Assembly (NCBI RefSeq): GCF_000378245.1
Contig: NZ_KB899494.1
Span: 248,001-312,000 of the forward strand
From: Aromatoleum toluclasticum ATCC 700605
Lineage (GTDB): Bacteria > Pseudomonadota > Gammaproteobacteria > Burkholderiales > Rhodocyclaceae
Reading direction: 5' to 3'
DNA: 64,000 nt
The translations under genes and the position numbers were made by a program. This document shows positions 1 through 64,000 of the stretch, in pieces (positions within the stretch are counted from its first letter, which is position 1; the number at the start of each line of letters is the position of its first letter). The notes beneath the pieces are model-generated. The model searched no databases. It was not told where the DNA came from and was given only the letters and a program-made list of their open reading frames with translations.

Positions 1-426
1 CAGGTAGCGGACGTCCCAGGTGCGCGAGACGACCTGTTCCGGATCGCTCACGAGCAGGGGATCGACGAGGTGCTCGTCGAAGAATCGCCGCACTTCATCC
101 GCGCGGTCGGCGACGGCGACCGTCACCAGCGCCAGGCCCGGTTCCGACTCGGCGAGGCTGACCAGCGCCGGCATCTCGGTGCGGCAGGGTTCGCACCAGG
201 TCGCCCAGAAATTGACCAGGACGGCCTTGCCGCGCAAGGGCTCCAGCGCCCGGCGCAGGGCCGGCGGCGGCGGCGGAAGCTGCGCCAGCGTCTCCAGCCG
301 TTCGCCCGGCGGTGGCGTGCGCGAATTGCCCGGCAGCGACAGGGCCGGCGGCGCGAAGGCGGCCGCGACCAGCCCCCCGATGGAGGCGAGCACGCGCCGG
401 CGTCCGGCGCAATGCGGATCGAACAT
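1..426 (-). CDS. TlpA-like periplasmic thioredoxin, 3' end cut by window edge
   Basis: The minus frame is open from an ATG at 426 to the window edge (142 codons seen, no stop). A basic start (RRR at residues 9-11) and a hydrophobic stretch at about 13-30 look like a signal sequence. The thioredoxin core follows, with the active site WCEPC at about 77-81 in the context VNFWATWCEPC, typical of TlpA/ResA reductases. Such proteins reduce periplasmic disulfides, often for heme attachment to apocytochromes. Its substrate cannot be told from here. The family is secure, the exact role is not. Confidence 0.85.
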   Translation of the reverse strand, partial: MFDPHCAGRRRVLASIGGLVAAAFAPPALSLPGNSRTPPPGERLETLAQLPPPPPALRRALEPLRGKAVLVNFWATWCEPCRTEMPALVSLAESEPGLALVTVAVADRADEVRRFFDEHLVDPLLVSDPEQVVSRTWDVRYL

Positions 427-817
427 GAATCCTCTCCCGTTTCTCTCGTGACCGCGCGCATGCACGCGAGGCCACAGCCGTCCCGGTGCGGAAGCCGCCG
501 GGATTTAAAAGACGCGAGCGCCGTGGCGCCCCGTCGAACGAACATGCGGTACCCAGACCGCAAAACCTGCGGGCGACCGATACACTGATCGGTCCTTGTT
601 GCCCGGCCGTGAATTATCGCACGATGACGGGGCGACGACAGGCGTCGAACGCAGGGATCAGGGCGATGGTGCGAATACGCTCGTCTCCGGACTGCTCGCG
701 TATTGCCCGGAAGCCGACAGGCGCCGCGACCATTCGGAGCTTCGGGTGGACTGATTTTTGCGTGCTAGAATTCACGGATTCATGGCCAGTCGGTCGTGAC
801 ATTTGCGGAGAATTTCT
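427..817. other. Intergenic region between divergent genes
   Basis: This 391-bp gap separates the divergent TlpA-like gene from the NrfJ-like lipoprotein gene. No convincing coding frame was found. The only signals noted are a sigma-54-like element at 747-761 and an overlapping TGC-TAGAAT extended -10-like sequence at 763-771 without a clear -35. Confidence 0.5.
747..761 (+). promoter_or_regulatory. Candidate sigma-54 -24/-12 promoter
   Basis: TGGACTGATTTTTGC has the invariant GG and GC at the right spacing and a T-rich run before TTGC. It differs from the consensus TGGCAC-N5-TTGC in the middle of the -24 box. The start site would fall near 773, about 45 bases before the GTG at 818. No copy of the TTCC/GGAA palindrome was seen upstream, so support is weaker than at other sites. 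Confidence 0.4.
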
Positions 818-1519
818 GTGAAGCCTTGGTTGTTGGTCGCTGTTGCGGCCTCGGTCGGCCTTGCCGCGTGTTCGAAGAAAGAAGAGGCTGCCGCGCCCGC
901 CAGTCCGGCCCCTCAGGCTGCAGCGCCTGCGGCCGTGTCCGCCGCGACCCCGAATTCCGGCAAGATCCTGCAGTTGCTGCAGGGCGGCGGCTATTCCTAT
1001 GCCGAAGTCGAACAGGGCAGTGGCGAGAAGGTGTGGATCGCCGGCGGCCAGATCGCGGTGCAAGTCGGCGACACCGTCCAGTGGGGCGATTCGGCCGTGA
1101 TGACCAATTTTGCGTCGAAGTCGCTGGGCCGCACCTTCGATCGCATCCTGTTCGTGAACGCCTGGGGTCCGGCCGGTGCCGCGCCGACCGGCGTCGCACC
1201 GCACGGCACCCAGCCGATGGCGGGCCCCGCGGGCGGGGCGCATCCCCCGATGGGCGCCGCACAGCCTGACGCCCAGGCCGCCGCGCCTGCCGGCAGCAGC
1301 GGCGAGGTCAAGAGCGTCGTGAATGGCGGTGGCTACACTTACCTGGAAGTGCTCCAGAACGGCGCCACCGTGTGGGTTGCCGCGCCGGTCACGCCGGCGC
1401 AGCCGGGCGACAAGGTGAGCTGGGGCGACGGCATGGTGATGACGAACTTCACCAGCACCTCGCTGAACCGCAAGTTCGACCAGATCGTGTTCGCGAGCGC
1501 CGTGCGCGTGAACAAGTAA
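818..1519 (+). CDS. Lipoprotein with two tandem NrfJ-like domains
   Basis: A GTG start at 818 is preferred over the upstream TTG at 803 because CGGAG lies 7 bases before it and it gives a compact lipoprotein signal (VKPWLL...GLAAC, lipidated Cys at about 18). Two homologous domains of about 70 residues follow, each with a GGGY-[ST]-Y motif, a VWIA/VWVA strand, a WGD-xx-VMTNF motif and a closing [RK]-F-D-x-I-[LV]-F segment. They are joined by a Gly/Pro/Ala linker. The fold resembles the small proteins encoded with nitrite or sulfite reductases (NrfJ/SirJ type), whose function is poorly defined. The tandem duplication is unusual. Confidence 0.7.
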   Translation: MKPWLLVAVAASVGLAACSKKEEAAAPASPAPQAAAPAAVSAATPNSGKILQLLQGGGYSYAEVEQGSGEKVWIAGGQIAVQVGDTVQWGDSAVMTNFASKSLGRTFDRILFVNAWGPAGAAPTGVAPHGTQPMAGPAGGAHPPMGAAQPDAQAAAPAGSSGEVKSVVNGGGYTYLEVLQNGATVWVAAPVTPAQPGDKVSWGDGMVMTNFTSTSLNRKFDQIVFASAVRVNK

Positions 1520-1557
1520 GCCGGACCGGCGGCCTGCCCACGCAGGCCACCGCATCG

Positions 1558-1591
1558 GACAAGGGCCGCGCATGAGAGCGCGGCCCTTGTC
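1558..1591. terminator. Bidirectional hairpin terminator
   Basis: A perfect 14-bp stem (GACAAGGGCCGCGC paired with its complement) closes a 6-base loop between two convergent genes. There is no long T run, so termination efficiency is uncertain. A smaller 7-bp hairpin lies at about 1530-1547. Confidence 0.75.
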
Positions 1592-1594
1592 GTT

Positions 1595-2083
1595 TCAGCG
1601 CATCGGAATCGGCGTGCCACGATCGACCGCGACTGCCGTGACGCTGTTCTGCGGACTGCCTTCGATGATCTTGTCCGAATAGGTCAGATACACGAGCACG
1701 TTGCGCTTCGGGTCGACCATGCGCACGACCTGCAGGCGTTTGAACAGGATGGACTGGCGCTCCGAGAACACTTCCTGCTTGGCCGGAAGGGGTTTCGTGA
1801 TGCGTACCGGGCCCACCTGGCGGCAGGCGATCGATGCCTCGGCGACGTCCTCGGCGAGCCCGAAAGCACCCGACAGGCCGCCGGTCTTCGCGCGCGAGAC
1901 GTAACAGGTGATGCCTTCGACGAGCGGATCGTCGTAGGCTTCGACGACGATCTTGTGGTTCGGGCCGATCAGCTTCCAGACGGTCGACACCTCGGCCAGC
2001 GGTTCGGCCTGCACGCCGCCCGCGGCGAGACCGGCCGCGAGGACGGAGGTGGTGAAGAGGATGGTCGTGAAGGGGCGGTTCAT
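1595..2083 (-). CDS. creA: CreA family secreted protein
   Basis: 162 aa from the ATG at 2083; an ATG four codons upstream (2095) is an alternative. A signal peptide (residues about 4-25, ending VQA-EP) precedes the characteristic CreA core: VSTVWKLIGPNHKIVVEAYDD, CYVSRAKTGG, GLAED, SIACRQVGP and VYLTYSDKIIEGSP. These closely match the E. coli CreA family pattern, including length (about 157 aa). Its biochemical role is unknown. It stands alone, convergent with the NrfJ-like lipoprotein gene. Confidence 0.9.
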   Translation of the reverse strand: MNRPFTTILFTTSVLAAGLAAGGVQAEPLAEVSTVWKLIGPNHKIVVEAYDDPLVEGITCYVSRAKTGGLSGAFGLAEDVAEASIACRQVGPVRITKPLPAKQEVFSERQSILFKRLQVVRMVDPKRNVLVYLTYSDKIIEGSPQNSVTAVAVDRGTPIPMR

Positions 2084-2205
2084 CGCGATTCTCATGCGTG
2101 GCGGCTTCCCATGCGGTTCATCGATCGGAGCGGTATCCGGGTGCGCCGTCGCGGCATCCGGAAAATGCATCGAGTATAGAGCGCCCGGCTGGCCTGCGGT
2201 CGGCG

Positions 2206-2221
2206 TTCCCGAATGCGGGAA
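2206..2221. promoter_or_regulatory. TTCC/GGAA palindrome, candidate activator site
   Basis: TTCCCGAATGCGGGAA is a 16-bp inverted repeat with 6-bp perfect arms. It matches three other palindromes in this window (46484, 48960, 60806) of form TTCCYGR-N2-KCRGGAA. It sits about 180 bases upstream of a weak sigma-54-like element and 245 bases before the triheme c7 gene at 2465. This suggests that the distant c7 gene shares regulation with the 34-64 kb cluster. Confidence 0.5.
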
Positions 2222-2398
2222 TCCGCTGTCGCGTGTCGCCGACTATGGGAACGCGGTGCGTCGGGCCATGCCGCGTGCGCACCGAGGCGCAGCGGGTGGC
2301 GGCAGGGCTGCGGACGAGGCAGAATGCGCTCCGCGCGACGGGGCGGCGCGCGGTCGGGCCCCGAGCGGGGTGCCGGGGCGGACGGCCGGGAGCCGGGC

Positions 2399-2413
2399 GG
2401 GTGCCGAACTTGC
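2399..2413 (+). promoter_or_regulatory. Weak candidate sigma-54 promoter
   Basis: GGGTGCCGAACTTGC keeps the GG and TTGC elements at correct spacing but has several mismatches in the -24 box. It would start transcription about 40 bases before the c7 gene ATG. In such GC-rich DNA this could be chance. The upstream palindrome at 2206 is the main reason to list it. An alternative, TGGCGGCAGGGCTGC, lies at 2297. Confidence 0.25.
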
Positions 2414-2464
2414 ATGCATCGCCCGCATGCCGGGTGGGCGCAGTTGGGTGGGGAAGTCGAGCTG

Positions 2465-3133
2465 ATGGGAAAACGATTCTTGCGCGGCCTGGGTGGCCTG
2501 TTGGTCGCCGCCGTGCTGTACGCGGGGGCACCGCATGCCGGTGCGGTCCTGAAGGCGGTCGAGGTGCCGCCTGCGGAAGAGGAGAAACCGGCTGCGGCCG
2601 CCGCGCCTGCAGCGGCTCCGCGCGCGCCCGGCCAGCAGCGCGCGACCGACGAGTTCTACGATCCCACGAGTCCGGCCTACGAGCGCCTGCAGCGTGCCGA
2701 CGAGGCTCTGGGTGACCTGCCGCGCGACCGCGACGGCAAGATCGACTGGATGAGCGCGCTGCGCCAGGGGCTGATCAAGCCGCGTCAGCGCATCGACGGC
2801 AAGGACCGCGAACCGCCACTCGATCTCGATGTGATCCTGCGCAACACCAAGCAGATGCCCAACGTGCGCTTCCCGCACCGTGCGCACACCGAGTGGCTGG
2901 ACTGCAAGAACTGCCATCCCGACCCGTTCGCGGAAAAGGCCGGCAGCACGCAGATTCGCATGGAGGACATCTTCCGCGGCCAGTTCTGCGGCAAGTGCCA
3001 CGACCGTGTCGCCTTCATCACGCACCGCAACTGCTATCGCTGCCACAGCGTGAATCCGGACGGCACCCCGGCATTGCCGCCGGCGGTGCTGCCGGTACAC
3101 CCGGCAGCCGCACCGCCCACACCCGCGCACTGA
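2465..3133 (+). CDS. Triheme c7-type cytochrome, periplasmic
   Basis: The ATG at 2465 gives a 222-aa protein with a clear signal peptide (about 1-27); the open frame extends upstream but only as GC-rich coding noise. A Pro/Ala-rich segment and a DxxxW-x-x-AL-x-x-G-x-I element lead into the heme domain: FPHRAHTEWLDCKNCH (first heme, 147-151), CGKCH (175-179) and CYRCH (190-194). Three CXXCH motifs with the F-P-H-x-x-H-T-E-W-L-D-C pattern match the proteins at 47545 and 55219, so this is a third paralog placed 45 kb away. It probably carries electrons in the periplasm. Partners are not adjacent. Confidence 0.9.
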   Translation: MGKRFLRGLGGLLVAAVLYAGAPHAGAVLKAVEVPPAEEEKPAAAAAPAAAPRAPGQQRATDEFYDPTSPAYERLQRADEALGDLPRDRDGKIDWMSALRQGLIKPRQRIDGKDREPPLDLDVILRNTKQMPNVRFPHRAHTEWLDCKNCHPDPFAEKAGSTQIRMEDIFRGQFCGKCHDRVAFITHRNCYRCHSVNPDGTPALPPAVLPVHPAAAPPTPAH

Positions 3134-3150
3134 GCGGGGTGCGCCGCGGT

Positions 3151-3813
3151 TCAGGCGTTCTGTAGCGACTGCAGTACCGCCGCGCCCAGCGCCGCGGGCG
3201 TCTGCGCGCCCGAGACCGCGAGGCGGCGGTTGAAGATGAAGAAGGGTACGCCGGTCACTCCCTGCTTCTGCAGTTGCGCGGCCATGCGCTTCACCGTCGC
3301 GGCGTCCTCGTCGCTCTCCAGGTAGGCCTCGACGTCCTCGCGCCTGTCGCCCGCCGTCTCGACGGCGATGTCGGCCAGCGTCGCGATGTCGCCGATGTCG
3401 CGCCCCTGCTGGAAGTGCGCGGCGAACAGCGCTTCGCCGAGGGCATTGATCTGTGCGGCGGTGTGGCCCTGCGACTGCGCGCGGTAGGTCAGGCGGTGGG
3501 CGAGCAGGGTGCTGGGGCGCGTCGCGATGCGGTCGAAGGCGAACTGCAGGCCGTCCGGCACGGCGGCTTCGGTGATGCGACCGAGCATCTCGTCGACACC
3601 GCGGCGTCCGCCAAACTTCGCTTCGAGGAAGGGCCGGTACGGTTCGCCCGCGGCGGGCGTGTCCGGGTTGAGGAAGAAGGGCAGCCAGTTCACGCGCACT
3701 TCGAGGTCGGGATGGTTGTCACGGACCTGTTCGAGCGCGCGGGCGAGACGCGTCTTGCCGAGGAAGCACCAGGGGCAGACGAAGTCGGAAACGAAATCGA
3801 TATCGAGAATCAT
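3151..3813 (-). CDS. DsbA-family oxidoreductase, FrnE-like
   Basis: 220 aa, no signal peptide. The N-terminus DIDFVSDFVCPWCFLGK carries the CPWC redox motif at about residues 13-16 inside a thioredoxin fold with a helical insertion. Near the C-terminus GVTGVPFFIFN supplies the cis-proline loop. This matches the cytoplasmic FrnE/2-hydroxychromene-2-carboxylate isomerase-like branch of DsbA proteins. The substrate is unknown. It is convergent with the c7 gene, from which it is separated by 17 bases. Confidence 0.88.
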   Translation of the reverse strand: MILDIDFVSDFVCPWCFLGKTRLARALEQVRDNHPDLEVRVNWLPFFLNPDTPAAGEPYRPFLEAKFGGRRGVDEMLGRITEAAVPDGLQFAFDRIATRPSTLLAHRLTYRAQSQGHTAAQINALGEALFAAHFQQGRDIGDIATLADIAVETAGDRREDVEAYLESDEDAATVKRMAAQLQKQGVTGVPFFIFNRRLAVSGAQTPAALGAAVLQSLQNA

Positions 3814-3902
3814 GGATCCGGGGTGAGGTGATGGGCCGGGCGCTCTGTCCGGCCGAAGGGGAGCTTGCGCCGCACGTCCTGTCTAGGCGGCAATCAAATA
3901 CC

Positions 3903-3964
3903 TCCGTTCGCCCCGAGCTCGTCGAAGGGCAATCGCAGGGCTTCGACAAACTCGGCCCGAACGG
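3903..3964. repeat. REP-like extragenic palindrome
   Basis: The gap between two minus-strand genes holds an imperfect inverted repeat. The left arm begins CCGTTCGCCCCGAGCTCGTC and the right arm ends CTCGGCCCGAACGG, with the cores GTCGAAGGGC and GGGCTTCGAC facing each other. The GTTCG-CxxxGAGC-x-x-GTCGAAG pattern is like the widespread interspersed palindromes of proteobacteria. No second copy was noticed in this window. Confidence 0.75.
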
Positions 3965-3985
3965 TATTTCGCGGCCGGGTCAATA

Positions 3986-4996
3986 CTACTCGTCAGGCTG
4001 GTCGCGCAGCCAGCGTGCTTCCCAGAGTGCCACATCCGGCAGGTGGCGGGAATGATTCGCCGCGGCGAGGGCGTCGATCCGTTCGAGCAGGCTGCGCATC
4101 GCGTTGTCCGGAGCTTCGGGGAGCTGTGGCTGCAGATGCACGATCAGGTCGCCGGCCGGCAGCCCCTTGCGCCCCGGGAAGCCCGCTCCGGCGACGCGCA
4201 GCGTCCGCGCCGCAGCCGTGCCGGGCTCCAGTTTGAGGGTGCGCATGCCGCCGGGCAGCGGAATCGCCAGTTCGCCTCCGGTCAGCAGGCGCAGCGCGCT
4301 CACCGGCCGTTCCAGTACCAGATTGCGGCCGTCGAAGCGGTACAGTTCGTGGGGTGCGAGCCGCACGCGCAGCACGAGGTCGCCGGGAGGCAGGTCGGGG
4401 GCAGGGTCGCCGGCGCCGGCGATGCGCACTTCGTCGCCGTCGAGCAGGCCCGCGGGCAGATGCACGATCACCGGCCGCAGCGTGTGTTGCCGGCCGCTGC
4501 CGTGGCAGCTCGGGCAGGCCTGCCTGGTCAGGTAGCCGCGCCCCGCGCAGTGCCTGCAGGGGGTCAGCCCGTGGCGGCCGTGCGTGCGGCCGGTGCCGTG
4601 GCAGCTCGCGCACAGCCGCGTGTGGCGCAAGACTTCCTCGCCGCTGCCGGCGCAGGCGCCGCATTCGTCCTCGCCTGCGAGCTCGACCGTGCGTTCGCCG
4701 CCGAAAAAAGCCGCTTCGACCGTCAGGTTGATGTCCTGGCGGCGGTCTGCGCCGCGTGCTGCGGCGGTCTCTTCGTCGCGTTCTTTGTCCGCGTCCGGCG
4801 TTTCGTCGCCCGCGGGCGTGGACGTCAGTCCGGCGAGCAGGCTTTCGTAGGCGGCGCGCAGGGCCTTGAAATGCTCCAGCGCGTGCGGATCGGCGTTGCG
4901 GTCGGGATGCCACAGCATCGCCAGACGGCGGAAGGACCGCTTGATCTCATGCGCGCTGGCGCCCGGCGCGAGGCCGAGCAGCTCGTGGGCATCCAT
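3986..4996 (-). CDS. DnaJ-like co-chaperone
   Basis: 336 aa. An N-terminal J-domain (about 3-60) carries the HPD motif (WHPDRN) needed to stimulate DnaK. A segment rich in charged residues replaces the usual Gly/Phe region. The central zinc-binding domain has four cysteine repeats (CGACAGSG, CASCHGTG, CRHCAGRG, CPSCHGSG). The C-terminal substrate-binding domain includes LPAGLLDGDEVRIAGAGD. It is slightly shorter than canonical DnaJ (about 375 aa), so it may be a second, specialised DnaJ rather than the main one, which usually sits beside dnaK. The last codons read RDQPDE. Confidence 0.88.
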   Translation of the reverse strand: MDAHELLGLAPGASAHEIKRSFRRLAMLWHPDRNADPHALEHFKALRAAYESLLAGLTSTPAGDETPDADKERDEETAAARGADRRQDINLTVEAAFFGGERTVELAGEDECGACAGSGEEVLRHTRLCASCHGTGRTHGRHGLTPCRHCAGRGYLTRQACPSCHGSGRQHTLRPVIVHLPAGLLDGDEVRIAGAGDPAPDLPPGDLVLRVRLAPHELYRFDGRNLVLERPVSALRLLTGGELAIPLPGGMRTLKLEPGTAAARTLRVAGAGFPGRKGLPAGDLIVHLQPQLPEAPDNAMRSLLERIDALAAANHSRHLPDVALWEARWLRDQPDE

Positions 4997-5001
4997 GTCG
5001 T

Positions 5002-6084
5002 TCAGCGCTCCGGCCGGGGCGGCGGCAGGGGAGCGGCGAGGCGCTCGAGCATTGCGCGCACCGCCTTGATCTGTCCACCGTTACGAGTCGCGTAATCCGG
5101 GTCCGCGTAACCCCACCAGTCCCAGCAGCCCTTCGGGTTGTACACCCAGCGCAGCGATCCCCAGGCGAAGCCGCTGCGCGGCCGGACCTGCGGATACAGC
5201 ACGATCAGTCGGTTGCTGTCGGCCCATTCATTGTAGCCGGCGCCGTCGACGAAGCGACGGCCGACCTGCGCCTCGCCCTGGCGGCAGCCGTGGAAGGCCA
5301 CGTGCACGCGGCAGCCGCCCTCGTGGCAGGCGGGCGGCACGTACACATAGCCGCGGTCGGCGAGACTCAGCTCGATCGGCGCGGCGCCCGTGAACGGGCG
5401 CTGGTCGAAGGCGAGCATCTCGCCGGCAGGCGGTGTGCTGCGCGGCGCGAGCGGTCCGATGAGGTGCTCGAGCAGCTCGCCCGCGGCGTCCAGGTCGCCA
5501 CAGCGGTTGATGAAGGGCGGTTCGGAGCTCGGACAGGCGTTCGGCTGCGGGTCGGCGACCGACATCATCGCGTGCCCGGCCTCGCCGACTTCGACGAAGC
5601 GGATCGCGTCGCCGGGCAGCACGCGCCGGTAGAAATCGAGCAGCGCGTCCACGACGGGGCGCTCGACGGTATGGTCCGCGCCGCCGCTGAACACCCAGAC
5701 CCGGTCGTCGCGCAGGCCCGCGGGCGGGTCGATGCTGTGTGACTCGGCCTCTTCCCGCACCCGCGCGAGCGTCTGCTCGGCGCCCGGGGCCCGTGCGCCG
5801 GCGCCGGGGGCCATGCAGTTGTTGAGCGCGCGCCACATGCTGCCGGTCGCGCATTCGTAGGGGCCGGCGGCGAGGATCCCCGCGCCCGTCACCAGCGCGG
5901 AATGGGCGACCTGGAACTGCACGGCCATGTAGCCGCCGGAGGACACGCCCGAGACCGTGAGTTGTGCGAGGCTGGCCCCGAGCGCCGGCAACGCCGGCGG
6001 GTCGGCGGCCGGCACGGTGCCCGCGAGCGTGGCGAGGGCGAGGCCGGCGAGCAGGCCAGCGGTGGAGCGGAAGGGGCGGGTCAT
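5002..6084 (-). CDS. Secreted PHB depolymerase-like esterase
   Basis: 360 aa from ATG 6084 (a GTG three codons upstream is also open). The signal peptide spans about 1-27 (LLAGLALATLAGTVPAA). The lipase box GVSSGGYMA places the likely nucleophile Ser near residue 48. Later motifs VWVFSGGADHTV, GEAGHAM and VHVAFHGCRQG resemble short-chain extracellular poly(3-hydroxybutyrate) depolymerases, and VYNPKGCWDWWGY lies near the C-terminus. It probably hydrolyses PHB oligomers or related esters outside the cytoplasm. It follows the DnaJ-like gene by 5 bases on the same strand, though a functional link is not evident. Confidence 0.82.
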   Translation of the reverse strand: MTRPFRSTAGLLAGLALATLAGTVPAADPPALPALGASLAQLTVSGVSSGGYMAVQFQVAHSALVTGAGILAAGPYECATGSMWRALNNCMAPGAGARAPGAEQTLARVREEAESHSIDPPAGLRDDRVWVFSGGADHTVERPVVDALLDFYRRVLPGDAIRFVEVGEAGHAMMSVADPQPNACPSSEPPFINRCGDLDAAGELLEHLIGPLAPRSTPPAGEMLAFDQRPFTGAAPIELSLADRGYVYVPPACHEGGCRVHVAFHGCRQGEAQVGRRFVDGAGYNEWADSNRLIVLYPQVRPRSGFAWGSLRWVYNPKGCWDWWGYADPDYATRNGGQIKAVRAMLERLAAPLPPPRPER

Positions 6085-6111
6085 GGCGTGCACGATAGCG
6101 GAAGCGGCCGC

Positions 6112-6606
6112 TCAGCGGCGGTTCTCGCCGAGCCGCAGGAGGTCTTCGCCGCGCAGGTGGGTGAGCAGTGCCTTGCCGCTCGCATCGACGCGAAACTCGC
6201 CCCATTGCGCACCGCTGAAGTCGTCGGCGTGGCCTTCCTGGAAGAAGAAGGCGTTCGGCCCGACCGTTTCGCGCCCGTCGCGCGAACGCAGCTCCATCGC
6301 GACGAGCGCCGGATCGTCCGGCACGCGGTCGCCGAGCCCGACCAGGCTCGCGCGTCCTTCCGCGTCGAGGGCGAGGTGGGCATAGCGGCCTTCGCCTTCG
6401 TTGCGCAGGAGTTCGTTGTCGATCGCATAGCGCAGCGCCATGTAGTCGCCCTGCATCAGCGAGCGCGGATCGACGGGTGCCAGCTGCACCAGCACGACGC
6501 GCCCTTCGGCGAGGACGCGCTCGTTGTCGCGTACGGCGTACAGCGCGCTCGCGACGATCAGCAGGAAGGCCGCAAGCAGCGCGGCGCGCAGGGGCTTCGG
6601 GTTCAT
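6112..6606 (-). CDS. GDYXXLXY-domain membrane protein
   Basis: 164 aa with one N-terminal membrane helix (about 8-26) and the family signature GDYMALRY at about 53-60. A short lid of beta-rich sequence follows. The function is unknown. The gene overlaps the stop of the DUF4401 gene by 4 bases (ATGA), and the DUF2157 gene precedes that, so the three form the operon commonly seen for these families. This argues for one membrane complex. Confidence 0.88.
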   Translation of the reverse strand: MNPKPLRAALLAAFLLIVASALYAVRDNERVLAEGRVVLVQLAPVDPRSLMQGDYMALRYAIDNELLRNEGEGRYAHLALDAEGRASLVGLGDRVPDDPALVAMELRSRDGRETVGPNAFFFQEGHADDFSGAQWGEFRVDASGKALLTHLRGEDLLRLGENRR

Positions 6607-7664
6607 GCAGTCCTCCCGGTGCGGGCGCGCAGCAGCGCGCGCAGCGCGAGCAGCACCGCGCCGCTGGCGATCAATGCGAGAGATTTCACCAGCAGCGTGT
6701 CCTGCAGGCCGTAGTAGAGCTCGCCGAGATAGAGGGCCGCGAACACGAGCGTCATCACGGTCCAGGGGCGGTGGCTGGCGTGGAAGGCGGCGAGCAGCAA
6801 GGCGACTGCCACCAGCAGGCCGGGCGCAGGGTGCGCGGCGAGGGCAAGGAGCAGTGCGCCCGCGAGTGCAGGCAGGCGCAGCGTGGCGGAGTCACGGCAC
6901 AGCCATGCGGTCGTCGAGAGGAGCACGAGCGCGGCGCCGATGCCGTACACCGGCAGCACGAAGCCGGTCCGGTAGCCGGTGATCGCTTCTTCGAGCACGG
7001 TCAGCATGGAGTGCGCGTGGCCATAGGGGGCGATCGTCAGTGCCGTGAGGGTCAGCGCATGGGCGGCGGCCTTGATCAGCGTGGCCTGCGGGTGGCCGGC
7101 CCAGGCCGGGCGCGCGAGCCACAGCGCCGCGGCCCCGCCGGCGGCCGCGACGCCGAAGAGCGCGAGCCCGGTACCGGGGCCGATCAGCCACGCGAGGCTG
7201 GACAGCGCGATCAGCGCGCAGGCGCTGCGGTGCAGGTTGGACGCGGGCGCGGCGGCCATCGCGAGGCTGGCGGCCAGCGCCGTGAGCGCGAGCACATCGG
7301 AGCCTTCGACGACGTCGAAGAAGCGGTCGGCGAAGGCGGAGACGACCAGCGCCTGGCCGGCGAGCGAGAACGCGAGGCCCATCTGGTCGGTGAAGGGCTT
7401 GCGTCGGCGGAGCAGGAAGACGCTCGCTGCGGCCAGCAGGATGCCGGCGAAGGCGCGCGTCGCGGGTTCGTTGCCGAAGGCGAGGAGGGGGGCGAAGAAT
7501 GACGACATGATCATCAGCGCGGCGACCCACGCGGCGAAGCCGAGCAGCACGGCGAGCCACCACGGCGTCCGTGCGGCCCCCCGCAGTGCGGCGAGCTGCG
7601 CTTCGTCGACGATGCCGGCAAGGCCGAGGCGTTCGAGCAGCCGGGAGGAAGGTGTGGCGCTCAT
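6603..7664 (-). CDS. DUF4401 multispanning membrane protein
   Basis: 353 aa from the ATG at 7664, which overlaps the stop of the upstream DUF2157 gene (ATGA). The frame stays open upstream but only through the neighbouring gene. About 10 predicted membrane helices begin at WWLAVLLGFAAWVAALMIM. The sequence matches the DUF4401 pattern, a partner of DUF2157 and GDYXXLXY proteins. No catalytic motif is visible and the function is unknown. Confidence 0.85.
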   Translation of the reverse strand: MSATPSSRLLERLGLAGIVDEAQLAALRGAARTPWWLAVLLGFAAWVAALMIMSSFFAPLLAFGNEPATRAFAGILLAAASVFLLRRRKPFTDQMGLAFSLAGQALVVSAFADRFFDVVEGSDVLALTALAASLAMAAAPASNLHRSACALIALSSLAWLIGPGTGLALFGVAAAGGAAALWLARPAWAGHPQATLIKAAAHALTLTALTIAPYGHAHSMLTVLEEAITGYRTGFVLPVYGIGAALVLLSTTAWLCRDSATLRLPALAGALLLALAAHPAPGLLVAVALLLAAFHASHRPWTVMTLVFAALYLGELYYGLQDTLLVKSLALIASGAVLLALRALLRARTGRTA

Positions 7665-8638
7665 GGATTGCTCCCTTCGCGGTAGAGCCGGGTCAGCCAC
7701 ACGCCGGCGATGCCGGTGCTGGCGATCACGAAGACCGCGACGATGTTGATCGTGACGAAGCTGGCGTCGTGCGGCATCACGCGGATCAGCGCGGATGTGG
7801 CGACGGCGATCGTCGCGAATGCGGTCTGCGCGAGCATCGGCACGTCGCGCCGGTGCGCAAGGTAGGCCAGCGCGAACGCGGCGGCGACCGCGGCGAAGAC
7901 GAGGCCCGTGAGGCGGAAATCGGCGTCCCACCAGCTCAGGCATGCGCCGAGCGCGAGCGGCGCGAGCACGCCGAGGCCCGCGATGCGGTGGATGTGGCGC
8001 CGCGGCGTCGCGAGCAGGGCTGACCCGGCGAACTCGAACGCGAGCAGCACCGCGCCGTTGAACGCGGCGATCGCAAGCAGCGACTCTGCGTCGCCGAGTG
8101 CGCCGGCGAAGCGCGACCACCACGATTCCGACAGGTAGCGCAGCAGCCCCGCGTTGGCGACGGCGAGCCACAGCAGCCAGCTCGCGGACGAGCGCGCGAG
8201 CAGCACGAAGGGCAGCATCAGGGCGGCCCACGCGACGAAGAGTTCCCAGATGTCCGCCCCGGTCTGGTAGGTCTGCCCGATCAGCGCGAGCAGCGCGCCG
8301 GTGGCGAGGCAGGCCGCGAGCAGCGCGGCACGCCACACTGTCCCGAAGGGCGGGGCGGCGAGCGCCGTGCCGGTGCACGCGGCGAGCGCGGCGATCGCGA
8401 TGCCCAGCTTCGCGAAGCGGTGCAGCGCGTCCCAGTTGTACGCAAAGAAGAAGATCAGGCCGGCCGCGAGGAGCAGGGCTCCGGCGAGCGCGAGCAGGCG
8501 GTCGGCGCCGGCCAGCCATTCGTCGCGCGTCGGCACGAGGGGCGCGACGGCCGCCGCCTGTTCGAGCTGTCGCGGCGTCAGTGCGCCGTCTTCGGCGAGT
8601 CCGAGCAGCGTGCCGCGATCGGGGAGGGTCCAGGACAT
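7661..8638 (-). CDS. DUF2157 multispanning membrane protein
   Basis: 325 aa. A cytoplasmic N-terminus with DEWLAGADRLL precedes about nine membrane helices, beginning LLALAGALLLAAGLIFFFAYNWDAL. The FFAYNW-x-x-L stretch is typical of DUF2157. It is the first gene of a translationally coupled trio with the DUF4401 and GDYXXLXY genes. Its function is unknown. It is divergent from gmk. Confidence 0.87.
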   Translation of the reverse strand: MSWTLPDRGTLLGLAEDGALTPRQLEQAAAVAPLVPTRDEWLAGADRLLALAGALLLAAGLIFFFAYNWDALHRFAKLGIAIAALAACTGTALAAPPFGTVWRAALLAACLATGALLALIGQTYQTGADIWELFVAWAALMLPFVLLARSSASWLLWLAVANAGLLRYLSESWWSRFAGALGDAESLLAIAAFNGAVLLAFEFAGSALLATPRRHIHRIAGLGVLAPLALGACLSWWDADFRLTGLVFAAVAAAFALAYLAHRRDVPMLAQTAFATIAVATSALIRVMPHDASFVTINIVAVFVIASTGIAGVWLTRLYREGSNP

Positions 8639-8864
8639 TGGCTTATCCGGAGTGGCGGGATATGCATTTTAACCAGGCGCGGCGATCGTGCGTGTGCATT
8701 GCGCAACGCCTGGCCGTGGCGGTGGAGCTTCGCGGGGTTTGGCGTCGCCGCGTGCCGGCTGGCACAATCGGGGTTCCGCCTGCGTGCGGGGCCGGCGCAT
8801 GCCGGCCATGGATCAACCCGCGAACCACGGAGGCGCCGCACGCAACGGAATGCGGCGCGAACAT

Positions 8865-9479
8865 ATGCCCGGTACCCTGATCATCATCACTGCGCCCTCC
8901 GGCGCCGGCAAGACAACCCTCGTGCGCGGCCTGCTCGAACGCGATCCGCAGATGCACCTGTCGGTGTCCTACACGACGCGCGCGCCGCGCCCCGGCGAGC
9001 AGGACGGGCGCGAATACCATTTCGTGGACGTCGAGACCTTCCGCGGCCTGCGCGACCGCGGCGAATTCCTCGAATGGGCCGAGGTGCACGGAAACTACTA
9101 TGCGACGTCCAGGGTCTGGCTGAAGGAGCAGATCACCGCCGGGCGCGACATCCTGCTCGAGATCGACTGGCAGGGCGCGCAGCAGGTGCGCAAGAGCTTT
9201 CACGACGCGGTCGGCGTGTTCGTGCTGCCGCCATCGGTGGATGCGCTGGAGTCGCGCCTGCGCGGCCGCGGCACCGACAGCGAGGACGTGATCGCCCGCC
9301 GGCTGTTGGGCGCACGCGGCGAGATGCGGCATGTGGCGGAATTCGACTACGTTATACTGAATGACGATCTGCAAAACGCCATCGACGACCTCGTGGCGGT
9401 GGTGCGCGCGTCGCGGCTGCGCTACGGCCGGCAGCGTCTGCGGCACCAGCAGTACTTCGATTTTCTTGAACAGGACTGA
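8865..9479 (+). CDS. gmk: Guanylate kinase
   Basis: 204 aa from the ATG at 8865, the length of E. coli Gmk; an ATG five codons upstream (8850) is possible. The P-loop APSGAGKT lies at 10-17. The GMP-binding segment SVSYTTRAPRPGEQDGREY and the EIDWQGAQQVR motif are all present. The enzyme phosphorylates GMP to GDP in the cytoplasm. It is followed 3 bases later by rpoZ and then spoT, the standard arrangement linking GTP supply and (p)ppGpp metabolism. Confidence 0.97.
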   Translation: MPGTLIIITAPSGAGKTTLVRGLLERDPQMHLSVSYTTRAPRPGEQDGREYHFVDVETFRGLRDRGEFLEWAEVHGNYYATSRVWLKEQITAGRDILLEIDWQGAQQVRKSFHDAVGVFVLPPSVDALESRLRGRGTDSEDVIARRLLGARGEMRHVAEFDYVILNDDLQNAIDDLVAVVRASRLRYGRQRLRHQQYFDFLEQD

Positions 9480-9482
9480 AAA

Positions 9483-9698
9483 ATGGCTCGTGTCACCATC
9501 GAGGATTGCCTCAAACGAATCCCCAACCGCTTCCAGCTGACCCTGGCCGCGACCTATCGCGCGCGCCAGATCACGATCGGCTCGACCCCGCAGGTCGAAA
9601 TCGACAAGAGCGACAAGGACAAGCCGACCGTGATCGCCCTGCGCGAGATCGCCGCCGGCAAGGTCGGCCTGGAAGTCCTCAATCGCGGGCAGGCCTGA
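9483..9698 (+). CDS. rpoZ: RNA polymerase omega subunit
   Basis: 71 aa. [30 protein letters not shown] is near identical in pattern to betaproteobacterial omega, including the conserved N-R-F-x-L and A-x-x-R-A-R-Q segments that clamp the beta-prime C-terminus. It sits between gmk and spoT with 3-base and 31-base gaps, as in many proteobacteria. Confidence 0.97.
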
Positions 9699-9729
9699 TC
9701 CCGCACGGGGAGCCGGGAGTCGTTCCGTC

Positions 9730-11934
9730 ATGGAAGCCGCCGCTGCGATTCCCGCCCCCGAACCTTTCCGTCCTCCCGTGTCGAGCGTGCTGTCGCTCGA
9801 CTTCGCCGAACTCAAGGCGAAGCTCGCGACCTACCTGAAGCCGGAGGACGTGGGCCGCGTCGAGGCCGCCTATCACTTCGCCGCGAATGCCCACGAGGGG
9901 CAGTTCCGCATCAGCGGCGACCCCTACATCTCGCATCCGGTCGCGGTCGCCGACATCGTCGCCGACTGGCATCTCGACCCGCAGGCGCTGATGGCCGCGC
10001 TCCTCCATGACGTCATGGAGGACACCCACATCTCCAAGCAGGAGATCGCCGAGCGCTTCGGCAAGACCACGGCCGAGCTTGTCGACGGGCTGTCCAAGCT
10101 CGACAAGATCGAATTCCGCTCGCACGAAGAGGCGCAGGCGGAGAACTTCCGCAAGATGCTGCTCGCGATGGCAAGCGACCTGCGCGTGATTCTGGTCAAG
10201 CTCGCCGACCGCATGCACAACATGCGCACGCTGCACTGCGTGCGCCCGGCCAAGCGGCGCCGCATCGCCAGCGAGACGCTGGAGATCTACGCGCCGATCG
10301 CCAACCGCCTGGGCCTCAACAACCTCTACCGCGAACTGCAGGAACTGTCTTTCGAGCACAAGTACCCGATGCGCTACCGCGTGCTGTCGCGCGCGATCAA
10401 GGCGGCGCGGGGCAACCGGCGGGAAGTCGTCGGCAAGGTGCTGCAGGCGATCGAGGAGCGCCTGCCGCAGTGGAACCTCTCGGCCGACGTGCGCGGGCGC
10501 GAGAAGCACCTCTTCTCGATCTACCGCAAGATGGCCGAGAAGCACCTGTCCTTCTCGCAGGTGCTCGACATCTACGGCTTCCGCGTGATCGTGCGCGACG
10601 TGCCGAGCTGCTACCTCGCGATGGGCGCGCTGCATTCCATGTACAAGCCGGTGCCGGGCAAGTTCAAGGACTACATCGCGATCCCCAAGGCGAATGGCTA
10701 CCAGTCGCTGCACACGACGCTGATCGGCCCCTTCGGCACGCCGGTCGAGGTGCAGATCCGCACCGCCGAGATGCACCACATCGCCGAGAGCGGCGTCGCC
10801 TCGCACTGGCTGTACAAGGAAGACGAGAAGACGCTCACCGAGCTGCAGCAGAAGACGCATTCCTGGCTGCAGTCGCTGCTGGAGCTGCAATCGACCTCGG
10901 GCGAGGCGACCGAATTCCTCGAGCACGTGAAGATCGACCTGTTCCCGGGCGAGGTCTACGTGTTCACGCCCAAGGGCCGCATCCTGTCGCTCCTGAAGGG
11001 CTCGACGCCGGTCGATTTCGCCTACGCGGTGCATACCGACATCGGCAACCGTTGTGTGGCGTGCCGCATCAACGGCGACCTGATGCCGCTGCGCACGGAA
11101 TTGCGCAACGGCGACCAGATCGAGATCATCACCGCCGCGCACGCCAACCCCAACCCGGCGTGGCTCGCGTATGTGCGCACCGGCAAGGCGCGTGCGCAGA
11201 TCCGCCACTTCCTCAAGGGCGCGCAGCAGGACGAATCGGTGACGCTGGGCGAGCGGCTGCTGAACCAGGCTTTGCGGCCCCACGGCCTCACGCTGGGCCA
11301 GATCAGCACCTTCGCGTGGGACCGCTTCCTGCGCGACCGCAGCATGCGCTCGAAGAAGGAAGTCTTCGCCGACATCGGGCTGGGCCGGCGCCTGCCGGTC
11401 ATCGTCGCGCGACGCCTCGCGCAGGCACAGGACCTGGAGTCGGGCCGCCCGGATGTCATCAAGCCCAAGCCCGCCGGGGCGATCCTGATCCGTGGCAGCG
11501 AGGGCATCGCGGTGCAGCTCGCGCGCTGCTGCCAGCCGATCCCCGGCGACCCGATCATCGGCGTGATCCGCAAGGGGCAGGGGCTGGAAGTGCACCTGCA
11601 CGACTGTCAGGTCGTCTCCAAGGTGCGCGGCGACCGCGGGCGCTGGGTGGATGTCGAGTGGGAGGCCGGCGAGGACCGCCTGTTCGACGTCACGATCCGC
11701 GTCCTGACCAAGAACGTGCGCGGCGTGCTCGCGCGCGTCGCCAGCGCGATCGCCGACGAGGACTGCAACATCCAGAACGTGTCGATGGACAACGAGCAGG
11801 GCGGCCTGTACACGGCGATGAACCTCACCGTGCAGGTACGCGACCGCATGCACCTCGCGCACGTGATGCGCGGCGTGCGGCGGGTGCCGGAAGTCGTGCG
11901 CATCGCGCGCATGAAGAGCGACGCGCGCGTCTGA
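9730..11934 (+). CDS. spoT: Bifunctional (p)ppGpp synthetase/hydrolase
   Basis: 734 aa, full length. The HD hydrolase domain has its metal/catalytic signature HDVMEDT at about 93-99. The synthetase domain (about 235-350) includes FSIYRKMAEKHLSFSQVLDIYGFRV and KFKDYIAIPKANGYQSLHT. A TGS domain (about 390-450, DLFPGEVYVFTPKG) and a C-terminal ACT domain (about 655-730) follow. All catalytic segments look intact, so both synthesis and hydrolysis are expected. Betaproteobacteria usually also have RelA elsewhere. Confidence 0.97.
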   Translation: MEAAAAIPAPEPFRPPVSSVLSLDFAELKAKLATYLKPEDVGRVEAAYHFAANAHEGQFRISGDPYISHPVAVADIVADWHLDPQALMAALLHDVMEDTHISKQEIAERFGKTTAELVDGLSKLDKIEFRSHEEAQAENFRKMLLAMASDLRVILVKLADRMHNMRTLHCVRPAKRRRIASETLEIYAPIANRLGLNNLYRELQELSFEHKYPMRYRVLSRAIKAARGNRREVVGKVLQAIEERLPQWNLSADVRGREKHLFSIYRKMAEKHLSFSQVLDIYGFRVIVRDVPSCYLAMGALHSMYKPVPGKFKDYIAIPKANGYQSLHTTLIGPFGTPVEVQIRTAEMHHIAESGVASHWLYKEDEKTLTELQQKTHSWLQSLLELQSTSGEATEFLEHVKIDLFPGEVYVFTPKGRILSLLKGSTPVDFAYAVHTDIGNRCVACRINGDLMPLRTELRNGDQIEIITAAHANPNPAWLAYVRTGKARAQIRHFLKGAQQDESVTLGERLLNQALRPHGLTLGQISTFAWDRFLRDRSMRSKKEVFADIGLGRRLPVIVARRLAQAQDLESGRPDVIKPKPAGAILIRGSEGIAVQLARCCQPIPGDPIIGVIRKGQGLEVHLHDCQVVSKVRGDRGRWVDVEWEAGEDRLFDVTIRVLTKNVRGVLARVASAIADEDCNIQNVSMDNEQGGLYTAMNLTVQVRDRMHLAHVMRGVRRVPEVVRIARMKSDARV

Positions 11935-11941
11935 GACGGAC

Positions 11942-13042
11942 ATGTCCGAGCCGCAGTCCGAAGCCGGCAGCGACCGCCGCATCCCCGTCACGCTGCTGAC
12001 CGGCTTCCTCGGCGCCGGCAAGACGACGCTCCTCAACCACCTGCTGCGCGACCCCGCGATGTCGCGTGCCGCGGTGCTGATCAACGAGTTCGGCGAAGTC
12101 GCCGTTGACCATCACCTCGTCGACAAGGTCGATGAGACCTTGATCGTCCTCGACTCCGGCTGCGTGTGCTGCAGCGTGCAGGGCGACCTCGTGAAGGCGC
12201 TGAAGAACCTCTTCATGCGCGCGCTGCGGCGCGAGATCCCCGGCCTCGAGCGCGTGCTGGTCGAGACCACCGGCCTCGCCGATCCGGCGCCGGTGATCTA
12301 CACGCTGATGCAGGAGCCCTTCATCGCCGAGCGCTACCGCTGCGACGGCGTGATTACCGCGGTCGACGCGACGCACGGCCAAGGCCAGCTCGACCGCCAC
12401 CGCGAGGCCGTGCGCCAGGTCGCGATGGCCGACCGGCTGCTGCTGACCAAATGCGACCTTGCCGGCGAGGACGAGCGTGCGGCGCTCGCGACGCGGCTCG
12501 CGACGCTGAACCCGGGCGCGCAGCAGGTCGAGGTGTTCCGCGGCGAGGTGCCCGCTGCGGCGGTGTCGGGCTGCGGCCTGTACGACCCCGCGGGCAAGAT
12601 CCCGGACGTCGCGCGCTGGCTCGGCGACGAGCGCGTGCGCGCGCAGGCCGCAGCGGCGCCGGCATGGCGCAAACCTGGTGCGAAGCCCGCCGCCGTCGCA
12701 GGTCACGAGACGCGCCACGACGAGCAGGTCACCAGCTACGTGCTGCGCTTCGACGAGCCGCTCGACTGGCTGGGCTTCTCCGACGGCCTTGGCCTGATCC
12801 TGCAGGTGTATGGTGCGCGCATCCTGCGCATCAAGGGCCTGCTCAACGTCGCCGGCGACCCGCTGCCGCGCGTCGTGCAGTGTGTGCAGCATGTCGCCTA
12901 CCCGACCGGTAGCCTGTCCGCGTGGCCCGACGGTCCGCCCTACGACGACCGCCGCAGCCGCCTCGTCTTCATCGTGCGCGACTTGGCGCGCGAGGAGGTC
13001 GTCAGCATCCTGTCGAGCTTCTGCGGCCAAGTCTGTTCATAA
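11942..13042 (+). CDS. CobW/COG0523 metal-chaperone GTPase
   Basis: 366 aa. The Walker A motif GFLGAGKTTLL is at about 21-31, the family metal-binding motif CVCC at 74-77, the G3 region ETTGLADP follows, and the C-terminal CobW_C domain begins near 260. These GTPases deliver metals such as zinc, cobalt or iron to target proteins; the metal here cannot be told. The gene begins 7 bases after spoT and its 3' end overlaps the convergent MocR gene by 6 bases. Confidence 0.9.
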   Translation: MSEPQSEAGSDRRIPVTLLTGFLGAGKTTLLNHLLRDPAMSRAAVLINEFGEVAVDHHLVDKVDETLIVLDSGCVCCSVQGDLVKALKNLFMRALRREIPGLERVLVETTGLADPAPVIYTLMQEPFIAERYRCDGVITAVDATHGQGQLDRHREAVRQVAMADRLLLTKCDLAGEDERAALATRLATLNPGAQQVEVFRGEVPAAAVSGCGLYDPAGKIPDVARWLGDERVRAQAAAAPAWRKPGAKPAAVAGHETRHDEQVTSYVLRFDEPLDWLGFSDGLGLILQVYGARILRIKGLLNVAGDPLPRVVQCVQHVAYPTGSLSAWPDGPPYDDRRSRLVFIVRDLAREEVVSILSSFCGQVCS

Positions 13043-14470
13043 CTGCTGCCGCGCGAGCTCCCCCAGCGTCATCAGCGCATGCACGTGCCGATCCGAGAAC
13101 GGATAGCAGCCCGACAGCCGGATGTGCCGCGTGTAGCGTCCGCTGGGCGAGAACAGCTGCCCCGGCGTGATGCTGATGCCGCGTGCGAGCGCGGTGTCGA
13201 ACAGGCGGTTCGAGTCGCAGCCCGCCGGTAGCTGCACCCATAGCAGGAATCCCCCGGTCGGCCGTGTCGCCTGCGTGCCGGCGGGAAAGGCGCTGTCGAT
13301 CAGGCCGCGCAGGCGCTCGACCTGCCCCGCGTAGGTGCGCCGCAGCCGGCGCAGGTGCTGCGCGTAGCCGCCGGTTTCGAGGAACACGCCGAGTGCCTCG
13401 CACAACAGCGCGGGCTGCGCGACCGAGCTGCAGAACTTGAGGTCCTTGAGTTCGCGCCGGAAGCGCCCGCCTTCCATCCAGCCGACGCGGAAACCCGGTG
13501 CCAGCGTCTTCGTGTAGGACGCGCACACGATCACCCAGCCGTCGCGGTCGAAGGCCTTGGCGGCCGGCTGCAACGGCGTCGCGTACTGCAATTCGGCGTA
13601 CAGCGCGTCCTCGATCACCGGCACGCGATATTCGTTGGCGAGTTCCGCGAGCCGCTTCTTGCCTTCGACCGGCATGCTGGTGCCCAGCGGGTTGTGTACG
13701 TTGGGCATCGTCACGACCGCCTGCACGCGCCGCTCCGACAGCAGCAGCTCCAGCGCGTCGAGCGATATGCCGGTGTCCGGATGCGTCGGCACTTCGATCG
13801 TCTTCAGGCCCAGGCGCTCCGCGAGCGGGATCAGGTTGAAGTAGGTCGGCGACTCCAGCGCGATCGTGTCGCCGGGGCGCGTCACCGTGCGCAGTGCGAA
13901 CTGCAGCGCCTCCATGCAGCCGTTGGTGAGGATGATGTTTTCGGGTTCCAGCGTCATCGCCAGATCCTGCGCGTGGCGGCAGATCTCGCGCCGCAGCAGC
14001 AGCGATCCGGGCGGCAGGCAGTAGTCGGACAGCAGTTCCGGCCGCCGCCGCGCGAGGTCGGACACCAGCCGCCCCAGGCGTTCGCCCGGATAGAAATCGC
14101 TGCCCTTGGGGCAGGCGAGCGACAGGTCGATCGTGTCGGAGCTCGCCTGCGCGGCGACGACGCGGCTGATCTGGTCGAGGACCTCCGCCTCCGCGGATTT
14201 CGCCGTCGTGCTGGCGGCTGCGAAGCGTGGCACCGCCGGCGTCGGCAGGCGCGAGCGCACGAAATAGCCCGACTGCGGCCGCGCCTCGATCAGGCCGTGC
14301 GCCTCGAGCTGGCGGTAGGCGGCGAGAACGGTGTTGATGCTCAGCCCGCGGCTCTTCGCCGCCTCGCGCACCGAGGGCAGGCGCTCGCCGCTCGCAAGGC
14401 GTCCGTCGGTCATCGCGTGGCGCAGCTCCAGGGCGAGGGACTGATAGAGCGGCTGGCTGTCGTCGAGCAT
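13037..14470 (-). CDS. MocR/GntR family transcription regulator with aminotransferase domain
   Basis: 477 aa from the ATG at 14470, preceded by GGAGG at suitable spacing; the frame extends further upstream but without a good start. The GntR winged-helix domain occupies about 7-75 (GERLPSVREAAKSRGLSINTVLAAYRQLEAHGLI). A fold-type I aminotransferase domain follows, with the PLP lysine in SYTKTLAPGFRVGW. Such proteins bind PLP or amino acids to control a neighbouring gene. The divergent LysE-type exporter is the likely target, with an operator palindrome between them. Confidence 0.9.
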   Translation of the reverse strand: MLDDSQPLYQSLALELRHAMTDGRLASGERLPSVREAAKSRGLSINTVLAAYRQLEAHGLIEARPQSGYFVRSRLPTPAVPRFAAASTTAKSAEAEVLDQISRVVAAQASSDTIDLSLACPKGSDFYPGERLGRLVSDLARRRPELLSDYCLPPGSLLLRREICRHAQDLAMTLEPENIILTNGCMEALQFALRTVTRPGDTIALESPTYFNLIPLAERLGLKTIEVPTHPDTGISLDALELLLSERRVQAVVTMPNVHNPLGTSMPVEGKKRLAELANEYRVPVIEDALYAELQYATPLQPAAKAFDRDGWVIVCASYTKTLAPGFRVGWMEGGRFRRELKDLKFCSSVAQPALLCEALGVFLETGGYAQHLRRLRRTYAGQVERLRGLIDSAFPAGTQATRPTGGFLLWVQLPAGCDSNRLFDTALARGISITPGQLFSPSGRYTRHIRLSGCYPFSDRHVHALMTLGELARQQL

Positions 14471-14517
14471 GGTGGAGCCTCCGGGGGCGATGGGTGCAGT
14501 GTGAGCGGCGAACGACA

Positions 14518-14554
14518 GATACAGTTTGGTAATGATGAAACTGTATCCAGTATA
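14518..14554. promoter_or_regulatory. Probable MocR operator
   Basis: GATACAGTTT at 14518-14527 and AAACTGTATC at 14538-14547 are perfect inverted 10-mers around a 10-base spacer. The right arm continues into CCAGTAT, adding a further half-site. The element lies between the divergent MocR and LysE-type genes, the usual place for MocR binding sites. Confidence 0.7.
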
Positions 14555-14634
14555 AAAGTTATTTTCTGGCGCTGTAACCTTACGATGCGAATCCTTATTC
14601 TTGGGGACATGCAAGACAGCCCGGAGAAGGCACC

Positions 14635-15234
14635 ATGTTTGATCTGCCCTTGATGACCTACGTGGTCACGATGTCCGTCACCCCCGGACCGAACAACCTC
14701 ATGCTCGCCGCGAGCGGCGTAAATTTCGGCTTCCGCCGCACGCTGCCGCACCTGCTCGGCGTCAGCATCGGCCACGGCGTGCAGGTCGTGCTCGTTGCGA
14801 GCCTGCTGGCGTGGATCATGGTGTGGCTCGAAGCGCTGCGCGTGCCGCTCGTGATCGCCGGCTGCGCCTACCTGCTGTGGCTCGCATGGCGCCAGGCGCG
14901 CGCGGGCGAGCCGGCCTCGCGCGGCCAGTCCCGTCCGCTGGGCTTCGTCGGCGCCGCACTATTCCAGTGGGTCAATCCCAAGGCGTGGATGATGGTGCTC
15001 AACGTCGCGATCCTGTTCCTGCCGCGCGACGGCGGCTGGCAGTCGGCGGGCGAGCTGGCGCTGCGGTGCGCGCTGGTGAACCTGCCGTGCATCGCACTGT
15101 GGGCGCTCGCGGGCGACCGCATGGGTGTCTTCCTGAAGAGTCCGGTCGCGCTGCGTGCCTTCAACTGGACGATGGCCGCGCTGCTCGGGGCGACCGCGGC
15201 CTGGATCCTGATCGACGAACTGGTGTCGAAGTGA
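14635..15234 (+). CDS. LysE/RhtB family exporter
   Basis: 199 aa with about six membrane helices. The start region MTYVVTMSVTPGPNNLMLAASG carries the family signature TPGPNN, and the second half has FQWVNPKAWMMVLN. GGAGAAGG lies 7 bases before the ATG. LysE/RhtB proteins export amino acids or related compounds. Control by the divergent MocR regulator is likely. The substrate is unknown. Confidence 0.92.
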   Translation: MFDLPLMTYVVTMSVTPGPNNLMLAASGVNFGFRRTLPHLLGVSIGHGVQVVLVASLLAWIMVWLEALRVPLVIAGCAYLLWLAWRQARAGEPASRGQSRPLGFVGAALFQWVNPKAWMMVLNVAILFLPRDGGWQSAGELALRCALVNLPCIALWALAGDRMGVFLKSPVALRAFNWTMAALLGATAAWILIDELVSK

Positions 15235-15321
15235 TGTAAAGGAATCCCGTTTTGCGTGCGCGCATTGGCGGCGGCTGGCCGGGACGTCTACAATGCGTCG
15301 CCTTGTACCGGGAGAGAGTGA

Positions 15322-15510
15322 ATGGCGATCTACGAATCGGAGCACACCAAGTTCATGCGCGAGTGGCTGGAAAAGCACCCGAAGGAACTCGACGAGCAGA
15401 AGAAGGGCCGTGCCCTGTGGTGGGACAAGCCGCAGGACGTCGCAATCCAGAAGCGCTACGACGAGTCGAGCGTGCCGGTGAAGGCCTACTACTACGATAC
15501 GCACTACTGA
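15322..15510 (+). CDS. DUF3460 small protein
   Basis: 62 aa, preceded by a strong GGGAGAG ribosome site. The sequence YESEHTKFMREWLEKHP, WWDKPQD and VPVKAYYY is typical of DUF3460, a short betaproteobacterial family of unknown function. It has no signal peptide or membrane segment. It stands between the exporter and the exonuclease genes. Confidence 0.88.
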   Translation: MAIYESEHTKFMREWLEKHPKELDEQKKGRALWWDKPQDVAIQKRYDESSVPVKAYYYDTHY

Positions 15511-15598
15511 TCGGCAATGCCGGTCCGTCCGCCGCGCACGCGTCCATTCGTGCGGCGTGCGCCCTGTCCAGCGGGAACCCGCCCTTTCTTGAGCCCGC

Positions 15599-17002
15599 GT
15601 GTCGCTGCCTGACTCACTGGTCCTGATCGACGTCGAGACCACCGGCGCGAATCCGTTGCGCGACCGCGTGACGGAGATCGCCGTGTTGCGCATCGAGCGC
15701 GGCGAGCTGGTCGAGCGCTGGGAGACCCTGGTCAATCCCGAATGCCCGATTCCGCCGCTGATCCAGCGGCTGGTCGGCATCACCGACGCGATGGTGGCCG
15801 ACGCCCCGATCTTCGCGGCCGTTGCCGACGAGGTGCGCGCCCGTCTCGGCGGGGCCGTCTTCGTCGCGCACAACGCGCGCTTCGACTACGGCTTCATCCG
15901 CAGCGAGTTCGCACGCATCGGCGAGACTTTCGACGCCCCGGTGCTATGCACCGTCAAGCTGTCGCGCGCGCTGTACCCCGAGCATCACCGCCACGGCCTC
16001 GACGCGCTGATCGAGCGCCACGGCTTCACCTGCGGCGCGCGGCACCGCGCGATGGGCGATACCGAGGTGCTGTGGCAGTTCGCCCGCCTCGTGACCGCTT
16101 CCTTCGCGCCCGACGTGCTCGCACGCGCCGTCGAGCGTGCGATGAAGCGTCCCGCGCGTGCGGTCGAGCTGCCCGAAGGCGTGCTCGAAGGTCTGCCGGA
16201 GTCGCCTGGCCTGTATTACCTCTATGGCGACAACGACCAGCTCCTTTACCTCGGCCGCAGCGCCTGCCTGCGCGCGCGCGTCATGGAGCATTTCGCACCC
16301 GGCGTGAAAGGCAAGGATGCGGAGCTCGCGCAGCGTGTGCGCCGCGTCGACTGGGAGGAGAGCGCCGGCGAACTGACCGCGACGCTGCGCGAAACGGCGT
16401 TCCTGCGCCGCCGTTGCCCCCAGTACAACCGCGCCGTGGGCAGTGCGGAGGTCTTCGGCCTGCAGTACGTGCCGGGACGCAAGCGTCCCCCCATCCTGCA
16501 GCGCGTGCCCCTCGCCGACAGCGATCCCGCGGCATGGGGCGACGTGCATGGCACTTTCCGCACGAAGAAGGAAGCCGACAATCTGCTGCGCGAACTCGCG
16601 CAGGCCTACCAGTTGTGCCTGCGGCGCCTCGGGCTCGAAGGGGGCAGCGACGGATCCTGTTCGGCGCATCTGGCCAAACGCTGCGCCGGCGTGTGCGCCG
16701 GCAAGGAAAGCACCGCGGCGCACGACGAGCGCCTGCTCGGCGCGCTCGGCGCGGTGAAGCTGCGCCCCTGGCCGTGGACGGGCCCGGTGATCATCGCGGA
16801 GCGCTGCGCGCACAGCGGCAGCGAGGCCTGGCACGTGTTCGACCGCTGGTGCCTGCTGGGCTCCGTCGACAGCGCGCAGGCGCTGGATGCGCTGCGAGGG
16901 GAGCTGCCCGCGCGCCGCTTCGACATGGACATCTACCGCATTCTCGTGCGCTGGCTTGCCGCGGACGGCAACCGCGACCGCGTGACGCCGCTCGCCCCCT
17001 GA
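15599..17002 (+). CDS. DnaQ-like exonuclease fused to GIY-YIG (Cho/UvrC-like) domain
   Basis: 467 aa with a GTG start. The N-terminal 3'-5' exonuclease domain shows all DEDD elements: VLIDVETTG (Exo I), VFVAHNARFDYGFI (Exo II) and HRAMGDTEVL (Exo III). A GIY-YIG domain begins near 200 (SPGLYYLYGDNDQLLYLGRS) with a following RARVMEHF. The C-terminal third has conserved cysteines (CSAHLAKRCAGVCAGKE), as in UvrC/Cho proteins. This combination occurs in a family annotated as DNA polymerase III epsilon-like/excinuclease. A DNA repair role is inferred. Confidence 0.88.
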   Translation: MSLPDSLVLIDVETTGANPLRDRVTEIAVLRIERGELVERWETLVNPECPIPPLIQRLVGITDAMVADAPIFAAVADEVRARLGGAVFVAHNARFDYGFIRSEFARIGETFDAPVLCTVKLSRALYPEHHRHGLDALIERHGFTCGARHRAMGDTEVLWQFARLVTASFAPDVLARAVERAMKRPARAVELPEGVLEGLPESPGLYYLYGDNDQLLYLGRSACLRARVMEHFAPGVKGKDAELAQRVRRVDWEESAGELTATLRETAFLRRRCPQYNRAVGSAEVFGLQYVPGRKRPPILQRVPLADSDPAAWGDVHGTFRTKKEADNLLRELAQAYQLCLRRLGLEGGSDGSCSAHLAKRCAGVCAGKESTAAHDERLLGALGAVKLRPWPWTGPVIIAERCAHSGSEAWHVFDRWCLLGSVDSAQALDALRGELPARRFDMDIYRILVRWLAADGNRDRVTPLAP

Positions 17003-17018
17003 AGCGGCCGGCCTGCCG

Positions 17019-17699
17019 TCAGGCGGCGATGCGCTCGAGCTGCAGGCGGTTCGTGAGGGTGATCGCGCGCCGTCCGCGCGGCACGATGAAGCCGTCGCGC
17101 CGCAGCCGGTTGAGTACGCGCGAGAAGGTTTCCGGCGTCAGGTTGAGTTGCGATGCGATCGTCTGCTTGTCGCAGGGAAGATGCACATCGCCGTCGTCGC
17201 TGTCGGCATGCTGCACCAGATAGTGCGCGACGCGCTGCGTGCTGCTGCGCTGGGTGCATTGCTCCATCCCGTCGACCAGCTCGCGCATGCGCTCCGAAAG
17301 CCGCGCCATCAATGCCATCGCGAAGGCCGGCTGCGCCGCCATCGCCGCCTGCAGCGCGCCGCGCTGGATGTGCAGCACGATGCTGTTGCGCGTCGCTTGC
17401 GCTGCGAGGCTCTGACAGGAGTCGCTGAAGATGTTCTCTTCGCAGAAGGTGTCGGCCGGCCCGGCGAGGCGTACGACCTTTTCCGCTCCCGCGCTGGAGA
17501 TCAGGAATAATTTGATCTCGCCTTCGAGCACGAGGTACATGCCGCCGGGCTCCGTTCCGCGGTGCATGAGCATCTCGCCGCGCGATGCCCGTAGCGAGCG
17601 CACCCCGTGGGCGAGCCGCCCCAGCGCGGCCGTATCGAGTCGGTCGAAAGGTTCGATGCGGGCGAGGATCTGAACAGTCTGGACCTGGATCGTGTTCAT
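17019..17699 (-). CDS. Crp/Fnr family regulator without Fe-S cysteines
   Basis: 226 aa from the ATG at 17699, chosen for its GGGAGC ribosome site; two upstream ATGs are open. The cyclic-nucleotide-binding-like beta roll spans about 15-120, and the helix-turn-helix near 165-205 reads DKQTIASQLNLTPETFSRVLNRLRRDG. The FNR N-terminal cysteine cluster is absent. Its FNR-like recognition helix (ETFSRVLNRL) suggests TTGAT-type half-sites, as for DNR/NnrR-like regulators. It is divergent from narX beside the nap genes, so control of nitrate or NO metabolism is likely. The signal is not known. Confidence 0.85.
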   Translation of the reverse strand: MNTIQVQTVQILARIEPFDRLDTAALGRLAHGVRSLRASRGEMLMHRGTEPGGMYLVLEGEIKLFLISSAGAEKVVRLAGPADTFCEENIFSDSCQSLAAQATRNSIVLHIQRGALQAAMAAQPAFAMALMARLSERMRELVDGMEQCTQRSSTQRVAHYLVQHADSDDGDVHLPCDKQTIASQLNLTPETFSRVLNRLRRDGFIVPRGRRAITLTNRLQLERIAA

Positions 17700-17769
17700 G
17701 GCAGGAAGCTCCCTGGGCGTCATGATGCGGGGTCGGGCCGACATTCTTTCGCAAGTTTAGATGCAGAGA

Positions 17770-17785
17770 ACTAGGCGATCCTAGT
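17770..17785. promoter_or_regulatory. 16-bp palindrome upstream of the Crp-type gene
   Basis: ACTAGGCGATCCTAGT is a perfect inverted repeat (6-bp arms around a self-complementary CGAT... centre). It lies about 75 bases before the Crp-type start, in the divergent narX control region. It does not match FNR or NarL sites, so its binding partner is unknown. Confidence 0.4.
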
Positions 17786-17811
17786 GGCATATGTCTCACT
17801 TTGCTGTTGAC

Positions 17812-17827
17812 TACCACTTCAGAGGTA
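17812..17827. promoter_or_regulatory. NarL/NarP 7-2-7 binding site
   Basis: TACCACT and AGAGGTA, separated by TC, form inverted heptamers that both fit the NarL/NarP consensus TACYNMT. Two near-match heptamers (GGTGGTA and GGAGGTA) lie within the next 90 bases. The position upstream of narX suggests autoregulation by the adjacent NarX-NarL pair. Confidence 0.65.
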
Positions 17828-17918
17828 TTGGTGGTAAGAGGAAAGTGTCGGATTTTTAAGGACTTTTTTTGAGCATGAAACATCCTGATACTGATCGGGG
17901 TATATGGAGGTATCTCCC

Positions 17919-19868
17919 ATGAATCCAGCGGCGGCTCCGCAGGGGAGCGGATTGCGCGGACTGGCGCAGCGCATCTGGCTCATGATCGTCGGCCGCGCCG
18001 TCCTGCTGCTTCTGCTGCTGGCATTCTTCGCGGTCGCCGCGATCGGTGTCATCGGCATCGGCGTGTCGGTGGTCGTGGTCGAATCGGTGCAGGGCAGCGC
18101 CAGCGCCGTCAACGTTGCCGGAAGCCTGCGCCGCCTCGCCCATCGGGCCGGTGGCGTCGCGGTGGCGCGCGGCATGGGGGCGGCGGATCAGGCCGCGGTG
18201 CAGGACGCCGTAGCGCATTTCGAAGCCGCTCTCGACAGCCACGCAATCGCGAACGTGCTTGATCGTCAGCCGAGCAGCGTGTTCGCGTCGATTTTCCGCG
18301 GCGTCGAGGCGGGGTGGGCCGAGCGCATCCGTCCCCGCCTGCTGACGATCCCCGCGCCGTCTCCCGAGGACCCGCAGGCGAGCTTGCATTACCGCAGCCT
18401 CCTTGCCGAGGTCGACGCGTTCGCCGAGGAAATCAATACGCTGGTCGCGGTGCTCGAGCATGATGTCGAATCACGTATCGAGCAGCTTCGCACGATGCTC
18501 GGCGCGGCGCTGGCGCTGTTCGTGTTCGTCGTCGCAGTGGCGCTGTTCGTGTTGCACCGGCGCGTGCTCGCACCGTTGACGGACCTGCGCAGCTGTGCGG
18601 CACGCATCGCCCACGGCGACTTCGAGGCGCGCAGCCGCCACACCGGACGCGACGAACTGGGGCGCGTCGGTGAGGCCTTCAATGCGATGGCGGGCGAGCT
18701 GTCGGTGGCCTACCGCGAGCTCGCGGCCCGTGTCGACAAGAAGACCGCAGATCTCACGCGCAGCAACCGCGCGCTCGAACTCCTGTACTACGTGATCGCG
18801 CGTCTCTACCACGCGCCAGCCAGCAGCGAGTCCTATTCGGAAACCTTGCAGGACCTCGAACAGACCCTGGGTCTCACGGGGAGCTTCATCTGCATCGAGC
18901 CCAAGCACGGCGGGCCGGCATCGGCGATCGCGTCGACGATGGGCGAGTGCGCGGAACGCCTCTCGGGCGGAGGCGACTGCGGCCGCTGTTCCGGACGTGC
19001 GACGCCGTGGAGCTATCACCGCGAGGGCGAGTTCGACGTGCTGATGGTGCCGCTGCGCGATGCCGAGCGCCACTACGGGATGCTGCGCCTGGCGCTGCCG
19101 CCGGGCCAGCGCCTGGAGGAATGGGAATGCGACCTGCTCGAGGCCGTGTCGCGCCACATGGGCATCGCGCTCGGCATCTCCCGCCAGAGCGAGCGCGAAC
19201 GCCTCCTCGCGCTGCAGGAAGAGCGCTCGATCATCGCCCGCGAGCTGCATGATTCGCTCGCGCAGTCGCTCTCCTTCATGAAGATCCAGGTGAGCCTGCT
19301 GTCCTCGGCGCTGGCCGGCACGCAGGCGGACGAAGGCGCCCGCAGCATCCTCGCCGACCTGCGTGAAGGCATCAACGTCGCCTACCGCCAGCTGCGCGAA
19401 CTGCTGGCCACCTTCCGCCTGCGCATCGAGGGCGACTTCGCACGCCTGATCGGCAATACGGTGTCCGAGTTCGCCGCGCGCTGCGGAATGCCGATCCGAT
19501 TCGATCTCGACCTGGCGGGCAGGCACCTCAACCCGAACCAGGAAATCCACGTCCTGCACATCGTCCGCGAGGCCCTCTCCAACGCGGTGCGCCATGCGCA
19601 GGCGACCAACATCCGCGTCGCGCTAACGTCCACGCCGGACGGCGAGATCGCCGTCGCCGTCGAGGACGACGGCTGCGGCGTGAATGCCGACGCGCAGGTC
19701 GCGGCGCAGCATTTCGGCCTTACGATCATGGCCGAGCGGGCGCGCGGTCTTGGCGGCTTGCTCGAAGTGCTGGAACGCCCCGGCGGCGGCACATGCATTC
19801 TCGTGCGCTTCAACCCCGAGCCGACACCGACTCGCACCCCGATACCCATCGCCCAGGAAGGCAAATGA
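17919..19868 (+). CDS. narX: NarX-type nitrate sensor histidine kinase
   Basis: 649 aa from the ATG at 17919, placed 9 bases after GGAGG (an ATG five codons upstream overlaps that site). A first membrane helix (about 20-52) is followed by a periplasmic domain opening with the P-box-like motif SAVNVAGSLRRLAHR. A second helix near 195-215, a HAMP domain, a GAF-like region with a cysteine cluster (GECAERL, DCGRC) and a HisKA_3 domain follow, with His at about 444 in ARELHDSLAQS. The ATPase domain ends the protein (EDDGCGV, HFGLTIMAERA). Nitrate or nitrite binding at the P-box is inferred from the NarX family. It overlaps narL by 4 bases. Confidence 0.9.
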   Translation: MNPAAAPQGSGLRGLAQRIWLMIVGRAVLLLLLLAFFAVAAIGVIGIGVSVVVVESVQGSASAVNVAGSLRRLAHRAGGVAVARGMGAADQAAVQDAVAHFEAALDSHAIANVLDRQPSSVFASIFRGVEAGWAERIRPRLLTIPAPSPEDPQASLHYRSLLAEVDAFAEEINTLVAVLEHDVESRIEQLRTMLGAALALFVFVVAVALFVLHRRVLAPLTDLRSCAARIAHGDFEARSRHTGRDELGRVGEAFNAMAGELSVAYRELAARVDKKTADLTRSNRALELLYYVIARLYHAPASSESYSETLQDLEQTLGLTGSFICIEPKHGGPASAIASTMGECAERLSGGGDCGRCSGRATPWSYHREGEFDVLMVPLRDAERHYGMLRLALPPGQRLEEWECDLLEAVSRHMGIALGISRQSERERLLALQEERSIIARELHDSLAQSLSFMKIQVSLLSSALAGTQADEGARSILADLREGINVAYRQLRELLATFRLRIEGDFARLIGNTVSEFAARCGMPIRFDLDLAGRHLNPNQEIHVLHIVREALSNAVRHAQATNIRVALTSTPDGEIAVAVEDDGCGVNADAQVAAQHFGLTIMAERARGLGGLLEVLERPGGGTCILVRFNPEPTPTRTPIPIAQEGK

Positions 19869-20518
19869 GCGACACCCCGCAACGCGTCATCATCGTCGAC
19901 GACCACCCGCTGTTCCGCAAGGGGCTGATCCAGCTGCTGCGCATGGTGCCCGGTTTCGAGCTCGTGGCCGAAGCTGCGGACGGCAAGGAGGGCATCCGCC
20001 AGATCCTGCGCCTGCGCCCCGACCTGCTGCTGCTCGACCTCAACATGAAGGAAATTTCCGGACTCGAAGTGCTGCGCTTCGTGAAGCAGGCCGACCTCGA
20101 CACCCGCGTCGTGATGGTCACCGTCTCGGACGCGGCCGAAGATCTCGTCGCTGCGCTGCGCGCCGGAGCGGACGGTTACCTGCTCAAGGACATGGAACCC
20201 GAGGAAATGGTGGAGGCGCTGCGCGCCGCCGCCGCCGGACGCATCGTCGTCTCCGACGCGCTCACGCACCTGCTGGCCGCCGCCCTGCGCGACGAAAAGC
20301 GCCCCGAGAGCGCGTCGGCAGCCGGACTCACCGAGCGCGAGCAGGGCATTCTCACGTGCATCGCGGGCGGCCTGTCGAACAAGCAGATCGCCCGCGAACT
20401 CAACATCGCCGAAGGCACCGTCAAGGTGCACGTCAAGCACCTGCTGCGCAAGCTCAATTTCCGTTCGCGCGTCGAGGCGGCCGTCTGGGCCGTCGAACAC
20501 ATGCGCAGCGAACGCTGA
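19865..20518 (+). CDS. narL: NarL-type response regulator
   Basis: 217 aa from an ATG that overlaps the narX stop (ATGA). The receiver domain has the acidic pair VDDHP, phosphoacceptor Asp58 in LLLLDLN, and the conserved Lys in YLLKDMEP. A LuxR-type helix-turn-helix occupies about 150-212 (LTEREQGILTCIAGGLSNKQIARELNIAEGTVKVHV). It should activate nap and possibly narX in response to nitrate. Whether it acts as NarL or NarP cannot be decided from sequence alone. Confidence 0.92.
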   Translation: MSDTPQRVIIVDDHPLFRKGLIQLLRMVPGFELVAEAADGKEGIRQILRLRPDLLLLDLNMKEISGLEVLRFVKQADLDTRVVMVTVSDAAEDLVAALRAGADGYLLKDMEPEEMVEALRAAAAGRIVVSDALTHLLAAALRDEKRPESASAAGLTEREQGILTCIAGGLSNKQIARELNIAEGTVKVHVKHLLRKLNFRSRVEAAVWAVEHMRSER

Positions 20519-20559
20519 TCCGGCCATCCTGCGGATCAAGAATGCCAGCCATTCTCATC

Positions 20560-20573
20560 TTGACTGCAGTCAA
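20560..20573. promoter_or_regulatory. FNR/DNR-type box upstream of nap
   Basis: TTGACTGCAGTCAA is a perfect palindrome matching the FNR-like layout TTGAY-N4-RTCAA. With its centre 41.5 bases upstream, transcription would begin near 20608, about 30 bases before napF. Control by FNR or by the Crp-type regulator at 17019 fits anaerobic expression of nap. Confidence 0.75.
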
Positions 20574-20638
20574 GGTTCGGCGCTCCGGGCACGTGTCCAA
20601 TGAAAACCATGAATGTTTCAGGGTATTGCGCGCGCATC

Positions 20639-21139
20639 ATGTCGACTTCACGTCGTGGCTTTCTCAGGGGCCGCTTCCGTGCCGATCCCGACATGCTGCG
20701 TCCGCCCTGGGCGGTTCCCGAGGGCGTGTTCGAGGACGTCTGCACGCGTTGTGGTGACTGCCTGAAGGCATGTCCCCCCGCGATTCTTGTTGCGGCCCCC
20801 GGCGGCTATCCGGTTGTCGACTTCAGCCGTGGTGAATGCAGCTTCTGCGGTGACTGTGTCGCGGCCTGCAAGGCCGAAGCCCTTCGCCGGGCCGATGCGG
20901 CGGCAGCGCCGTGGCAGCTCAGGGCCGTGATCGGAGATGCCTGCCTCGCGCGCCGCGGCGTCGAGTGCCGGGTGTGCGGCGAAGTCTGCGGCGAGGCTGC
21001 GATCCGTTTCCGGCCCACCCTCGGCGGCGTCGCTCCGCCCCTGTTCGACGCTGCACGCTGCACCGGCTGCGGCGGCTGCCAGGCGCCTTGTCCGACCGGC
21101 GCCATCGCAATGAAGAATGAAGTGGAGATGCCCGCATGA
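20639..21139 (+). CDS. napF: NapF ferredoxin-type protein
   Basis: 166 aa from the ATG at 20639 (MSTSRRGFLRGRF, as in other NapF). Several 4Fe-4S cysteine clusters are visible: CTRCGDCLKACPP, CSFCGDCVAAC, an intermediate CRVCGEVCGE, and CTGCGGCQAPCPTGAI. NapF is a cytoplasmic maturation factor for NapA. It overlaps napD by 4 bases and starts the nap operon. Confidence 0.95.
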   Translation: MSTSRRGFLRGRFRADPDMLRPPWAVPEGVFEDVCTRCGDCLKACPPAILVAAPGGYPVVDFSRGECSFCGDCVAACKAEALRRADAAAAPWQLRAVIGDACLARRGVECRVCGEVCGEAAIRFRPTLGGVAPPLFDAARCTGCGGCQAPCPTGAIAMKNEVEMPA

Positions 21140-21459
21140 AGATCGCAAGCCTTGTCGTTCGGGTCAGTCCCGGGCACATCGACGTCCTGAAGGACGCATT
21201 GTTGAAGATTCCCGGCGTCGAGCTGCACGGCGCGAGCAGCGAACTCGGGCGCGTCATCGTCACCGTAGAAGACGGCGAGGGCTACGCCATGACCGACTCC
21301 CTGCTGGCCGTCAACCTGGCCCCGCACGTACTCGGCGTGACACTCGCCTACGAATACACGGATGAAGGTTTGGACAACGAATTGGAACACCCGGAACCGA
21401 TCCCGGGCCTGCCGCTCGCGGCGGACCGGGTCGGCAGCGCTCAGGACAAGGAGGCTTGA
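21136..21459 (+). CDS. napD: NapD chaperone
   Basis: 107 aa. The N-terminal half is a typical Nap[32 protein letters not shown] with GRVIVTVE. NapD binds the twin-arginine signal of NapA and delays export until the cofactor is inserted. The start overlaps the napF stop. A tail of about 25 residues after LAYEYTDE is probably disordered. Confidence 0.95.
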
Positions 21460-21460
21460 A

Positions 21461-24013
21461 ATGACCATGGATAGACGCGAGTTCATCAAGACCAATGCCA
21501 TCGCAGCCGCCGTGGCGACCGCCGGCATCGGCATCCCGGTGGTGGCCGAGGCGCAGGCCCAGCCGGCCGGTTCCGCCTCCACGAAGGTGCGCTGGGACAA
21601 GGCCGCCTGCCGCTTCTGCGGCACCGGTTGCTCGGTCCTCGTCGGCGTGCAGAACGGCCGCGTCGTCGCCACCCAGGGCGACCCCGACTCGCCCGTGAAC
21701 CGCGGCCTCAACTGCATCAAGGGCTACTTCCTGTCGAAGATCATGTACGGCAACGACCGGCTCACCAAGCCGATGCTGCGCATGAAGAACGGCAAGTACG
21801 ACAAGAACGGCGAATTCGCACCGGTCAGCTGGGACCAGGCCTTCGACATCATGGCCGAGAAATGGAAGGCCTCGATCAAGCAGAACGGCCCCGACTCCGT
21901 CGGCATGTTCGGCTCGGGCCAATGGACGATCTGGGAAGGCTACGCCGCGTCCAAGCTGCACAAGGCCGGCTTCCGCAGCAACAACCTCGACCCCAACGCG
22001 CGCCACTGCATGGCCTCCGCCGTCGCGGGCTTCATGCGCACCTTCGGCATCGACGAGCCCATGGGCTGCTACGACGACATCGAGAATGCCGACGGCTTCG
22101 TGCTGTGGGGCTCGAACATGGCGGAAATGCACCCCATCCTGTGGTCGCGCATCACCGACCGCCGCCTGTCCAAGGAAGGCAGCGAGGTGCATGTATTGTC
22201 GACCTTCGAGCACCGCTCCTTCGAACTCGCCGACAACGGCATGATCTTCGTGCCGAACACCGACCTCGCGATCCTGAACTACCTCTGCAACTACATCATC
22301 CAGCACAAGAAGTACAACGCGGATTTCGTCAAGACGCGCGTTAACTTCAAGAAGGGGGAGGCCGACATCGGCTTCGGCCTGCGCCCGAATCACGCCCTCG
22401 AAGCCAACGCCACCAACAACGGCTACCCCGGCGCCGACGGCAAGCCCAAGGGCAATACCGGCGCGGCGACCGACATCACCTTCGAGGAATTCGCCAAGTT
22501 CGTGTCCGAGTACACGGCGGAAAAGGTCTCCAAGCTCTCCGGCGTCCCGGTCGACCGCCTCGAACGCATGGCCAAGCTCTACGCGGACCCGAACAAGAAG
22601 GTCGTGTCGTTCTGGACCATGGGCTTCAACCAGCACACCCGCGGCACGTGGGTGAACAACATGATCTACAACGTGCACCTGCTGGTGGGCAAGATCTCCG
22701 AGCCCGGCAACAGCCCGTTCTCGCTCACCGGCCAGCCCTCCGCCTGCGGCACCGCGCGCGAAGTCGGCACCTTCTCGCATCGCCTGCCGGCCGACATGGT
22801 CGTCACCAACCCCATGCACCGCGCGATCACCGAGAAGATCTGGCAGCTGCCCGACGGCACCATCCCCGAGAAGATCGGCTACCACGCCGTCGCCCAGAGC
22901 CGCGCGCTCAAGGACGGCAAGCTCAAGTGCTACTGGACCAGCACGACCAACAACATGCAGGCCGGCCCGAACATCAACGGCGAGATCTATCCCGGCTGGC
23001 GCAACCCCGAGACCTTCATCGTCGTGTCGGACTGCTATCCGACCGTGTCCGCGCTGTCGGCCGACCTGATCCTGCCCGCCGCGATGTGGGCGGAGAAGGA
23101 AGGCGCTTTCGGCAACGCCGAACGCCGCACCCAGTTCTGGCGCCAGCAGGTGTCGGCCCCGGGCCAGGCCAAGTCCGACCTGTGGCAGCTCCTCGAATTC
23201 TCGAAGCGCTTCAAGGTCGAGGACGTGTGGCCCGCCGAACTCATCGCCAAGAAGCCCGAGTACAAGGGCAAGACCCTGTTCGACATCCTCTACAAGAACG
23301 GCAGCGTCAACAAGTTCCCGCTCGCCGACGTCGAGAAGACCAACTCGCACGCGATTCCCGGCTACATGAACGACGAGTCCAAGGAGCTCGGCTTCTACCT
23401 GCAGAAGGGCCTGTTCGAGGAATATGCCCAGTTCGGCCGCGGCCACGGCCACGACCTCGCCGACTTCGCGATGTACCACAAGGCGCGCGGCCTGCGCTGG
23501 CCGGTCGTTGACGGCAAGGAAACCCTGTGGCGCTTCCGCGAAGGCTACGACCCCTACGTCAAGACCGGCGAGGGCGTGAAGTTCTACGGCCACAAGGACG
23601 GCAGGGCGGTCATCTTCGCGCTGCCCTACCAGGATCCGCCGGAAATGCCGGACAAGGAATTCGATATGTGGCTGTGCACCGGCCGCGTGCTCGAACATTG
23701 GCATACCGGCACGATGACGCGGCGCGTGCCCGAGCTGCACCGCTCGGTGCCCGAGGCCCAGATCTTCATGCACCCGGACGACGCCACCAAGCGCGGCCTG
23801 CAGCGCGGCATGATGGTCAAGGTCGCCTCGCGCCGCGGCGAGATCACCGCGCGCCTGGAAACCCGCGGCCGCAACAAGCCGCCCGTCGGCCTCATCTTCA
23901 TCCCGTTCTTCGACGAAGGGCGCCTGGTGAACAAGCTCACGCTCGACGCCACCTGCCCGATCTCGAAGGAAACGGACTTCAAGAAGTGCGCCGTCAAGGT
24001 GCTCAAGGTCTGA
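21461..24013 (+). CDS. napA: Periplasmic nitrate reductase, catalytic subunit
   Basis: 850 aa from the ATG at 21461, with AGGAG 8 bases before. The twin-arginine signal [14 protein letters not shown] lies at about 4-17. The [4Fe-4S] ligands are Cys50, Cys53, Cys57 (CRFCGTGC) and Cys85 (LNCIKGY). The molybdenum ligand is Cys183 in NARHCMAS. The bis-MGD domains continue to the end. It reduces nitrate to nitrite in the periplasm using electrons from NapB. Length and motifs match NapA fully. NapG is encoded 29 bases downstream. Confidence 0.98.
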
Positions 24014-24042
24014 CCGCGAACCGGGGCGCCAGAGCAGCGATC

Positions 24043-24906
24043 ATGGGTGATACACAGGACAAACCGGTCGGCCAGGGAGGCCCCTCGCCCCGCCGCCGTT
24101 TCCTCCGGGAAGCGGCGGGGGTCGCGGGCGGCGCCTGCCTGCTGTCGCTCGGTGTCGGCCTGTACGCGAAGCAGGCCAGCGCCCTGCCCGCGATCGCCCT
24201 GCGCCCGCCCGGCGCGCTCGCGGAAGCGGACTTCCTCGCCGCCTGCGTGCGTTGCGGCCTGTGCGTGCGTGACTGTCCGTACGACACGTTGAAGCTCGCA
24301 GAGCTCGGCGACGGCGTCGCGACCGGCACCCCGTACTTCAACGCCCGCCAGATCGCGTGCGAGATGTGCGAGGACATCCCGTGCGTCGCCGCGTGCCCGA
24401 CCGGCGCGCTCGACCGCAGCCTCACCGATATCGGCAAGGCCCGCATGGGACTCGCGGTGCTCATCGACCACGAAACCTGCCTCAATTTCCTCGGCCTGCG
24501 CTGCGACGTCTGCTATCGCGTGTGTCCCGTCATCGACAAGGCCATCACGCTGGAGCGCCAGCACAACCCGCGCTCCGACCGACACGCGATGCTGCTGCCC
24601 ACCGTGCATTCGGACTATTGCACCGGCTGCGGCAAATGCGAGAAATCCTGCGTGCTGCCGGGCGAAGCCGCGATCAAGGTGTTGCCGCTGAAACTCGCGC
24701 AGGGCTCGCAGGCTGAGCACTACCGCAAGGGCTGGGAAGAGAAGGAAGCCGCCGGCCAGTCGCTGATCGGCGAGCAGCTGGAACTGCCCGTGCGCGGCCT
24801 CGAAGGCAGGTCCTACGGCGACACGCGCGTCGCGCCGGGCCAGGGACCGGCACCCGCCGCGCCGGTCCAGCCGGGCAGCGGCCTCGACTCGGGGTGGAAG
24901 CCATGA
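24043..24906 (+). CDS. napG: NapG quinol-linked ferredoxin
   Basis: 287 aa. An N-terminal [17 protein letters not shown] is a twin-arginine signal. Four 4Fe-4S cysteine groups are present: [37 protein letters not shown] and [11 protein letters not shown]. NapG with NapH passes quinol electrons towards NapC/NapB. The gene overlaps napH by 4 bases. Confidence 0.95.
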
Positions 24907-25784
24907 GCGCCGCCGCCTCGCCCCGCGCCGCCCGCCCCCGTGTCGGCGCCGATGCGATCGCCGGCAAGGGCTGGCTGGGTGCGCACAAGTGGCTCCTCCT
25001 GCGCCGCCTGTCGCAACTCGGCATCCTCGCGCTGTTCCTCGCCGGTCCGTGGTTCGGGCTGTGGATCGTCAAGGGCAACCTCTCGTCCAGCCTCACGCTC
25101 GACGTGCTGCCGCTCACCGATCCCTTCCTGCTCGCCCAGTCGTTTGCGACCGGAACACTCCCGTACAAGGAGGCCCTCATCGGCGCCGGCATCGTCGTCG
25201 CCTTCTACCTTTTTGTCGGCGGCCGCGTGTTCTGCTCGTGGGTGTGTCCGATGAACCTCGTCACCGACGCCGCCGCATGGCTGCGCCGGCGGCTCGGCCT
25301 CAAGGGCGGCAAGATCCCCTCGGCCGACACCCGCTACTGGCTGCTCGGCTTCATGCTGATCGCCGCGTTCGCCACCGGCAGCCTCGCGTGGGAGTGGGTC
25401 AATCCGGTGTCGATGCTGCACCGCGGCCTCATCTTCGGCTTCGGCCTCGCGTGGGGCATCGTCGGCGGCGTCTTCCTCTACGACCTGCTGATCGCCACGC
25501 GTGGCTGGTGCGGCCACATCTGCCCGATGGGCGCCTTCTACAGCCTGCTTGGCGCCGCCGCGCTGGTCCGCGTCAGCGCAGCGCAGCGCAGCGCCTGCGA
25601 CGACTGCATGGACTGCTTCGCCGTCTGTCCCGAACCCCAGGTCATCCGTCCCGCCCTCAAGGCTGCCGGCCAGGACCATCCCGTCATCCTCGACCGCAAC
25701 TGCACCAACTGTGGCCGCTGCGTCGATGTATGCGGCAAGAACGTTTTTCGAATCACGACCCGATTTGATAGGAGCGAGTCATGA
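24903..25784 (+). CDS. napH: NapH membrane ferredoxin
   Basis: 293 aa from the ATG at 24903, overlapping the napG stop; an in-frame ATG at 24894 is also possible. Four membrane helices are seen, with cytoplasmic CxxxCP motifs ([18 protein letters not shown]) and two C-terminal 4Fe-4S clusters ([25 protein letters not shown]). It forms the membrane part of the NapGH quinol dehydrogenase. It overlaps napB by 4 bases. Confidence 0.95.
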
Positions 25785-26233
25785 AAAAACAGACCCGTAA
25801 CCTGACGCTGGCGCTCATTGCCGCCGTGAGTTTCGGTACCTTCGGCGGACAGGCCGCCTTCGCCCAGCAGGTGCAGAGTCTGCGCGGCGCACCGGTCGAC
25901 GCGGCCGAGCCGGTCACGCCGGCGGCGCATATCCGGCCCGACGGGCCGGCCATATCGCGCGACTACGTACAGCAGCCACCCTTGATTCCGCACAAGGTCG
26001 AAGGCTACGAAGTCACCAAGAACTTCAACAAGTGCATGGACTGCCACGCCTGGAGCCGCTACCAGGAGTTCAACGCGACCAAGGTCAGCCTCACGCACTT
26101 CAAGGACCGTGACGGCGGCGAGCTGTCGAACATCTCCCCGCGCCGCTACTTCTGCCTGCAGTGTCACATTCCCCAGACCGACGCCAAGCCGCTGGTTGAC
26201 AACAACTTCAAACGCGCCGAGGGCCTGCGCTGA
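25781..26233 (+). CDS. napB: NapB diheme cytochrome
   Basis: 150 aa with a signal peptide (about 1-28, ending AFA). Two heme motifs are present, CMDCH (85-89) and CLQCH (125-129), with conserved PPLIPH and NISPRRYFC segments around them. NapB is the electron-donating partner of NapA in the periplasm. The order napFDAGHBC is that of E. coli. Confidence 0.96.
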   Translation: MKKQTRNLTLALIAAVSFGTFGGQAAFAQQVQSLRGAPVDAAEPVTPAAHIRPDGPAISRDYVQQPPLIPHKVEGYEVTKNFNKCMDCHAWSRYQEFNATKVSLTHFKDRDGGELSNISPRRYFCLQCHIPQTDAKPLVDNNFKRAEGLR

Positions 26234-26263
26234 TCCTCGACGCCTAAAGGACAGGGAACCAAC

Positions 26264-26902
26264 ATGACCCAGGACAACAACAACGCGAAGGGCAGCCTGT
26301 GGCAGCGCCTGCGTCGCCTCGCCTTCGGCGTCGTCGGCATTGCCTTCGTCGCCGGCATCATCTTCTGGGGCGGCTTCAACACGGTGCTGGAATTCACCAA
26401 CCGCGAAGCCTTCTGCATCGGCTGCCACGAGATGAAGGAAAACGTCTTCAAGGAGTATCGCAACACCATCCACTACCAGAACCGCACCGGCGTGCGCGCG
26501 ACCTGCCCGGATTGCCACGTGCCCAAGGAATGGATTCCCAAGATCATCCGCAAGATCCAGGCATCCAACGAAGTCTTCCACCACCTGCTCGGTTCGATCG
26601 ACACCCCCGAGAAGTTCAACGCCAAGCGCGTCCAGCTCGCCCAGAACGAATGGCGTCGCATGAAGAAGAACAACTCGCAGGAGTGCCGCAACTGCCACAA
26701 CTACGAGTATTTCGACTACTCCGTGCAGGGCCGCCGCTCCAACAAGGCGCACCAGACCGGGCTCGCCGAGGGCAAGACCTGCATCGACTGCCACAAGGGC
26801 ATCGCGCACTCCCTGCCGCCGATCGCGCAGGACATCGGCGCCACGCGCGAAAGCGTCGCGCCCGAGGTGTTCCACCCGCCGGTTCCGCCCAGGCAGGACT
26901 GA
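26264..26902 (+). CDS. napC: NapC tetraheme quinol dehydrogenase
   Basis: 212 aa with one N-terminal membrane anchor (about 18-38). Four heme motifs lie at CIGCH (51-55), CPDCH (81-85), CRNCH (141-145) and CIDCH (173-177), as in the NapC/NirT family. The membrane-proximal residues include a FCIGCHEM motif. It oxidises quinol and reduces NapB. It ends the nap operon, 24 bases before a strong terminator. Confidence 0.97.
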
Positions 26903-26926
26903 AGTTCCCCCTTCTCACCGATCCGA

Positions 26927-26966
26927 CCGCGATTTCACCTATCCACTGGTGAAATCGCGGGTTTTA
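26927..26966 (+). terminator. Strong Rho-independent terminator after napC
   Basis: A perfect 13-bp stem (CCGCGATTTCACC with its complement) closes an 8-base loop and is followed by GTTTTA. It separates nap from ccm, so ccm transcription must arise from readthrough or from its own promoter in the 50 bases before ccmA. Confidence 0.85.
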
Positions 26967-27016
26967 CCTTTTCCAGGGCTCCCGAATCGGTCGCGTCTGT
27001 GGTTAAATCCACGCCC

Positions 27017-27643
27017 ATGCTTTATGCTAATGATCTCGCCTGCGTGAAGGGTGACCGCCCGCTGTTCCGTGGCCTTTCCGTGCGGGTCGCTCCGGGGGAA
27101 CTGCTGCGCGTCGCCGGTCCGAACGGATACGGCAAGACCAGCCTGCTGCGCATCCTGTGCGGCCTCGCGATGCCCGAGAGCGGCGAAATCCGCTGGAACG
27201 ACGTTCCCATCAACCGCGACCGCGAAAGCTACCATCGTTCCTTGCTGTACCTCGGACATGCGCCGGCGCTCAATGACCTCCTCTCGCCGCTCGAAAACCT
27301 GCGCTTCGCCTGCTCCTCGGGTGGCGACAAGATCGACGAGGACGCCTGCATCGATGCCCTCGTGCGCATAGGTCTCGCCCAGCAGCTCGACCTCCCCGCC
27401 CGCGTCCTGTCGCAGGGGCAGCGCCGGCGCGTCGGGCTGGCGCGCCTGTTTCTCGAGGCCGACCGCAAGCTATGGATTCTCGATGAGCCTTTCACCGCTC
27501 TCGACGTCGCCGCCGTGGCCGACCTGACGGCCACTCTTTCCGAACATTGCGCCGCCGGCGGCATGGTGGTGCTCACCACTCACCAGGACGCGCCCTTTGC
27601 AAAACCTCCGACGGTGCTCGATCTTGCCGAGGTAGCCTGTTGA
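27017..27643 (+). CDS. ccmA: CcmA heme-exporter ATPase
   Basis: 208 aa from the ATG at 27017. ABC ATPase motifs: Walker A GPNGYGKTSL, signature LSQGQRRRVGLAR and Walker B LWILDEPFTAL. CcmA with CcmB, CcmC and CcmD releases holo-CcmE during System I cytochrome c maturation. Its stop overlaps the ccmB TTG start by 4 bases. Confidence 0.95.
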   Translation: MLYANDLACVKGDRPLFRGLSVRVAPGELLRVAGPNGYGKTSLLRILCGLAMPESGEIRWNDVPINRDRESYHRSLLYLGHAPALNDLLSPLENLRFACSSGGDKIDEDACIDALVRIGLAQQLDLPARVLSQGQRRRVGLARLFLEADRKLWILDEPFTALDVAAVADLTATLSEHCAAGGMVVLTTHQDAPFAKPPTVLDLAEVAC

Positions 27644-28317
27644 GTCGCGCTCTGGGTCCTTTTACCGCGGTCCTGGGCCGCGACCTTCTGCTTGCATGGC
27701 GCGGTCGTGCCGACGTCCTCGTCACGCTCGCGTTCTTCGTCGTCGTCGTGTGCCTGTTCCCCTTCGGGGTCGGTGCCGAGCCCAACCAGTTGCGCGCCAT
27801 TGCGCCCGGCGTGCTGTGGGTAGCCGCCCTGCTGTCGACACTACTGTCCCTGCATCGCCTGTTCGCGCAGGACCACGCCGACGGCACGCTCGAGCAGCTC
27901 CTGCTCACGCCCGAGCCCACGGTCCTGTGGGTCGTCGCGAAGATCTGCGCCCACTGGATCGCCACCGGCCTCCCGCTCGTGGTTGTCGCGCCGGGCCTGG
28001 CCCTGCTGTTTGACGTGGAGCAAGGCGCGCTGGGAGTGCTGATCCTGTCGTTGGCGCTCGGAACCCCGATCCTGGCGCTGCTGGGTGCGGTCGGTGCCGC
28101 GCTGACGCTGGGCTTGCGCGGTGGCGGCATGTTGCTCGCGCTCCTCGTGCTACCCCTGTTCGTGCCGGTGCTGATCTTCGGCGCCGGCGCGGTCGACGCC
28201 TACCTGTCCGGCGTCGGTGCGCAGGCACATCTTTTGCTTTTAAGTGGCGGACTATTGGCTACCCTGGCTCTGGCACCGCTGGCCTGTGCGGCAGCCCTCC
28301 GAATTGCGGTTGAATGA
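27640..28317 (+). CDS. ccmB: CcmB heme-exporter permease
   Basis: 225 aa from a TTG at 27640 that overlaps the ccmA stop (TTGA) with GAGG just upstream. About six membrane helices are predicted. The sequence FAQDHADGTLEQLLLTPEP and the LALGTPILALLGAVGAAL stretch are typical of CcmB. The frame is open further upstream but that part overlaps ccmA. It ends in a 4-base overlap with ccmC. Confidence 0.93.
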   Translation: MSRALGPFTAVLGRDLLLAWRGRADVLVTLAFFVVVVCLFPFGVGAEPNQLRAIAPGVLWVAALLSTLLSLHRLFAQDHADGTLEQLLLTPEPTVLWVVAKICAHWIATGLPLVVVAPGLALLFDVEQGALGVLILSLALGTPILALLGAVGAALTLGLRGGGMLLALLVLPLFVPVLIFGAGAVDAYLSGVGAQAHLLLLSGGLLATLALAPLACAAALRIAVE

Positions 28318-29090
28318 TGAAAGACATGCACAAGCCCGAACGCAGCAAGAGCCTTTTCCGCTTCGCCGCTCCCCAGATGTTCTACCCGCTGGCCGGCAGG
28401 CTCGCCCCCTGGTTCGCCGGGATCGCCGCGATCCTTGCCGCGATCGGCCTATGGCTGGGTTTCTTCGTGGCGCCGACCGATGCCACCCAGGGCGACGTCT
28501 ATCGCGTCATCTACATCCACGTCGCCGCGGCCTGGATGTCGATGTTCGTCTATATGGTCATGGCCTTCTGGTCTTTCGTCGGGCTGGTCATGAACACCCG
28601 CCTGTCCTTCATCATGTCGCAGGCGCTTGCGCCCACCGGCGCGATGTTCTGCTTCGTTGCCCTATTGACCGGCTCCCTGTGGGGAAAACCGACCTGGGGT
28701 GCGTACTGGGTATGGGATGCGCGCCTGACTTCCCAGTTGCTGCTCCTTTTCCTGTATCTGGGATTCATGGCACTCACCCGGGCCATCGAAGATCCGCGCC
28801 GCGCAGACAAGGCCGGGGCGATCATCGCGCTCGTCGGCGCCGTCAACGTGCCCATCATCTATTTCTCGGTGAAGTGGTGGAACACCCTGCATCAGGGCGC
28901 TTCCGTCAGCCTCGACAAGGCGCCTTCGATGGCGACGACCATGCTGACCGGGATGCTGGTCATGGCGCTCGCCGCGTGGGCCTACACCATCGCGGTCACG
29001 TTTTGGCGCGTGCGGTCGCTGATCCTCGAGCGCGAGCGCCATACCGACTGGGTCGCGGCCGAACTGAACGCGCTGGAGGGCAAGATCTGA
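28314..29090 (+). CDS. ccmC: CcmC heme-handling protein
   Basis: 258 aa with six membrane helices. The tryptophan-rich motif WGAYWVWDARLTSQL (with the canonical WD) and conserved His residues in YIHVAAAW and KWWNTLHQG match CcmC, which loads heme onto CcmE. A divergent second copy lies at 45571. This copy keeps the usual Asp, unlike the second. Confidence 0.96.
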   Translation: MMKDMHKPERSKSLFRFAAPQMFYPLAGRLAPWFAGIAAILAAIGLWLGFFVAPTDATQGDVYRVIYIHVAAAWMSMFVYMVMAFWSFVGLVMNTRLSFIMSQALAPTGAMFCFVALLTGSLWGKPTWGAYWVWDARLTSQLLLLFLYLGFMALTRAIEDPRRADKAGAIIALVGAVNVPIIYFSVKWWNTLHQGASVSLDKAPSMATTMLTGMLVMALAAWAYTIAVTFWRVRSLILERERHTDWVAAELNALEGKI

Positions 29091-29302
29091 TGCAGTGGGA
29101 ATCCTGGAGTGCCTTCTGGGACATGGGTGGGTTCGCCCCCTTCGTGTGGGGCAGTTACGGCGTGACGCTGCTGCTCGTTGTCGGGGAACTGATTCTCGTC
29201 GTGCGTCGTCGTAGGGATACCGTACGGCGCCTGTTGCGCCTGCGCCGGGCCAATGCGGCCGGCGCGGGCGGGCGTCGTGCTTTTGAGGAGATCGTTGAAT
29301 GA
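29090..29302 (+). CDS. ccmD: CcmD
   Basis: 70 aa from an ATG overlapping the ccmC stop (TGATG). One membrane helix (about 22-38) follows [20 protein letters not shown], the typical CcmD start, and a basic tail [15 protein letters not shown]. CcmD helps release holo-CcmE from CcmABC. The last codons overlap ccmE. Confidence 0.92.
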
Positions 29303-29745
29303 AACCCCGTAGCAAACGGCTGATGCTGCTCGGCGGCGCCGTCGCACTGCTGATCGGGGCGGTGGCCCTCGTGCTCACCGCCTTCCAGGAGAACCTCGTG
29401 TTCTTCCACACCCCCACCGAGGTCGCCGAAGGCAAGGCGCCGACCGGCCGCACCTTCCGCATCGGCGGACTCGTCGAACCCGGCTCCATCAAGCGCGCGG
29501 CCGATGGCCTCACGGTGCAGTTCGCGATTACCGATACCGCGAAGGTCATCCCCGTGACCTACAAGGGCTCGCTGCCCGATCTCTTCAGCGAGGGCAAGGG
29601 CGCCGTGGTGCAGGGCAAGATGGGAGCGGACGGCCAGTTCGCCGCGTCCGAAGTGCTCGCCAAGCATGACGAAAACTACATGCCGCCTGAAGCGCAGCAT
29701 GCGGTCGACCAAGCGCAGAAAACCGCCAAGACGGTGAAGCAATGA
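29299..29745 (+). CDS. ccmE: CcmE heme chaperone
   Basis: 148 aa. An N-terminal anchor (about 8-28) precedes the OB-fold domain. His123 in the motif AKHDENYMP is the covalent heme attachment site of the HxxxY type. It hands heme to CcmF. It overlaps the ccmF start by 4 bases. Confidence 0.97.
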
Positions 29746-31715
29746 TCCCCGAACTAGGCCACTTCTCACTGATCCTCGCGCTGATACTCGCCCTCGTGCA
29801 GGGCGTGGTGCCCCTCATCGGCGCGAGCCGCAACCGCCTCGCGCTGATGTCCGTCGGTCGCGCCGCCGCACAGGGCCAGTTCCTGTTCATCGTGTTTTCG
29901 TTCGGCTGTCTGACCTGGGCCTTCATCAACAGCGATTTCTCCCTGCAACTTGCTGCCAGCAACTCGCACTCGGCGACGCCGCTGATCTACAAGATCACCG
30001 GCGTATGGGGCAACCACGAGGGCTCGCTGCTGCTGTGGGCGATGTCGCTCGCGCTGTGGACGGTCGCGGTGACGGTGTTCAGCCGTAACCTGCCTGAAAT
30101 TTTCATGGCGCGCGTGCTCGGTGTGCTCGGCCTGGTGAGCAGCGGCTTCCTGCTGTTCCTGCTGGTCACGTCCAACCCGTTCGATCGGATCCTGCCCGGT
30201 GCGCCCGAAGGTCGCGACCTCAATCCGCTGCTGCAAGACCCCGGCATGATCATCCATCCGCCGCTGCTCTACATGGGCTACGTCGGCTTCTCGGTCGCCT
30301 TTGCATTCGCGATCGCCGCGCTGCTGTCCGGCCGCATGGATGCCGCCTGGGCGCGCTGGTCGCGTCCCTGGACGACCGTCGCCTGGATCTTCCTCACCGC
30401 AGGTATCACGATCGGCTCGGGTTGGGCCTACTACGAGCTCGGCTGGGGTGGCTGGTGGTTCTGGGACCCGGTCGAGAACGCCTCCTTCATGCCGTGGCTG
30501 TTGGGTACGGCACTGATGCACTCGCTGGCCGTTACCGAGAAGCGCGGTGCCTTCCGCAGCTGGACCGTCCTCCTCGCGATCGGCGCGTTCTCGCTGTCGC
30601 TGATGGGCACTTTCCTCGTCCGCTCGGGCGTGCTGACCTCCGTGCACGCGTTCGCCACCGACCCCGCGCGCGGCCTCTTCGTGCTGGCGTTGCTGGTCCT
30701 CGTGATCGGCGTCTCGCTGACCCTGTTTGCCTGGCGTGCGCCGACTCTGGCCGGGGGGGGGAGCTTCGGTCTCGTGTCGCGTGAGGCGTCCCTGCTCGGC
30801 AACAACGTCCTGCTGTCCGTCGCCAGCGGCTCGGTGCTGCTCGGCACGCTCTATCCGCTGTTCATCGATGCACTGAACCTCGGCAAGATCTCCGTCGGCC
30901 CTCCGTACTTCGAAACCGTGTTCGTGCCGCTGATGACCCCGGTGATTGTGCTGATGATGATCGGCCCCTTCGTCCGCTGGAAGGGCGATGATGGCAGCCG
31001 CGTCCTGCGCAAGGTCGCACCGGGCCTGATCGCAAGTGCGGTCCTCGGTATCGGCGCTGCTTTCGCGATCGGCCACGTCACGTGGCGCACCGCCTTGGGT
31101 CTGTCCCTCGCGGCGTGGGTTCTCATCGGCAGCGTGCTGATCCTGCGGCAGCGCCTCGCCGACCGTCAGGGTGCGGGAACGGGCGCCCGCGTGCGCAGCA
31201 TTCCCGCTGCTTGGTGGGGGATGTGGTTCGCGCACCTGGGGATTGGCGTGTTCATCATCGGTGTCACCTTGGTCGGCAGTCTCAACAGCCAGATCCAGGT
31301 GAAGATGCTGTCCGGCGATACCGCACAGCTCGCCGGCTATACCTTCACGTTCCGTGGCGTCGCGAACGCCCCCGGGCCGAACTACGCCGCTGCGCGCGCG
31401 ACGATCGACGTCAGCCGCGGTGGCGTCAGGTTCGCGACGCTGACGCCGGAGAAGCGCTTCTACGAAGCCCAGGGCATGCCGATGACCGAAGCCTCGATCG
31501 ATATCGGACCGCTCCGCGACGTGTACGTGAACCTCGGCGACCAGCTCGAGGACGGCGCCTGGGTCGTGGGCCTGTTCTACCGTCCGTTCATCAGCTGGAT
31601 CTGGTTCGGCTGCTCGTTGATGGTGCTGGGCGGAATCTTCGCCGCCTCCGACCGCCGTTACCGTCGTCTTGCCGAGCGCGAAGTCCCTGCGGGGGCGGCG
31701 CGCCAGGCTGTCTGA
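29742..31715 (+). CDS. ccmF: CcmF heme lyase
   Basis: 657 aa with about 14 membrane helices. The WWD-type motif [19 protein letters not shown], conserved His residues ([25 protein letters not shown]) and the CcmF C-terminal periplasmic domain are present. CcmF joins heme to apocytochrome cysteines with CcmH/I. The coding sequence includes a run of nine G (30753-30761), which does not break the frame here. Confidence 0.96.
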
Positions 31716-31723
31716 GAGGTTCC

Positions 31724-32320
31724 ATGAAAGCGAAGTTTCTTGTTCCCCTGTTCATCTTCTTGCTGCTGGCCGGATTTCTCGGTTATGGCCTGAAACTCAA
31801 CCCGCGCGAGGTCCCGTCGCCGCTGATCGGCAAGGCCGCACCGGCCTTCCGCGTGCCGCAGTTGCAGGCCGAAGACAAGACCATCTCGCCCGAGGACCTG
31901 AAGGGGCGCGTGTGGCTCCTCAACGTGTGGTCCTCGTGGTGCATCTCGTGCCGTTACGAGCATCCGGTCCTGGTCGAGTTCGCCCGCAACAGTCCGGTGC
32001 CCATCGTCGGTCTAAACTATAAGGAAGTGCGGGGCGACGGAGCCGTCGACGCGAAGGGGCTCGATCCCGCCACCGAACTGGCCACCGCGCGTCAGCGTGC
32101 GCGCCAGTGGCTCACCGAGCACGGCGGCGATCCGTACATGGTGTCGGCCCTCGATCTCGACGGGCGCATCGGCATCGACTACGGGGTGTACGGCGTCCCC
32201 GAGACTTTCCTGATCGATCAGCAAGGGGTGATTCGCTACAAGCACATCGGTCCGATCACGCGGGAATCCTTGCGTGATGTGCTACTGCCCAAGATCGCGG
32301 AGTTGCAACGTGCGAGCTGA
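31724..32320 (+). CDS. ccmG: CcmG/DsbE thiol reductase
   Basis: 198 aa, anchored by one N-terminal helix (about 5-22). The active site is WCISC at 72-76 in the context NVWSSWCISCRYEHP. A conserved GVYGVPETFLID segment holds the cis-proline. It keeps apocytochrome CXXCH cysteines reduced. The frame is open upstream but the ATG at 31724 with GAGAGG before it is the natural start. Confidence 0.94.
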   Translation: MKAKFLVPLFIFLLLAGFLGYGLKLNPREVPSPLIGKAAPAFRVPQLQAEDKTISPEDLKGRVWLLNVWSSWCISCRYEHPVLVEFARNSPVPIVGLNYKEVRGDGAVDAKGLDPATELATARQRARQWLTEHGGDPYMVSALDLDGRIGIDYGVYGVPETFLIDQQGVIRYKHIGPITRESLRDVLLPKIAELQRAS

Positions 32321-32324
32321 TGTG

Positions 32325-32801
32325 ATGCGCCGCCTGGCGCTTGTTGCAGCGCTGCTGCTTCCCGTGGCCGGCCAAGCCGGCGAAGCCGCGACGGTTTCCG
32401 ACGACCCCGTCCTCGAGGAACGCGTCATGCGCCTGTCGCACGACCTGCGCTGCCTCGTCTGCCAGAACCAGTCGATCGCGGAGTCCAACGCGCCCCTGGC
32501 CGTGGATTTGCGCAACCAGGTCCGCGAGCAGTTCCTTGCCGGCAAGGACGAAGCTGCCGTCGTGGACTATCTTGTTGCCCGCTATGGTGATTTCGTCCTT
32601 TATCTGCCGCCGTTCAAGGGAACAACCCTGCTGCTCTGGCTTGGACCGGGGCTGTTGCTCGTCGCCGGAGCCGGATGGCTCGCCTGGCGTCTGCGCAGGC
32701 GCGTTCGCGAAGCCCCGCCGCCTCTGAACGCGGAAGAGCATGCCCGCGCCGCGGCCTTGCTCGACGGTACTGCCAAACCTTCCCAGGAGTCCCGCTCGTG
32801 A
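32325..32801 (+). CDS. ccmH: CcmH
   Basis: 158 aa from the ATG at 32325 (signal peptide about 1-18); a GTG at 32310 is also possible. The redox motif LRCLVCQNQSIAESNA is at 41-56 and a C-terminal membrane helix lies near 103-122. It is the short CcmH/CycL type, so CcmI is separate. It overlaps the ccmI GTG start by 4 bases (GTGA). Confidence 0.95.
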   Translation: MRRLALVAALLLPVAGQAGEAATVSDDPVLEERVMRLSHDLRCLVCQNQSIAESNAPLAVDLRNQVREQFLAGKDEAAVVDYLVARYGDFVLYLPPFKGTTLLLWLGPGLLLVAGAGWLAWRLRRRVREAPPPLNAEEHARAAALLDGTAKPSQESRS

Positions 32802-34069
32802 CTGTTTTCCTGATCCTGGCCACCATGCTGGTGGCCGGCGCCCTGCTGCTCGTGATCCCGCCCATGCTGGGTACGGGAGCGAAGGCGCGCGAACATGCTG
32901 CACGTCAGGAACAGGCGCGTACCGTACTGATCGTCCTGCGTGAGCAACTAGCCGAACTTGAAGCCGACCACGCCGAAGGGCGTATGGCGGAAGCCGACTA
33001 CAAGCGATCCCGCGAGGAGCTCGAGCAGCGCGCGCTGACGGAGGCCGGCACGGCGGAAGCCGGTGTCGACTTCGCTCCCGCCCGCGGCTGGGCGCTCGGC
33101 GTGGTTTTCGCCGTACCCGTGCTCGCGGCGGCTGTGTACCTGATTCTCGGCACCCCTGAAGGACTCGATCCTGCCAGCGTCAAGCCCGCGCCCGAGGCCG
33201 GTCACCAGATCACGCCCGAGCAGATGCAGGCGATGGTGGCCCAACTCGCCGAACGGCTCGAACGTGAGCCGAGCGACGTGCAGGGCTGGATGATGCTGGG
33301 CCGGTCGTTTGCCGTGATGCAAAATTTCCAGGGCGCCGTGGCGACCTGGAACAGAATCGGCGCGAATATCCCGGATCATCCGGACATTCTCGCCGACTGG
33401 GCTGACCTGCTTGCCGGAGCAGCCGGACGCAAGTTCGACGGTGATCCCGACCGGCTCATCGCCCGTGCGCTCGAACTGGCGCCGAATCACGTCAAGGCAC
33501 TGGCGCTTTCCGGTACGTCCGCCTTCATCCGCCATGACTATGCGACCGCTTCCGCTCAATGGGAGAAGATCCTCGCCAACATGCAGCCCGGCGATGGCGC
33601 GTATAGCTCGATTGTCGCGAGTATCAACGAGGCCCGTACCAAGGGAGGCATGCCCCAACTGAATCCGCCCGCCGGCGCTCAGGTTGCAGGGATGGGGGGG
33701 GCGGGGCGGGAAGAAGGGGCGCAGGACTCGTCGGCGTCCCTCACGCTGCGCGGCCGTCTGAGCCTGTCACCCGAACTCGCGCAGCAAGCCGGCAGCGACG
33801 CGACCGTCTTCGTGTTTGCGCGTCCGCCGCAGGGCGGCATGCCCATCGCCGCGTTGCGGGTGCGCGCCGGCGACCTGCCCGTCGATTTCGATTTCAGCAA
33901 GGCACAGCGCATGTCGCAGGGCTCCCTGCCGGCACAGATTGCCGTCGGTGCCCGCCTGTCGAAGGGTGGCAGCGCGACCGCAACGGCCGGCGATCTCGAA
34001 AGCCAGGCCGTGCTGGCCTCTCCCGACGCGCAGGGCGTGAGCATCGTGATCGATCGCGTGCGCAAGTAA
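32798..34069 (+). CDS. ccmI: CcmI/CycH apocytochrome chaperone
   Basis: 423 aa from a GTG overlapping the ccmH stop. Two N-terminal membrane helices (about 4-22 and 93-111) flank a cytoplasmic loop, then TPR repeats (about 140-270, WMMLGRSFAVMQNFQGAVATWNRI). A C-terminal beta domain with ATVFVFARPPQG follows. CcmI presents apocytochrome C-termini to CcmF/H. A run of eight G lies at 33694-33701. Confidence 0.92.
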   Translation: MTVFLILATMLVAGALLLVIPPMLGTGAKAREHAARQEQARTVLIVLREQLAELEADHAEGRMAEADYKRSREELEQRALTEAGTAEAGVDFAPARGWALGVVFAVPVLAAAVYLILGTPEGLDPASVKPAPEAGHQITPEQMQAMVAQLAERLEREPSDVQGWMMLGRSFAVMQNFQGAVATWNRIGANIPDHPDILADWADLLAGAAGRKFDGDPDRLIARALELAPNHVKALALSGTSAFIRHDYATASAQWEKILANMQPGDGAYSSIVASINEARTKGGMPQLNPPAGAQVAGMGGAGREEGAQDSSASLTLRGRLSLSPELAQQAGSDATVFVFARPPQGGMPIAALRVRAGDLPVDFDFSKAQRMSQGSLPAQIAVGARLSKGGSATATAGDLESQAVLASPDAQGVSIVIDRVRK

Positions 34070-34089
34070 GACCGCAGTCGCATCAATCG

Positions 34090-34125
34090 GGGGCGTGGTG
34101 CCGCAGGCATCACGCCCCTTTGTTT
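34090..34125 (+). terminator. Terminator after ccmI
   Basis: GGGGCGTGGTGCC pairs with GGCATCACGCCCC (one G-T wobble) around a GCA loop, followed by TTTGTTTT. It closes the ccm operon. Confidence 0.85.
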
Positions 34126-34357
34126 TCGGGCGGGGCTTGTTGCAGGGATTGGCGTATGGCGGCGAACGTTCCGGACTTCTTTTCCGCGCAGATGCGATGA
34201 AGGGCAGAGATGTCCGCGTTGCCGTCGAATGGGTGATTCCCCCGCAGCTGCGGCCGAGCGCCTTCCTGGGCCGGCGGCCGCGGTGCGGCAAGTGAGTGGA
34301 GCGACGGCCGGAGGGCTCTCTCGCTGTGACCGCCCGCAGCGTTCAAACGCGCAGTCG

Positions 34358-34387
34358 AAAAAAAGCCGCCCCACTCGGTGGGGCGGC
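34358..34387 (-). terminator. Terminator of the propeller operon
   Basis: GCCGCCCCAC and its complement form a 10-bp stem with a TCG loop. On the minus strand it is followed by seven T. It ends transcription from the gene at 34420. Confidence 0.88.
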
Positions 34388-34419
34388 CCGGGCGCCGCAG
34401 TGCTGTCCTGCCGTCTGGC

Positions 34420-35616
34420 TCAGGTCGCCGGCCGGATATGCGCGACCCCGCCGTAGCTGCCGATCCAGAGGTCGCCTTCCTTCGTCGTCGTCATCGAGAA
34501 CACGGTGTCGCTGAACAGGCCGTCGGAGGACTTCATGATGCGGAACTTGTCACCTTCCTTGACCGCCAGGCCATTGTTGGTGCCGATCCACAGGCGGTTC
34601 TGCTGGTCGCGGTGCAGCATGAAGACGTGATTGCCCGGTAGGCCTTCGACCGTCGTGTAGTTCGTCCATTTCTGGCCGTCGAAGTGAGCCAGGCCGCCAC
34701 CCCAAGTGCCCGACCACACGCTGCCGTCCTGGTCGACGACGAGCGCAATGATGTAGTTCGGGTTGTAAGCCTGGTCGATGCCTTCCAGACCCATCTCGCG
34801 CTTCTGCTGCGCGTGGTGCAGCGATTCTTTCGCGGGATCGCTCTTGTAGGCGATGTCCTGCTTGACCTTGTCGTAGTCCGCGCCGATGCCGCGCGAGTGG
34901 TTCCAGTGCTCCCACTTGCCGTCGGCGTAGCGCGACATGCCGCCTTCGGTGGCGAGCCACATTTCGCCGTTCTTGCCTTCGGCGAGGCCGTACACCCAGT
35001 CGTTGGGCAGGCCGCCACCGGTGCTTTCGACCGTATGGAGCTCCCACGCCGCAGGATCCTTGAGCTTCCCGCCGCGGACGCGGTTCACGCCCGACCAGGT
35101 CGCGATCCAGATATCGCCCGAACGGGTCTCGACAACGTCATACACGAAGGCGTCACCGAGGCCTTCCGGAATGTTGTAGGTCTCCCACGTGCCCGTCTTT
35201 TCGTCCAGCATGGACATGCCGCCGCCATAGGTGCCGACGGTGATCTTCCCCTGTATACGGCCGACATAGAACATGCCGTTCGACAGCAGGCCGCTCTGGT
35301 TGTCGAACATCTTGTATTCGTCGGTACGCGTGTCGTAGCGGATGACTCCACCGGAGGTCGCGACCCAGATCACGCCGTTGTCGGCAAAGATCTTCTTGAC
35401 GTTCTTGTTGCCGACGCGGAAATGGGTGAATTTCTCGCTCGGGTCGACGCCGACCTTCCCCTCGCGGATCTCCTGTGCCCCGCCTGCCGGGTGGGCGCCG
35501 ACCGGCGCGCTCGCAACGGAGGCGGGTGCCTTGCCTTGCTGCTGCCCGAGCGTATAGGCGCCGGCAATCGCGATGGCACCGACGATGGCGGCGACGGTTG
35601 CAACTTTGTAACTCAT
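34420..35616 (-). CDS. Periplasmic Reg_prop beta-propeller protein
   Basis: 398 aa. An N-terminal helix (about 5-22, signal or anchor) leads to a beta-propeller built from repeats of the type DxxGxxWxGTxxGLxxx, e.g. IWVATSGGVIRYD, IWIATWSGVNRV, MWLATEGGMSRY, VWSGTWGGGLAHFDGQKW and LWIGTNNGLAV. Such repeats are usual in the sensor part of hybrid two-component kinases; here they stand alone without kinase or DNA-binding domains. It is paired with a similar protein encoded just upstream. A binding or scaffold role in the envelope is inferred; the ligand is unknown. Confidence 0.75.
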   Translation of the reverse strand: MSYKVATVAAIVGAIAIAGAYTLGQQQGKAPASVASAPVGAHPAGGAQEIREGKVGVDPSEKFTHFRVGNKNVKKIFADNGVIWVATSGGVIRYDTRTDEYKMFDNQSGLLSNGMFYVGRIQGKITVGTYGGGMSMLDEKTGTWETYNIPEGLGDAFVYDVVETRSGDIWIATWSGVNRVRGGKLKDPAAWELHTVESTGGGLPNDWVYGLAEGKNGEMWLATEGGMSRYADGKWEHWNHSRGIGADYDKVKQDIAYKSDPAKESLHHAQQKREMGLEGIDQAYNPNYIIALVVDQDGSVWSGTWGGGLAHFDGQKWTNYTTVEGLPGNHVFMLHRDQQNRLWIGTNNGLAVKEGDKFRIMKSSDGLFSDTVFSMTTTKEGDLWIGSYGGVAHIRPAT

Positions 35617-35703
35617 GCGAAAGACTCCAGTTTAAGTTCCGGTTGTCGCCCGGCCGGCGGGGGCCGTAGAACGGTCCGCGGCGCGTCCGACTGTGAGTGT
35701 GCG

Positions 35704-36783
35704 TTACTTGCCGATGACCGCGACGCCGCGGCGCGTGCCGACCCAGACGTCGCCGTTGTCGGCCGCCGCAATCGTGTACACGTGCGAGTCAAGCAGCCCT
35801 TCCTTGGTCGTGAAGGAGCGCCAGGTCTTGCCGTCGAAGCGCGAAACGCCCTTGTCGGTCCCGAACCAGAACACGCCTTGCTTGTCCTGAGCCATCGAAT
35901 ACACGATGTTGCCGACCAGTCCGTCCTTGCTGTTGTAGTTCTTCCAGTTCTTGCCGTCGAAGCGCGCGACCCCGCCGCCCCAGGTGCCCACCCATGCATC
36001 GCCCTGCGGGTCGATGTGCATCGCAAACGAGTAGTTCGGATTGTAGGTCGGCTGACCGTGCTCCATCGTCGTCAGGTCGTGGCGCGACCGCGTGCCAAGG
36101 CCCGTGTTGCTCGACGCGGGGAGTTGCTCTGCGTTCGGTGCGCCCAATCCGTCCTTGTGCGTCCAGGACTTCCACGTCTTGCCGTCGAACATCGATACGC
36201 CGCCCTCGGTCGCGAACCACGCGCGACCCTTGGCGTCCACGTCAAGGCCGTACACCCACTCGTTGATGAGTTCCTTGACGTACTTTTTGAATTCGCCGGT
36301 CTTGACGTTGTAGTGGTTCACCCCCGCCCAGGTGCCGATCCAGAGGTTGCCGTCCTTGTCGTTGGCGTACGAGTAGATCCAGTAGTCGGCGAGGCCATGC
36401 ATCGGGAAGTAGGTCTTCCATTTGCCGTCCTTGTAGCGCGAAGCACCGCCGGCGTTGGTGCCGAACCATTTGTAACCTTGCGAATCGATACCCACGGCAA
36501 ACACGTATTCGTTCGCGAGGCCGTCGGCGCGCGTGAAGGTGTTGCGCGGCTTGCGCGTGGTGAGGTCGATTTCGTGCACCCCTGTCGATGTACCGACCCA
36601 GATGGTGTTCGTTCCTTTCTCGATGGTCAGTGCGCGCACGTATACGGTGTCGCCGACATTGAATGTCTCGCGGACCCGGTAGTCGGGCGCCGGTGCCTGG
36701 GCGAAGGCCGATCCGGTCATGCAGGTGAGGGCCAGTCCGACCGCCGCGAGGGCGAGCCGTGCGTGCTGCAGGTTCAGGGTCAT
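35704..36783 (-). CDS. Secreted Reg_prop beta-propeller protein
   Basis: 359 aa with a cleavable signal peptide (about 1-28, SAFAQA). About seven propeller repeats (IWVGTSTGVHEID, KWFGTNAGGASRYKDGKWKTYF, LWIGTWAGVNHYN, AWFATEGGVSMFDGKTWKSW, AWVGTWGGGVARFDGKNWKNY, FWFGTDKGVSRFDGKTWRSF, VWVGTRRGVAVIGK) span the protein. It is a paralog of the next gene. The start overlaps the cytochrome c gene stop by 4 bases (ATGA), so the two are likely made together. The function is unknown. Confidence 0.78.
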   Translation of the reverse strand: MTLNLQHARLALAAVGLALTCMTGSAFAQAPAPDYRVRETFNVGDTVYVRALTIEKGTNTIWVGTSTGVHEIDLTTRKPRNTFTRADGLANEYVFAVGIDSQGYKWFGTNAGGASRYKDGKWKTYFPMHGLADYWIYSYANDKDGNLWIGTWAGVNHYNVKTGEFKKYVKELINEWVYGLDVDAKGRAWFATEGGVSMFDGKTWKSWTHKDGLGAPNAEQLPASSNTGLGTRSRHDLTTMEHGQPTYNPNYSFAMHIDPQGDAWVGTWGGGVARFDGKNWKNYNSKDGLVGNIVYSMAQDKQGVFWFGTDKGVSRFDGKTWRSFTTKEGLLDSHVYTIAAADNGDVWVGTRRGVAVIGK

Positions 36784-37091
36784 CGTTGAAGTGTCCGTAA
36801 GTAAGCGATTACATCGAGAATTTCTTGATCCCTAAGGACGCCGTTGAATGATGGCATCATCATCTTGCCGCTCTTGATGCTGCCGAGCAACATCATGTCG
36901 GGCTGCATCAGGCGCTCGCCGCGGGAGAAATGCGGAGCGTTCGGTAGCGCGCTGTTTCCGCCGGGGCCGTGGCAGCCGATGCAGTACTGGTTATAGATGC
37001 GCTGACCTCCGACTACGTCTGCTGCGAATGCAGCTTGCGTGCAGAGCAGGCCCAGGACGAATGCGCCTGCCTGTTTGCGAAGAGGCATCAT
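36780..37091 (-). CDS. Monoheme cytochrome c
   Basis: 103 aa from the ATG at 37091, which overlaps the stop of the Sel1 gene. A signal peptide (about 1-23) precedes CIGCHGPGG (heme at 37-41). Candidate axial Met residues lie in GKMMMPSF. The C-terminal helix EILDVIAYLRTLQ is typical of class I cytochrome c. It probably shuttles electrons in the periplasm for the propeller operon. Confidence 0.9.
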   Translation of the reverse strand: MMPLRKQAGAFVLGLLCTQAAFAADVVGGQRIYNQYCIGCHGPGGNSALPNAPHFSRGERLMQPDMMLLGSIKSGKMMMPSFNGVLRDQEILDVIAYLRTLQR

Positions 37092-37741
37092 TTCTTCGCG
37101 CCCTTCTTCGAGGTGCCGAGAAGGCCGGCAAGACGGCTGTCCCACTGATCGGCTTTGGCCGCATCGGCCGTGAATCCGTACTTGCCGCCGCGGTAACCCT
37201 CCGCAACCGCCTTGATCGCATCGAGTTCCCCAAGCTCGGCTGCCTTGAGCAGAAACTCGCTTGCTTCCTGCGCATCGGAATTTTCGGCGTTCAGGCGCTT
37301 GTCGCCGCGGACGAAGGCGAGCGCGATCGTCACGATCGCAAGCTGGTGTCCCTTCGACGCGGCAGCCCGCATCAACCTTCCCGTCTCGACGTCGCTGGGC
37401 GCCTTGGCTTCGCCGGTGAAGTACATCTTTGCCAGTCCGTACTCGCCATCCATGTTCCCCTGTGCCGCGGCTTTCTGAAGATACGGGACGGCTTCTTCAT
37501 CGAGTTCCGCGCTGTCGAGGATGGATCCGTACAGTGCCTGGGCTCCGGCGTGTCCGGTATCGGCTGCCCTCTTCAATGGCGCCATCGCGCCGACCACATC
37601 GTTGACGCGATAGGCTTCGCGTCCGCGTTGGTAGTCCGCTTCCGCATCGGCGAACGCAACCGGCGCCGTGGTGAGCAGGGCCAGTATGATAAGAGCGTGG
37701 CTGAAAGCGGGAACGAACTTCTCAGTTCCGGGAAGCTTCAT
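37088..37741 (-). CDS. Secreted Sel1-repeat protein
   Basis: 217 aa from the ATG at 37741 with a signal peptide (about 1-31). Sel1/TPR-like repeats include PLKRAADTGHAGAQALYGSIL, PYLQKAAAQGNMDGEYGLAKMYF and LMRAAASKGHQLAIVTIALAF. Such solenoids mediate protein-protein contacts. It starts 1 base after the response regulator stop and overlaps the cytochrome gene. A second Sel1 protein lies at 41019. Confidence 0.82.
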   Translation of the reverse strand: MKLPGTEKFVPAFSHALIILALLTTAPVAFADAEADYQRGREAYRVNDVVGAMAPLKRAADTGHAGAQALYGSILDSAELDEEAVPYLQKAAAQGNMDGEYGLAKMYFTGEAKAPSDVETGRLMRAAASKGHQLAIVTIALAFVRGDKRLNAENSDAQEASEFLLKAAELGELDAIKAVAEGYRGGKYGFTADAAKADQWDSRLAGLLGTSKKGAKK

Positions 37742-37742
37742 T

Positions 37743-39167
37743 CTAGAATCCTTGTTCGAAGTTGGGGTCGCGTGTGGAGGGAGGATTGCCGGAATCGCTC
37801 CTGTGAATGCCGAACGCTTCGAATTCGTCGAGTTTCCGGTACAGGCTCGACAGGCCGATCCCCAGCTTCTGGGCTGCCGTGCGCCTGTCTCCGCCCGTCT
37901 CATCGAGCATCCGGTGAATCACGCTCGCCTCGAACTCGCGCAATTGATCGCGCAAGCTCCGCTGGGAAGCAATGGATGTGCCATGAGCCTGGATGCGGGA
38001 GCCGGTGCGGGCGATCTCGGGTGGCAGGTCGTCCAGGGTGATGCAACTGTCCTCGGCAAGTATGCACGCGCGGTTGATGACGTTTTCCATCTGGCGCACG
38101 TTGCCGGGCCATGGGTAGCCCACAAGGAGCCGTTCGACGTCGTCCGAGACCGTCATGCACGATGCCGCGTTGCGCTGATCGCGCGCGCGGTCGAGAATGA
38201 AGCGGATGAGACTGCGGATGTCTTCCTTGCGCTCGCGTAGCGGCGGTATGTGGATGTGGAACATGCTGAGGCGGAAAAACAGGTCCTCGCGGAAAGTGCC
38301 CTCCTTGACCATCTGGCTGAGGTCGCGGTTGGTCGCGGCAACGATCCGGCAGTCGACACGGCGCGACTGTTCACTGCCGACTGCACGAATTTCCTTTTCC
38401 TCGATGGCATGCAGGAGCTTGGTCTGCATCAGCATCGGTAGTTCGCCGACTTCGTCGAGGAACAGGGTGCCGAGGTCCGCCTGCAGGAACAGGCCCTTGC
38501 GGGCCTTGTCCGCGCCCGTGAACGCGCCTTTGGTGTGGCCGAAGAACTCGGCCTCCATGAGCGTTTCGGGAATCGCGCTGCAGTTGACCGGCAGGAACAG
38601 ATGCTCGCTGCGCCGGCTCTGGTCGTGGATCAGGCGTGCAAGCACGCCCTTGCCGGTGCCGGATTCGCCGGTGATCAGTACGGTGCTGTCCGTGGGGGCC
38701 ACCTTCCCCGCGAGGCGCTCAACCGCAGCCATCGACGGTGAGGTAAAACGGAACTTGTCGGAGTCCACCTTGGCGAATTTGCGCAGGACGCGGTTTTCCT
38801 CGCGCAGCCCGCGCAGGGCGGCAATCTGCTGCACCCGGTGCAGCATTTCCTCGACGTTGAACGGCTTGGTGACATAGTCCGAGGCGCCCAGGCGCAGCGC
38901 TTCGACCGCCGACTCCATCGAGGCGAACGCCGTGACCATGATGAAGTTGGTTTCGACGCCGGACTCCTTGATCGATCGCATGAGATCGACTCCGTTGCCG
39001 TCCGGCATCTTGATGTCGCAAAGCGCGAGGTCGACGTCTCCGCGGACCAGTTTCGATGCGGCTTCAGTACAGTTGCGCGCCTCGTCGACGGAGTAGCCTG
39101 CCTGCCGGCAGGCGTCCGCGAGAATTTCCCGGACTGCGCGTTCGTCGTCGATGACCAGTATGTGCAT
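37743..39167 (-). CDS. NtrC-family sigma-54-dependent response regulator
   Basis: 474 aa. The receiver domain has VIDDER, phosphoacceptor Asp51 (CDIKMP) and Lys101 (YVTKPF). The AAA+ domain has Walker A GESGTGKG at 167-174 and the sigma-54 contact loop GAFTGA at 214-219. A Fis-type helix-turn-helix closes the protein (GGDRRTAAQKLGIGLSSLYRKLDEF). All parts for activating sigma-54 promoters look intact. The kinase gene is 39 bases upstream. Sigma-54-like promoters and a shared palindrome in this window make it the likely activator of the cytochrome cluster. Confidence 0.93.
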   Translation of the reverse strand: MHILVIDDERAVREILADACRQAGYSVDEARNCTEAASKLVRGDVDLALCDIKMPDGNGVDLMRSIKESGVETNFIMVTAFASMESAVEALRLGASDYVTKPFNVEEMLHRVQQIAALRGLREENRVLRKFAKVDSDKFRFTSPSMAAVERLAGKVAPTDSTVLITGESGTGKGVLARLIHDQSRRSEHLFLPVNCSAIPETLMEAEFFGHTKGAFTGADKARKGLFLQADLGTLFLDEVGELPMLMQTKLLHAIEEKEIRAVGSEQSRRVDCRIVAATNRDLSQMVKEGTFREDLFFRLSMFHIHIPPLRERKEDIRSLIRFILDRARDQRNAASCMTVSDDVERLLVGYPWPGNVRQMENVINRACILAEDSCITLDDLPPEIARTGSRIQAHGTSIASQRSLRDQLREFEASVIHRMLDETGGDRRTAAQKLGIGLSSLYRKLDEFEAFGIHRSDSGNPPSTRDPNFEQGF

Positions 39168-39206
39168 CGAATTCCCTTGTGGTGTGGATGCTGCCCAGTT
39201 CAGTTG

Positions 39207-40757
39207 TCAGGCTACCCGTTCCGGCGGGCGCAGGGGCAGGCGTATGCGTGCCGTCGCGCCCTTGCCGGGTTCGGATTCAAGCGTCAGGGTGCCTCCTGCG
39301 TCCTCGATCAGCTCGCGGCTGAGGGCGAGTCCGAGGCCGGTTCCCTTGCCGGCCGGCTTTGTCGTGAAGTATTCGTCGAACACCCTCCCGAGCGTGCCGG
39401 CGTCGATGCCGGCGCCGTTGTCCACGATCTCGACCAGCGCATCGTGCTCGAACGCCTGAGTACGCACGAGAATCCGGGCGGGATGTTCGGCAGGCATTTC
39501 CTCGAGGGCGTCGGCGGCGTTGAACAGGAGATTCATCAGGACCTGCGTCAGGTGATCGCCGATTGCCCGTATGGCCGGCATTTCACTGTCGAGTTCGGTC
39601 GTCATGGCGATGCGCCGGAAGCGCCGGTCGTAGCTGACGAACGCGCAGGTATTGCTCACGAGTTCGTTCAGGCTCAGCAGTTCCGGGCGCTGGGGCTGCG
39701 GTCGCGTGAAGTCGGCGATCTGCCGCGTGATTGCAGAAATGCGCTTCGCCTGTTCGAGGATCAGTCCGGGATGGCACGACACGCCATGATTGGGGCACTG
39801 TCGGGACTGCTGCACCTGGTTCATCGCGCTTGCGACCCCCGTGATCGCCGCAATGGGATTGTTGATCTCGTGTGCGAGTTGCGCCGCGAGCGAGCCGACG
39901 GCCACCATCTTCTCGCGATGGAACTGTTCGAGCCGCGCGCGTTCGATGTGGCGTTCACGTTCGCGCAGATCCTGCTGCATACGGTTGACCGCGTGCATCA
40001 GCGTTCCCAGTTCGTCATTGCGTGTAACGGGCAGGGCCGCATCGCGATTCCCATTCACGATTCCGTGTGCATGTGCCTCGAGTTTGCGGATGTCCCACGT
40101 CAGACGGCTGAAGAATATGGCGGTAACCGCGCCCAGCAGGATCAATCCGATCACGAGCATGGCCAAGCTGCTCAGTGTAATTCGATCGTAATTTTCCCGG
40201 TACTGGTCGAGGAGCTTCAGCCGGTGCGCATGCGCATTCTTTGTAACGCCGTCGAGTTCGATGATCAATTCGTTCAGGGTTGCGCGCGCAACCCCCAGGG
40301 TGCTGAGCGTCGGCGACTGCGCCAGGTCGCGCACCAGCGCGTGCAGCTTCCCGGCAAGCATCAGCACCGTCGGGTGGCGGTCCTGTATCGCTTCGAGCAG
40401 GGACAGGCTGGCTTCGACCTCGATCATCGAACGGATTGCCGACGTCGCCAGGTCGTCGTCCGAGAAGGACATGTTCACGGCGAACAGCGTGCGCGCCATG
40501 GAGGTGTTGATCTCGAGGAGCTGTGCTTCGGTACGATGGGCTATCTCGAGCTCGTCGACCACGCGCAGGAGGCCTTGGCGCTGCGTTTCGGTGGTTACGC
40601 CGATCAGCAGCGAGTACGCGACCATGAGGATGAAGGCGATGATGCCCTTTGCCCTGAGCGACAGCGAGCGCGGCTGCCGCCCGAGGTGATCCTGCGGTCG
40701 TGTGTCGTCGTCGGGCATCTCGAAGAGACCGTCGGCGGTGCTGAAGGTCGTGTTCAT
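39207..40757 (-). CDS. Membrane sensor histidine kinase of the sigma-54 system
   Basis: 516 aa. Two membrane helices (about 36-54 and 195-215) bound a periplasmic helical sensor of about 140 residues. HAMP, HisKA with His296 (LAHEINNP) and HATPase_c (N-box NLLFNAADAL, GTGLGLALSRELIEDAGG) follow. A Cys/His insertion CPNHGVSCH at 321-329 sits just after the phosphoacceptor helix, in the hairpin turn, and might sense redox or bind a metal; that is inference. It begins a minus-strand operon with the response regulator, Sel1, cytochrome c and two propeller genes. Confidence 0.9.
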   Translation of the reverse strand: MNTTFSTADGLFEMPDDDTRPQDHLGRQPRSLSLRAKGIIAFILMVAYSLLIGVTTETQRQGLLRVVDELEIAHRTEAQLLEINTSMARTLFAVNMSFSDDDLATSAIRSMIEVEASLSLLEAIQDRHPTVLMLAGKLHALVRDLAQSPTLSTLGVARATLNELIIELDGVTKNAHAHRLKLLDQYRENYDRITLSSLAMLVIGLILLGAVTAIFFSRLTWDIRKLEAHAHGIVNGNRDAALPVTRNDELGTLMHAVNRMQQDLRERERHIERARLEQFHREKMVAVGSLAAQLAHEINNPIAAITGVASAMNQVQQSRQCPNHGVSCHPGLILEQAKRISAITRQIADFTRPQPQRPELLSLNELVSNTCAFVSYDRRFRRIAMTTELDSEMPAIRAIGDHLTQVLMNLLFNAADALEEMPAEHPARILVRTQAFEHDALVEIVDNGAGIDAGTLGRVFDEYFTTKPAGKGTGLGLALSRELIEDAGGTLTLESEPGKGATARIRLPLRPPERVA

Positions 40758-41018
40758 CTCATTTCTCAGGGCGCGTACCGCTTCCGTCGGAACTGTCGGG
40801 CTACACTAGACGCGCACGCACGCATTTTCTCAGATGGCGCGCTTGCCCGCACGATGGCGCCACGCGGGGGAGAAAAAGATAAGAACACAGTACCGGCGAT
40901 ACGTTCGCAATCACGTGGGACGGTACGGTTATTGCGTGCGGGTTCGGCAATACGCCGGGAGTGTTTGCTGTCGCTGCTCCCGGACACAGAACTGACTTGA
41001 TAGGGAGAGGGTTTTTTC
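40758..41018. other. Divergent control region
   Basis: This 261-bp region separates the sensor kinase gene from the Sel1-led plus-strand operon. It contains the sigma-54-like element at 40921. A CCGGGAG/CTCCCGG hairpin (about 40955-40985) lies in the 5' leader of the Sel1 gene. No ORF is convincing. Confidence 0.5.
40921..40935 (+). promoter_or_regulatory. Candidate sigma-54 promoter of the Sel1/multicopper oxidase operon
   Basis: CGGTACGGTTATTGC matches TGGCACG-N4-TTGC at all but two informative positions, with exact GG-GC spacing. Transcription would begin near 40947, about 70 bases before the gene at 41019. No TTCC/GGAA palindrome was seen upstream here. Confidence 0.5.
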
Positions 41019-41546
41019 ATGTTGCGTCGTCTTTCCTTTTGCATGTTGTTGCTGACCGGAGCCGTGCATGCCGCCCCCATCGACGATGCGCTTCGCCAAT
41101 ACGATGGCGGCCAGTACGAGGTTGCCGCCAAACAGTTCGCACCACTCGCCGAGGGCGGGAATGCCGTAGCCCAGGAAAGACTCGCGATCATGTACTTCTA
41201 CGGACGCGGCGTGCCGGAGGACGAGGACAAGGCGTTGCAGTGGGCTCGACGCAGCGCGGATCAGGGCAATCTCGATGCAATGTACTTCATCGGCAATATG
41301 TACGTGTTCGGTGACAGGCTCCCCAAGTCCGTGCAGGATCCCGACCAGGAGGCGGCGCGCTGGTATTTCGAAGCCGCACGCAAGGGGCATGCCGAAGCGG
41401 AGTACGGTCTGGGACTGCTGTTCCTGGCAGGCAAGGGTGTCGTTCAGGACCAGGAGGAGGCGATGCGCTGGATTCGCTCGGCAGCCGACCATGGTCACGC
41501 CGGCGCGCGGTCCTTCCTCGGCGGACCGACGGGGGCGGGGCACTGA
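41019..41546 (+). CDS. Secreted Sel1-repeat protein
   Basis: 175 aa with a signal peptide (about 1-19) and a strong AGGGAGAGGG site before the ATG. Three to four Sel1 repeats run through the protein (AQERLAIMYFYGRGVPEDEDKALQWARRSADQGNLDAMY, AEYGLGLLFLAGKGVVQDQEEAMRWIRSAADHGH). It probably acts as a periplasmic scaffold. It leads a four-gene plus-strand set ending in a multicopper oxidase. Confidence 0.85.
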   Translation: MLRRLSFCMLLLTGAVHAAPIDDALRQYDGGQYEVAAKQFAPLAEGGNAVAQERLAIMYFYGRGVPEDEDKALQWARRSADQGNLDAMYFIGNMYVFGDRLPKSVQDPDQEAARWYFEAARKGHAEAEYGLGLLFLAGKGVVQDQEEAMRWIRSAADHGHAGARSFLGGPTGAGH

Positions 41547-41638
41547 GCGTGCCCCAGGCAACGCACATCGCGAGTGGTGTCGGTATCTGAAGCAGCCGCG
41601 CTCCGATTGGTTTCATCGCGCATGAACCGGAGAAGTCG

Positions 41639-42514
41639 ATGAGATTGCGCTGGATGACGGGTGTCGTTGCCGCAGTGTTTGCCGTGACGGTGGCGGCGCA
41701 GGCGCCAGCCGACGGAAGTGATCAGAAGCGGCGCCTGATCGAGCAGAAGATTCGTCTGGTCGAGACGCTGATCAACTCTCCGGCGGCCAGAGGCGCGGCG
41801 GAGGGGCGCGAGGCGGAATCCCGGTCGCTCATCGAACAGGGTAAGCGCGCAATCGACGACGCTCGCAAGGCACTTGCCGACGCGCGTTTCGATGAGGCCG
41901 CAAAGCTGGCGGACGACGCCTTGCGGTCCGTGTCGAGCGCATCGCGCCGGATGTCACCCGGCGACGGGGCCCTGCCCGAGAGTGCGCAGCGCAAGAACCT
42001 GCAGGATCTCGACGACCAGGTCGGGATGTACAGGAGCTCGATCGAGGAGTTGTCCAGGGATCCCCAGAAAGGCGCCGCGGCCAAGGCATTGCTCGGGCGC
42101 GTCGATGGCCTGGCGGCCGAATCGAGGCAACTTGCCGAGGCGGGGCGCGTCGGCGAGGCCGGCAAGAAGATGGCCGAAGCCTACAAGCTTGCCGTCGAGG
42201 AATTGTCGCGTCTGCGGGCCGGCCAGGAGGTTTTGCTGTCGCTGAAGTTCGACACGCCTGCGGACGAGTACGCATACGAGAAGAAACGCTTTGCGAGCAA
42301 CGAGATCATGGTCGACATGATGGTTGCGGAAGGGCGGGCTGCCGGCGACAAGCGGCGTCTGGTCGAAGGCTTCGTAGAGGAAGGGCGCAGGCTCGGCGCA
42401 CACGCCGACGAGCAGGCTAAGGCAGGTCAGCACGCGGAGGGGGTCAAGCTCATGGAGCAGGCCTCCGCCCAGCTGATTCGAGCCTTGCAGTCGATGGGCG
42501 TACCGGTGTTCTGA
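41639..42514 (+). CDS. Helical periplasmic protein, unrecognised family
   Basis: 291 aa, signal peptide about 1-20. The mature part is almost wholly alpha-helical and charged, with coiled-coil-like stretches (RRLIEQKIRLVETLI, KALADARFDEAAKLADDALRSV). I do not recognise the family. It shares a pattern with the protein at 46571: L-x-F-x-x-x-x-x-E-Y-x-Y-E followed by a final GVKLMEQASAQLIRALQSMG. Both lie in cytochrome gene groups, so an assembly or scaffold role in the periplasm is possible. Confidence 0.6.
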   Translation: MRLRWMTGVVAAVFAVTVAAQAPADGSDQKRRLIEQKIRLVETLINSPAARGAAEGREAESRSLIEQGKRAIDDARKALADARFDEAAKLADDALRSVSSASRRMSPGDGALPESAQRKNLQDLDDQVGMYRSSIEELSRDPQKGAAAKALLGRVDGLAAESRQLAEAGRVGEAGKKMAEAYKLAVEELSRLRAGQEVLLSLKFDTPADEYAYEKKRFASNEIMVDMMVAEGRAAGDKRRLVEGFVEEGRRLGAHADEQAKAGQHAEGVKLMEQASAQLIRALQSMGVPVF

Positions 42515-42529
42515 CGCGAGGAGCGCTCA

Positions 42530-43309
42530 ATGATGCGGAAGCTGTTCGTTCTCCTCTGGGCAATGATGGCGACCGTGGCCGCGCACGCCGCTGCGCAGCC
42601 GGGCGTATCCCCCGGCGACATCAATGCCGCAGGCGAACTCCGGATGCTGTCGCAACGTCTGGCCAGGTCCTATGTGCAGCTGGGCCTCGAGGTGGTCCCC
42701 GCCGCTGCGCTGGAGCAGTTGCAGGATTCGATCGTGCGCTTCGAACGAAATCTCGAGCGCATGCAAGTGCTTGCGGCCGGCGTGCCACCGGCGGGGCCGT
42801 CGATCGAGCGCCTGAGAGGGGACTGGGCGGCGCTGCGCGCCGCGGTCGCCGAACCCGCCGACAGGACGCGCGCGCTGCTCGCGTCACGACGCAGCCTCGA
42901 TGTTCTCGAAAGCGCGGACCGGCTGGTCGTTACGCTGGAAGCCGCGGCCAATGGCGTCGGTGCACGCAGGATCAATCAGGCGGGAAGCCTGCGCATGCTC
43001 TCGCAGCGTGTCGTGAAGGCCTACATGCTGTACTCGTGGGGCGCCGATACGGCGGCAAGCCGCCGCGAGATGGAGTCCGCAGCCGACGAGTTCGGGCGCG
43101 GCCTGACTACCCTCGCGGCCTTGCCGGGCAACACCGCGGACATGCGTACCGAGCTCGCGGAAATCGCGCTGCAATGGGAGTGGTTGCGCACCGCATTGTC
43201 GGTCGAGGGGGCTGGGTCCTATCGCCTGATTGCTGCGGAAGCCGCAGACTCCATACTCGCGGCGACGGATCGTCTCGTTCGCCTGTATGAGCGCCCGGAA
43301 TCGCGCTGA
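42530..43309 (+). CDS. Secreted protein with two PilJ-type sensor domains
   Basis: 259 aa, signal peptide about 1-22. Two copies of the PilJ/NarX-type N-terminal domain occur, each opening with a P-box-like motif: INAAGELRMLSQRLARSY and INQAGSLRMLSQRVVKAY. In NarX the similar motif binds nitrate. Here there are no membrane helices after the signal and no output domain, so it looks like a free periplasmic ligand-binding protein. It lies 15 bases after the helical protein gene and 34 before the multicopper oxidase gene. Confidence 0.75.
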   Translation: MMRKLFVLLWAMMATVAAHAAAQPGVSPGDINAAGELRMLSQRLARSYVQLGLEVVPAAALEQLQDSIVRFERNLERMQVLAAGVPPAGPSIERLRGDWAALRAAVAEPADRTRALLASRRSLDVLESADRLVVTLEAAANGVGARRINQAGSLRMLSQRVVKAYMLYSWGADTAASRREMESAADEFGRGLTTLAALPGNTADMRTELAEIALQWEWLRTALSVEGAGSYRLIAAEAADSILAATDRLVRLYERPESR

Positions 43310-43343
43310 CCCGCACCTGATCAACTCGTTCGAGGGGGAGACG

Positions 43344-44765
43344 ATGGGTATTTCGCGCCGCCAATTCATCACGTCAGCCGCATCGTCGCTCGGCCTGATC
43401 GCACTTTCTCCCCGGCTTGGCAATGCCGCCGCTCAACGGGCCGCGATGTTGCGTGCGGCGCCGGTCGAACAGTCGATTCGCGCGGGGGCGCCGCGCACTA
43501 ATTTCTGGGGCTTCAATGGAAGCGTTCCGGGGCCGTTGCTGCGGTATCGCAAGGGCGAATCGGTCCGCCTGAGCTTCCAGAACGCACTGGACACGGAGTC
43601 CGCAGTGCATTGGCACGGGGTTCGTGTACCGAACGCCATGGATGGCGTTCCCTACGTCACCCAGAATCCGGTGAAGCCGGGCGAGGAATTCGTCTACGAG
43701 TTTCCGCTGCCGGATTCAGGCACCTTCTGGTACCACCCGCATCAATCGAGTTTCGAACAGGTGCCGCGCGGACTCTATGGTGCCCTGATCGTCGAGGAGG
43801 AGCGGCCGATCGAGGTCGACCGCGAACTCGTCTGGCTGCTGTCGGACGTGCGGATCGGCGACGATGGACTGCAGATCGAGGACTTCGGCCGCATCCTGGA
43901 CATCGCCAACGACGGGCGGATCGGCAACGAGGTCCTGCTCAACGGCAGCGCGGCCGGTGCAGGAAACGTCCTCGAGGTCAGAAGCGGCGAGCGCCTTCGC
44001 CTGCGGCTGATCAATGCGGCAGCAGCGAGGATCTTCCAGCTCGAATTGCACGGCCACGCGATGAACGTGATCGCCCACGACGGTCAGGCCGTCGAACCGC
44101 ATGTGGTCGAACGCCTGGTCCTTGGGCCGGGAATGAGGGCGGATCTGGTCGTCGATTGCATGCAGACCCCTGGAAGCCGCTTCCTCATGAACGACACCCA
44201 TCGCCGCAGCGCGGGACCGATCGCATCGCTGGTCTACGTCGATGCGCGCCCGCTGCGCCGCAAGCCGTTGGGAGCCCCGATGCGGCTGGCACCCAATCGC
44301 CTGGTGGAACCGGACCTGGCGAAGGCGACCGAGCACTACATCATGTTCCAGGGTGGAATGCGGGGTGCCCCGACTATGGGCATCGTCGACGGCAAGCCGG
44401 TCCGTTCGCATGAACTGATGGAGCGGCATGGTCTGGCGTGGACGATGAATTACACGGCCCAGCATGAACATGCGCTGACGCACGAGCCGTTCCTGCACCT
44501 TCGGCGGGGCGAGCATGTCGTTCTGCGCATGATCAACGAGACCGACTTCATTCACCCCATGCATCTGCACGGTCATTTCTTCCGCGTCCTTGCCGTCGAT
44601 GGTCGCAAGGAGGCCCGGCCGGTCTGGCGCGATACGGTCATCATGGGCCCCCGCCAGACCGTCGACGTCGCGTTCGTGGCCGACAATCCGGGCGACTGGA
44701 TGTACCACTGCCATATTCTCGATCATGCCGCGGGCGGCATGATGGGGACAATTCGCGTCGTGTAA
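43344..44765 (+). CDS. Tat-exported multicopper oxidase
   Basis: 473 aa from the ATG at 43344 after GGGGGAG. A twin-arginine signal (SRRQFITSAAS) starts the protein. All four copper-binding motifs are present: HWHG (89-92), HPH (131-133), HPMHLHGH (404-411) and HCHILDH with Met466 (455-466), so type 1, 2 and 3 copper sites should form. It resembles the SufI/CopA/bilirubin oxidase-like group and should oxidise a metal, organic or protein substrate with oxygen as acceptor. The substrate is unknown. An oxygen-using enzyme in an otherwise anaerobic-looking cluster is notable. Confidence 0.88.
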   Translation: MGISRRQFITSAASSLGLIALSPRLGNAAAQRAAMLRAAPVEQSIRAGAPRTNFWGFNGSVPGPLLRYRKGESVRLSFQNALDTESAVHWHGVRVPNAMDGVPYVTQNPVKPGEEFVYEFPLPDSGTFWYHPHQSSFEQVPRGLYGALIVEEERPIEVDRELVWLLSDVRIGDDGLQIEDFGRILDIANDGRIGNEVLLNGSAAGAGNVLEVRSGERLRLRLINAAAARIFQLELHGHAMNVIAHDGQAVEPHVVERLVLGPGMRADLVVDCMQTPGSRFLMNDTHRRSAGPIASLVYVDARPLRRKPLGAPMRLAPNRLVEPDLAKATEHYIMFQGGMRGAPTMGIVDGKPVRSHELMERHGLAWTMNYTAQHEHALTHEPFLHLRRGEHVVLRMINETDFIHPMHLHGHFFRVLAVDGRKEARPVWRDTVIMGPRQTVDVAFVADNPGDWMYHCHILDHAAGGMMGTIRVV

Positions 44766-44766
44766 G

Positions 44767-44786
44767 GCACGGGTGGCGGCCCGTGC
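44767..44786. terminator. Weak hairpin between convergent genes
   Basis: GCACGGG and CCCGTGC form a 7-bp stem just after the multicopper oxidase stop and before the convergent TlpA gene end. No T run follows, so it is only a possible terminator. Confidence 0.35.
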
Positions 44787-44796
44787 AGCGCGCCGG

Positions 44797-45387
44797 CTAG
44801 GGCTTGGTTGGCGTCTTCGCAGCAAAGCGGCCGCGCACTTCGCGTACCGTCGCGGGATCGGCCCAGTCCCGCTGTCCGAGATGACTGCCCAGGATGCGCC
44901 CGTCTGCTCCGACATACAGCGTCTGGGGGAGCGCAATGACCCCCAGTGCGGCCATGGCCTGGCTCGGTGAGTTTGCGATGCTCACCGGCAGGGTGATCCC
45001 GTACTTGAGTACGAATTCGCGCACGAGGTTGTGATCGCTATCGACGGACAGCGCGAGCACGCGAATGCCCTCGGGTGCGAGGAGCGCTTCGAGCCGCTGC
45101 AGCGAGGGCATTTCGGTGCGGCAGGGGGCGCACCACGTCGCCCACAGATTAAGCACGGCCGGACGGCCGTCGAGCCAATCCTGGCTACGAATTGCACCAC
45201 CTTCGAGACCGGTGAGTTGCAGCGCCGGCATTGATGCGGGTGTCTCCGCGGCTCTTGTCGGTGCCGCATGCGGAGTCAGGAGGGCAATGACGGCAAAGGT
45301 CGCGAAGATGCGGCGGGTGAGTGTGCGCCGCGTGGCTGCGACGGCGCTAAGCGGTGACGATCGGTGATCAGAATCTCGAGTCATCAT
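44797..45387 (-). CDS. TlpA/CcmG-like thioredoxin
   Basis: 196 aa from the ATG at 45387 (a second ATG follows directly). The signal sequence lies at about 24-46 (RRIFATFAVIALLTPHAAPTRAAE). The active site WCAPC is in the context VLNLWATWCAPCRTEMPSL. LGVIALPQTLYVGADG holds the cis-proline. It follows a second ccmC-ccmD pair and overlaps the ccmD-like gene by 20 bases, so it likely supplies reductant for heme attachment in this accessory set. Confidence 0.85.
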   Translation of the reverse strand: MMTRDSDHRSSPLSAVAATRRTLTRRIFATFAVIALLTPHAAPTRAAETPASMPALQLTGLEGGAIRSQDWLDGRPAVLNLWATWCAPCRTEMPSLQRLEALLAPEGIRVLALSVDSDHNLVREFVLKYGITLPVSIANSPSQAMAALGVIALPQTLYVGADGRILGSHLGQRDWADPATVREVRGRFAAKTPTKP

Positions 45388-45574
45388 TTCGCGGCTTCCT
45401 CTCCATTCTTGCAATTTTGGCATAGCGGCCAAGATGCTCGAGGATGGAACGGCGCGTCAATGCAAGGACGGCAATTTCCGTGAAGATGACAACGATCGCA
45501 ACGAGGTAGGCGCTCCAGACGTAGAGGCCGTCGCCGCCCATCGCCCAGAATTCGCTCCAGCTGCCCCAGTTCAT
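45368..45574 (-). CDS. Second CcmD-like protein
   Basis: 68 aa from the ATG at 45574, overlapping the stop of the ccmC-like gene. MNWGSWSEFWAMGGDGLYVWSAYL is strikingly close in layout to CcmD at 29090 ([23 protein letters not shown]). One membrane helix and a basic tail follow. It forms a partial second System I set with the neighbouring CcmC and thioredoxin. Confidence 0.82.
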   Translation of the reverse strand: MNWGSWSEFWAMGGDGLYVWSAYLVAIVVIFTEIAVLALTRRSILEHLGRYAKIARMERKPRNDDSRF

Positions 45575-46344
45575 GGTCGGGCACCGAAGTTTTGTATGAC
45601 CCACTCGCTGTTGCGTTCGCGCTTGAGTATGACGTTGCGCAGGCGGGCGAGCGTTGCCGCAACGGCGTAGGCGAGCAGGCCCAGGCTCATCAGCAGTATT
45701 CCTGTGCCGATCACCGGAGTTCCCGGGGCCGACAGGCCTTGCGGTGCCGCGCCATACATGCCGCTCCAGCGAAAGACGGCGAAGTAGAGCAGGGGCAATC
45801 CGAACGCTCCGATCAGGGCCAGGAGTCCGCTGGCGCGGTCCGCGCGGCGTGTGTCGTCTATGCCTTCCTGCAGGGCAACGTAGCCGAGGAAGAGGAAAAG
45901 CACCAGCAGCTCGGCGGTCAGGCGCGCCTCCCACACCCACCACGCACCCCAGATCGGTTTGCCCCAGAGGGACCCGGTCCATAGTGCCAGAAACGCAAAC
46001 AGCGCCCCTGTCGGCGCGAGGGCCGAAGCGATCATCGACAGAAAGCGCTGTCGTCGCACAAGACCGTAGCCCGCCGTGCCCGCGGTAATGAAGTAGATCG
46101 CGACGGACAGCCAGAGGGACGGGGTATGTATGAACGCGATTCGGTAGTGCTCGTGCTGGTGCGGATCCGTCTGGGCGACGACGAGACCGACGAACAGGCC
46201 AATCGAGCAGAGCACCGCAGCCGCGCAGGCGAACCACGGGCACAGCCGCCCTGCATGAACGTAGCCGCGCTGCGGGGTCGCTGCCGACCACGCGGCCAAG
46301 GGCGGCGATTCGTCCGAGCTGAGGGTGGTGCTGAGTGCGGGCAT
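45571..46344 (-). CDS. Second CcmC-like heme-handling protein
   Basis: 257 aa with six membrane helices. The motif WGAWWVWEARLTAELL resembles CcmC but has Glu in place of the usual Asp. Other family segments (SALAPTGALFAFLALWTGSLWGKP, DDTRRADRASG) are conserved. No second ccmA, ccmB, ccmE or ccmF is nearby, so it may work with the main set at 27-34 kb or with the ResB/ResC pair. It is preceded by a good sigma-54-like promoter. Confidence 0.85.
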   Translation of the reverse strand: MPALSTTLSSDESPPLAAWSAATPQRGYVHAGRLCPWFACAAAVLCSIGLFVGLVVAQTDPHQHEHYRIAFIHTPSLWLSVAIYFITAGTAGYGLVRRQRFLSMIASALAPTGALFAFLALWTGSLWGKPIWGAWWVWEARLTAELLVLFLFLGYVALQEGIDDTRRADRASGLLALIGAFGLPLLYFAVFRWSGMYGAAPQGLSAPGTPVIGTGILLMSLGLLAYAVAATLARLRNVILKRERNSEWVIQNFGARP

Positions 46345-46386
46345 CTTGTCGTGCGTTTTCGATGGCGGGGTCGTGAGATTGATCTA

Positions 46387-46401
46387 GCAATCGGCATGCC
46401 G
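46387..46401 (-). promoter_or_regulatory. Sigma-54 promoter of the second ccmC operon
   Basis: On the minus strand, CGGCATGCCGATTGC matches TGGCAYG-N4-TTGC at every informative position except the first. Transcription would begin near 46375, about 31 bases before the CcmC-like start. A TTCC/GGAA palindrome lies about 85 bases upstream at 46484. Confidence 0.7.
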
Positions 46402-46483
46402 ACCCGCAATCGCTCGAAATCCGGGGTGGACGTCCAGGCCGCTGCGTTTCGGGGAGCGCAATCGAGACTTCGGGATGACGGTC

Positions 46484-46499
46484 TTCCTGATTTCAGGAA
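46484..46499. promoter_or_regulatory. TTCC/GGAA palindrome, candidate activator site
   Basis: TTCCTGATTTCAGGAA is a perfect 16-bp inverted repeat. It is upstream of the sigma-54 element at 46387 by a distance typical for an enhancer site. It is one of four related palindromes in the window. Confidence 0.6.
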
Positions 46500-46570
46500 T
46501 TCGTCCTCGCGGGTGCGGATCAGGGTTGTGCCGTCTCTCCATGCATGATCGAGCGCGGCACGCAAACGGC

Positions 46571-47500
46571 TCAGCCGGGAATGTAGATACCGGCGCTGCG
46601 GATCGCCTTGACCAGTTCGCTGGTCGATTGTTCGAGCAGTTTGATCCCTGCCTCGAAATCCTTGCGCGATGCGGCCGCTTCGGCTTCGCCGCGGAGCGAG
46701 CCTGCGTTCGTGAGGAATTCCGTGACGCGCGGGCTCATCGGGGCCCCGGCGAGTTTTTCCTCGAGCAATACCTTGACGAGCATCTTGTGCGTCTCGTTGC
46801 GGTCGATCTCGTAGTGATATTCCTCTTCCTTCGATGCGAAGTTCAAGGAACGTACCAGCGTGTCGCCGGAGCGCATCGAACTGACCGATGCCTTGGCAAG
46901 GAGGTATGCCTGTTCGAGAATCGTCCGGCCGCTCGCATATTGGCCGGCTGCTGCCTTGCGTTCTGCGTCGGCGATGAGCGCCTCGACCTGCCGGCTGCTT
47001 TCCTGCGATTCCTTGTTACCCTTTTCCGACGCAATTCGCTGCTGCGCGGAGAGCAGGGCGCGGACACTTTCGAGCTTGTTCTTGTAGTCCGTTTCGACTT
47101 TCTTTCCGTTGACGCTTTCCGGTGCGGCAAGCCGTGCCGCTTCGAACATGGTCTTGCTCGCAGTGGAAAGCAGGCTGGAAGCCTTTGCGAGATCGCCTGC
47201 ATCGAAGGCGGCCTTTGCTTGCGTGTATTGTTCCTTGGCCGCCTTGCGCTTCTCGATGGCAGGCGCTTCGCCGCTCGACTCGATCTGGCGTGCTGCAGTG
47301 GATTTTTCGATCAAGGTTCCAACCGACTCGAAACGGCGCTCGAGCTGGGCTCGGTCGGGCTCGTTGGACTGGAGGCGGGTCGATGCGCTGCCCGGCGGTA
47401 CGGGCTCGGTCTGCGCCATCGTCGCGCCGCCCGAGGCAAGCGTCAGTGCCAGTGCAAGCGCAGCATGCCCAAGAGTCCCACTACGGTAGTTCGGTTTCAT
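46571..47500 (-). CDS. Helical periplasmic protein, paralog of 41639 gene
   Basis: 309 aa from the ATG at 47500 after AGGAGT. The signal peptide spans about 1-29. The mature part is alpha-helical with coiled-coil character (RAQLERRFESVGTLIEKS, KQYTQAK-type segments). The C-terminal half carries LNFASKEEEYHYEIDRNETHKMLV and ends GIKLLEQSTSELVKAIRSAGIYIPG, matching the protein at 41639. The family is not recognised. It follows two triheme cytochrome genes on the same strand, so it may help their assembly or form part of their complex. Confidence 0.65.
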   Translation of the reverse strand: MKPNYRSGTLGHAALALALTLASGGATMAQTEPVPPGSASTRLQSNEPDRAQLERRFESVGTLIEKSTAARQIESSGEAPAIEKRKAAKEQYTQAKAAFDAGDLAKASSLLSTASKTMFEAARLAAPESVNGKKVETDYKNKLESVRALLSAQQRIASEKGNKESQESSRQVEALIADAERKAAAGQYASGRTILEQAYLLAKASVSSMRSGDTLVRSLNFASKEEEYHYEIDRNETHKMLVKVLLEEKLAGAPMSPRVTEFLTNAGSLRGEAEAAASRKDFEAGIKLLEQSTSELVKAIRSAGIYIPG

Positions 47501-47544
47501 CACTGTGGACTCCTGGGCATGGATGTTGTTGGCTGCGAAACGAC

Positions 47545-48204
47545 TTACTGACCCGTGCGGGCGACCGGGCCGTCCTTCTTCTTCGAGTGGCACAGGCGGC
47601 ACTCGGACACCGGGAAGGCAACCTTGCCGTGGCACACGCCGCATTTCTGCCCGAGAAGGATGGCCGCCATGCTGATTTGGTTGGCGCCTTTCTGCGGGAC
47701 GAAGATTGCGGGGTGGCAGTTGGAGCAGTCAAGCCACTCGGTGTGCTGCTTGTGCGGATAGACGACGTCCGGCATCGATCCCTTGACTTCGCGGACGATG
47801 TTCAAATCCATCACGATCGGTACCGCGTTTGTATCCACACGGTCCCAGCGCGGGTTGATCGCGCGATCTTCGAGGGCCTTGACCCAATTGACGCGGTTTC
47901 CGGCGTTGCTGCGGGGAAGCGTTTCGAAGGCGGACAGCGGCGGCATCAGCGCTGCAGTGCCTTCGCTGCCGGGGTCGTGGATGCCGTCCTGCATCGGAGG
48001 CAGGTTGCGTTGATTGGCCGGCTTGAGCAGGCGGTTGAAACGGTTGACGTCAGTTGCCGGCGCGGTTGTGGCCGGAGCGGCCGCCGGGGCTGCGGCGGAG
48101 GGGGCCGCGGGCTTGCTCTTGGCGTCTTGGGCGATGACGGGTGCCGAGCCGAACAGGGTGGCGGCGAACACGGTCAGGAGAAGGGTTGGAATACGGCGGG
48201 TCAT
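47545..48204 (-). CDS. Triheme c7-type cytochrome, long type
   Basis: 219 aa, signal peptide about 1-25. An Ala/Pro-rich region and a NxVxWVKALEDRAINPR segment precede YPHKQHTEWLDCSNCH (heme 1 at 160-164), CGVCH (188-192) and CRLCH (202-206). It is a paralog of proteins at 2465 and 55219. It overlaps the short triheme gene upstream by 4 bases. The pair probably acts together as a periplasmic electron relay. Confidence 0.92.
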   Translation of the reverse strand: MTRRIPTLLLTVFAATLFGSAPVIAQDAKSKPAAPSAAAPAAAPATTAPATDVNRFNRLLKPANQRNLPPMQDGIHDPGSEGTAALMPPLSAFETLPRSNAGNRVNWVKALEDRAINPRWDRVDTNAVPIVMDLNIVREVKGSMPDVVYPHKQHTEWLDCSNCHPAIFVPQKGANQISMAAILLGQKCGVCHGKVAFPVSECRLCHSKKKDGPVARTGQ

Positions 48205-48632
48205 TTCTTGCTACCTCCTTGCCCGACGGGAACTGCCAGTTTCTGGATGGTGCTTTCGTGCACTTGCGTGGGGGTGTTCGGTTTGCCGGAATGGCACAGA
48301 TCGCAGTTCTCGACGGACCAGGCGACTTCGCCGTTGTGGCAGGCGCCACAGAACTGGCCGTCAATGATCTTCAGCATCGTGATCTCGTTGCCGCCGGCCT
48401 TGAACTGGAAGCCGAGGTCCGCGTGGCAGACCTTGCAGCGGAAGCGGATCCGGTGGAACCAGTGCGGAAAGATCGCCGGCCGCATGCCGGCCGCGTCGGC
48501 ATAGTTGTTGATGACGATGTCGCCGTACTCGGCGCGGCTGTCGGACGGGGTCCACAGCGTGATGGCCACTACGGCAAACAGCAGCGCAGTGAGCCCACGA
48601 CGGACTCTTGTTACCCACGGGACCTGCTTCAT
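48201..48632 (-). CDS. Triheme c7-type cytochrome, short type
   Basis: 143 aa, signal peptide about 12-34. The sequence GMRPAIFPHWFHRIRFRCKVCH (heme 1 at 66-70), CGACH (95-99) and CDLCH (110-114) gives three hemes in about 50 residues. It is nearly identical in this part to the protein at 54824, showing a recent or conserved duplication. It is first in an operon with the long triheme and the helical protein genes. Confidence 0.93.
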   Translation of the reverse strand: MKQVPWVTRVRRGLTALLFAVVAITLWTPSDSRAEYGDIVINNYADAAGMRPAIFPHWFHRIRFRCKVCHADLGFQFKAGGNEITMLKIIDGQFCGACHNGEVAWSVENCDLCHSGKPNTPTQVHESTIQKLAVPVGQGGSKK

Positions 48633-48840
48633 AGTTCAACCCTCTTCATAACGTGATCCGTTCCTGCCAGCCAAATTGCACGAGTTACGGTCGACTGACA
48701 ACCAAACGAGTGTAATCGTCCCCTTCGCTGCTCCGGACTCGTGGAGCGTCGGAAGTTCATGCTTCCGCACCGTGGTCACCCGCCTCTCGATCCTTGCTTC
48801 CCTGCCGGCGTTGCCGCGGTACGTCGGACCGGTCCTGCAT

Positions 48841-48855
48841 GCAAAATTCGGGCCC
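48841..48855 (-). promoter_or_regulatory. Candidate sigma-54 promoter of the triheme operon
   Basis: On the minus strand, GGGCCCGAATTTTGC keeps GG, C, CG and TTGC of the consensus with exact spacing, with two mismatches. The leader would be about 200 bases long, which is unusual, but a matching palindrome lies about 105 bases upstream. Confidence 0.5.
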
Positions 48856-48959
48856 GAGTGCTATTACCATTGGCTTATCGGCAAGAAAAGCGGCTGGCTG
48901 AAGGGAGCTGCCATTCCGGCTTCGAAAATGTAACCGATTGTATCGTTTGCGGGAATGGA

Positions 48960-48975
48960 TTCCTGGATTCGGGAA
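48960..48975. promoter_or_regulatory. TTCC/GGAA palindrome, candidate activator site
   Basis: TTCCTGGATTCGGGAA shares both arms with the palindromes at 2206, 46484 and 60806, with one internal mismatch in symmetry. It lies upstream of the triheme operon and just after the end of the TPR gene. Confidence 0.55.
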
Positions 48976-49002
48976 ATGGCGGGCAAGTCGCGTCGATGCA
49001 GG

Positions 49003-49647
49003 CTATGGCTTGCCGGTGGGCGTTGCACGTGACGCTTGCTTGTCCGCGCCATCGTGCTGAGGCTCCGAGCGCCATTCCCACAGGGCCGATTCCGCTCGCG
49101 GACGGAATGGATCGTCCATCGGTGCGAGGTGGAGGTAGGTTTGCATTGCACCCATCGCGCCGGGGCGGTCACCGAGCTCTTCGAGGGTTTGCGCGAGACC
49201 GTAGTACGCGTTGACCTGATTGCGCCGCAGTTCGATTGCCGATTCGAAAAAATCGCGAGCCTGTTTCCATTGCTCGAGTCCGATCAGCGCGAACCCCATA
49301 TTCACGTGCGCCTCGGGAAGCCTCGGGGCCAGGGTCAGAACCTGATGAAACGCCGTGAGTGCGTAGTCATACTGACGCATCTGAAGCATTGCGACGCCCT
49401 GCTCGAATCGCAACCGAACTTCGTTCTGCGTTGCATCGGTGGCGGAGGGCAGGCGAGGCTTCGCCCTGAATATGTCCGCGTATGCAAGGCGTGTCTGGGG
49501 GAGTCCATGGGGTGGGTCGGGTTTCCAGGCCAGCAGAGCCCCGAGGCCCACGGTCGCGAGCACCGTGACGGCTATCGCACGGCGGCGAACATCGCGGCGG
49601 CTGCGGGGGCGTTGGGCGGGGCGGTCGGGGTTGTGTGTGTTCTGCAT
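49003..49647 (-). CDS. Membrane-anchored TPR protein
   Basis: 214 aa from the ATG at 49647. One N-terminal helix (about 24-41) anchors it, followed by TPR repeats (VRLRFEQGVAMLQMRQYDYALTAFHQVLTLAPRLPEAHVNMGFALIGLEQWK and NAYYGLAQTLEELGDRPGAMGAMQTYLHLAP taken as two to three units). Its 5' end overlaps the heme-copper-like gene by 76 bases. A CcmI-like role in presenting apocytochromes to ResB/ResC is possible but not shown. Confidence 0.75.
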   Translation of the reverse strand: MQNTHNPDRPAQRPRSRRDVRRRAIAVTVLATVGLGALLAWKPDPPHGLPQTRLAYADIFRAKPRLPSATDATQNEVRLRFEQGVAMLQMRQYDYALTAFHQVLTLAPRLPEAHVNMGFALIGLEQWKQARDFFESAIELRRNQVNAYYGLAQTLEELGDRPGAMGAMQTYLHLAPMDDPFRPRAESALWEWRSEPQHDGADKQASRATPTGKP

Positions 49648-50891
49648 AATCCGAGAATTCGAGGTACGGCGACGCATGCAAAGTATCCGACGCCCGCTAT
49701 CGTGATCGCGCCGCCGGTCCCCGTCAGGGCGGCGGCGAGGATTGCGGCCGGATCTGCCCCCTCTCCGCTGAACGCGACCTTGCGGGGGGCGCCGAGAATC
49801 CCGCTCCAGGCGAGGCCGCAGATCAGTGTAGTGATCCCGAAGGCATATACCGAGAGCGGTCGGGTGCTGGGAGGGGGGAAATGTTCGGCGTCCGCGGCTG
49901 GCGATATGCGGGCGAGAACGGCCGCCATCTGGGCGAGCGTGAACGCGCCGATTGTACCGTGATAATGGGCGGGCACCATGGTTGTCTGGCTGTCGATTGC
50001 GGTACCCGCAAGAATGCCGATGCTATATAGCCCAAGTGATGCGATAAAACTGTCTGCGCGGCGGACCTCCTTGCGCGAGAGCAGAAGAAGACCGAAGGCC
50101 AGTGCCGCCGGCCAGTTGGCCCATCTCATGACATTCGTATGAGTGGAATGGAGCGTGCCGTGATCCAGGCCGGCAAGCAGAAGCGCCGGTGCGATGGTTG
50201 CGGGCAGCGATGCGGCGGCGAAAAGGGGAATGGCGAGTCGCGACGAGACGCTCGTCATTCCGGTGCGCTCCGCCAGACGGAGCCACATTGCCATCATGAG
50301 GGTGACAAAGCCGAATTGGAGTATGTGGCCGGCGCCCCAGAGGGCATCGACAAGCCCCATCCGCTGGTGCAGGGCAAGTGCGAGATAGACCGTCCCCATA
50401 CAGAATGGCCAGCGCGCGATCGCAAAACCCCATTCAGCGGCGTCGCGGGGGCGAGCCAGGGATATTCCGCCCGTACCGAGTCCCGCGGTGACAAAGATTG
50501 CGAGGGATCCGAGAAATACCGGGTGGTCTACATAGGGGAAGTAGTTTGCGAGGACGGGATTTCCCGGGGCGAACAGGCCTGCAGCGACGATCCCGATGGC
50601 CCCGGCTGCGCCAGTGACAAGAAGGCCTTGTGCCGTACGGTGTCGACTCGACGGCAGGGTCTCGGTCCACATCGCTCCGGCCATCGCGAAGTACCAGAGC
50701 AAGGTGGCGAGATTGACGTGTACGACGAGGGCGCGCGGGAAGCTGTCCGGCGGCACCAGAGATGTGAGGACCGGCGTGCGGGCGAGTACGAGCGCAGTGG
50801 CCGCGACGGCGGAAAGCCCCAGGAATGACGCGGCGAGCAGCAGCCAGCGATGTGATACGCCGGGGGGAGTGTCGAACCTCTTTGCCATCAT
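49572..50891 (-). CDS. Divergent heme-copper oxidase subunit I-like membrane protein
   Basis: 439 aa with about 12 membrane helices. Histidines sit where heme-copper subunit I ligands are expected: His58 (VVHVNLATLLW, low-spin heme), His189 (WGAGHILQFGFV, CuB-like), His244/248/251 (LDHGTLHSTHTNV) and His309/311 (PAHYHGTIGAF, heme pair). The layout is closest to the NorB/cbb3 side, but the usual subunit partners are not adjacent. It starts within an ATGA overlap with the ResC gene stop. Function as an oxidase, NO reductase or a heme/quinol membrane module is undecided. Confidence 0.65.
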   Translation of the reverse strand: MMAKRFDTPPGVSHRWLLLAASFLGLSAVAATALVLARTPVLTSLVPPDSFPRALVVHVNLATLLWYFAMAGAMWTETLPSSRHRTAQGLLVTGAAGAIGIVAAGLFAPGNPVLANYFPYVDHPVFLGSLAIFVTAGLGTGGISLARPRDAAEWGFAIARWPFCMGTVYLALALHQRMGLVDALWGAGHILQFGFVTLMMAMWLRLAERTGMTSVSSRLAIPLFAAASLPATIAPALLLAGLDHGTLHSTHTNVMRWANWPAALAFGLLLLSRKEVRRADSFIASLGLYSIGILAGTAIDSQTTMVPAHYHGTIGAFTLAQMAAVLARISPAADAEHFPPPSTRPLSVYAFGITTLICGLAWSGILGAPRKVAFSGEGADPAAILAAALTGTGGAITIAGVGYFACVAVPRILGLCRTHTTPTAPPNAPAAAAMFAAVR

Positions 50892-51700
50892 ACGGCTCCC
50901 TGATGAGGGGTTGCCGATATGAACGGCACGCCGAAGAAGGTCAGGAAGGCGGTGACGAATACGGCAAGAATCAGGCCGGCGTGCATGGGGGGCGTCAGCC
51001 GGTATGCCAGTCGGGCGTGGATCGTAAACGCCACGGTGAGCCAGGTGATGAATGCCCAGGTTTCGAGAGGGTCCCAGGCCCAGTAACGACCCCAGGCGTC
51101 CTGCGCCCAGATGGCGCCGGCGATGAGCATCAGTGTGTGGAATATCAGCCCGATCGCCATGCAGCGGAAGGCAAGTTCGTCAAGTTGGGGATTGGGTGGC
51201 AACTGCTGCAATCGCGTGATTCCGATGCCGGCTTGCCGCATCAGGATCACGCAGGACAAGCCGACCGCGACCAGAACCGCTCCAAGGAACACCTTGCCCA
51301 AACCAATATGGATAAAGAGCCAGGGGGTGTTGTAGGTCGGAGGGTAGTGCCCCTCGCCGGGGTGGGTGACCATCAGCCAGCCGAGCATGATGAACATCAG
51401 TGGCAATACGATCGCTGCAGTTGCGCGAATCCGCGGGATGCGCCAGTAGGCGAAGGTGTAGGCGCACATCAGGCTCCAGATATTCGAGCAAAGTATCTCG
51501 AACATCGTGATGAACGGTCCGTGCCCGAGACGCTCCCAGCGCAGGCCCATGGATACGGTCTGCAGTGCGAGTCCTGTCAGCGTCAGCCCGAGGACCGCGC
51601 GTTCCGGCCGTTTACCGAGCACGACACCGATGACGGCGATGATGCCGGCTAGCACGTATGCGGCTACTGCGGTCCAGAGGATCTGAAGTTCTCGTTCCAC
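50888..51700 (-). CDS. ResC/CcsA-type System II cytochrome c synthase subunit
   Basis: 270 aa from a GTG at 51700, one base after the ResB stop. About eight membrane helices are predicted. The WWD motif reads WGRYWAWDPLETWAFITWL, typical of CcsA/ResC heme-binding proteins, with conserved His in LFIHIGLGKV and LIFHTLMLIAG. With ResB it would attach heme to apocytochromes independently of System I. Confidence 0.9.
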   Translation of the reverse strand: MERELQILWTAVAAYVLAGIIAVIGVVLGKRPERAVLGLTLTGLALQTVSMGLRWERLGHGPFITMFEILCSNIWSLMCAYTFAYWRIPRIRATAAIVLPLMFIMLGWLMVTHPGEGHYPPTYNTPWLFIHIGLGKVFLGAVLVAVGLSCVILMRQAGIGITRLQQLPPNPQLDELAFRCMAIGLIFHTLMLIAGAIWAQDAWGRYWAWDPLETWAFITWLTVAFTIHARLAYRLTPPMHAGLILAVFVTAFLTFFGVPFISATPHQGAV

Positions 51701-51701
51701 G

Positions 51702-52781
51702 TCATGCGTCCCACGGTTTTACTGCGAATTTTTGCCAAAAATGTACGCCCAGACTGGCGATGGCCACAATGCAGGCGGCGAGCAGCCATGGCAGGGTCCA
51801 GTCGTAGAACACCCGATACCCCATCCAGCTGCGCAGACCGTCGAATTCGAGGCGACCGTCCGGCAGCTCGATCGAGTCGCCCGGCTGCATCTCATGACGC
51901 GTGCTGCCGATTCGTACGATCAATTTGTATCGTTCGGGCAGGCGGAAACTGCTATGGCGCTCGGGATCGAGTACGGTCTCATCGAAGTCGAGCATCACCC
52001 ACACGGGAACGCTGCTGTCAGGAGGTGTCCATTCAGCTGCCTGGCTGTACTGATTGCCGGGATATGGAGGCAACTGTACCGATCCGTACATCGCCTCTCC
52101 GGCCTTCGGCAGCCAGCGGAACGTGGGAGCGAAGCCCTTGTTGAAGGTCGTGTAGAAACGGTAGTTTTCCAGTATCAATGGATCCTGGTCGCCGATCTCC
52201 GCTTCGTGCCAGTGTCCCTGCATGTCGGCCCATGCGACATGGTTACGCGTGGCTCCCCGTTGCAGTCCAGGGGCATAATCGATTGTAAATCCCTTATTGA
52301 CGAAGCTGACCTTTGACAATTCTCCTGTATGCCATGGACCTCGTTCGGAGGCCGCAAGAACGCCGTCGAAGGCTGTGCCAACCGTAACGCCGGCGTGCCC
52401 GTTCAGATACGTCAGGCGGCCTGCTGCGACAAGCAACAGCAGAACGATCAGGCTGAGGTGAAAGACCAGCAGCGCGATCTGACGCCTGAATACGCCATTG
52501 GTTGCAACGGCAGCCAGCAGGTTGAGGGCGAGCAGCAACAGGGGCGCGACCAACGGCCACGTGCGTGCGCCCTCCCGAAGATAGGCGAAGGCTGTGCCCG
52601 CTCCGAGAAGTGCAATCAGCCACAGCGTGAGACGCAGCGATGCCAGCGTGCGCAGAAATTTCACCGGATAGAGTCCGGATCGAGTCTCCCCGTCGTCACA
52701 CTTGGTGCGGCGAGGAGACTGTCCCCGCGAGTCCCATGCTGACGTCAGGTTTCCGCGTTCCCTTGCGCCGTCGCCAATCAT
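51702..52781 (-). CDS. ResB/CcsB-type System II cytochrome c synthase subunit
   Basis: 359 aa from the ATG at 52781, which overlaps the stop of the upstream NHL gene (ATGA); a downstream GTG (VKFLRTLASLRLT) is an alternative that would remove about 40 polar residues. Three membrane helices lie near the N-terminus and one near the C-terminus (LPWLLAACIVAIASLGVHFW), bounding a large periplasmic domain with GDSIELPDGRLEFDGLRSWMGYRVFYD. The start LASLRLTLWLIALL is typical of ResB. It is paired with ResC. Confidence 0.85.
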   Translation of the reverse strand: MIGDGARERGNLTSAWDSRGQSPRRTKCDDGETRSGLYPVKFLRTLASLRLTLWLIALLGAGTAFAYLREGARTWPLVAPLLLLALNLLAAVATNGVFRRQIALLVFHLSLIVLLLLVAAGRLTYLNGHAGVTVGTAFDGVLAASERGPWHTGELSKVSFVNKGFTIDYAPGLQRGATRNHVAWADMQGHWHEAEIGDQDPLILENYRFYTTFNKGFAPTFRWLPKAGEAMYGSVQLPPYPGNQYSQAAEWTPPDSSVPVWVMLDFDETVLDPERHSSFRLPERYKLIVRIGSTRHEMQPGDSIELPDGRLEFDGLRSWMGYRVFYDWTLPWLLAACIVAIASLGVHFWQKFAVKPWDA

Positions 52782-53869
52782 TCCGAGTCGCCCTTGGCTC
52801 CGCCAAGGTATTGAAAAATCGTTACGCGGCCGTTGAACGTGTCGGCAACGAACACCCGGTTGAAGGCATCGACCCATACTCCGGACGGCAGGTAGAAATT
52901 GCCCGTACCTTGGCCGACGCCCCCGATCGGCATCAGGAAGTCACCGGTTTCGTTAAATACAAGCAAATTGTCGTAATAGGATTCCACCACGTAAATGTTG
53001 CTTTCGCTGTCGACCCCGACGCCCTTGGGGCGGACCAGGTTGCCGTAGTACAGGCCACGTTTTCCCAGGATCTGCGGGGCTGAATCGTCTGCCAGCGGCA
53101 GTATTTGCACGCGGCTGTTCATGGTGTCGGTAACGTAAAGTTTTCCACCCCCAATAGCGAGGTGTGTCGGGAAGTTGAACTCGCCCGGTGCCTCCCCCCG
53201 TTCGCCGATCACCCGTTCAAGGCGACCGTCGGTGCCGAAAACCTTGATGTCGTGGGCGTAAGTGTCGGCGACGTAAAGCAGTCCGGTGGTCGGGTCGCGC
53301 GCCAGTCCCGTCGGCCGTTGCAGAACCCCAGCCCCGATCGGCGGCAACGGGTTACCTTGTGCGTCAAGGTGCGCTACGAGTTGCAGTTCCGCATCTGCAA
53401 CCCAGACGCCTCCGCCGTCGGCAAGTGCTACGCCGATAGGCGCGACAAAGCGGCGAGCCTCGACCGCGTGATCCCAGACCTTCAGTTCTCCTGCGGGCTT
53501 GTCGAAGACGAAAACGGCTGCACGACTTACATCGGTGACAAAAATCCGCTCTTGCGCGTCCGCGACAACGGCTTGCGGCCGTTGGAGCACGTTGGGCTTT
53601 TCCTCGTCGAAAAGACCGACCGCCCACGCAAGAAATCCGACGAATCCGGTCGCAGCGTCTTCGCGCACGAAGTTTTCTTCGCCGGTTAGCTGGCCCGCGA
53701 ACTGATAACGAGGGATCTCCGGTTCGGCGGGCCACATGAGCCGCTTGCCTTCCGGGGCGTCGAGCAGGCCGTAGTGGAGGCGCGCCGGTATGGCCTGCGT
53801 GGCACAGCCGCTCAGTGCGACCGAGAGCGTCAGCAATAACCAGCAGAAAGGGGAGAGACTGGGCTTCAA
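52778..53869 (-). CDS. NHL-repeat lipoprotein
   Basis: 363 aa from a TTG at 53869 that overlaps the stop of the preceding NHL gene (TTGA), with GGAG upstream. The lipobox LSGC lies near residue 20. A six-bladed propeller of NHL repeats follows (PQAVVADAQERIFVTDVSRAAVFVFD, PTGLARDPTTGLLYVADTYAHDIKVF, PTHLAIGGGKLYVTDTMNSRVQILP, PKGVGVDSESNIYVVESYYDNLLVF, PSGVWVDAFNRVFVADTFNGRVTIF). It is presumably anchored at the outer membrane. Its operon encodes c7 cytochromes and ResB/ResC. Confidence 0.82.
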   Translation of the reverse strand: MKPSLSPFCWLLLTLSVALSGCATQAIPARLHYGLLDAPEGKRLMWPAEPEIPRYQFAGQLTGEENFVREDAATGFVGFLAWAVGLFDEEKPNVLQRPQAVVADAQERIFVTDVSRAAVFVFDKPAGELKVWDHAVEARRFVAPIGVALADGGGVWVADAELQLVAHLDAQGNPLPPIGAGVLQRPTGLARDPTTGLLYVADTYAHDIKVFGTDGRLERVIGERGEAPGEFNFPTHLAIGGGKLYVTDTMNSRVQILPLADDSAPQILGKRGLYYGNLVRPKGVGVDSESNIYVVESYYDNLLVFNETGDFLMPIGGVGQGTGNFYLPSGVWVDAFNRVFVADTFNGRVTIFQYLGGAKGDSE

Positions 53870-54816
53870 GGCGTTCTCCGTTGTGGCGGAATAATCGCAA
53901 AGACACCGATCCGGCCCGCAGGGCCGTCGGAAATATACGCGCGAAAGGCGTCGATAGAGATCGCCGTGATTTCTATCAATCCCAGATGTCGCGGCTCGAA
54001 CGACGCAAGTGCTTGTCCGTCGGCGAAGACTTTCAATCGGTTGTCGCCGCGGTCGACAACCCACGTGCGCCCATGTGCGTCGATCGCCATGTCGGCGGGG
54101 GATATCAGAGTACCTTCACCATAACGGGCGATGATCGCGCCTTCGCGGTCGAAATCGATGATGCAGCGGCACCGTGGATCGATTCCGGAAACCCGTTCGC
54201 GACTGGCGGCCAGCAATGTCGCGCCCGGGAATTCGCCGGCAAAGCCGTCGCCACGACCGACCAGTGGTTCGCTCATCCTTCCCGACGGATGGAATGCAAA
54301 AACACCGCCTGCTGCGTCGGATATCCAGACGCGATTGAGGGTCGGTTCGATGACGAGATCTGCAGGCTGGAGGACGTCATACTTGGCGGCAAAGCTTGCG
54401 ATGCGACGGCCGTCGCGCGTCAGTCGGACGATTTCGCCCCGATCCGGGCGCAGCACGTACACACTCCCGTCCGGTCCCGCCTTCAGGCGTGTCCCGGGCA
54501 GAGGGGAAATCTCGCCCAAGGGAGTCACCGCCTGAGTGACCGTGTCGACGCGCAGCAGGAGACGTTGTGCGCTGTCCGCCACGTAGAGGTCCGGTCCGTT
54601 TGCGGTGAGCGCAGACGGGTGGACCAGTTTGATGTAGGGGCCGTGGGGCGGCTGACCGTGTACCGGACTTACAGGGGCGGAGAAGCCACCTGCGATGACT
54701 CCTTGCGGCGCGATCAGCTCGTTTACCCCAGCGTGCGGAATGTCACCGGAGTCGGGTTGCGCGTGTCCCCCGAGTGCCACCGATATCAGGATTCCGCCGA
54801 TTATCTTTTTCCACAT
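53866..54816 (-). CDS. Secreted NHL-type beta-propeller protein
   Basis: 316 aa from the ATG at 54816, 7 bases after the triheme gene stop. The signal peptide spans about 1-20 (WKKIIGGILISVALGGHA). NHL-like blades include PSALTANGPDLYVADSAQRLLLRVD, PADLVIEPTLNRVWISDAAGGVFAF and PADMAIDAHGRTWVVDRGDNRLKVF. The repeats are more divergent than in the neighbouring lipoprotein. A CRC pair near residue 220 is not a heme motif. The function is unknown. Confidence 0.72.
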   Translation of the reverse strand: MWKKIIGGILISVALGGHAQPDSGDIPHAGVNELIAPQGVIAGGFSAPVSPVHGQPPHGPYIKLVHPSALTANGPDLYVADSAQRLLLRVDTVTQAVTPLGEISPLPGTRLKAGPDGSVYVLRPDRGEIVRLTRDGRRIASFAAKYDVLQPADLVIEPTLNRVWISDAAGGVFAFHPSGRMSEPLVGRGDGFAGEFPGATLLAASRERVSGIDPRCRCIIDFDREGAIIARYGEGTLISPADMAIDAHGRTWVVDRGDNRLKVFADGQALASFEPRHLGLIEITAISIDAFRAYISDGPAGRIGVFAIIPPQRRTP

Positions 54817-54823
54817 GATTGGG

Positions 54824-55222
54824 TCACCAGCGGCCGGGGCCGAGGGTTTCATGTCCGCCGAAAATCCCTGGAGGCAGGCCCGCCTTGCCGGAATGACACA
54901 GGTCGCAATTTTCGACAGACCATGCGGTTTCTCCGTCATGACACGCGCCGCAAAAGCGGCCGTCGATGATGTCAGTCATCTTGATCTGGTTTGCTCCCGC
55001 GCGCATTTTGAAGCCCAGTTCGGCATGGCAGACCTTGCAGCGGAAACGTATGCGATGAAACCAGTGCGGAAAGATGACAGGCCGCATCCCGGCAGCTTCA
55101 GCCACTCTGTTCAAGACGACGTCGGCATATTCTGCGAGCGCTGGCGGCGCGGCGAAAATCACGAACATCTCAAGCAATATCGCGGCCATGACCAGTACGA
55201 GGGGGTGCCTCTGCCGGGTCAT
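54824..55222 (-). CDS. Triheme c7-type cytochrome, short type (second copy)
   Basis: 132 aa from the ATG at 55222, overlapping the stop of the long triheme gene. The signal peptide spans about 8-30. Heme motifs are CKVCH (62-66), CGACH (91-95) and CDLCH (106-110), with FPHWFHRIRFRCKVCHAELGF almost identical to the copy at 48201. The gene order relative to its long partner is reversed compared with the 47.5-48.6 kb pair. Confidence 0.93.
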   Translation of the reverse strand: MTRQRHPLVLVMAAILLEMFVIFAAPPALAEYADVVLNRVAEAAGMRPVIFPHWFHRIRFRCKVCHAELGFKMRAGANQIKMTDIIDGRFCGACHDGETAWSVENCDLCHSGKAGLPPGIFGGHETLGPGRW

Positions 55223-55878
55223 TTGCCTTTTCCCTCCTTTTTGGGACTCGGTGCGCGTTCGTTCGTGGGCGCAGGGGGCGAGAGGGGCGCGGCGGAAGGC
55301 AGCGCCTTGGCGGCCTCCTCCCGCTCCAGTTCTGCCATGGCGTCGGTGCGCTTCACGCTGTGGCAGCGTGCGCATTCAGTCAACGGAAATGCGACCGCGC
55401 CATGACACACCCCGCATTGCTCGCCTTGAAGTATCAGAAACATGCTTATCTTGGATGCGCCGCGCTGTTTCTTGAACAAGTGATCGTGGCAGTTGCTGCA
55501 GTCGAGCCACTCGTTATGGATGCTATGCGGGAAGCGCACAACCGGCATCCCGCCATTGAGATTCAACAGAACATCCTTGTCGTACTTCTCGCTGACGAGC
55601 GGCTGACGGAGGCTCGCGCGCGGGTTGATCTGACCTTCCTTCAAGGCGCGTACCCAGCGCACCTGGTTCCCGGCAGTGTCGGGCGATAGCGGGGTCAGCG
55701 CATCGGCCGGCTGTTGCAGGACCTTGACTGCCGGGCCGTTGGGATCGCGAAGGCCGTCCTTGGCGATCGGCGCCCAGATCCGCTCGTCAGCCGGGGATGG
55801 CCGTGCGACGACAAGCATCAGGACGAGCAGGCATTTCGCGAAACGCGTGAAGGGGACGCAGGGCAAGCGAACGAACAT
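55219..55878 (-). CDS. Triheme c7-type cytochrome, long type (second copy)
   Basis: 219 aa from the ATG at 55878 (a TTG at 55899 is also open). The signal peptide spans about 12-30. Heme motifs are CSNCH (127-131), CGVCH (155-159) and CARCH (169-173), with FPHSIHNEWLDCSNCH before the first. A Lys/Glu/Pro-rich tail ends the protein. It lies 109 bases after the outer-membrane barrel gene on the same strand. Confidence 0.92.
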   Translation of the reverse strand: MFVRLPCVPFTRFAKCLLVLMLVVARPSPADERIWAPIAKDGLRDPNGPAVKVLQQPADALTPLSPDTAGNQVRWVRALKEGQINPRASLRQPLVSEKYDKDVLLNLNGGMPVVRFPHSIHNEWLDCSNCHDHLFKKQRGASKISMFLILQGEQCGVCHGAVAFPLTECARCHSVKRTDAMAELEREEAAKALPSAAPLSPPAPTNERAPSPKKEGKGK

Positions 55879-55986
55879 GATGGCGGTGCACCGGTTCAAG
55901 CGGAACGGTCCGGAAGGTTATCGGATTTAGTCGGTCCGCAGTACCGAAGGTTTCATCTGCCGGTTTCACTCGGCGGTCAAGCGTCA

Positions 55987-58446
55987 TCAGAAGGAGCCGA
56001 ACTCGCGGCTGACCCGGAAGAACAAGAGCTGATTGCGCCGCCCTTCGATCTCGGCGATCCGGTACTGAAGCTCGGTATCGAGGCGACCGATCCGGTAAAG
56101 CAGGCGTTGGTCGAGATCAAGTGTCGCGCGGTTTTGCTCCCTCGCGGCATCGGCATTGCCGAAGCGGCGGGAATCGTCGCGGGCGGTGTTGGCGCGGAAA
56201 TCGAGCCGATAGCGAAGCCCACGGATGCCCATGACACGCCGGTGGCCATATCCAAGCCCCCCGCCCAGGCTTGTGTTGCCGCTGCGCGTCGACGTATCCA
56301 CTAGTACCGGGCGGCCGAATTCGTCGCTGACAACGACCACCTCATTGCGGTCGGACGACTGTCGTGACATCTGCCAGGTCAGGTTCGAGTTAAGCTCGGA
56401 ATAGGCGTTGATGCGCCAGTTTCCCGTCAGCTGGACGTTCAACATCTGAAACGATGAAGTGGTTTCACCGGTAGTTCGGTTGTCGGAGGCGCTGACGCTC
56501 AGATAGCCCGACAGTGCCTCGCCGGCATTCGCCTGCAGGCTGACGCTGGCTCCATGGGTCAGCGTGGTTGCGTCCGAGCTTCCGAGCCCGGTCGCCCTCG
56601 ACTTCGTAATCGACTGATTCAGGCTGCTGTACACGGTCGTCTGTTCGGGGAGCTGCCAGCTTCTCGTCAACGTGTGCCCGAGCGAGCCGTTGATCGTACG
56701 GACGGAATCCCCGTCGCCGGTGGTGGCGTTCGAAGCCGAGAGCGAAGAGAACCAGACGTAGTCGAAATTGCCGAATCGCAGCGAGTCCCCGCTATAGCTT
56801 GCCCCGATCGATTCGTTCGAGTTCATCTGGTTGTTGGTGTCGAAAGTCACCCCTGCAGAGCCGAACAGACTCAAGTTGCGGCTGGCCTGGTAGCTAAGGC
56901 TTGCCGCGCCTCCCATTGTGCGATTGTCGAAGGTGGCATTTTCAAACGCACTGTTCGTCTGGAAATATCGGACGTTCGCCGAACCCCGCCACTTGGATTC
57001 ACTTGGCGTCCAGTTGGCATAGCTGAAAATCTGCGTGCTCTGCGTCTTCGCAGTCAGGGACGCGCCGTCCGTCCCCAAGTCGAACTGTTGACCAGTAAAG
57101 TTTGCATTGGTATTGAACTGGAGTTCGTCGCTGAATGTGTAGCTGTGCCCGCCCCCGAGGAAGAAACTCTTGGTCGTCTGGTCGGCGGAGTGATTCGTCG
57201 AGAAATCGCCCGCGACGTTGAAGGACTGCCGGTCCAGTGTGTTCGAGAAATTGCCATACACCCGATCGACGGTGTCGGAGCCGAAGTCACCAGTGATCGC
57301 GCTGCGATCGTAGCCGCCAGATGCAGACCATTGTCCGACCTGCGGACGGTAGTTCTGGCGCAGTGCGAGGCGGCTCTGTTTGACGTTCGTATTCGAAAAG
57401 CTGCCGTCGCTGCGACTGTCGGCGAGTGACAGCGATGCCGAAAACGGGAATCGGCTCTGCGGAAAGACATTCACTGATCCGGAACCGTTAACAGACGTCC
57501 CGATCAGGTTGTTCGAAGCCGCGTCCCCCGTATCCTGCGAGCGCACGGTGGTCAGTGCGAAGTCGCCGGATACCAGCGCGATGTACGGTTTCCAGATATA
57601 GGAGCTTGCCCGCAATCGCGCTTCGTAGACCTGGCTGGTCGAATTGGTCGAATTGTCCGACCAATAGCTTCGCAAGCCGGTGGAAAGCGCTCCGCCCCAG
57701 CGAATCGGGGCGAGTCCCCAGCCAAGATTGCGTGATGCGGCGCTGGCGGGGGGCGGGGCTGTTTTCGTCGTCCCCGGCAGGGTCGGGAGCAGATCGGTAT
57801 CCAGTTCGTCGGCGGGAAGGAACTCGTCGCTGCCGACGACCTTGGCGTCGGCAGTTCCCTGTCTTGGGGGCGGGACGTTCTCTTCAGCGATCGTGGGTAG
57901 GGCCGGGGAACCTGCCGCCGCCAGCTTCATCTTCCGCGTAGCATCTGTGGTCCGGTCGAGGGTGTTGCTTCTTTCGATTGATATTCTGCGCGGCGGAAGG
58001 GCTGCCGACTCCTTGCCGGAAAGTCGCTCTTCGGGTCGCGGTCCCGCCGGAGGGAGCGATGAAGGAGCCGTGTCGGTGACCGGGAGCGAAGGCTCGGCGG
58101 GCAAAGGAGGAAGGACGGGAGCGTTGGGCGGAAGTTGAAAGTTCCACGCCAGTGTCAGCGGAGCCGGGTCATGACTTGCCTGTTCCGTGTCGGCCTGGGG
58201 GCTTGGCGATGCGGTCGCGGCCGGTTCGTCGTCGCGCTGCAGGCTTGCGAGGATGGTCGTCAAGCGCAGTCGCGGTTGAGCGGGCGATTCCGCTGATGCG
58301 GCTTGTCCGCCAATTGCGGGCATGGCCGTCACTCCAAGCAGAATCCCTCCGCACAACGGCGGAATCCCTCGGCGGCAAACGTCAAGGAGGTAGCGTGCCG
58401 CGTGGTCAGCGGTGACCGCTTTCGAGGCAGCTCCGATGTCCGACAT
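55987..58446 (-). CDS. Large outer-membrane beta-barrel protein
   Basis: 819 aa. The start (about 28-52) looks like a late signal region ending GQAASA. A Pro/Ser-rich stretch of about 200 residues follows. From about 240 to the end the sequence alternates polar and hydrophobic residues in many amphipathic strands rich in Ser, Asn, Tyr and Phe, ending in LLFFRVSREFGSF with terminal Phe, the BAM recognition signature. A barrel of over 20 strands is likely. No CXXCH is present. Given c7 cytochromes next to it and PpiC upstream, it may be the pore of an electron conduit or an export pore. The family was not identified with certainty. Confidence 0.8.
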   Translation of the reverse strand: MSDIGAASKAVTADHAARYLLDVCRRGIPPLCGGILLGVTAMPAIGGQAASAESPAQPRLRLTTILASLQRDDEPAATASPSPQADTEQASHDPAPLTLAWNFQLPPNAPVLPPLPAEPSLPVTDTAPSSLPPAGPRPEERLSGKESAALPPRRISIERSNTLDRTTDATRKMKLAAAGSPALPTIAEENVPPPRQGTADAKVVGSDEFLPADELDTDLLPTLPGTTKTAPPPASAASRNLGWGLAPIRWGGALSTGLRSYWSDNSTNSTSQVYEARLRASSYIWKPYIALVSGDFALTTVRSQDTGDAASNNLIGTSVNGSGSVNVFPQSRFPFSASLSLADSRSDGSFSNTNVKQSRLALRQNYRPQVGQWSASGGYDRSAITGDFGSDTVDRVYGNFSNTLDRQSFNVAGDFSTNHSADQTTKSFFLGGGHSYTFSDELQFNTNANFTGQQFDLGTDGASLTAKTQSTQIFSYANWTPSESKWRGSANVRYFQTNSAFENATFDNRTMGGAASLSYQASRNLSLFGSAGVTFDTNNQMNSNESIGASYSGDSLRFGNFDYVWFSSLSASNATTGDGDSVRTINGSLGHTLTRSWQLPEQTTVYSSLNQSITKSRATGLGSSDATTLTHGASVSLQANAGEALSGYLSVSASDNRTTGETTSSFQMLNVQLTGNWRINAYSELNSNLTWQMSRQSSDRNEVVVVSDEFGRPVLVDTSTRSGNTSLGGGLGYGHRRVMGIRGLRYRLDFRANTARDDSRRFGNADAAREQNRATLDLDQRLLYRIGRLDTELQYRIAEIEGRRNQLLFFRVSREFGSF

Positions 58447-58459
58447 TCGATGTTAGGTG

Positions 58460-59527
58460 TTACTTCGTTCCCGTCGACGTCTTCTTGCCAAGTGCCGCGT
58501 AGCGTTGCGTATTCAGCTCGATCTTTGCTTTCTTGCGGAGTTGTTCACGCAGGTTACGCCACGCATCGTCGCCCAGGTCGCGAGTGAGCAGATCTGTCGC
58601 GCGCGGCTTGACGGTCTCGAAGTCATGGTGCTTCGGCGGTTGCAAGGCGTCGTAACGGAACAGCGCGATTCCCTGGAGCACGCGTGTCGGCGGGGAGAGA
58701 TCACCGGGTTTCATGGCGTCGAGTTTCTCCTGAATGCCTTCGGGTAGCATGCCTTTGTGCATGTAGCCCAGATCGCCGCCGTTGGCGGCCGATTCATGAG
58801 CGGAGCGGTCGCGTGCCAGTTGGGCGAAATCCGCCCCCCCTTCGGTGAGCTTCAAGCGCAGGGATCCGGCCGCGGTTTCGGCCTCATCCCATGCCTTGGT
58901 CGGGGACGACGGATCGACCGGCAGCAGAATGAGGGAAATGCGCATCTTTTCCGGTTCGGTGAATTTCTCCGGATGAGCCTTGTAGTATGCAAACACCTTG
59001 TCCTGCGAGGGGGGGGGGACGTTGCGCGCTGTCGCCTCGATGGTGGCAAGCATGTCGTCCTCTTCAAGGCGTTGGCGCAGTGGGGGCAGTATCTGGGTGC
59101 GTTCCTGCTGCCAGCGTGCGCTCGATGCGTAACGTTTCTCGTAGTTGGTGATCTTCTCGTCAACCACTTTTGCGTCGGGCTTCATGCCCCGTCGTTTGAT
59201 TTCCTCGACCAGCAGGATGCGGTCGATCATGTTGGTGGCGACATCGCGCACCAACTGCTCGATCTCCCCTTCCGGGGGGGTGCCGTGATAGAACTTCTGC
59301 CGGATCGCTTCGCGGACGGCCGTGTCGAACTCCGCCGAGTTGATCACCTTGCCATTGACAATGGCGGCGAACGGGGGCGACACGTGCGGGTCGGCCGCTC
59401 TTTGTGAGCTTGTTGCCGTTGCCGGAGTCTTGACCGCGTCAGACTTTGCATTATCGCCGGCATGGGCGCCGAGGGAAACGAGCGTACAGGCGAGAGCGCC
59501 GGTAAGGGTGCGAGCAAAAGTTTTCAT
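58460..59527 (-). CDS. PpiC-type peptidyl-prolyl isomerase, secreted
   Basis: 355 aa from the ATG at 59527 with a signal peptide (about 1-23). A SurA/PrsA-like N-terminal helical part (IVNGKVINSAEFDTAVREAI) precedes a parvulin domain near 210-310 (MRISLILLPVD, GADFAQLARDRSAHESAANGGDLGYMHKGMLPEGIQEKLDAMKPGDLS). It likely helps fold the barrel or cytochromes encoded next to it. A run of ten G/C at 59009-59018 lies in the coding sequence. Confidence 0.88.
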   Translation of the reverse strand: MKTFARTLTGALACTLVSLGAHAGDNAKSDAVKTPATATSSQRAADPHVSPPFAAIVNGKVINSAEFDTAVREAIRQKFYHGTPPEGEIEQLVRDVATNMIDRILLVEEIKRRGMKPDAKVVDEKITNYEKRYASSARWQQERTQILPPLRQRLEEDDMLATIEATARNVPPPSQDKVFAYYKAHPEKFTEPEKMRISLILLPVDPSSPTKAWDEAETAAGSLRLKLTEGGADFAQLARDRSAHESAANGGDLGYMHKGMLPEGIQEKLDAMKPGDLSPPTRVLQGIALFRYDALQPPKHHDFETVKPRATDLLTRDLGDDAWRNLREQLRKKAKIELNTQRYAALGKKTSTGTK

Positions 59528-59605
59528 GACGGATTCTAATCTTGCCGGTCTGATTGCGTCGATCCCGGGTTGCATCGATATTTGACACGATTCGCCCGAG
59601 TCCGA

Positions 59606-59646
59606 CAAAAAAGAAAGGTCAGGCGACGACGTCACCTGACCTTTTT
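59606..59646. terminator. Bidirectional hairpin terminator
   Basis: AAAGGTCAGG and CCTGACCTTT form a 10-bp stem around an 11-base loop, flanked by A- and T-rich ends on both sides. It would end the tetraheme transcript from 59706 before the ppiC gene. Confidence 0.85.
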
Positions 59647-59705
59647 CTGACCGCGACGGTGTCGTAGCGCTAGGGCGCGAGCGACCCCGTGCGCGGCCTT
59701 TGCCC

Positions 59706-60533
59706 TTACTTGGTGTGGCAAGCCAGGCAGATCTGGCTGCCGGCCGTCGTCACACGCATGAAGCTGATGTTGTCGGAGCCCTTCGTCTCGACGTGGGGAT
59801 CGTGGCAGGACGCGCACTCGACCGACGGGCCCTTGACCGAGCCACCGGAGAAGTCACGGGTGTAGAGGATGATGTCGGACTTCGAGCGGGTGTTGTCCAC
59901 CGTGCTTGTGTCGATCCAGAACACCTGTGCGCTGTTGATCGTCTTCGTCTTCAGACGAGTCGCAGCGCCTGCGAAGTCGCTGTCGCGGCAGGAACCATTC
60001 ACGGTCGTGCCGGTGCCGGTGATGCCGCCGCCGCAGTACTGGATGCCGATCGGGTGGTCGTTACGGAGGTTCTGGCCGAGGTTCGCGATCGCATTGCCGC
60101 TCGCACCGATGATTTCGCCGCCGGCGGTCCAGACGTAGGCCTGGTTGGCGCCACCCGACGTGTAGCCGCCGCTGCCCGGGGCGTTGACCAGGTTGTCCAT
60201 CGCCTGGGTGCCGTCGTGGCACGACAGACAGGCGGCCGAGACGGAGCCGACGCCGAGCACTTCGCCGTCGATCGTCGACGAGTTGGCCGTCGAATAGGTC
60301 GTGTAGCCGGTGGCGGCGGGCAGGCCCTTGTTCCACAGCGGAGCCTCGACGCCGGTGTTTGCAGCGTGCGGCGTGTGGCAGAAGACGCAGATCTGCTCGG
60401 TGCTGCTTTGCTTGTTCGGGCCCGTGCCGGTCGTGGTCAGGTTGTGTTTTGTGGCGGAAATACCCGCAGACGCGGCGCTGGCGACGAGCGCGAGCGACGC
60501 GAGAGCGAGTGTCTGCTTCATGATTTTTTTCAT
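59706..60533 (-). CDS. Tetraheme cytochrome c, secreted
   Basis: 275 aa from the ATG at 60533. Signal peptide about 1-23. Four heme motifs: CVFCH (49-53), CLSCH (102-106), CASCH (240-244) and CLACH (269-273), with ATKHNL before the first, CHDPH at the third and CHTK at the end. The first and third carry CHxPH-like extra His. A long central region (about 107-239) without hemes is Gly/Asn/Thr-rich with two extra Cys. It is a paralog of the protein at 62066. Its spacing recalls small extracellular multiheme cytochromes (OmcE-like), but that is inference. Confidence 0.88.
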   Translation of the reverse strand: MKKIMKQTLALASLALVASAASAGISATKHNLTTTGTGPNKQSSTEQICVFCHTPHAANTGVEAPLWNKGLPAATGYTTYSTANSSTIDGEVLGVGSVSAACLSCHDGTQAMDNLVNAPGSGGYTSGGANQAYVWTAGGEIIGASGNAIANLGQNLRNDHPIGIQYCGGGITGTGTTVNGSCRDSDFAGAATRLKTKTINSAQVFWIDTSTVDNTRSKSDIILYTRDFSGGSVKGPSVECASCHDPHVETKGSDNISFMRVTTAGSQICLACHTK

Positions 60534-60649
60534 GGTAACCCCCGATGGATGGTTGTACGGTTTGCGAGTCAAGCGGGAGGCTACCTGAGACCCCGGCGGC
60601 CGCCTGTGATGACCGTCAAAACTGAAATTCAATCCTGCAGGCTATCTAA

Positions 60650-60664
60650 GCAGATTCCGGTCCA
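60650..60664 (-). promoter_or_regulatory. Candidate sigma-54 promoter of the tetraheme gene
   Basis: On the minus strand, TGGACCGGAATCTGC keeps TGG, CG and TGC with exact spacing; three positions differ from consensus. Transcription would begin near 60638, about 105 bases before the ATG. The palindrome at 60806 is about 140 bases upstream. Confidence 0.5.
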
Positions 60665-60805
60665 CATTTAGTGCGTTGTTGAATAACGCATTGTAAATAA
60701 GAGAAAAAATATGATTTGACCGGAGTCAGGATGTGTCGGAAGGCACGCGTACGACCCGCGGGTTGGCCTCTCTCGTGCTGAAAATCGAGAAGTGACAGCG
60801 GAATA

Positions 60806-60821
60806 TTCCTGAACTCGGGAA
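60806..60821. promoter_or_regulatory. TTCC/GGAA palindrome, candidate activator site
   Basis: TTCCTGAACTCGGGAA differs from perfect symmetry at one pair and matches the other three copies. It lies between the NHL lipoprotein gene end and the tetraheme gene promoter. Confidence 0.6.
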
Positions 60822-60829
60822 TCGGGTGG

Positions 60830-61981
60830 TCAGGGCTTCGGTGCGGTCGCGCGATTGACCAGGAATCCCTGGTCAGCGGGGAGGTTGTAGGGCCGGAATA
60901 CGTCGATCTTCGAGAACCACTGGTCGACGAAGAAAACCCGTCCGTCCTCGTCCACTGCGATGCCGGAGGGGAGGATGTACTGGGCGGGTCCGCCCTGCTC
61001 GGAGCGGTTGCCGATGAACATCAGCAGCTCCCCCTCGGGATCGAAGATCTGAAAATTGCCGAATGCGGCGTCCGCAACGTAGACGTTGCCGTCCCGGTCT
61101 GTCGCGATTTCCTTGGGGCGAGCGAAATTGCCCAGTTGGCGGCCCACCGCGCCGAAGCTGCTGTGGAACGTTCCGTCCTCGTCGAAGATCTGTACGCGGA
61201 AATTGCCACCGTCTACGACATAGAGTCGGCCATCCTTGCCGATGGCCATGTCGCGCGGGAGGTTGAACTCGCCCGGACCCGAGCCGCGCTTGCCGATGTC
61301 GCGGATATGGCGGCCGGTCGCGGTGTCGAAAACGCGGATGCGGTGGTTCTCGGACTTCACTCCGCCGATGTCCACCACGTAGATCCGCTGGCCGGACGGA
61401 TCTACTGTCACGCTGGAAATGCGATCGAAGAGGTCGCTGCCGCCGATCTTGCGGAGGAATTTTCCGTCGCGGTTGTAAATGAAGATCATCTTGTGCGTCG
61501 AGTCGGCGACGTAGAGGCGTCCGGCGCGGTCGACGTCCAGGCCTAGCGGCTTGGCAAGCTGGCCGGGTTCCTCTTCCCCGATCGTAAAGTACTTGCCGGC
61601 AGGGATGTCGAAGACCTTGACCTTCAGTTCTGCGGTATCGGATACGAAGACGCGTCCGCGATGCACCGCTACGGCGTACGGTTTGGACATGAAGTGTCCG
61701 GTGCGCTGCGCGCCGGTGACAATCCGTCGGAACGCATCGTCGCTGGTGTCGTTTTCGACGTCAGCGGAACTGGTGATCGTGCGCTCGTATACGAAACGCG
61801 GTTCGTCGGGGGGCGGGGGAAAGACGAGAGCGCGTTTTTTCGGCTGGCTGGTGGTGGTGTCGCCAATCTGGGCGCAGCCGCCGAACATCATGGCACTGCT
61901 GGCAGCGACCATACAGGCGAGGAGAAGCGCGCGCCCGCGCGGCGCGCGAGCGGTATTACTGCTGCGTTTGAACAGATTCAT
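60830..61981 (-). CDS. NHL-repeat lipoprotein
   Basis: 383 aa from the ATG at 61981. Lipoprotein signal with lipobox FGGC at about 33-36. Six NHL blades follow (PYAVAVHRGRVFVSDTAELKVKVFD, PLGLDVDRAGRLYVADSTHKMIFIY, PRDMAIGKDGRLYVVDGGNFRVQIFD, PKEIATDRDGNVYVADAAFGNFQIFD, PSGIAVDEDGRVFFVDQWFSKIDVF). It is similar in layout to the lipoprotein at 52778. It follows the tetraheme and monoheme genes on the same strand, so all are likely in one sigma-54 transcript from 63273. Confidence 0.85.
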   Translation of the reverse strand: MNLFKRSSNTARAPRGRALLLACMVAASSAMMFGGCAQIGDTTTSQPKKRALVFPPPPDEPRFVYERTITSSADVENDTSDDAFRRIVTGAQRTGHFMSKPYAVAVHRGRVFVSDTAELKVKVFDIPAGKYFTIGEEEPGQLAKPLGLDVDRAGRLYVADSTHKMIFIYNRDGKFLRKIGGSDLFDRISSVTVDPSGQRIYVVDIGGVKSENHRIRVFDTATGRHIRDIGKRGSGPGEFNLPRDMAIGKDGRLYVVDGGNFRVQIFDEDGTFHSSFGAVGRQLGNFARPKEIATDRDGNVYVADAAFGNFQIFDPEGELLMFIGNRSEQGGPAQYILPSGIAVDEDGRVFFVDQWFSKIDVFRPYNLPADQGFLVNRATAPKP

Positions 61982-62065
61982 GGGATGGCCGGAAAGAGTG
62001 GAGGGTGTCGACAATGGTAAGGTGTGACGGAAAGTCGGTAGCAGCTTCCGTGCGAGGAGGCGCTG

Positions 62066-62824
62066 CTACTTGATGTGGCAGGTCAGGCAAAGTTCGCTCG
62101 GGTTGTTTTCCGCTCGCAGGAACAACGGACGAACCGTGTGAGGGTCGTGACAGCTCGCGCATTCAACAAAGGGAATTTCCATCTGATCCTCGGCGTCGAT
62201 GCGTACGTAGAGCGGCACGTCGAGGCGTCCGCGCTGAACCGAGGAGGTGTCCTTCGATACCCACCAAACGGGACGTTTGTCGATGATGCCGCGCGTGGCC
62301 TGGCGGAAGCCGTCGTCGAATTTAAGCTGTTTTGCGGTATTGATGAGTTTGCCTGCTCGTTGCAGGTCCTCGCGGATTTTCTTGCGCTGTTCGGGCGTCA
62401 GGGCGCCTCGATATGGCACGGCGAAAGGGTGGTCTATGCTGCCCCCGGCGACGCCGAATGCCTGCGACGAGTCGTGGCACGACAGGCAGGCGATGGACTG
62501 GGAGCCGACCGCCTCGTTGCCTTCCGTGCCTATGCGGCCGATGTCATCGAACATCAGGAAGGTGCTGTCCTTCGGTACGGAGCTTTGCCACTTCGGCTGG
62601 GCAGCATCGTCCTGGTTCGTGTCGCTCGGGGTATGGCAGAAGACGCAGATCTGGCGGGGGTCGACGTTCCGGCTGGAGTCGTACTGGATCAGGTTGTGCT
62701 TGCTGTTCCGCATGTCGATCCGCTGCGCCTGCACAGCGGGGGCGCCGAAAAGAGCGCTGACGATCAGCAGTGCGCTTAGTGCGGTAAAGAGGCGGCAGGA
62801 GGCGATGGGGCGCACGGTTGGCAA
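62066..62824 (-). CDS. Tetraheme cytochrome c, secreted (second paralog)
   Basis: 252 aa from a TTG at 62824 with AAAGAG upstream. Signal peptide about 1-33. Heme motifs: CVFCH (60-64), CLSCH (113-117), CASCH (222-226) and CLTCH (246-250). SKHNL before the first heme, CHDPH at the third and CHIK at the end match the protein at 59706. The central insert (about 118-221) differs: it is charged and contains a PVWWVSKD segment. It is encoded between a small cytochrome c and an NHL lipoprotein. Confidence 0.88.
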   Translation of the reverse strand: MPTVRPIASCRLFTALSALLIVSALFGAPAVQAQRIDMRNSKHNLIQYDSSRNVDPRQICVFCHTPSDTNQDDAAQPKWQSSVPKDSTFLMFDDIGRIGTEGNEAVGSQSIACLSCHDSSQAFGVAGGSIDHPFAVPYRGALTPEQRKKIREDLQRAGKLINTAKQLKFDDGFRQATRGIIDKRPVWWVSKDTSSVQRGRLDVPLYVRIDAEDQMEIPFVECASCHDPHTVRPLFLRAENNPSELCLTCHIK

Positions 62825-62903
62825 TTGTCGCTCTTTACGTTGTCGTCCGCTTTTCCAAACGGTGGAACCTCGTTCTCAAGTTCGGGATCCGGTTCGGGCA
62901 TCC

Positions 62904-63206
62904 CTAGCGGGACTGAGAAACCATGTATTCGACAGCGGCGCGAACCTGACTGTCGGCGAGGCCCGGATTGCCGCCTTTGGGCGGCATACCGCCCTTTCCG
63001 CGGAGAGCCGACTGTTGCAGGGCCTCGAGTCCCGCCGGAAGGCGAGGAGCCCAAGCGTTACGGTCGCCGAGAATCGGAGCTCCAGCCACCCCGGTTGCAT
63101 GACAGGCGCGGCAAATTTGAGTATAAACCGCCTTGCCGTCGGTAGCCGATACCTCGGTTGCCAGGATAAGGAATGCCAGGCCGACCGGTGCAAGAATGTG
63201 TTTCAT
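62904..63206 (-). CDS. Monoheme cytochrome c, c5-like
   Basis: 100 aa from the ATG at 63206; a TTG six codons upstream is open. Signal peptide about 1-21. Heme motif CRACH (32-36), with ATGVAGAP after it, and axial Met in GMPPKGGNPGLADSQVRAAVEYM near 73. This is the pattern of soluble cytochrome c5/c-555. It leads the minus-strand operon with the tetraheme and NHL lipoprotein genes. Confidence 0.92.
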   Translation of the reverse strand: MKHILAPVGLAFLILATEVSATDGKAVYTQICRACHATGVAGAPILGDRNAWAPRLPAGLEALQQSALRGKGGMPPKGGNPGLADSQVRAAVEYMVSQSR

Positions 63207-63272
63207 TTTGGTCCCGTCGATCAATCGCGAAGCCGGCCCGAGGCGGTAAGCATGGTTGGATCGGTAACCGAA

Positions 63273-63287
63273 GCAACCGACATGCCA
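63273..63287 (-). promoter_or_regulatory. Sigma-54 promoter of the cytochrome operon
   Basis: On the minus strand, TGGCATGTCGGTTGC matches TGGCAYG-N4-TTGC at every informative position. It is the best sigma-54 site seen in the window. Transcription would begin near 63261, about 55 bases before the cytochrome c ATG. No TTCC/GGAA palindrome was found within 200 bases. Confidence 0.75.
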
Positions 63288-63302
63288 GTATTGTGCATCG
63301 GT

Positions 63303-63317
63303 CGGTTCGGTTCTTGC
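63303..63317 (+). promoter_or_regulatory. Weak candidate sigma-54 promoter
   Basis: CGGTTCGGTTCTTGC has correct GG-GC spacing and TTGC but three mismatches in the -24 box. It would drive the diheme cytochrome gene from near 63329, back to back with the strong site at 63273. Confidence 0.35.
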
Positions 63318-63352
63318 ATCAAGGCTGCAGTTTTTCGACCCAGGGGTATCTT

Positions 63353-64000
63353 GTGAATCAGAACAAGCAGTTCACGCAGGTCCTGCGCGCATGCGCAATC
63401 GGTTTCGGTGTGGTACTGAGCTTCGGTGCCAGCGGCAGCACGATCAAGGCCGACGTGCTTTATCACGAATACTGTTCGGTGTGTCATGGCGACCGGGGTG
63501 ACGGCAACTCCCGCGCGATGAAGAGCCTGAACCCGCCGCCCCGGGATCTGACGAAGGCAGGACCCACACTGCCGCGCGACTACATCCTGCATGTGATCAC
63601 GGAAGGCAAGCCGAATACGGCGATGGTCGGTTTCAAGACCCGCCTGAACGCGGAGGAGTTGGGGGCGCTGGCGGACTACGTGCACAAGGACATTGTGAAT
63701 CGCGGGGCGGCCATTACCGCAGGCTCGCTCAAGGGCATTTCCGGCACGTCGGGAACGACCGGTGGCGGTACGGCCGCCCCGACCCCGGTACCTACGCCTG
63801 CCCCGGCGGCCCCCGCAACTCCTGCCGTGGGTGGCGGTGCTCCCGTTCCCCCGATCGCGGCTCCGCTTCCGCCCGTGAAGCCGGTGGCGCCCGACGAGCG
63901 TGCGGACATGGCCGCGCCGTATCCGTCGGGTCTGAAGGGAGATGCGGCCAAGGGCAAGGAGTTTTATGAGAAGAATTGCGCCGAATGCCATGGCGTGAAG
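63353..64000 (+). CDS. Cytochrome c with at least two heme domains, cut by window edge
   Basis: 216 codons are visible from a GTG at 63353 with AGGGG 8 bases before it; the gene runs off the window. A signal peptide (about 10-33) leads to a first cytochrome c domain with CSVCHGDRGDG (heme 41-45) and PPPRDLT typical of class I diheme proteins. A Pro/Thr/Ala-rich linker (about 125-180) joins a second domain that starts FYEKNCAECHG (heme at 209-213). The Met ligand of domain one is likely in TAMVGFKTRL. It is divergent from the cytochrome c5-like gene. Confidence 0.88.
   Translation, partial: MNQNKQFTQVLRACAIGFGVVLSFGASGSTIKADVLYHEYCSVCHGDRGDGNSRAMKSLNPPPRDLTKAGPTLPRDYILHVITEGKPNTAMVGFKTRLNAEELGALADYVHKDIVNRGAAITAGSLKGISGTSGTTGGGTAAPTPVPTPAPAAPATPAVGGGAPVPPIAAPLPPVKPVAPDERADMAAPYPSGLKGDAAKGKEFYEKNCAECHGVK

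Follow-up and report, generated by a model that had tools for sequence, protein, structure and literature searches.

A conserved palindrome probably marks an NtrC-type sigma-54 regulon of OmcE-like and other cytochrome genes in Aromatoleum toluclasticum

We analysed a stretch of 64,000 nucleotides of the Aromatoleum toluclasticum genome (the window), in which four copies of a 16-bp palindrome accompany cytochrome-related genes (Table 1). These palindromes are most probably the upstream activator sites through which the regulator encoded at 37743–39167 drives an OmcE-type sigma-54 regulon. The evidence carried by the DNA consists of the sites, the promoter-like elements, their conservation, their co-inheritance with the regulator and the homology to OmcE. 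The control mechanism belongs to a known kind, that of two-component systems acting on sigma-54 promoters. An earlier note on this DNA had named the targets simply as cytochrome genes. That term understates the target, as the set centres on an OmcE-type nanowire-cytochrome cluster.

Table 1. Palindromes, sigma-54-like elements and genes of the proposed regulon in the window
Feature	Position	Strand	Remarks
Palindrome 1, TTCCCGAATGCGGGAA	2206..2221	.	enhancer-like, upstream of the distal c7 gene
Sigma-54-like element, 8/12	2399..2414	+	starts 178 bp beyond palindrome 1; faces triheme c7 gene
Triheme c7-type cytochrome, CDS from ATG at 2465	2465..3133	+	Cytochrome_C7 E 3.5e-11 on ORF 2213-3133; three CXXCH
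NtrC-family response regulator, proposed palindrome binder	37743..39167	-	Response_reg, Sigma54_activat, HTH_8 (Pfam)
HAMP histidine kinase, putative regulator partner	39207..40757	-	HAMP, HisKA, HATPase_c; adjoins regulator
CcmC-like cytochrome assembly gene	45571..46344	-	Cytochrom_C_asm E 2.9e-23
Sigma-54-like element, 10/12	46386..46401	-	starts 83 bp beyond palindrome 2; faces CcmC-like gene
Palindrome 2, TTCCTGATTTCAGGAA	46484..46499	.	putative target: CcmC-like gene
Triheme c7-type cytochrome, downstream of palindrome-3 target	47545..48204	-	Cytochrome_C7 E 2.6e-10; three CXXCH
Triheme c7-type cytochrome, putative palindrome-3 target	48201..48632	-	Cytochrome_C7 E 4.9e-15; three CXXCH
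Sigma-54-like element, 10/12	48840..48855	-	starts 105 bp beyond palindrome 3; faces triheme c7 gene
Palindrome 3, TTCCTGGATTCGGGAA	48960..48975	.	putative target: triheme c7-type gene 48201..48632
System-II-type cytochrome maturation pair, CcsB-like and ResB-like	50888..52877	-	Cytochrom_C_asm E 3.3e-29; ResB E 1.5e-13
Two NHL-repeat proteins, 52778-54064 and 53866-54939	52778..54939	-	NHL E 1.3e-25 and weak 8.1e-06
c7-type cytochrome	55219..55899	-	Cytochrome_C7 E 6.7e-10; three CXXCH
819-aa protein, Phe as last residue	55987..58446	-	homologs in related clusters
PPIC-type peptidyl-prolyl isomerase	58460..59635	-	Rotamase E 1.3e-14
OmcE-like tetraheme cytochrome, 275 aa, putative palindrome-4 target	59706..60533	-	PDB 7tfs_A E 6.8e-31
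Sigma-54-like element, 9/12	60649..60664	-	starts 142 bp beyond palindrome 4; faces OmcE-like tetraheme gene
Palindrome 4, TTCCTGAACTCGGGAA	60806..60821	.	site of the omcE-like promoter
NHL-repeat protein	60830..62014	-	NHL E 2.7e-29
Second OmcE-like tetraheme cytochrome	62066..62824	-	7tfs_A E 1.4e-14; four CXXCH

A direct check of the window sequence found all four palindromes exact and where the earlier note had placed them, each upstream of a cytochrome or cytochrome-assembly gene (c7, CcmC-like, c7 and OmcE-like), as it had claimed. Its description of them as intergenic holds with respect to the genes assigned here; unassigned long ORFs, in this GC-rich genome, overlap sites 1–3. With up to one mismatch, the pattern TTCCNGNNNNCNGGAA matched the window 10 times, where 2.45 matches were expected; none of 100 dinucleotide shuffles reached 10. 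Exact matches to it occurred at 11 places in the whole genome, 4 of them inside the window, compared to 4 for the reversed-pattern control. The strict form, TTCCYGNNNNCRGGAA, was found at 5 places in the 5.92-Mb genome (4 inside the window; reversed control, 0), and a 17-bp spacer control, with N3 in place of N2 between the arms, at none. The fifth strict place, C15:125041, lies within a 547-codon ORF and has no sigma-54-like element of score ≥9 at 50–200 bp.

As many as 11 other species carry the same sites at orthologous promoters (37 copies). Among the sister species, the arms are 0.93–1.00 identical to the window copies versus 0.34–0.81 for the flanks, and 36 of the 37 copies have the outer TTCC and GGAA unchanged. 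At site 1, the arms are identical in 8 other Aromatoleum copies, where flanks are 55% and 73% identical; sites are retained even where the flanks cease to align. Four genomes (G009, G011, G012 and G014) have a common four-site layout with intervals of about 42–44, 2.5 and 12 kb. No strict site 3 was detected in G016, and no strict site 4 on the G006 contig examined. Scans of the genome and its relatives thus agree with the earlier note in that the palindrome is not scattered by chance and is kept at orthologous promoters. It is true that the motif was selected after looking, and that single sigma-54-like elements are common. However, with whole-genome counts this low and with the 37 orthologous copies, which in our view refute a chance origin, it is hardly conceivable that these are accidental palindromes picked by eye from a GC-rich genome.

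Sigma-54-like elements were defined as GG-N10-GC and scored out of 12 against the sigma-54 consensus TGGCACGN4TTGCW. The distance from palindrome to element, given earlier as 80–190 bases, was measured as 83–178 bp; the weakest of the four elements is that of site 1 (8/12). As 173 elements in the window score ≥8, a single one means little, and the weight therefore rests on conserved spacing. The site-2 spacing is 83–85 bp across 9 genomes, and 8 other species keep the site-1 element at 107–188 bp. An element of score ≥9 was present at 60–200 bp from 39 of 62 sites versus 9.3% of random positions, which bears out the predicted enrichment; in a shifted control window (660–800 bp) the corresponding numbers were 16/62 at score 9 and 1/62 at score 10. 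Outside Aromatoleum, 8 of 26 sites had an element reaching score 10, versus 2.5% of random positions. The site-4 element of G011 scores 8/12, and some sites of G068 and G155 are 2–4 bp away from the -24 element. A spacing periodicity of 11–12 bp is not claimed, six periods having been scanned on partly redundant gaps.

Each palindrome could also form a 6-bp stem with a 4-base loop, and no more than about 30 bp separate sites 3 and 4 from the stop codon of the same-strand gene before them, as might be expected if they were RNA hairpins or terminators of the upstream genes and not protein sites. However, the flanks, read by eye, contain no T-run after the palindromes on either strand, that is, no hairpin followed by a T-run as in an intrinsic terminator. 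Site 1 is flanked by divergent genes, the spacing to the sigma-54-like element is conserved where the flanks are not, and pairing alone would not demand the near-invariance of TTCC and GGAA. We therefore regard the hairpin explanation as very improbable and protein-binding sites as the preferred reading.

The sites are also linked to the regulator. Among 24 regulator-bearing genomes, 54 of 102 strict sites lie ≤60 kb from the regulator gene (2.73 expected), in support of the dedicated enhancer-driven regulon suggested earlier. Beyond 60 kb, these genomes have 2.0 strict sites each, near the 1.5 of 28 genomes lacking the regulator (42 sites; reversed control, 9). Since the strict pattern exceeds its control even without the regulator, the reversed control understates the background, of which about 1.5–2 sites per genome is a fair measure. 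Regulator orthologs occur in 12 of 17 genomes of the genus and in 14 of 150 of the family; of these 150, 11 have both the regulator and an OmcE-like gene, 1 the OmcE-like gene alone and 3 the regulator alone (Fisher 2.9e-13, although p-values overstate the case because orthologous sites are not independent). Around the 16 closest kinase relatives (L058–L073), a strict site was present at 10 loci and absent at 6, with none for the reversed control. Because the palindromes are co-inherited with the neighbouring sensor–regulator pair, they are very probably the landing sites of that regulator, and it is from this co-inheritance that we infer its binding.

The palindrome and sigma-54 layout upstream of omcE-like genes recurs in other genera and families. 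In regulator-bearing genomes of 15 other genera (one per genus), the OmcE-like promoter has a sigma-54-like element of score ≥9 in 15/15 and a palindrome matching at 11 or 12 of 12 positions in 10/15. G143 has the relaxed palindrome only; G449 and G304 likewise match only the relaxed form, which was set after viewing the sequences. In G328, the palindrome is 255 bp from its sigma-54-like element. Genus g49 (G118 and G153) has the regulator, the OmcE-like gene and an 11/12 sigma-54-like element, with no palindrome.

This last genus would fit a different regulator binding the palindromes and being merely co-inherited with the cluster, the NtrC-type protein acting elsewhere. Linkage alone does not distinguish neighbours, and the window scans covered most ORFs, with some stretches giving no family match. 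On the other hand, sigma-54 promoters require an AAA+ activator, and the only other transcription regulator among the scanned ORFs was of the NarL type. The helix-turn-helix of the NtrC-type orthologs is conserved along with the sites, the segment IGLSSLYRK being nearly invariant across orthologs of 54–97% identity and different in paralogs. Furthermore, at L073, a distant kinase locus (41% identical), a strict site is flanked on either side by sigma-54-like elements. Binding by another regulator is accordingly judged improbable, and the protein encoded at 37743–39167 remains the favoured binder.

This protein is the NtrC-family activator with intact GAFTGA that had been recognised earlier; receiver, sigma-54 AAA+ and Fis-type HTH domains were all found, with GAFTGA at residue 214. 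The best NCBIfam matches of the regulator were AtoC, NtrC and ZraR; no named equivalog among these and the PEP-CTERM response regulator exceeded its cut-off (bits/cut-off 435/714, 397/559, 340/760 and 340/503, respectively). Among solved folds, that of the ZraS cytoplasmic domain (9jfj) is nearest to the kinase model. C321 and C328 of the kinase (C-x6-C) sit in the DHp hairpin and are invariant in 17 of 17 aligned sequences, a possible redox or metal switch. G033, G419 and G540 lack the pair; of these, G419 and G540 keep strict omcE-upstream sites.

PDB 7TFS is OmcE, a Geobacter nanowire cytochrome. The match of the protein encoded at 59706–60533 to 7tfs_A spans two stretches with all four CXXCH motifs present. 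It is an OmcE homolog by sequence, and may form filaments in Aromatoleum as well. Within the cluster, the System-II-type pair matched TIGR03144 (CcsB) with E 6.3e-41, under the cut-off. The 819-aa protein had no match in Pfam or NCBIfam and is possibly an outer-membrane barrel; a fold of its residues 244–819 alone had a pLDDT of 33 and was not used as evidence.

In the proposed circuit, the kinase would phosphorylate the regulator, which would then bind TTCCYG-N4-CRGGAA and touch sigma-54 polymerase at a -24/-12 promoter some 80–180 bp off. The genes so activated would be those of the OmcE-like (nanowire-type) tetraheme cytochrome and its cluster, of c7-type cytochromes, one of them about 45 kb away, and the CcmC-like assembly gene. 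Tentatively, the inducing signal might be redox state (or a metal) sensed through the C-x6-C loop. With similar reserve, we suggest a circuit dedicated to OmcE-type nanowires in roughly ten families within a single betaproteobacterial order, in which a redox- or metal-sensitive C-x6-C switch of the kinase could act through the NtrC-type regulator, one palindrome and sigma-54 on nanowire, periplasmic-cytochrome and cytochrome-assembly promoters.

AtoSC, ZraSR and NtrBC share with this system a REC/AAA+/Fis-type HTH regulator with GAFTGA, a HAMP kinase, -24/-12-like promoters and upstream palindromes. The Aromatoleum system differs in its cytochrome/OmcE-type targets, in the C-x6-C of the kinase DHp hairpin and presumably in the palindrome, if the sites of those regulators are as we take them to be. 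Compared to the OmcE nanowires of Geobacter sulfurreducens, with which it has a homologous tetraheme protein and the four CXXCH motifs in common, it has a betaproteobacterial host and a linked two-component/sigma-54 regulator, and is known here from its genes. The PCC3/PCC4 porin-cytochrome clusters likewise combine a porin-like gene with multiheme cytochromes proposed for extracellular electron transfer; the available part of their description, on which this comparison is based, includes an inner-membrane protein and lacks OmcE-like, NHL and regulator genes (PMC5566968). The available text of the Geobacter RpoN-regulon paper has no mention of omcE or omcS (PMC2725144), and that of the Desulfovibrio sigma-54 regulome paper contains no TTCC or GGAA (PMC4641369). 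In the open-licence PMC literature, by the spellings searched, we recognised no description of the motif or of a sigma-54 regulator of OmcE-type genes. As the regulator, its probable sites, the promoters and the targets are here named together in a genus with cultured species, the regulation of an OmcE-type system becomes directly testable, and with it a candidate control circuit for conductive filaments of the Geobacter OmcE kind. The kinase offers a candidate redox sensor, and the palindrome a handle for locating further extracellular electron-transfer genes.

Other families have a looser motif; in 12 order-level genomes the strict form occurred at 24 places versus 8 for the reversed control, a modest enrichment. 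With one mismatch, the strict pattern has at least 63 places in the Aromatoleum genome versus 22 in the control. One of these, C1:49404, appears coding by eye and was set aside. At C4:240607, an aspartyl-protease promoter has a one-mismatch palindrome and an 11/12 sigma-54-like element. The protease had no match in three other stretches searched; the promoter remains a candidate, and its counterpart in G009 and G011 has a weaker palindrome (10/12).

The four palindromes described in the earlier note are exact and lie between genes assigned in the window. Allowing one mismatch, TTCCNGNNNNCNGGAA matched 10 places in the window against 2.45 expected, and its exact form was found at 11 places in the whole genome, against 4 for the reversed control. 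The strict form, TTCCYGNNNNCRGGAA, occurs at 5 places in the 5.92-Mb genome (reversed control, 0), and 4 of them are within the 64-kb window; it is not scattered at chance. The fifth is inside a long ORF, where no sigma-54-like element (GG-N10-GC, scored out of 12 against the consensus TGGCACGN4TTGCW) reaches score 9. At the four sites, sigma-54-like elements start 83–178 bp past the palindrome and share the strand of the gene they face. The distant triheme c7 gene included in the proposal has both palindrome and element.

Features of the window, with arm identity and spacing at the four sites in the compared genomes
Feature	Position	Context	Arm identity to window	Palindrome to sigma-54-like element
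Site 1	2206	faces a triheme c7 gene; about 45 kb away from the other sites	1.00	107–188 bp in 9 genomes
Respiratory and ccm genes	17904–34069	NarX/NarL-like two-component pair, molybdopterin oxidoreductase, ferredoxin-type and NapC/NirT genes; System-I ccm genes (CcmF, CcmH-type)		
Relaxed palindrome TTCTCAGTTCCGGGAA	37719–37734	directly past regulator gene, in 5' end of sel1-type gene		
NtrC-family regulator	37743–39167 (-)			
HAMP histidine kinase	39207–40757 (-)			
Element CGGTACGGTTATTGCG (9/12)	40921–40936	upstream of sel1 gene at 41019, divergent from kinase gene		
Multicopper oxidase gene	43230–44765	between kinase/regulator pair and CcmC-like gene		
Site 2	46484	faces CcmC-like gene	0.98	83–85 bp in 9 genomes (G007 copy, counted here, has one mismatch); 127 bp G005, 138 bp G008, 95 bp G013
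Site 3	48960	faces c7 genes	0.93	94–105 bp in 8 genomes
OmcE-like gene	59706–60533 (-)	below site 4		
Site 4	60806	faces OmcE-like gene	1.00	139–142 bp in 8 genomes
Second OmcE homolog	62066–62824	E 1.4e-14; follows the first		
Two divergent elements (11/12, 9/12)	63272–63318	15 bp apart; separate monoheme cytochrome gene from cytochrome gene running off window		

The link between palindromes and sigma-54-like elements, suspected from the sequence, was borne out in 50 sequences (the window, fetched loci L081–L120 and nine more; other fetched loci left out). Among the 62 strict palindromes in this set, 39 have an element of score at least 9 at 60–200 bp on either strand, 23 one of at least 10 and 4 one of at least 11, compared to 9.3%, 2.5% and 1.1% of random positions in the same loci. 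Shifted windows gave 4/62, 3/62 and 16/62 at score 9 and 2/62, 1/62 and 1/62 at score 10. Outside Aromatoleum, the three thresholds gave 11, 8 and 4 of 26 palindromes. NtrC-family regulators are activators that act through sigma-54, and on this established knowledge the targets would be activated through sigma-54. This two-component/sigma-54 mechanism is of a known kind.

The four-site layout is repeated in G009, G011, G012 and G014 at about 42–44, 2.5 and 12 kb, and is partial or split over contig breaks in G006, G007, G015 and G016. The palindrome arms are better preserved (identity 0.93–1.00) than the 30-bp flanks (0.34–0.81) in a comparison of 34 copies, window counted; this flank comparison omits G005, G008 and G013 at site 2, whose copies are among the 37 sequences listed in all. 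At site 2 of G006, G011 and G016 the alignment stops just beyond the sigma-54-like element, and the palindrome is still there at 83–85 bp. At site 3 of G009, palindrome and element both fall in an unaligned gap and both are retained.

Orthologs of the regulator are present in 12 of the 17 genus genomes, source genome counted, with 87–97% identity in 10 others and 80% in one (paralogs, 40–44%). Of 150 family genomes, 19 have a match at E 1e-100 or better: 14 orthologs (at least 61%, one partial) and 5 paralog-like matches (43–49%). The helix-turn-helix segment IGLSSLYRK is preserved in orthologs of 54–97% identity, with minor changes in G173, G194 and G238, and is not that of the paralogs compared. 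The 24 regulator-bearing genomes hold 102 strict sites (reversed control, 14). Of these, 54 share a contig with the regulator at a distance of at most 60 kb (2.73 expected), and 20 of the 24 genomes have one or more of them. In 28 genomes without an ortholog (5 of the genus and 23 of 136 in the family sample) there are 42 strict sites and 9 for the reversed control, an excess indicating that this control underestimates the background. Therefore, the contrast that counts for the regulator–site link is the closeness of the sites to the regulator. The only other transcription regulator in the family scans of the window, which covered most of its ORFs, is of the NarL type. Co-inheritance strongly argues that the palindromes are the binding sites of the NtrC-family regulator.

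All four palindromes stand at cytochrome or cytochrome-maturation genes, as originally read, and at site 4 this description could be narrowed to an OmcE homolog. The product of the gene below this site is a tetraheme protein of 275 aa, with a match to 7tfs_A in two stretches (E 6.8e-31); excerpts of PMC12954529 describe 7TFS as OmcE, a tetraheme filament of Geobacter sulfurreducens. By homology, the protein may form filaments in this organism too. Around the OmcE-like genes are NHL-repeat proteins, a PPIC-type isomerase, c7 cytochromes, a CcsB-like/ResB-like pair, a TPR protein and an 819-aa protein without a family match. At the level of sequence, the candidate sites, promoter-like elements and targets of the regulon can all be pointed out. 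Searches of open-licence PMC papers turned up no recognisable account of the palindrome, nor of OmcE-type genes under a sigma-54 two-component system. According to a passage of PMC12307469, knowledge of how nanowires are regulated is scant, and excerpts of the Geobacter RpoN regulon paper do not mention omcE or omcS (PMC2725144).

Of the 150 family genomes, 12 carry an OmcE-like gene at E <1e-70 (16 at E 1e-20); the regulator, present in 14, is shared by 11 of these 12 (Fisher 2.9e-13). At the order level, the regulator was matched at E 1e-130 or better in 13 of 399 sampled genomes: the source and 12 others from nine further families. Nine of these 12 also carry an OmcE-like gene (E 1e-65 or lower). 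Of 27 OmcE-like promoters compared, 18 are from genomes outside Aromatoleum that carry the regulator, and each of these has an element scoring at least 9. Taking one promoter per genus (n=15), the palindrome scores 11 or 12 of 12 in 10 genera, 10/12 in one and 9/12, the chance level over 400 bp, in four. G046, the only OmcE-bearing family genome without the regulator, has no palindrome at this promoter (9/12; element 9/12). The relaxed form TTCYYR-N4-YRRGAA, defined after inspecting these same promoters, is present in 22 of the 27 and was not found at those of G046, G118, G153, G462 and G517. Paired relaxed palindromes 28–33 bp apart occur in G328, G449 and G304. In locus L116 (G044:C3:185307 and 185338), the starts of a pair of strict palindromes are separated by 31 bp. 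Another strict palindrome (L128; G143:C1:3323219) is ~150–220 bp upstream of a further OmcE-like gene, without a clear sigma-54-like element; the regulator is 2.8 Mb away.

The kinase model (mean pLDDT 77, pTM 0.41; domain placement uncertain) has a periplasmic helical bundle, modelled with high local confidence, and a DHp hairpin; C321 and C328 are in the loop of the hairpin (317–329). Both cysteines are invariant in 17/17 aligned kinases and present in most further orthologs, and the pair is missing in G033, G419 and G540. As G419 and G540 retain strict sites upstream of omcE, the regulon does not require the pair. A redox or metal signal read through the pair is a guess. Among named loci around relatives of the kinase, the 16 closest (L058–L073) belong to Aromatoleum, Azoarcus, and Rhodocyclaceae and Zoogloeaceae MAGs, together with single MAGs labelled Gammaproteobacteria, Burkholderiales and Proteobacteria.

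Of 16 loci checked, 14 have a best relaxed site past the regulator gene of 12/12, G013, G025, G104 and G044 among them, and G006 and G153 have one of 11/12; in the window no element of score 9 follows the site. In G044 its codon phase is unlike that of Aromatoleum, a hint that selection acts on the DNA. Near the element ahead of the sel1 gene at 41019 there is no relaxed palindrome with up to one mismatch, and no palindrome lies between the divergent elements at the monoheme gene. G068 and G155 have a strict palindrome inside such a pair, adjoining a homolog of that gene. A one-mismatch palindrome with an 11/12 element (L122:2108; G000:C4:240607), 7.4 kb before the window, is upstream of a secreted aspartyl-protease-like gene; in G009 and G011 the element at this promoter is retained and the palindrome is weaker. 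With the System-I ccm genes, both cytochrome maturation systems are represented in one window.
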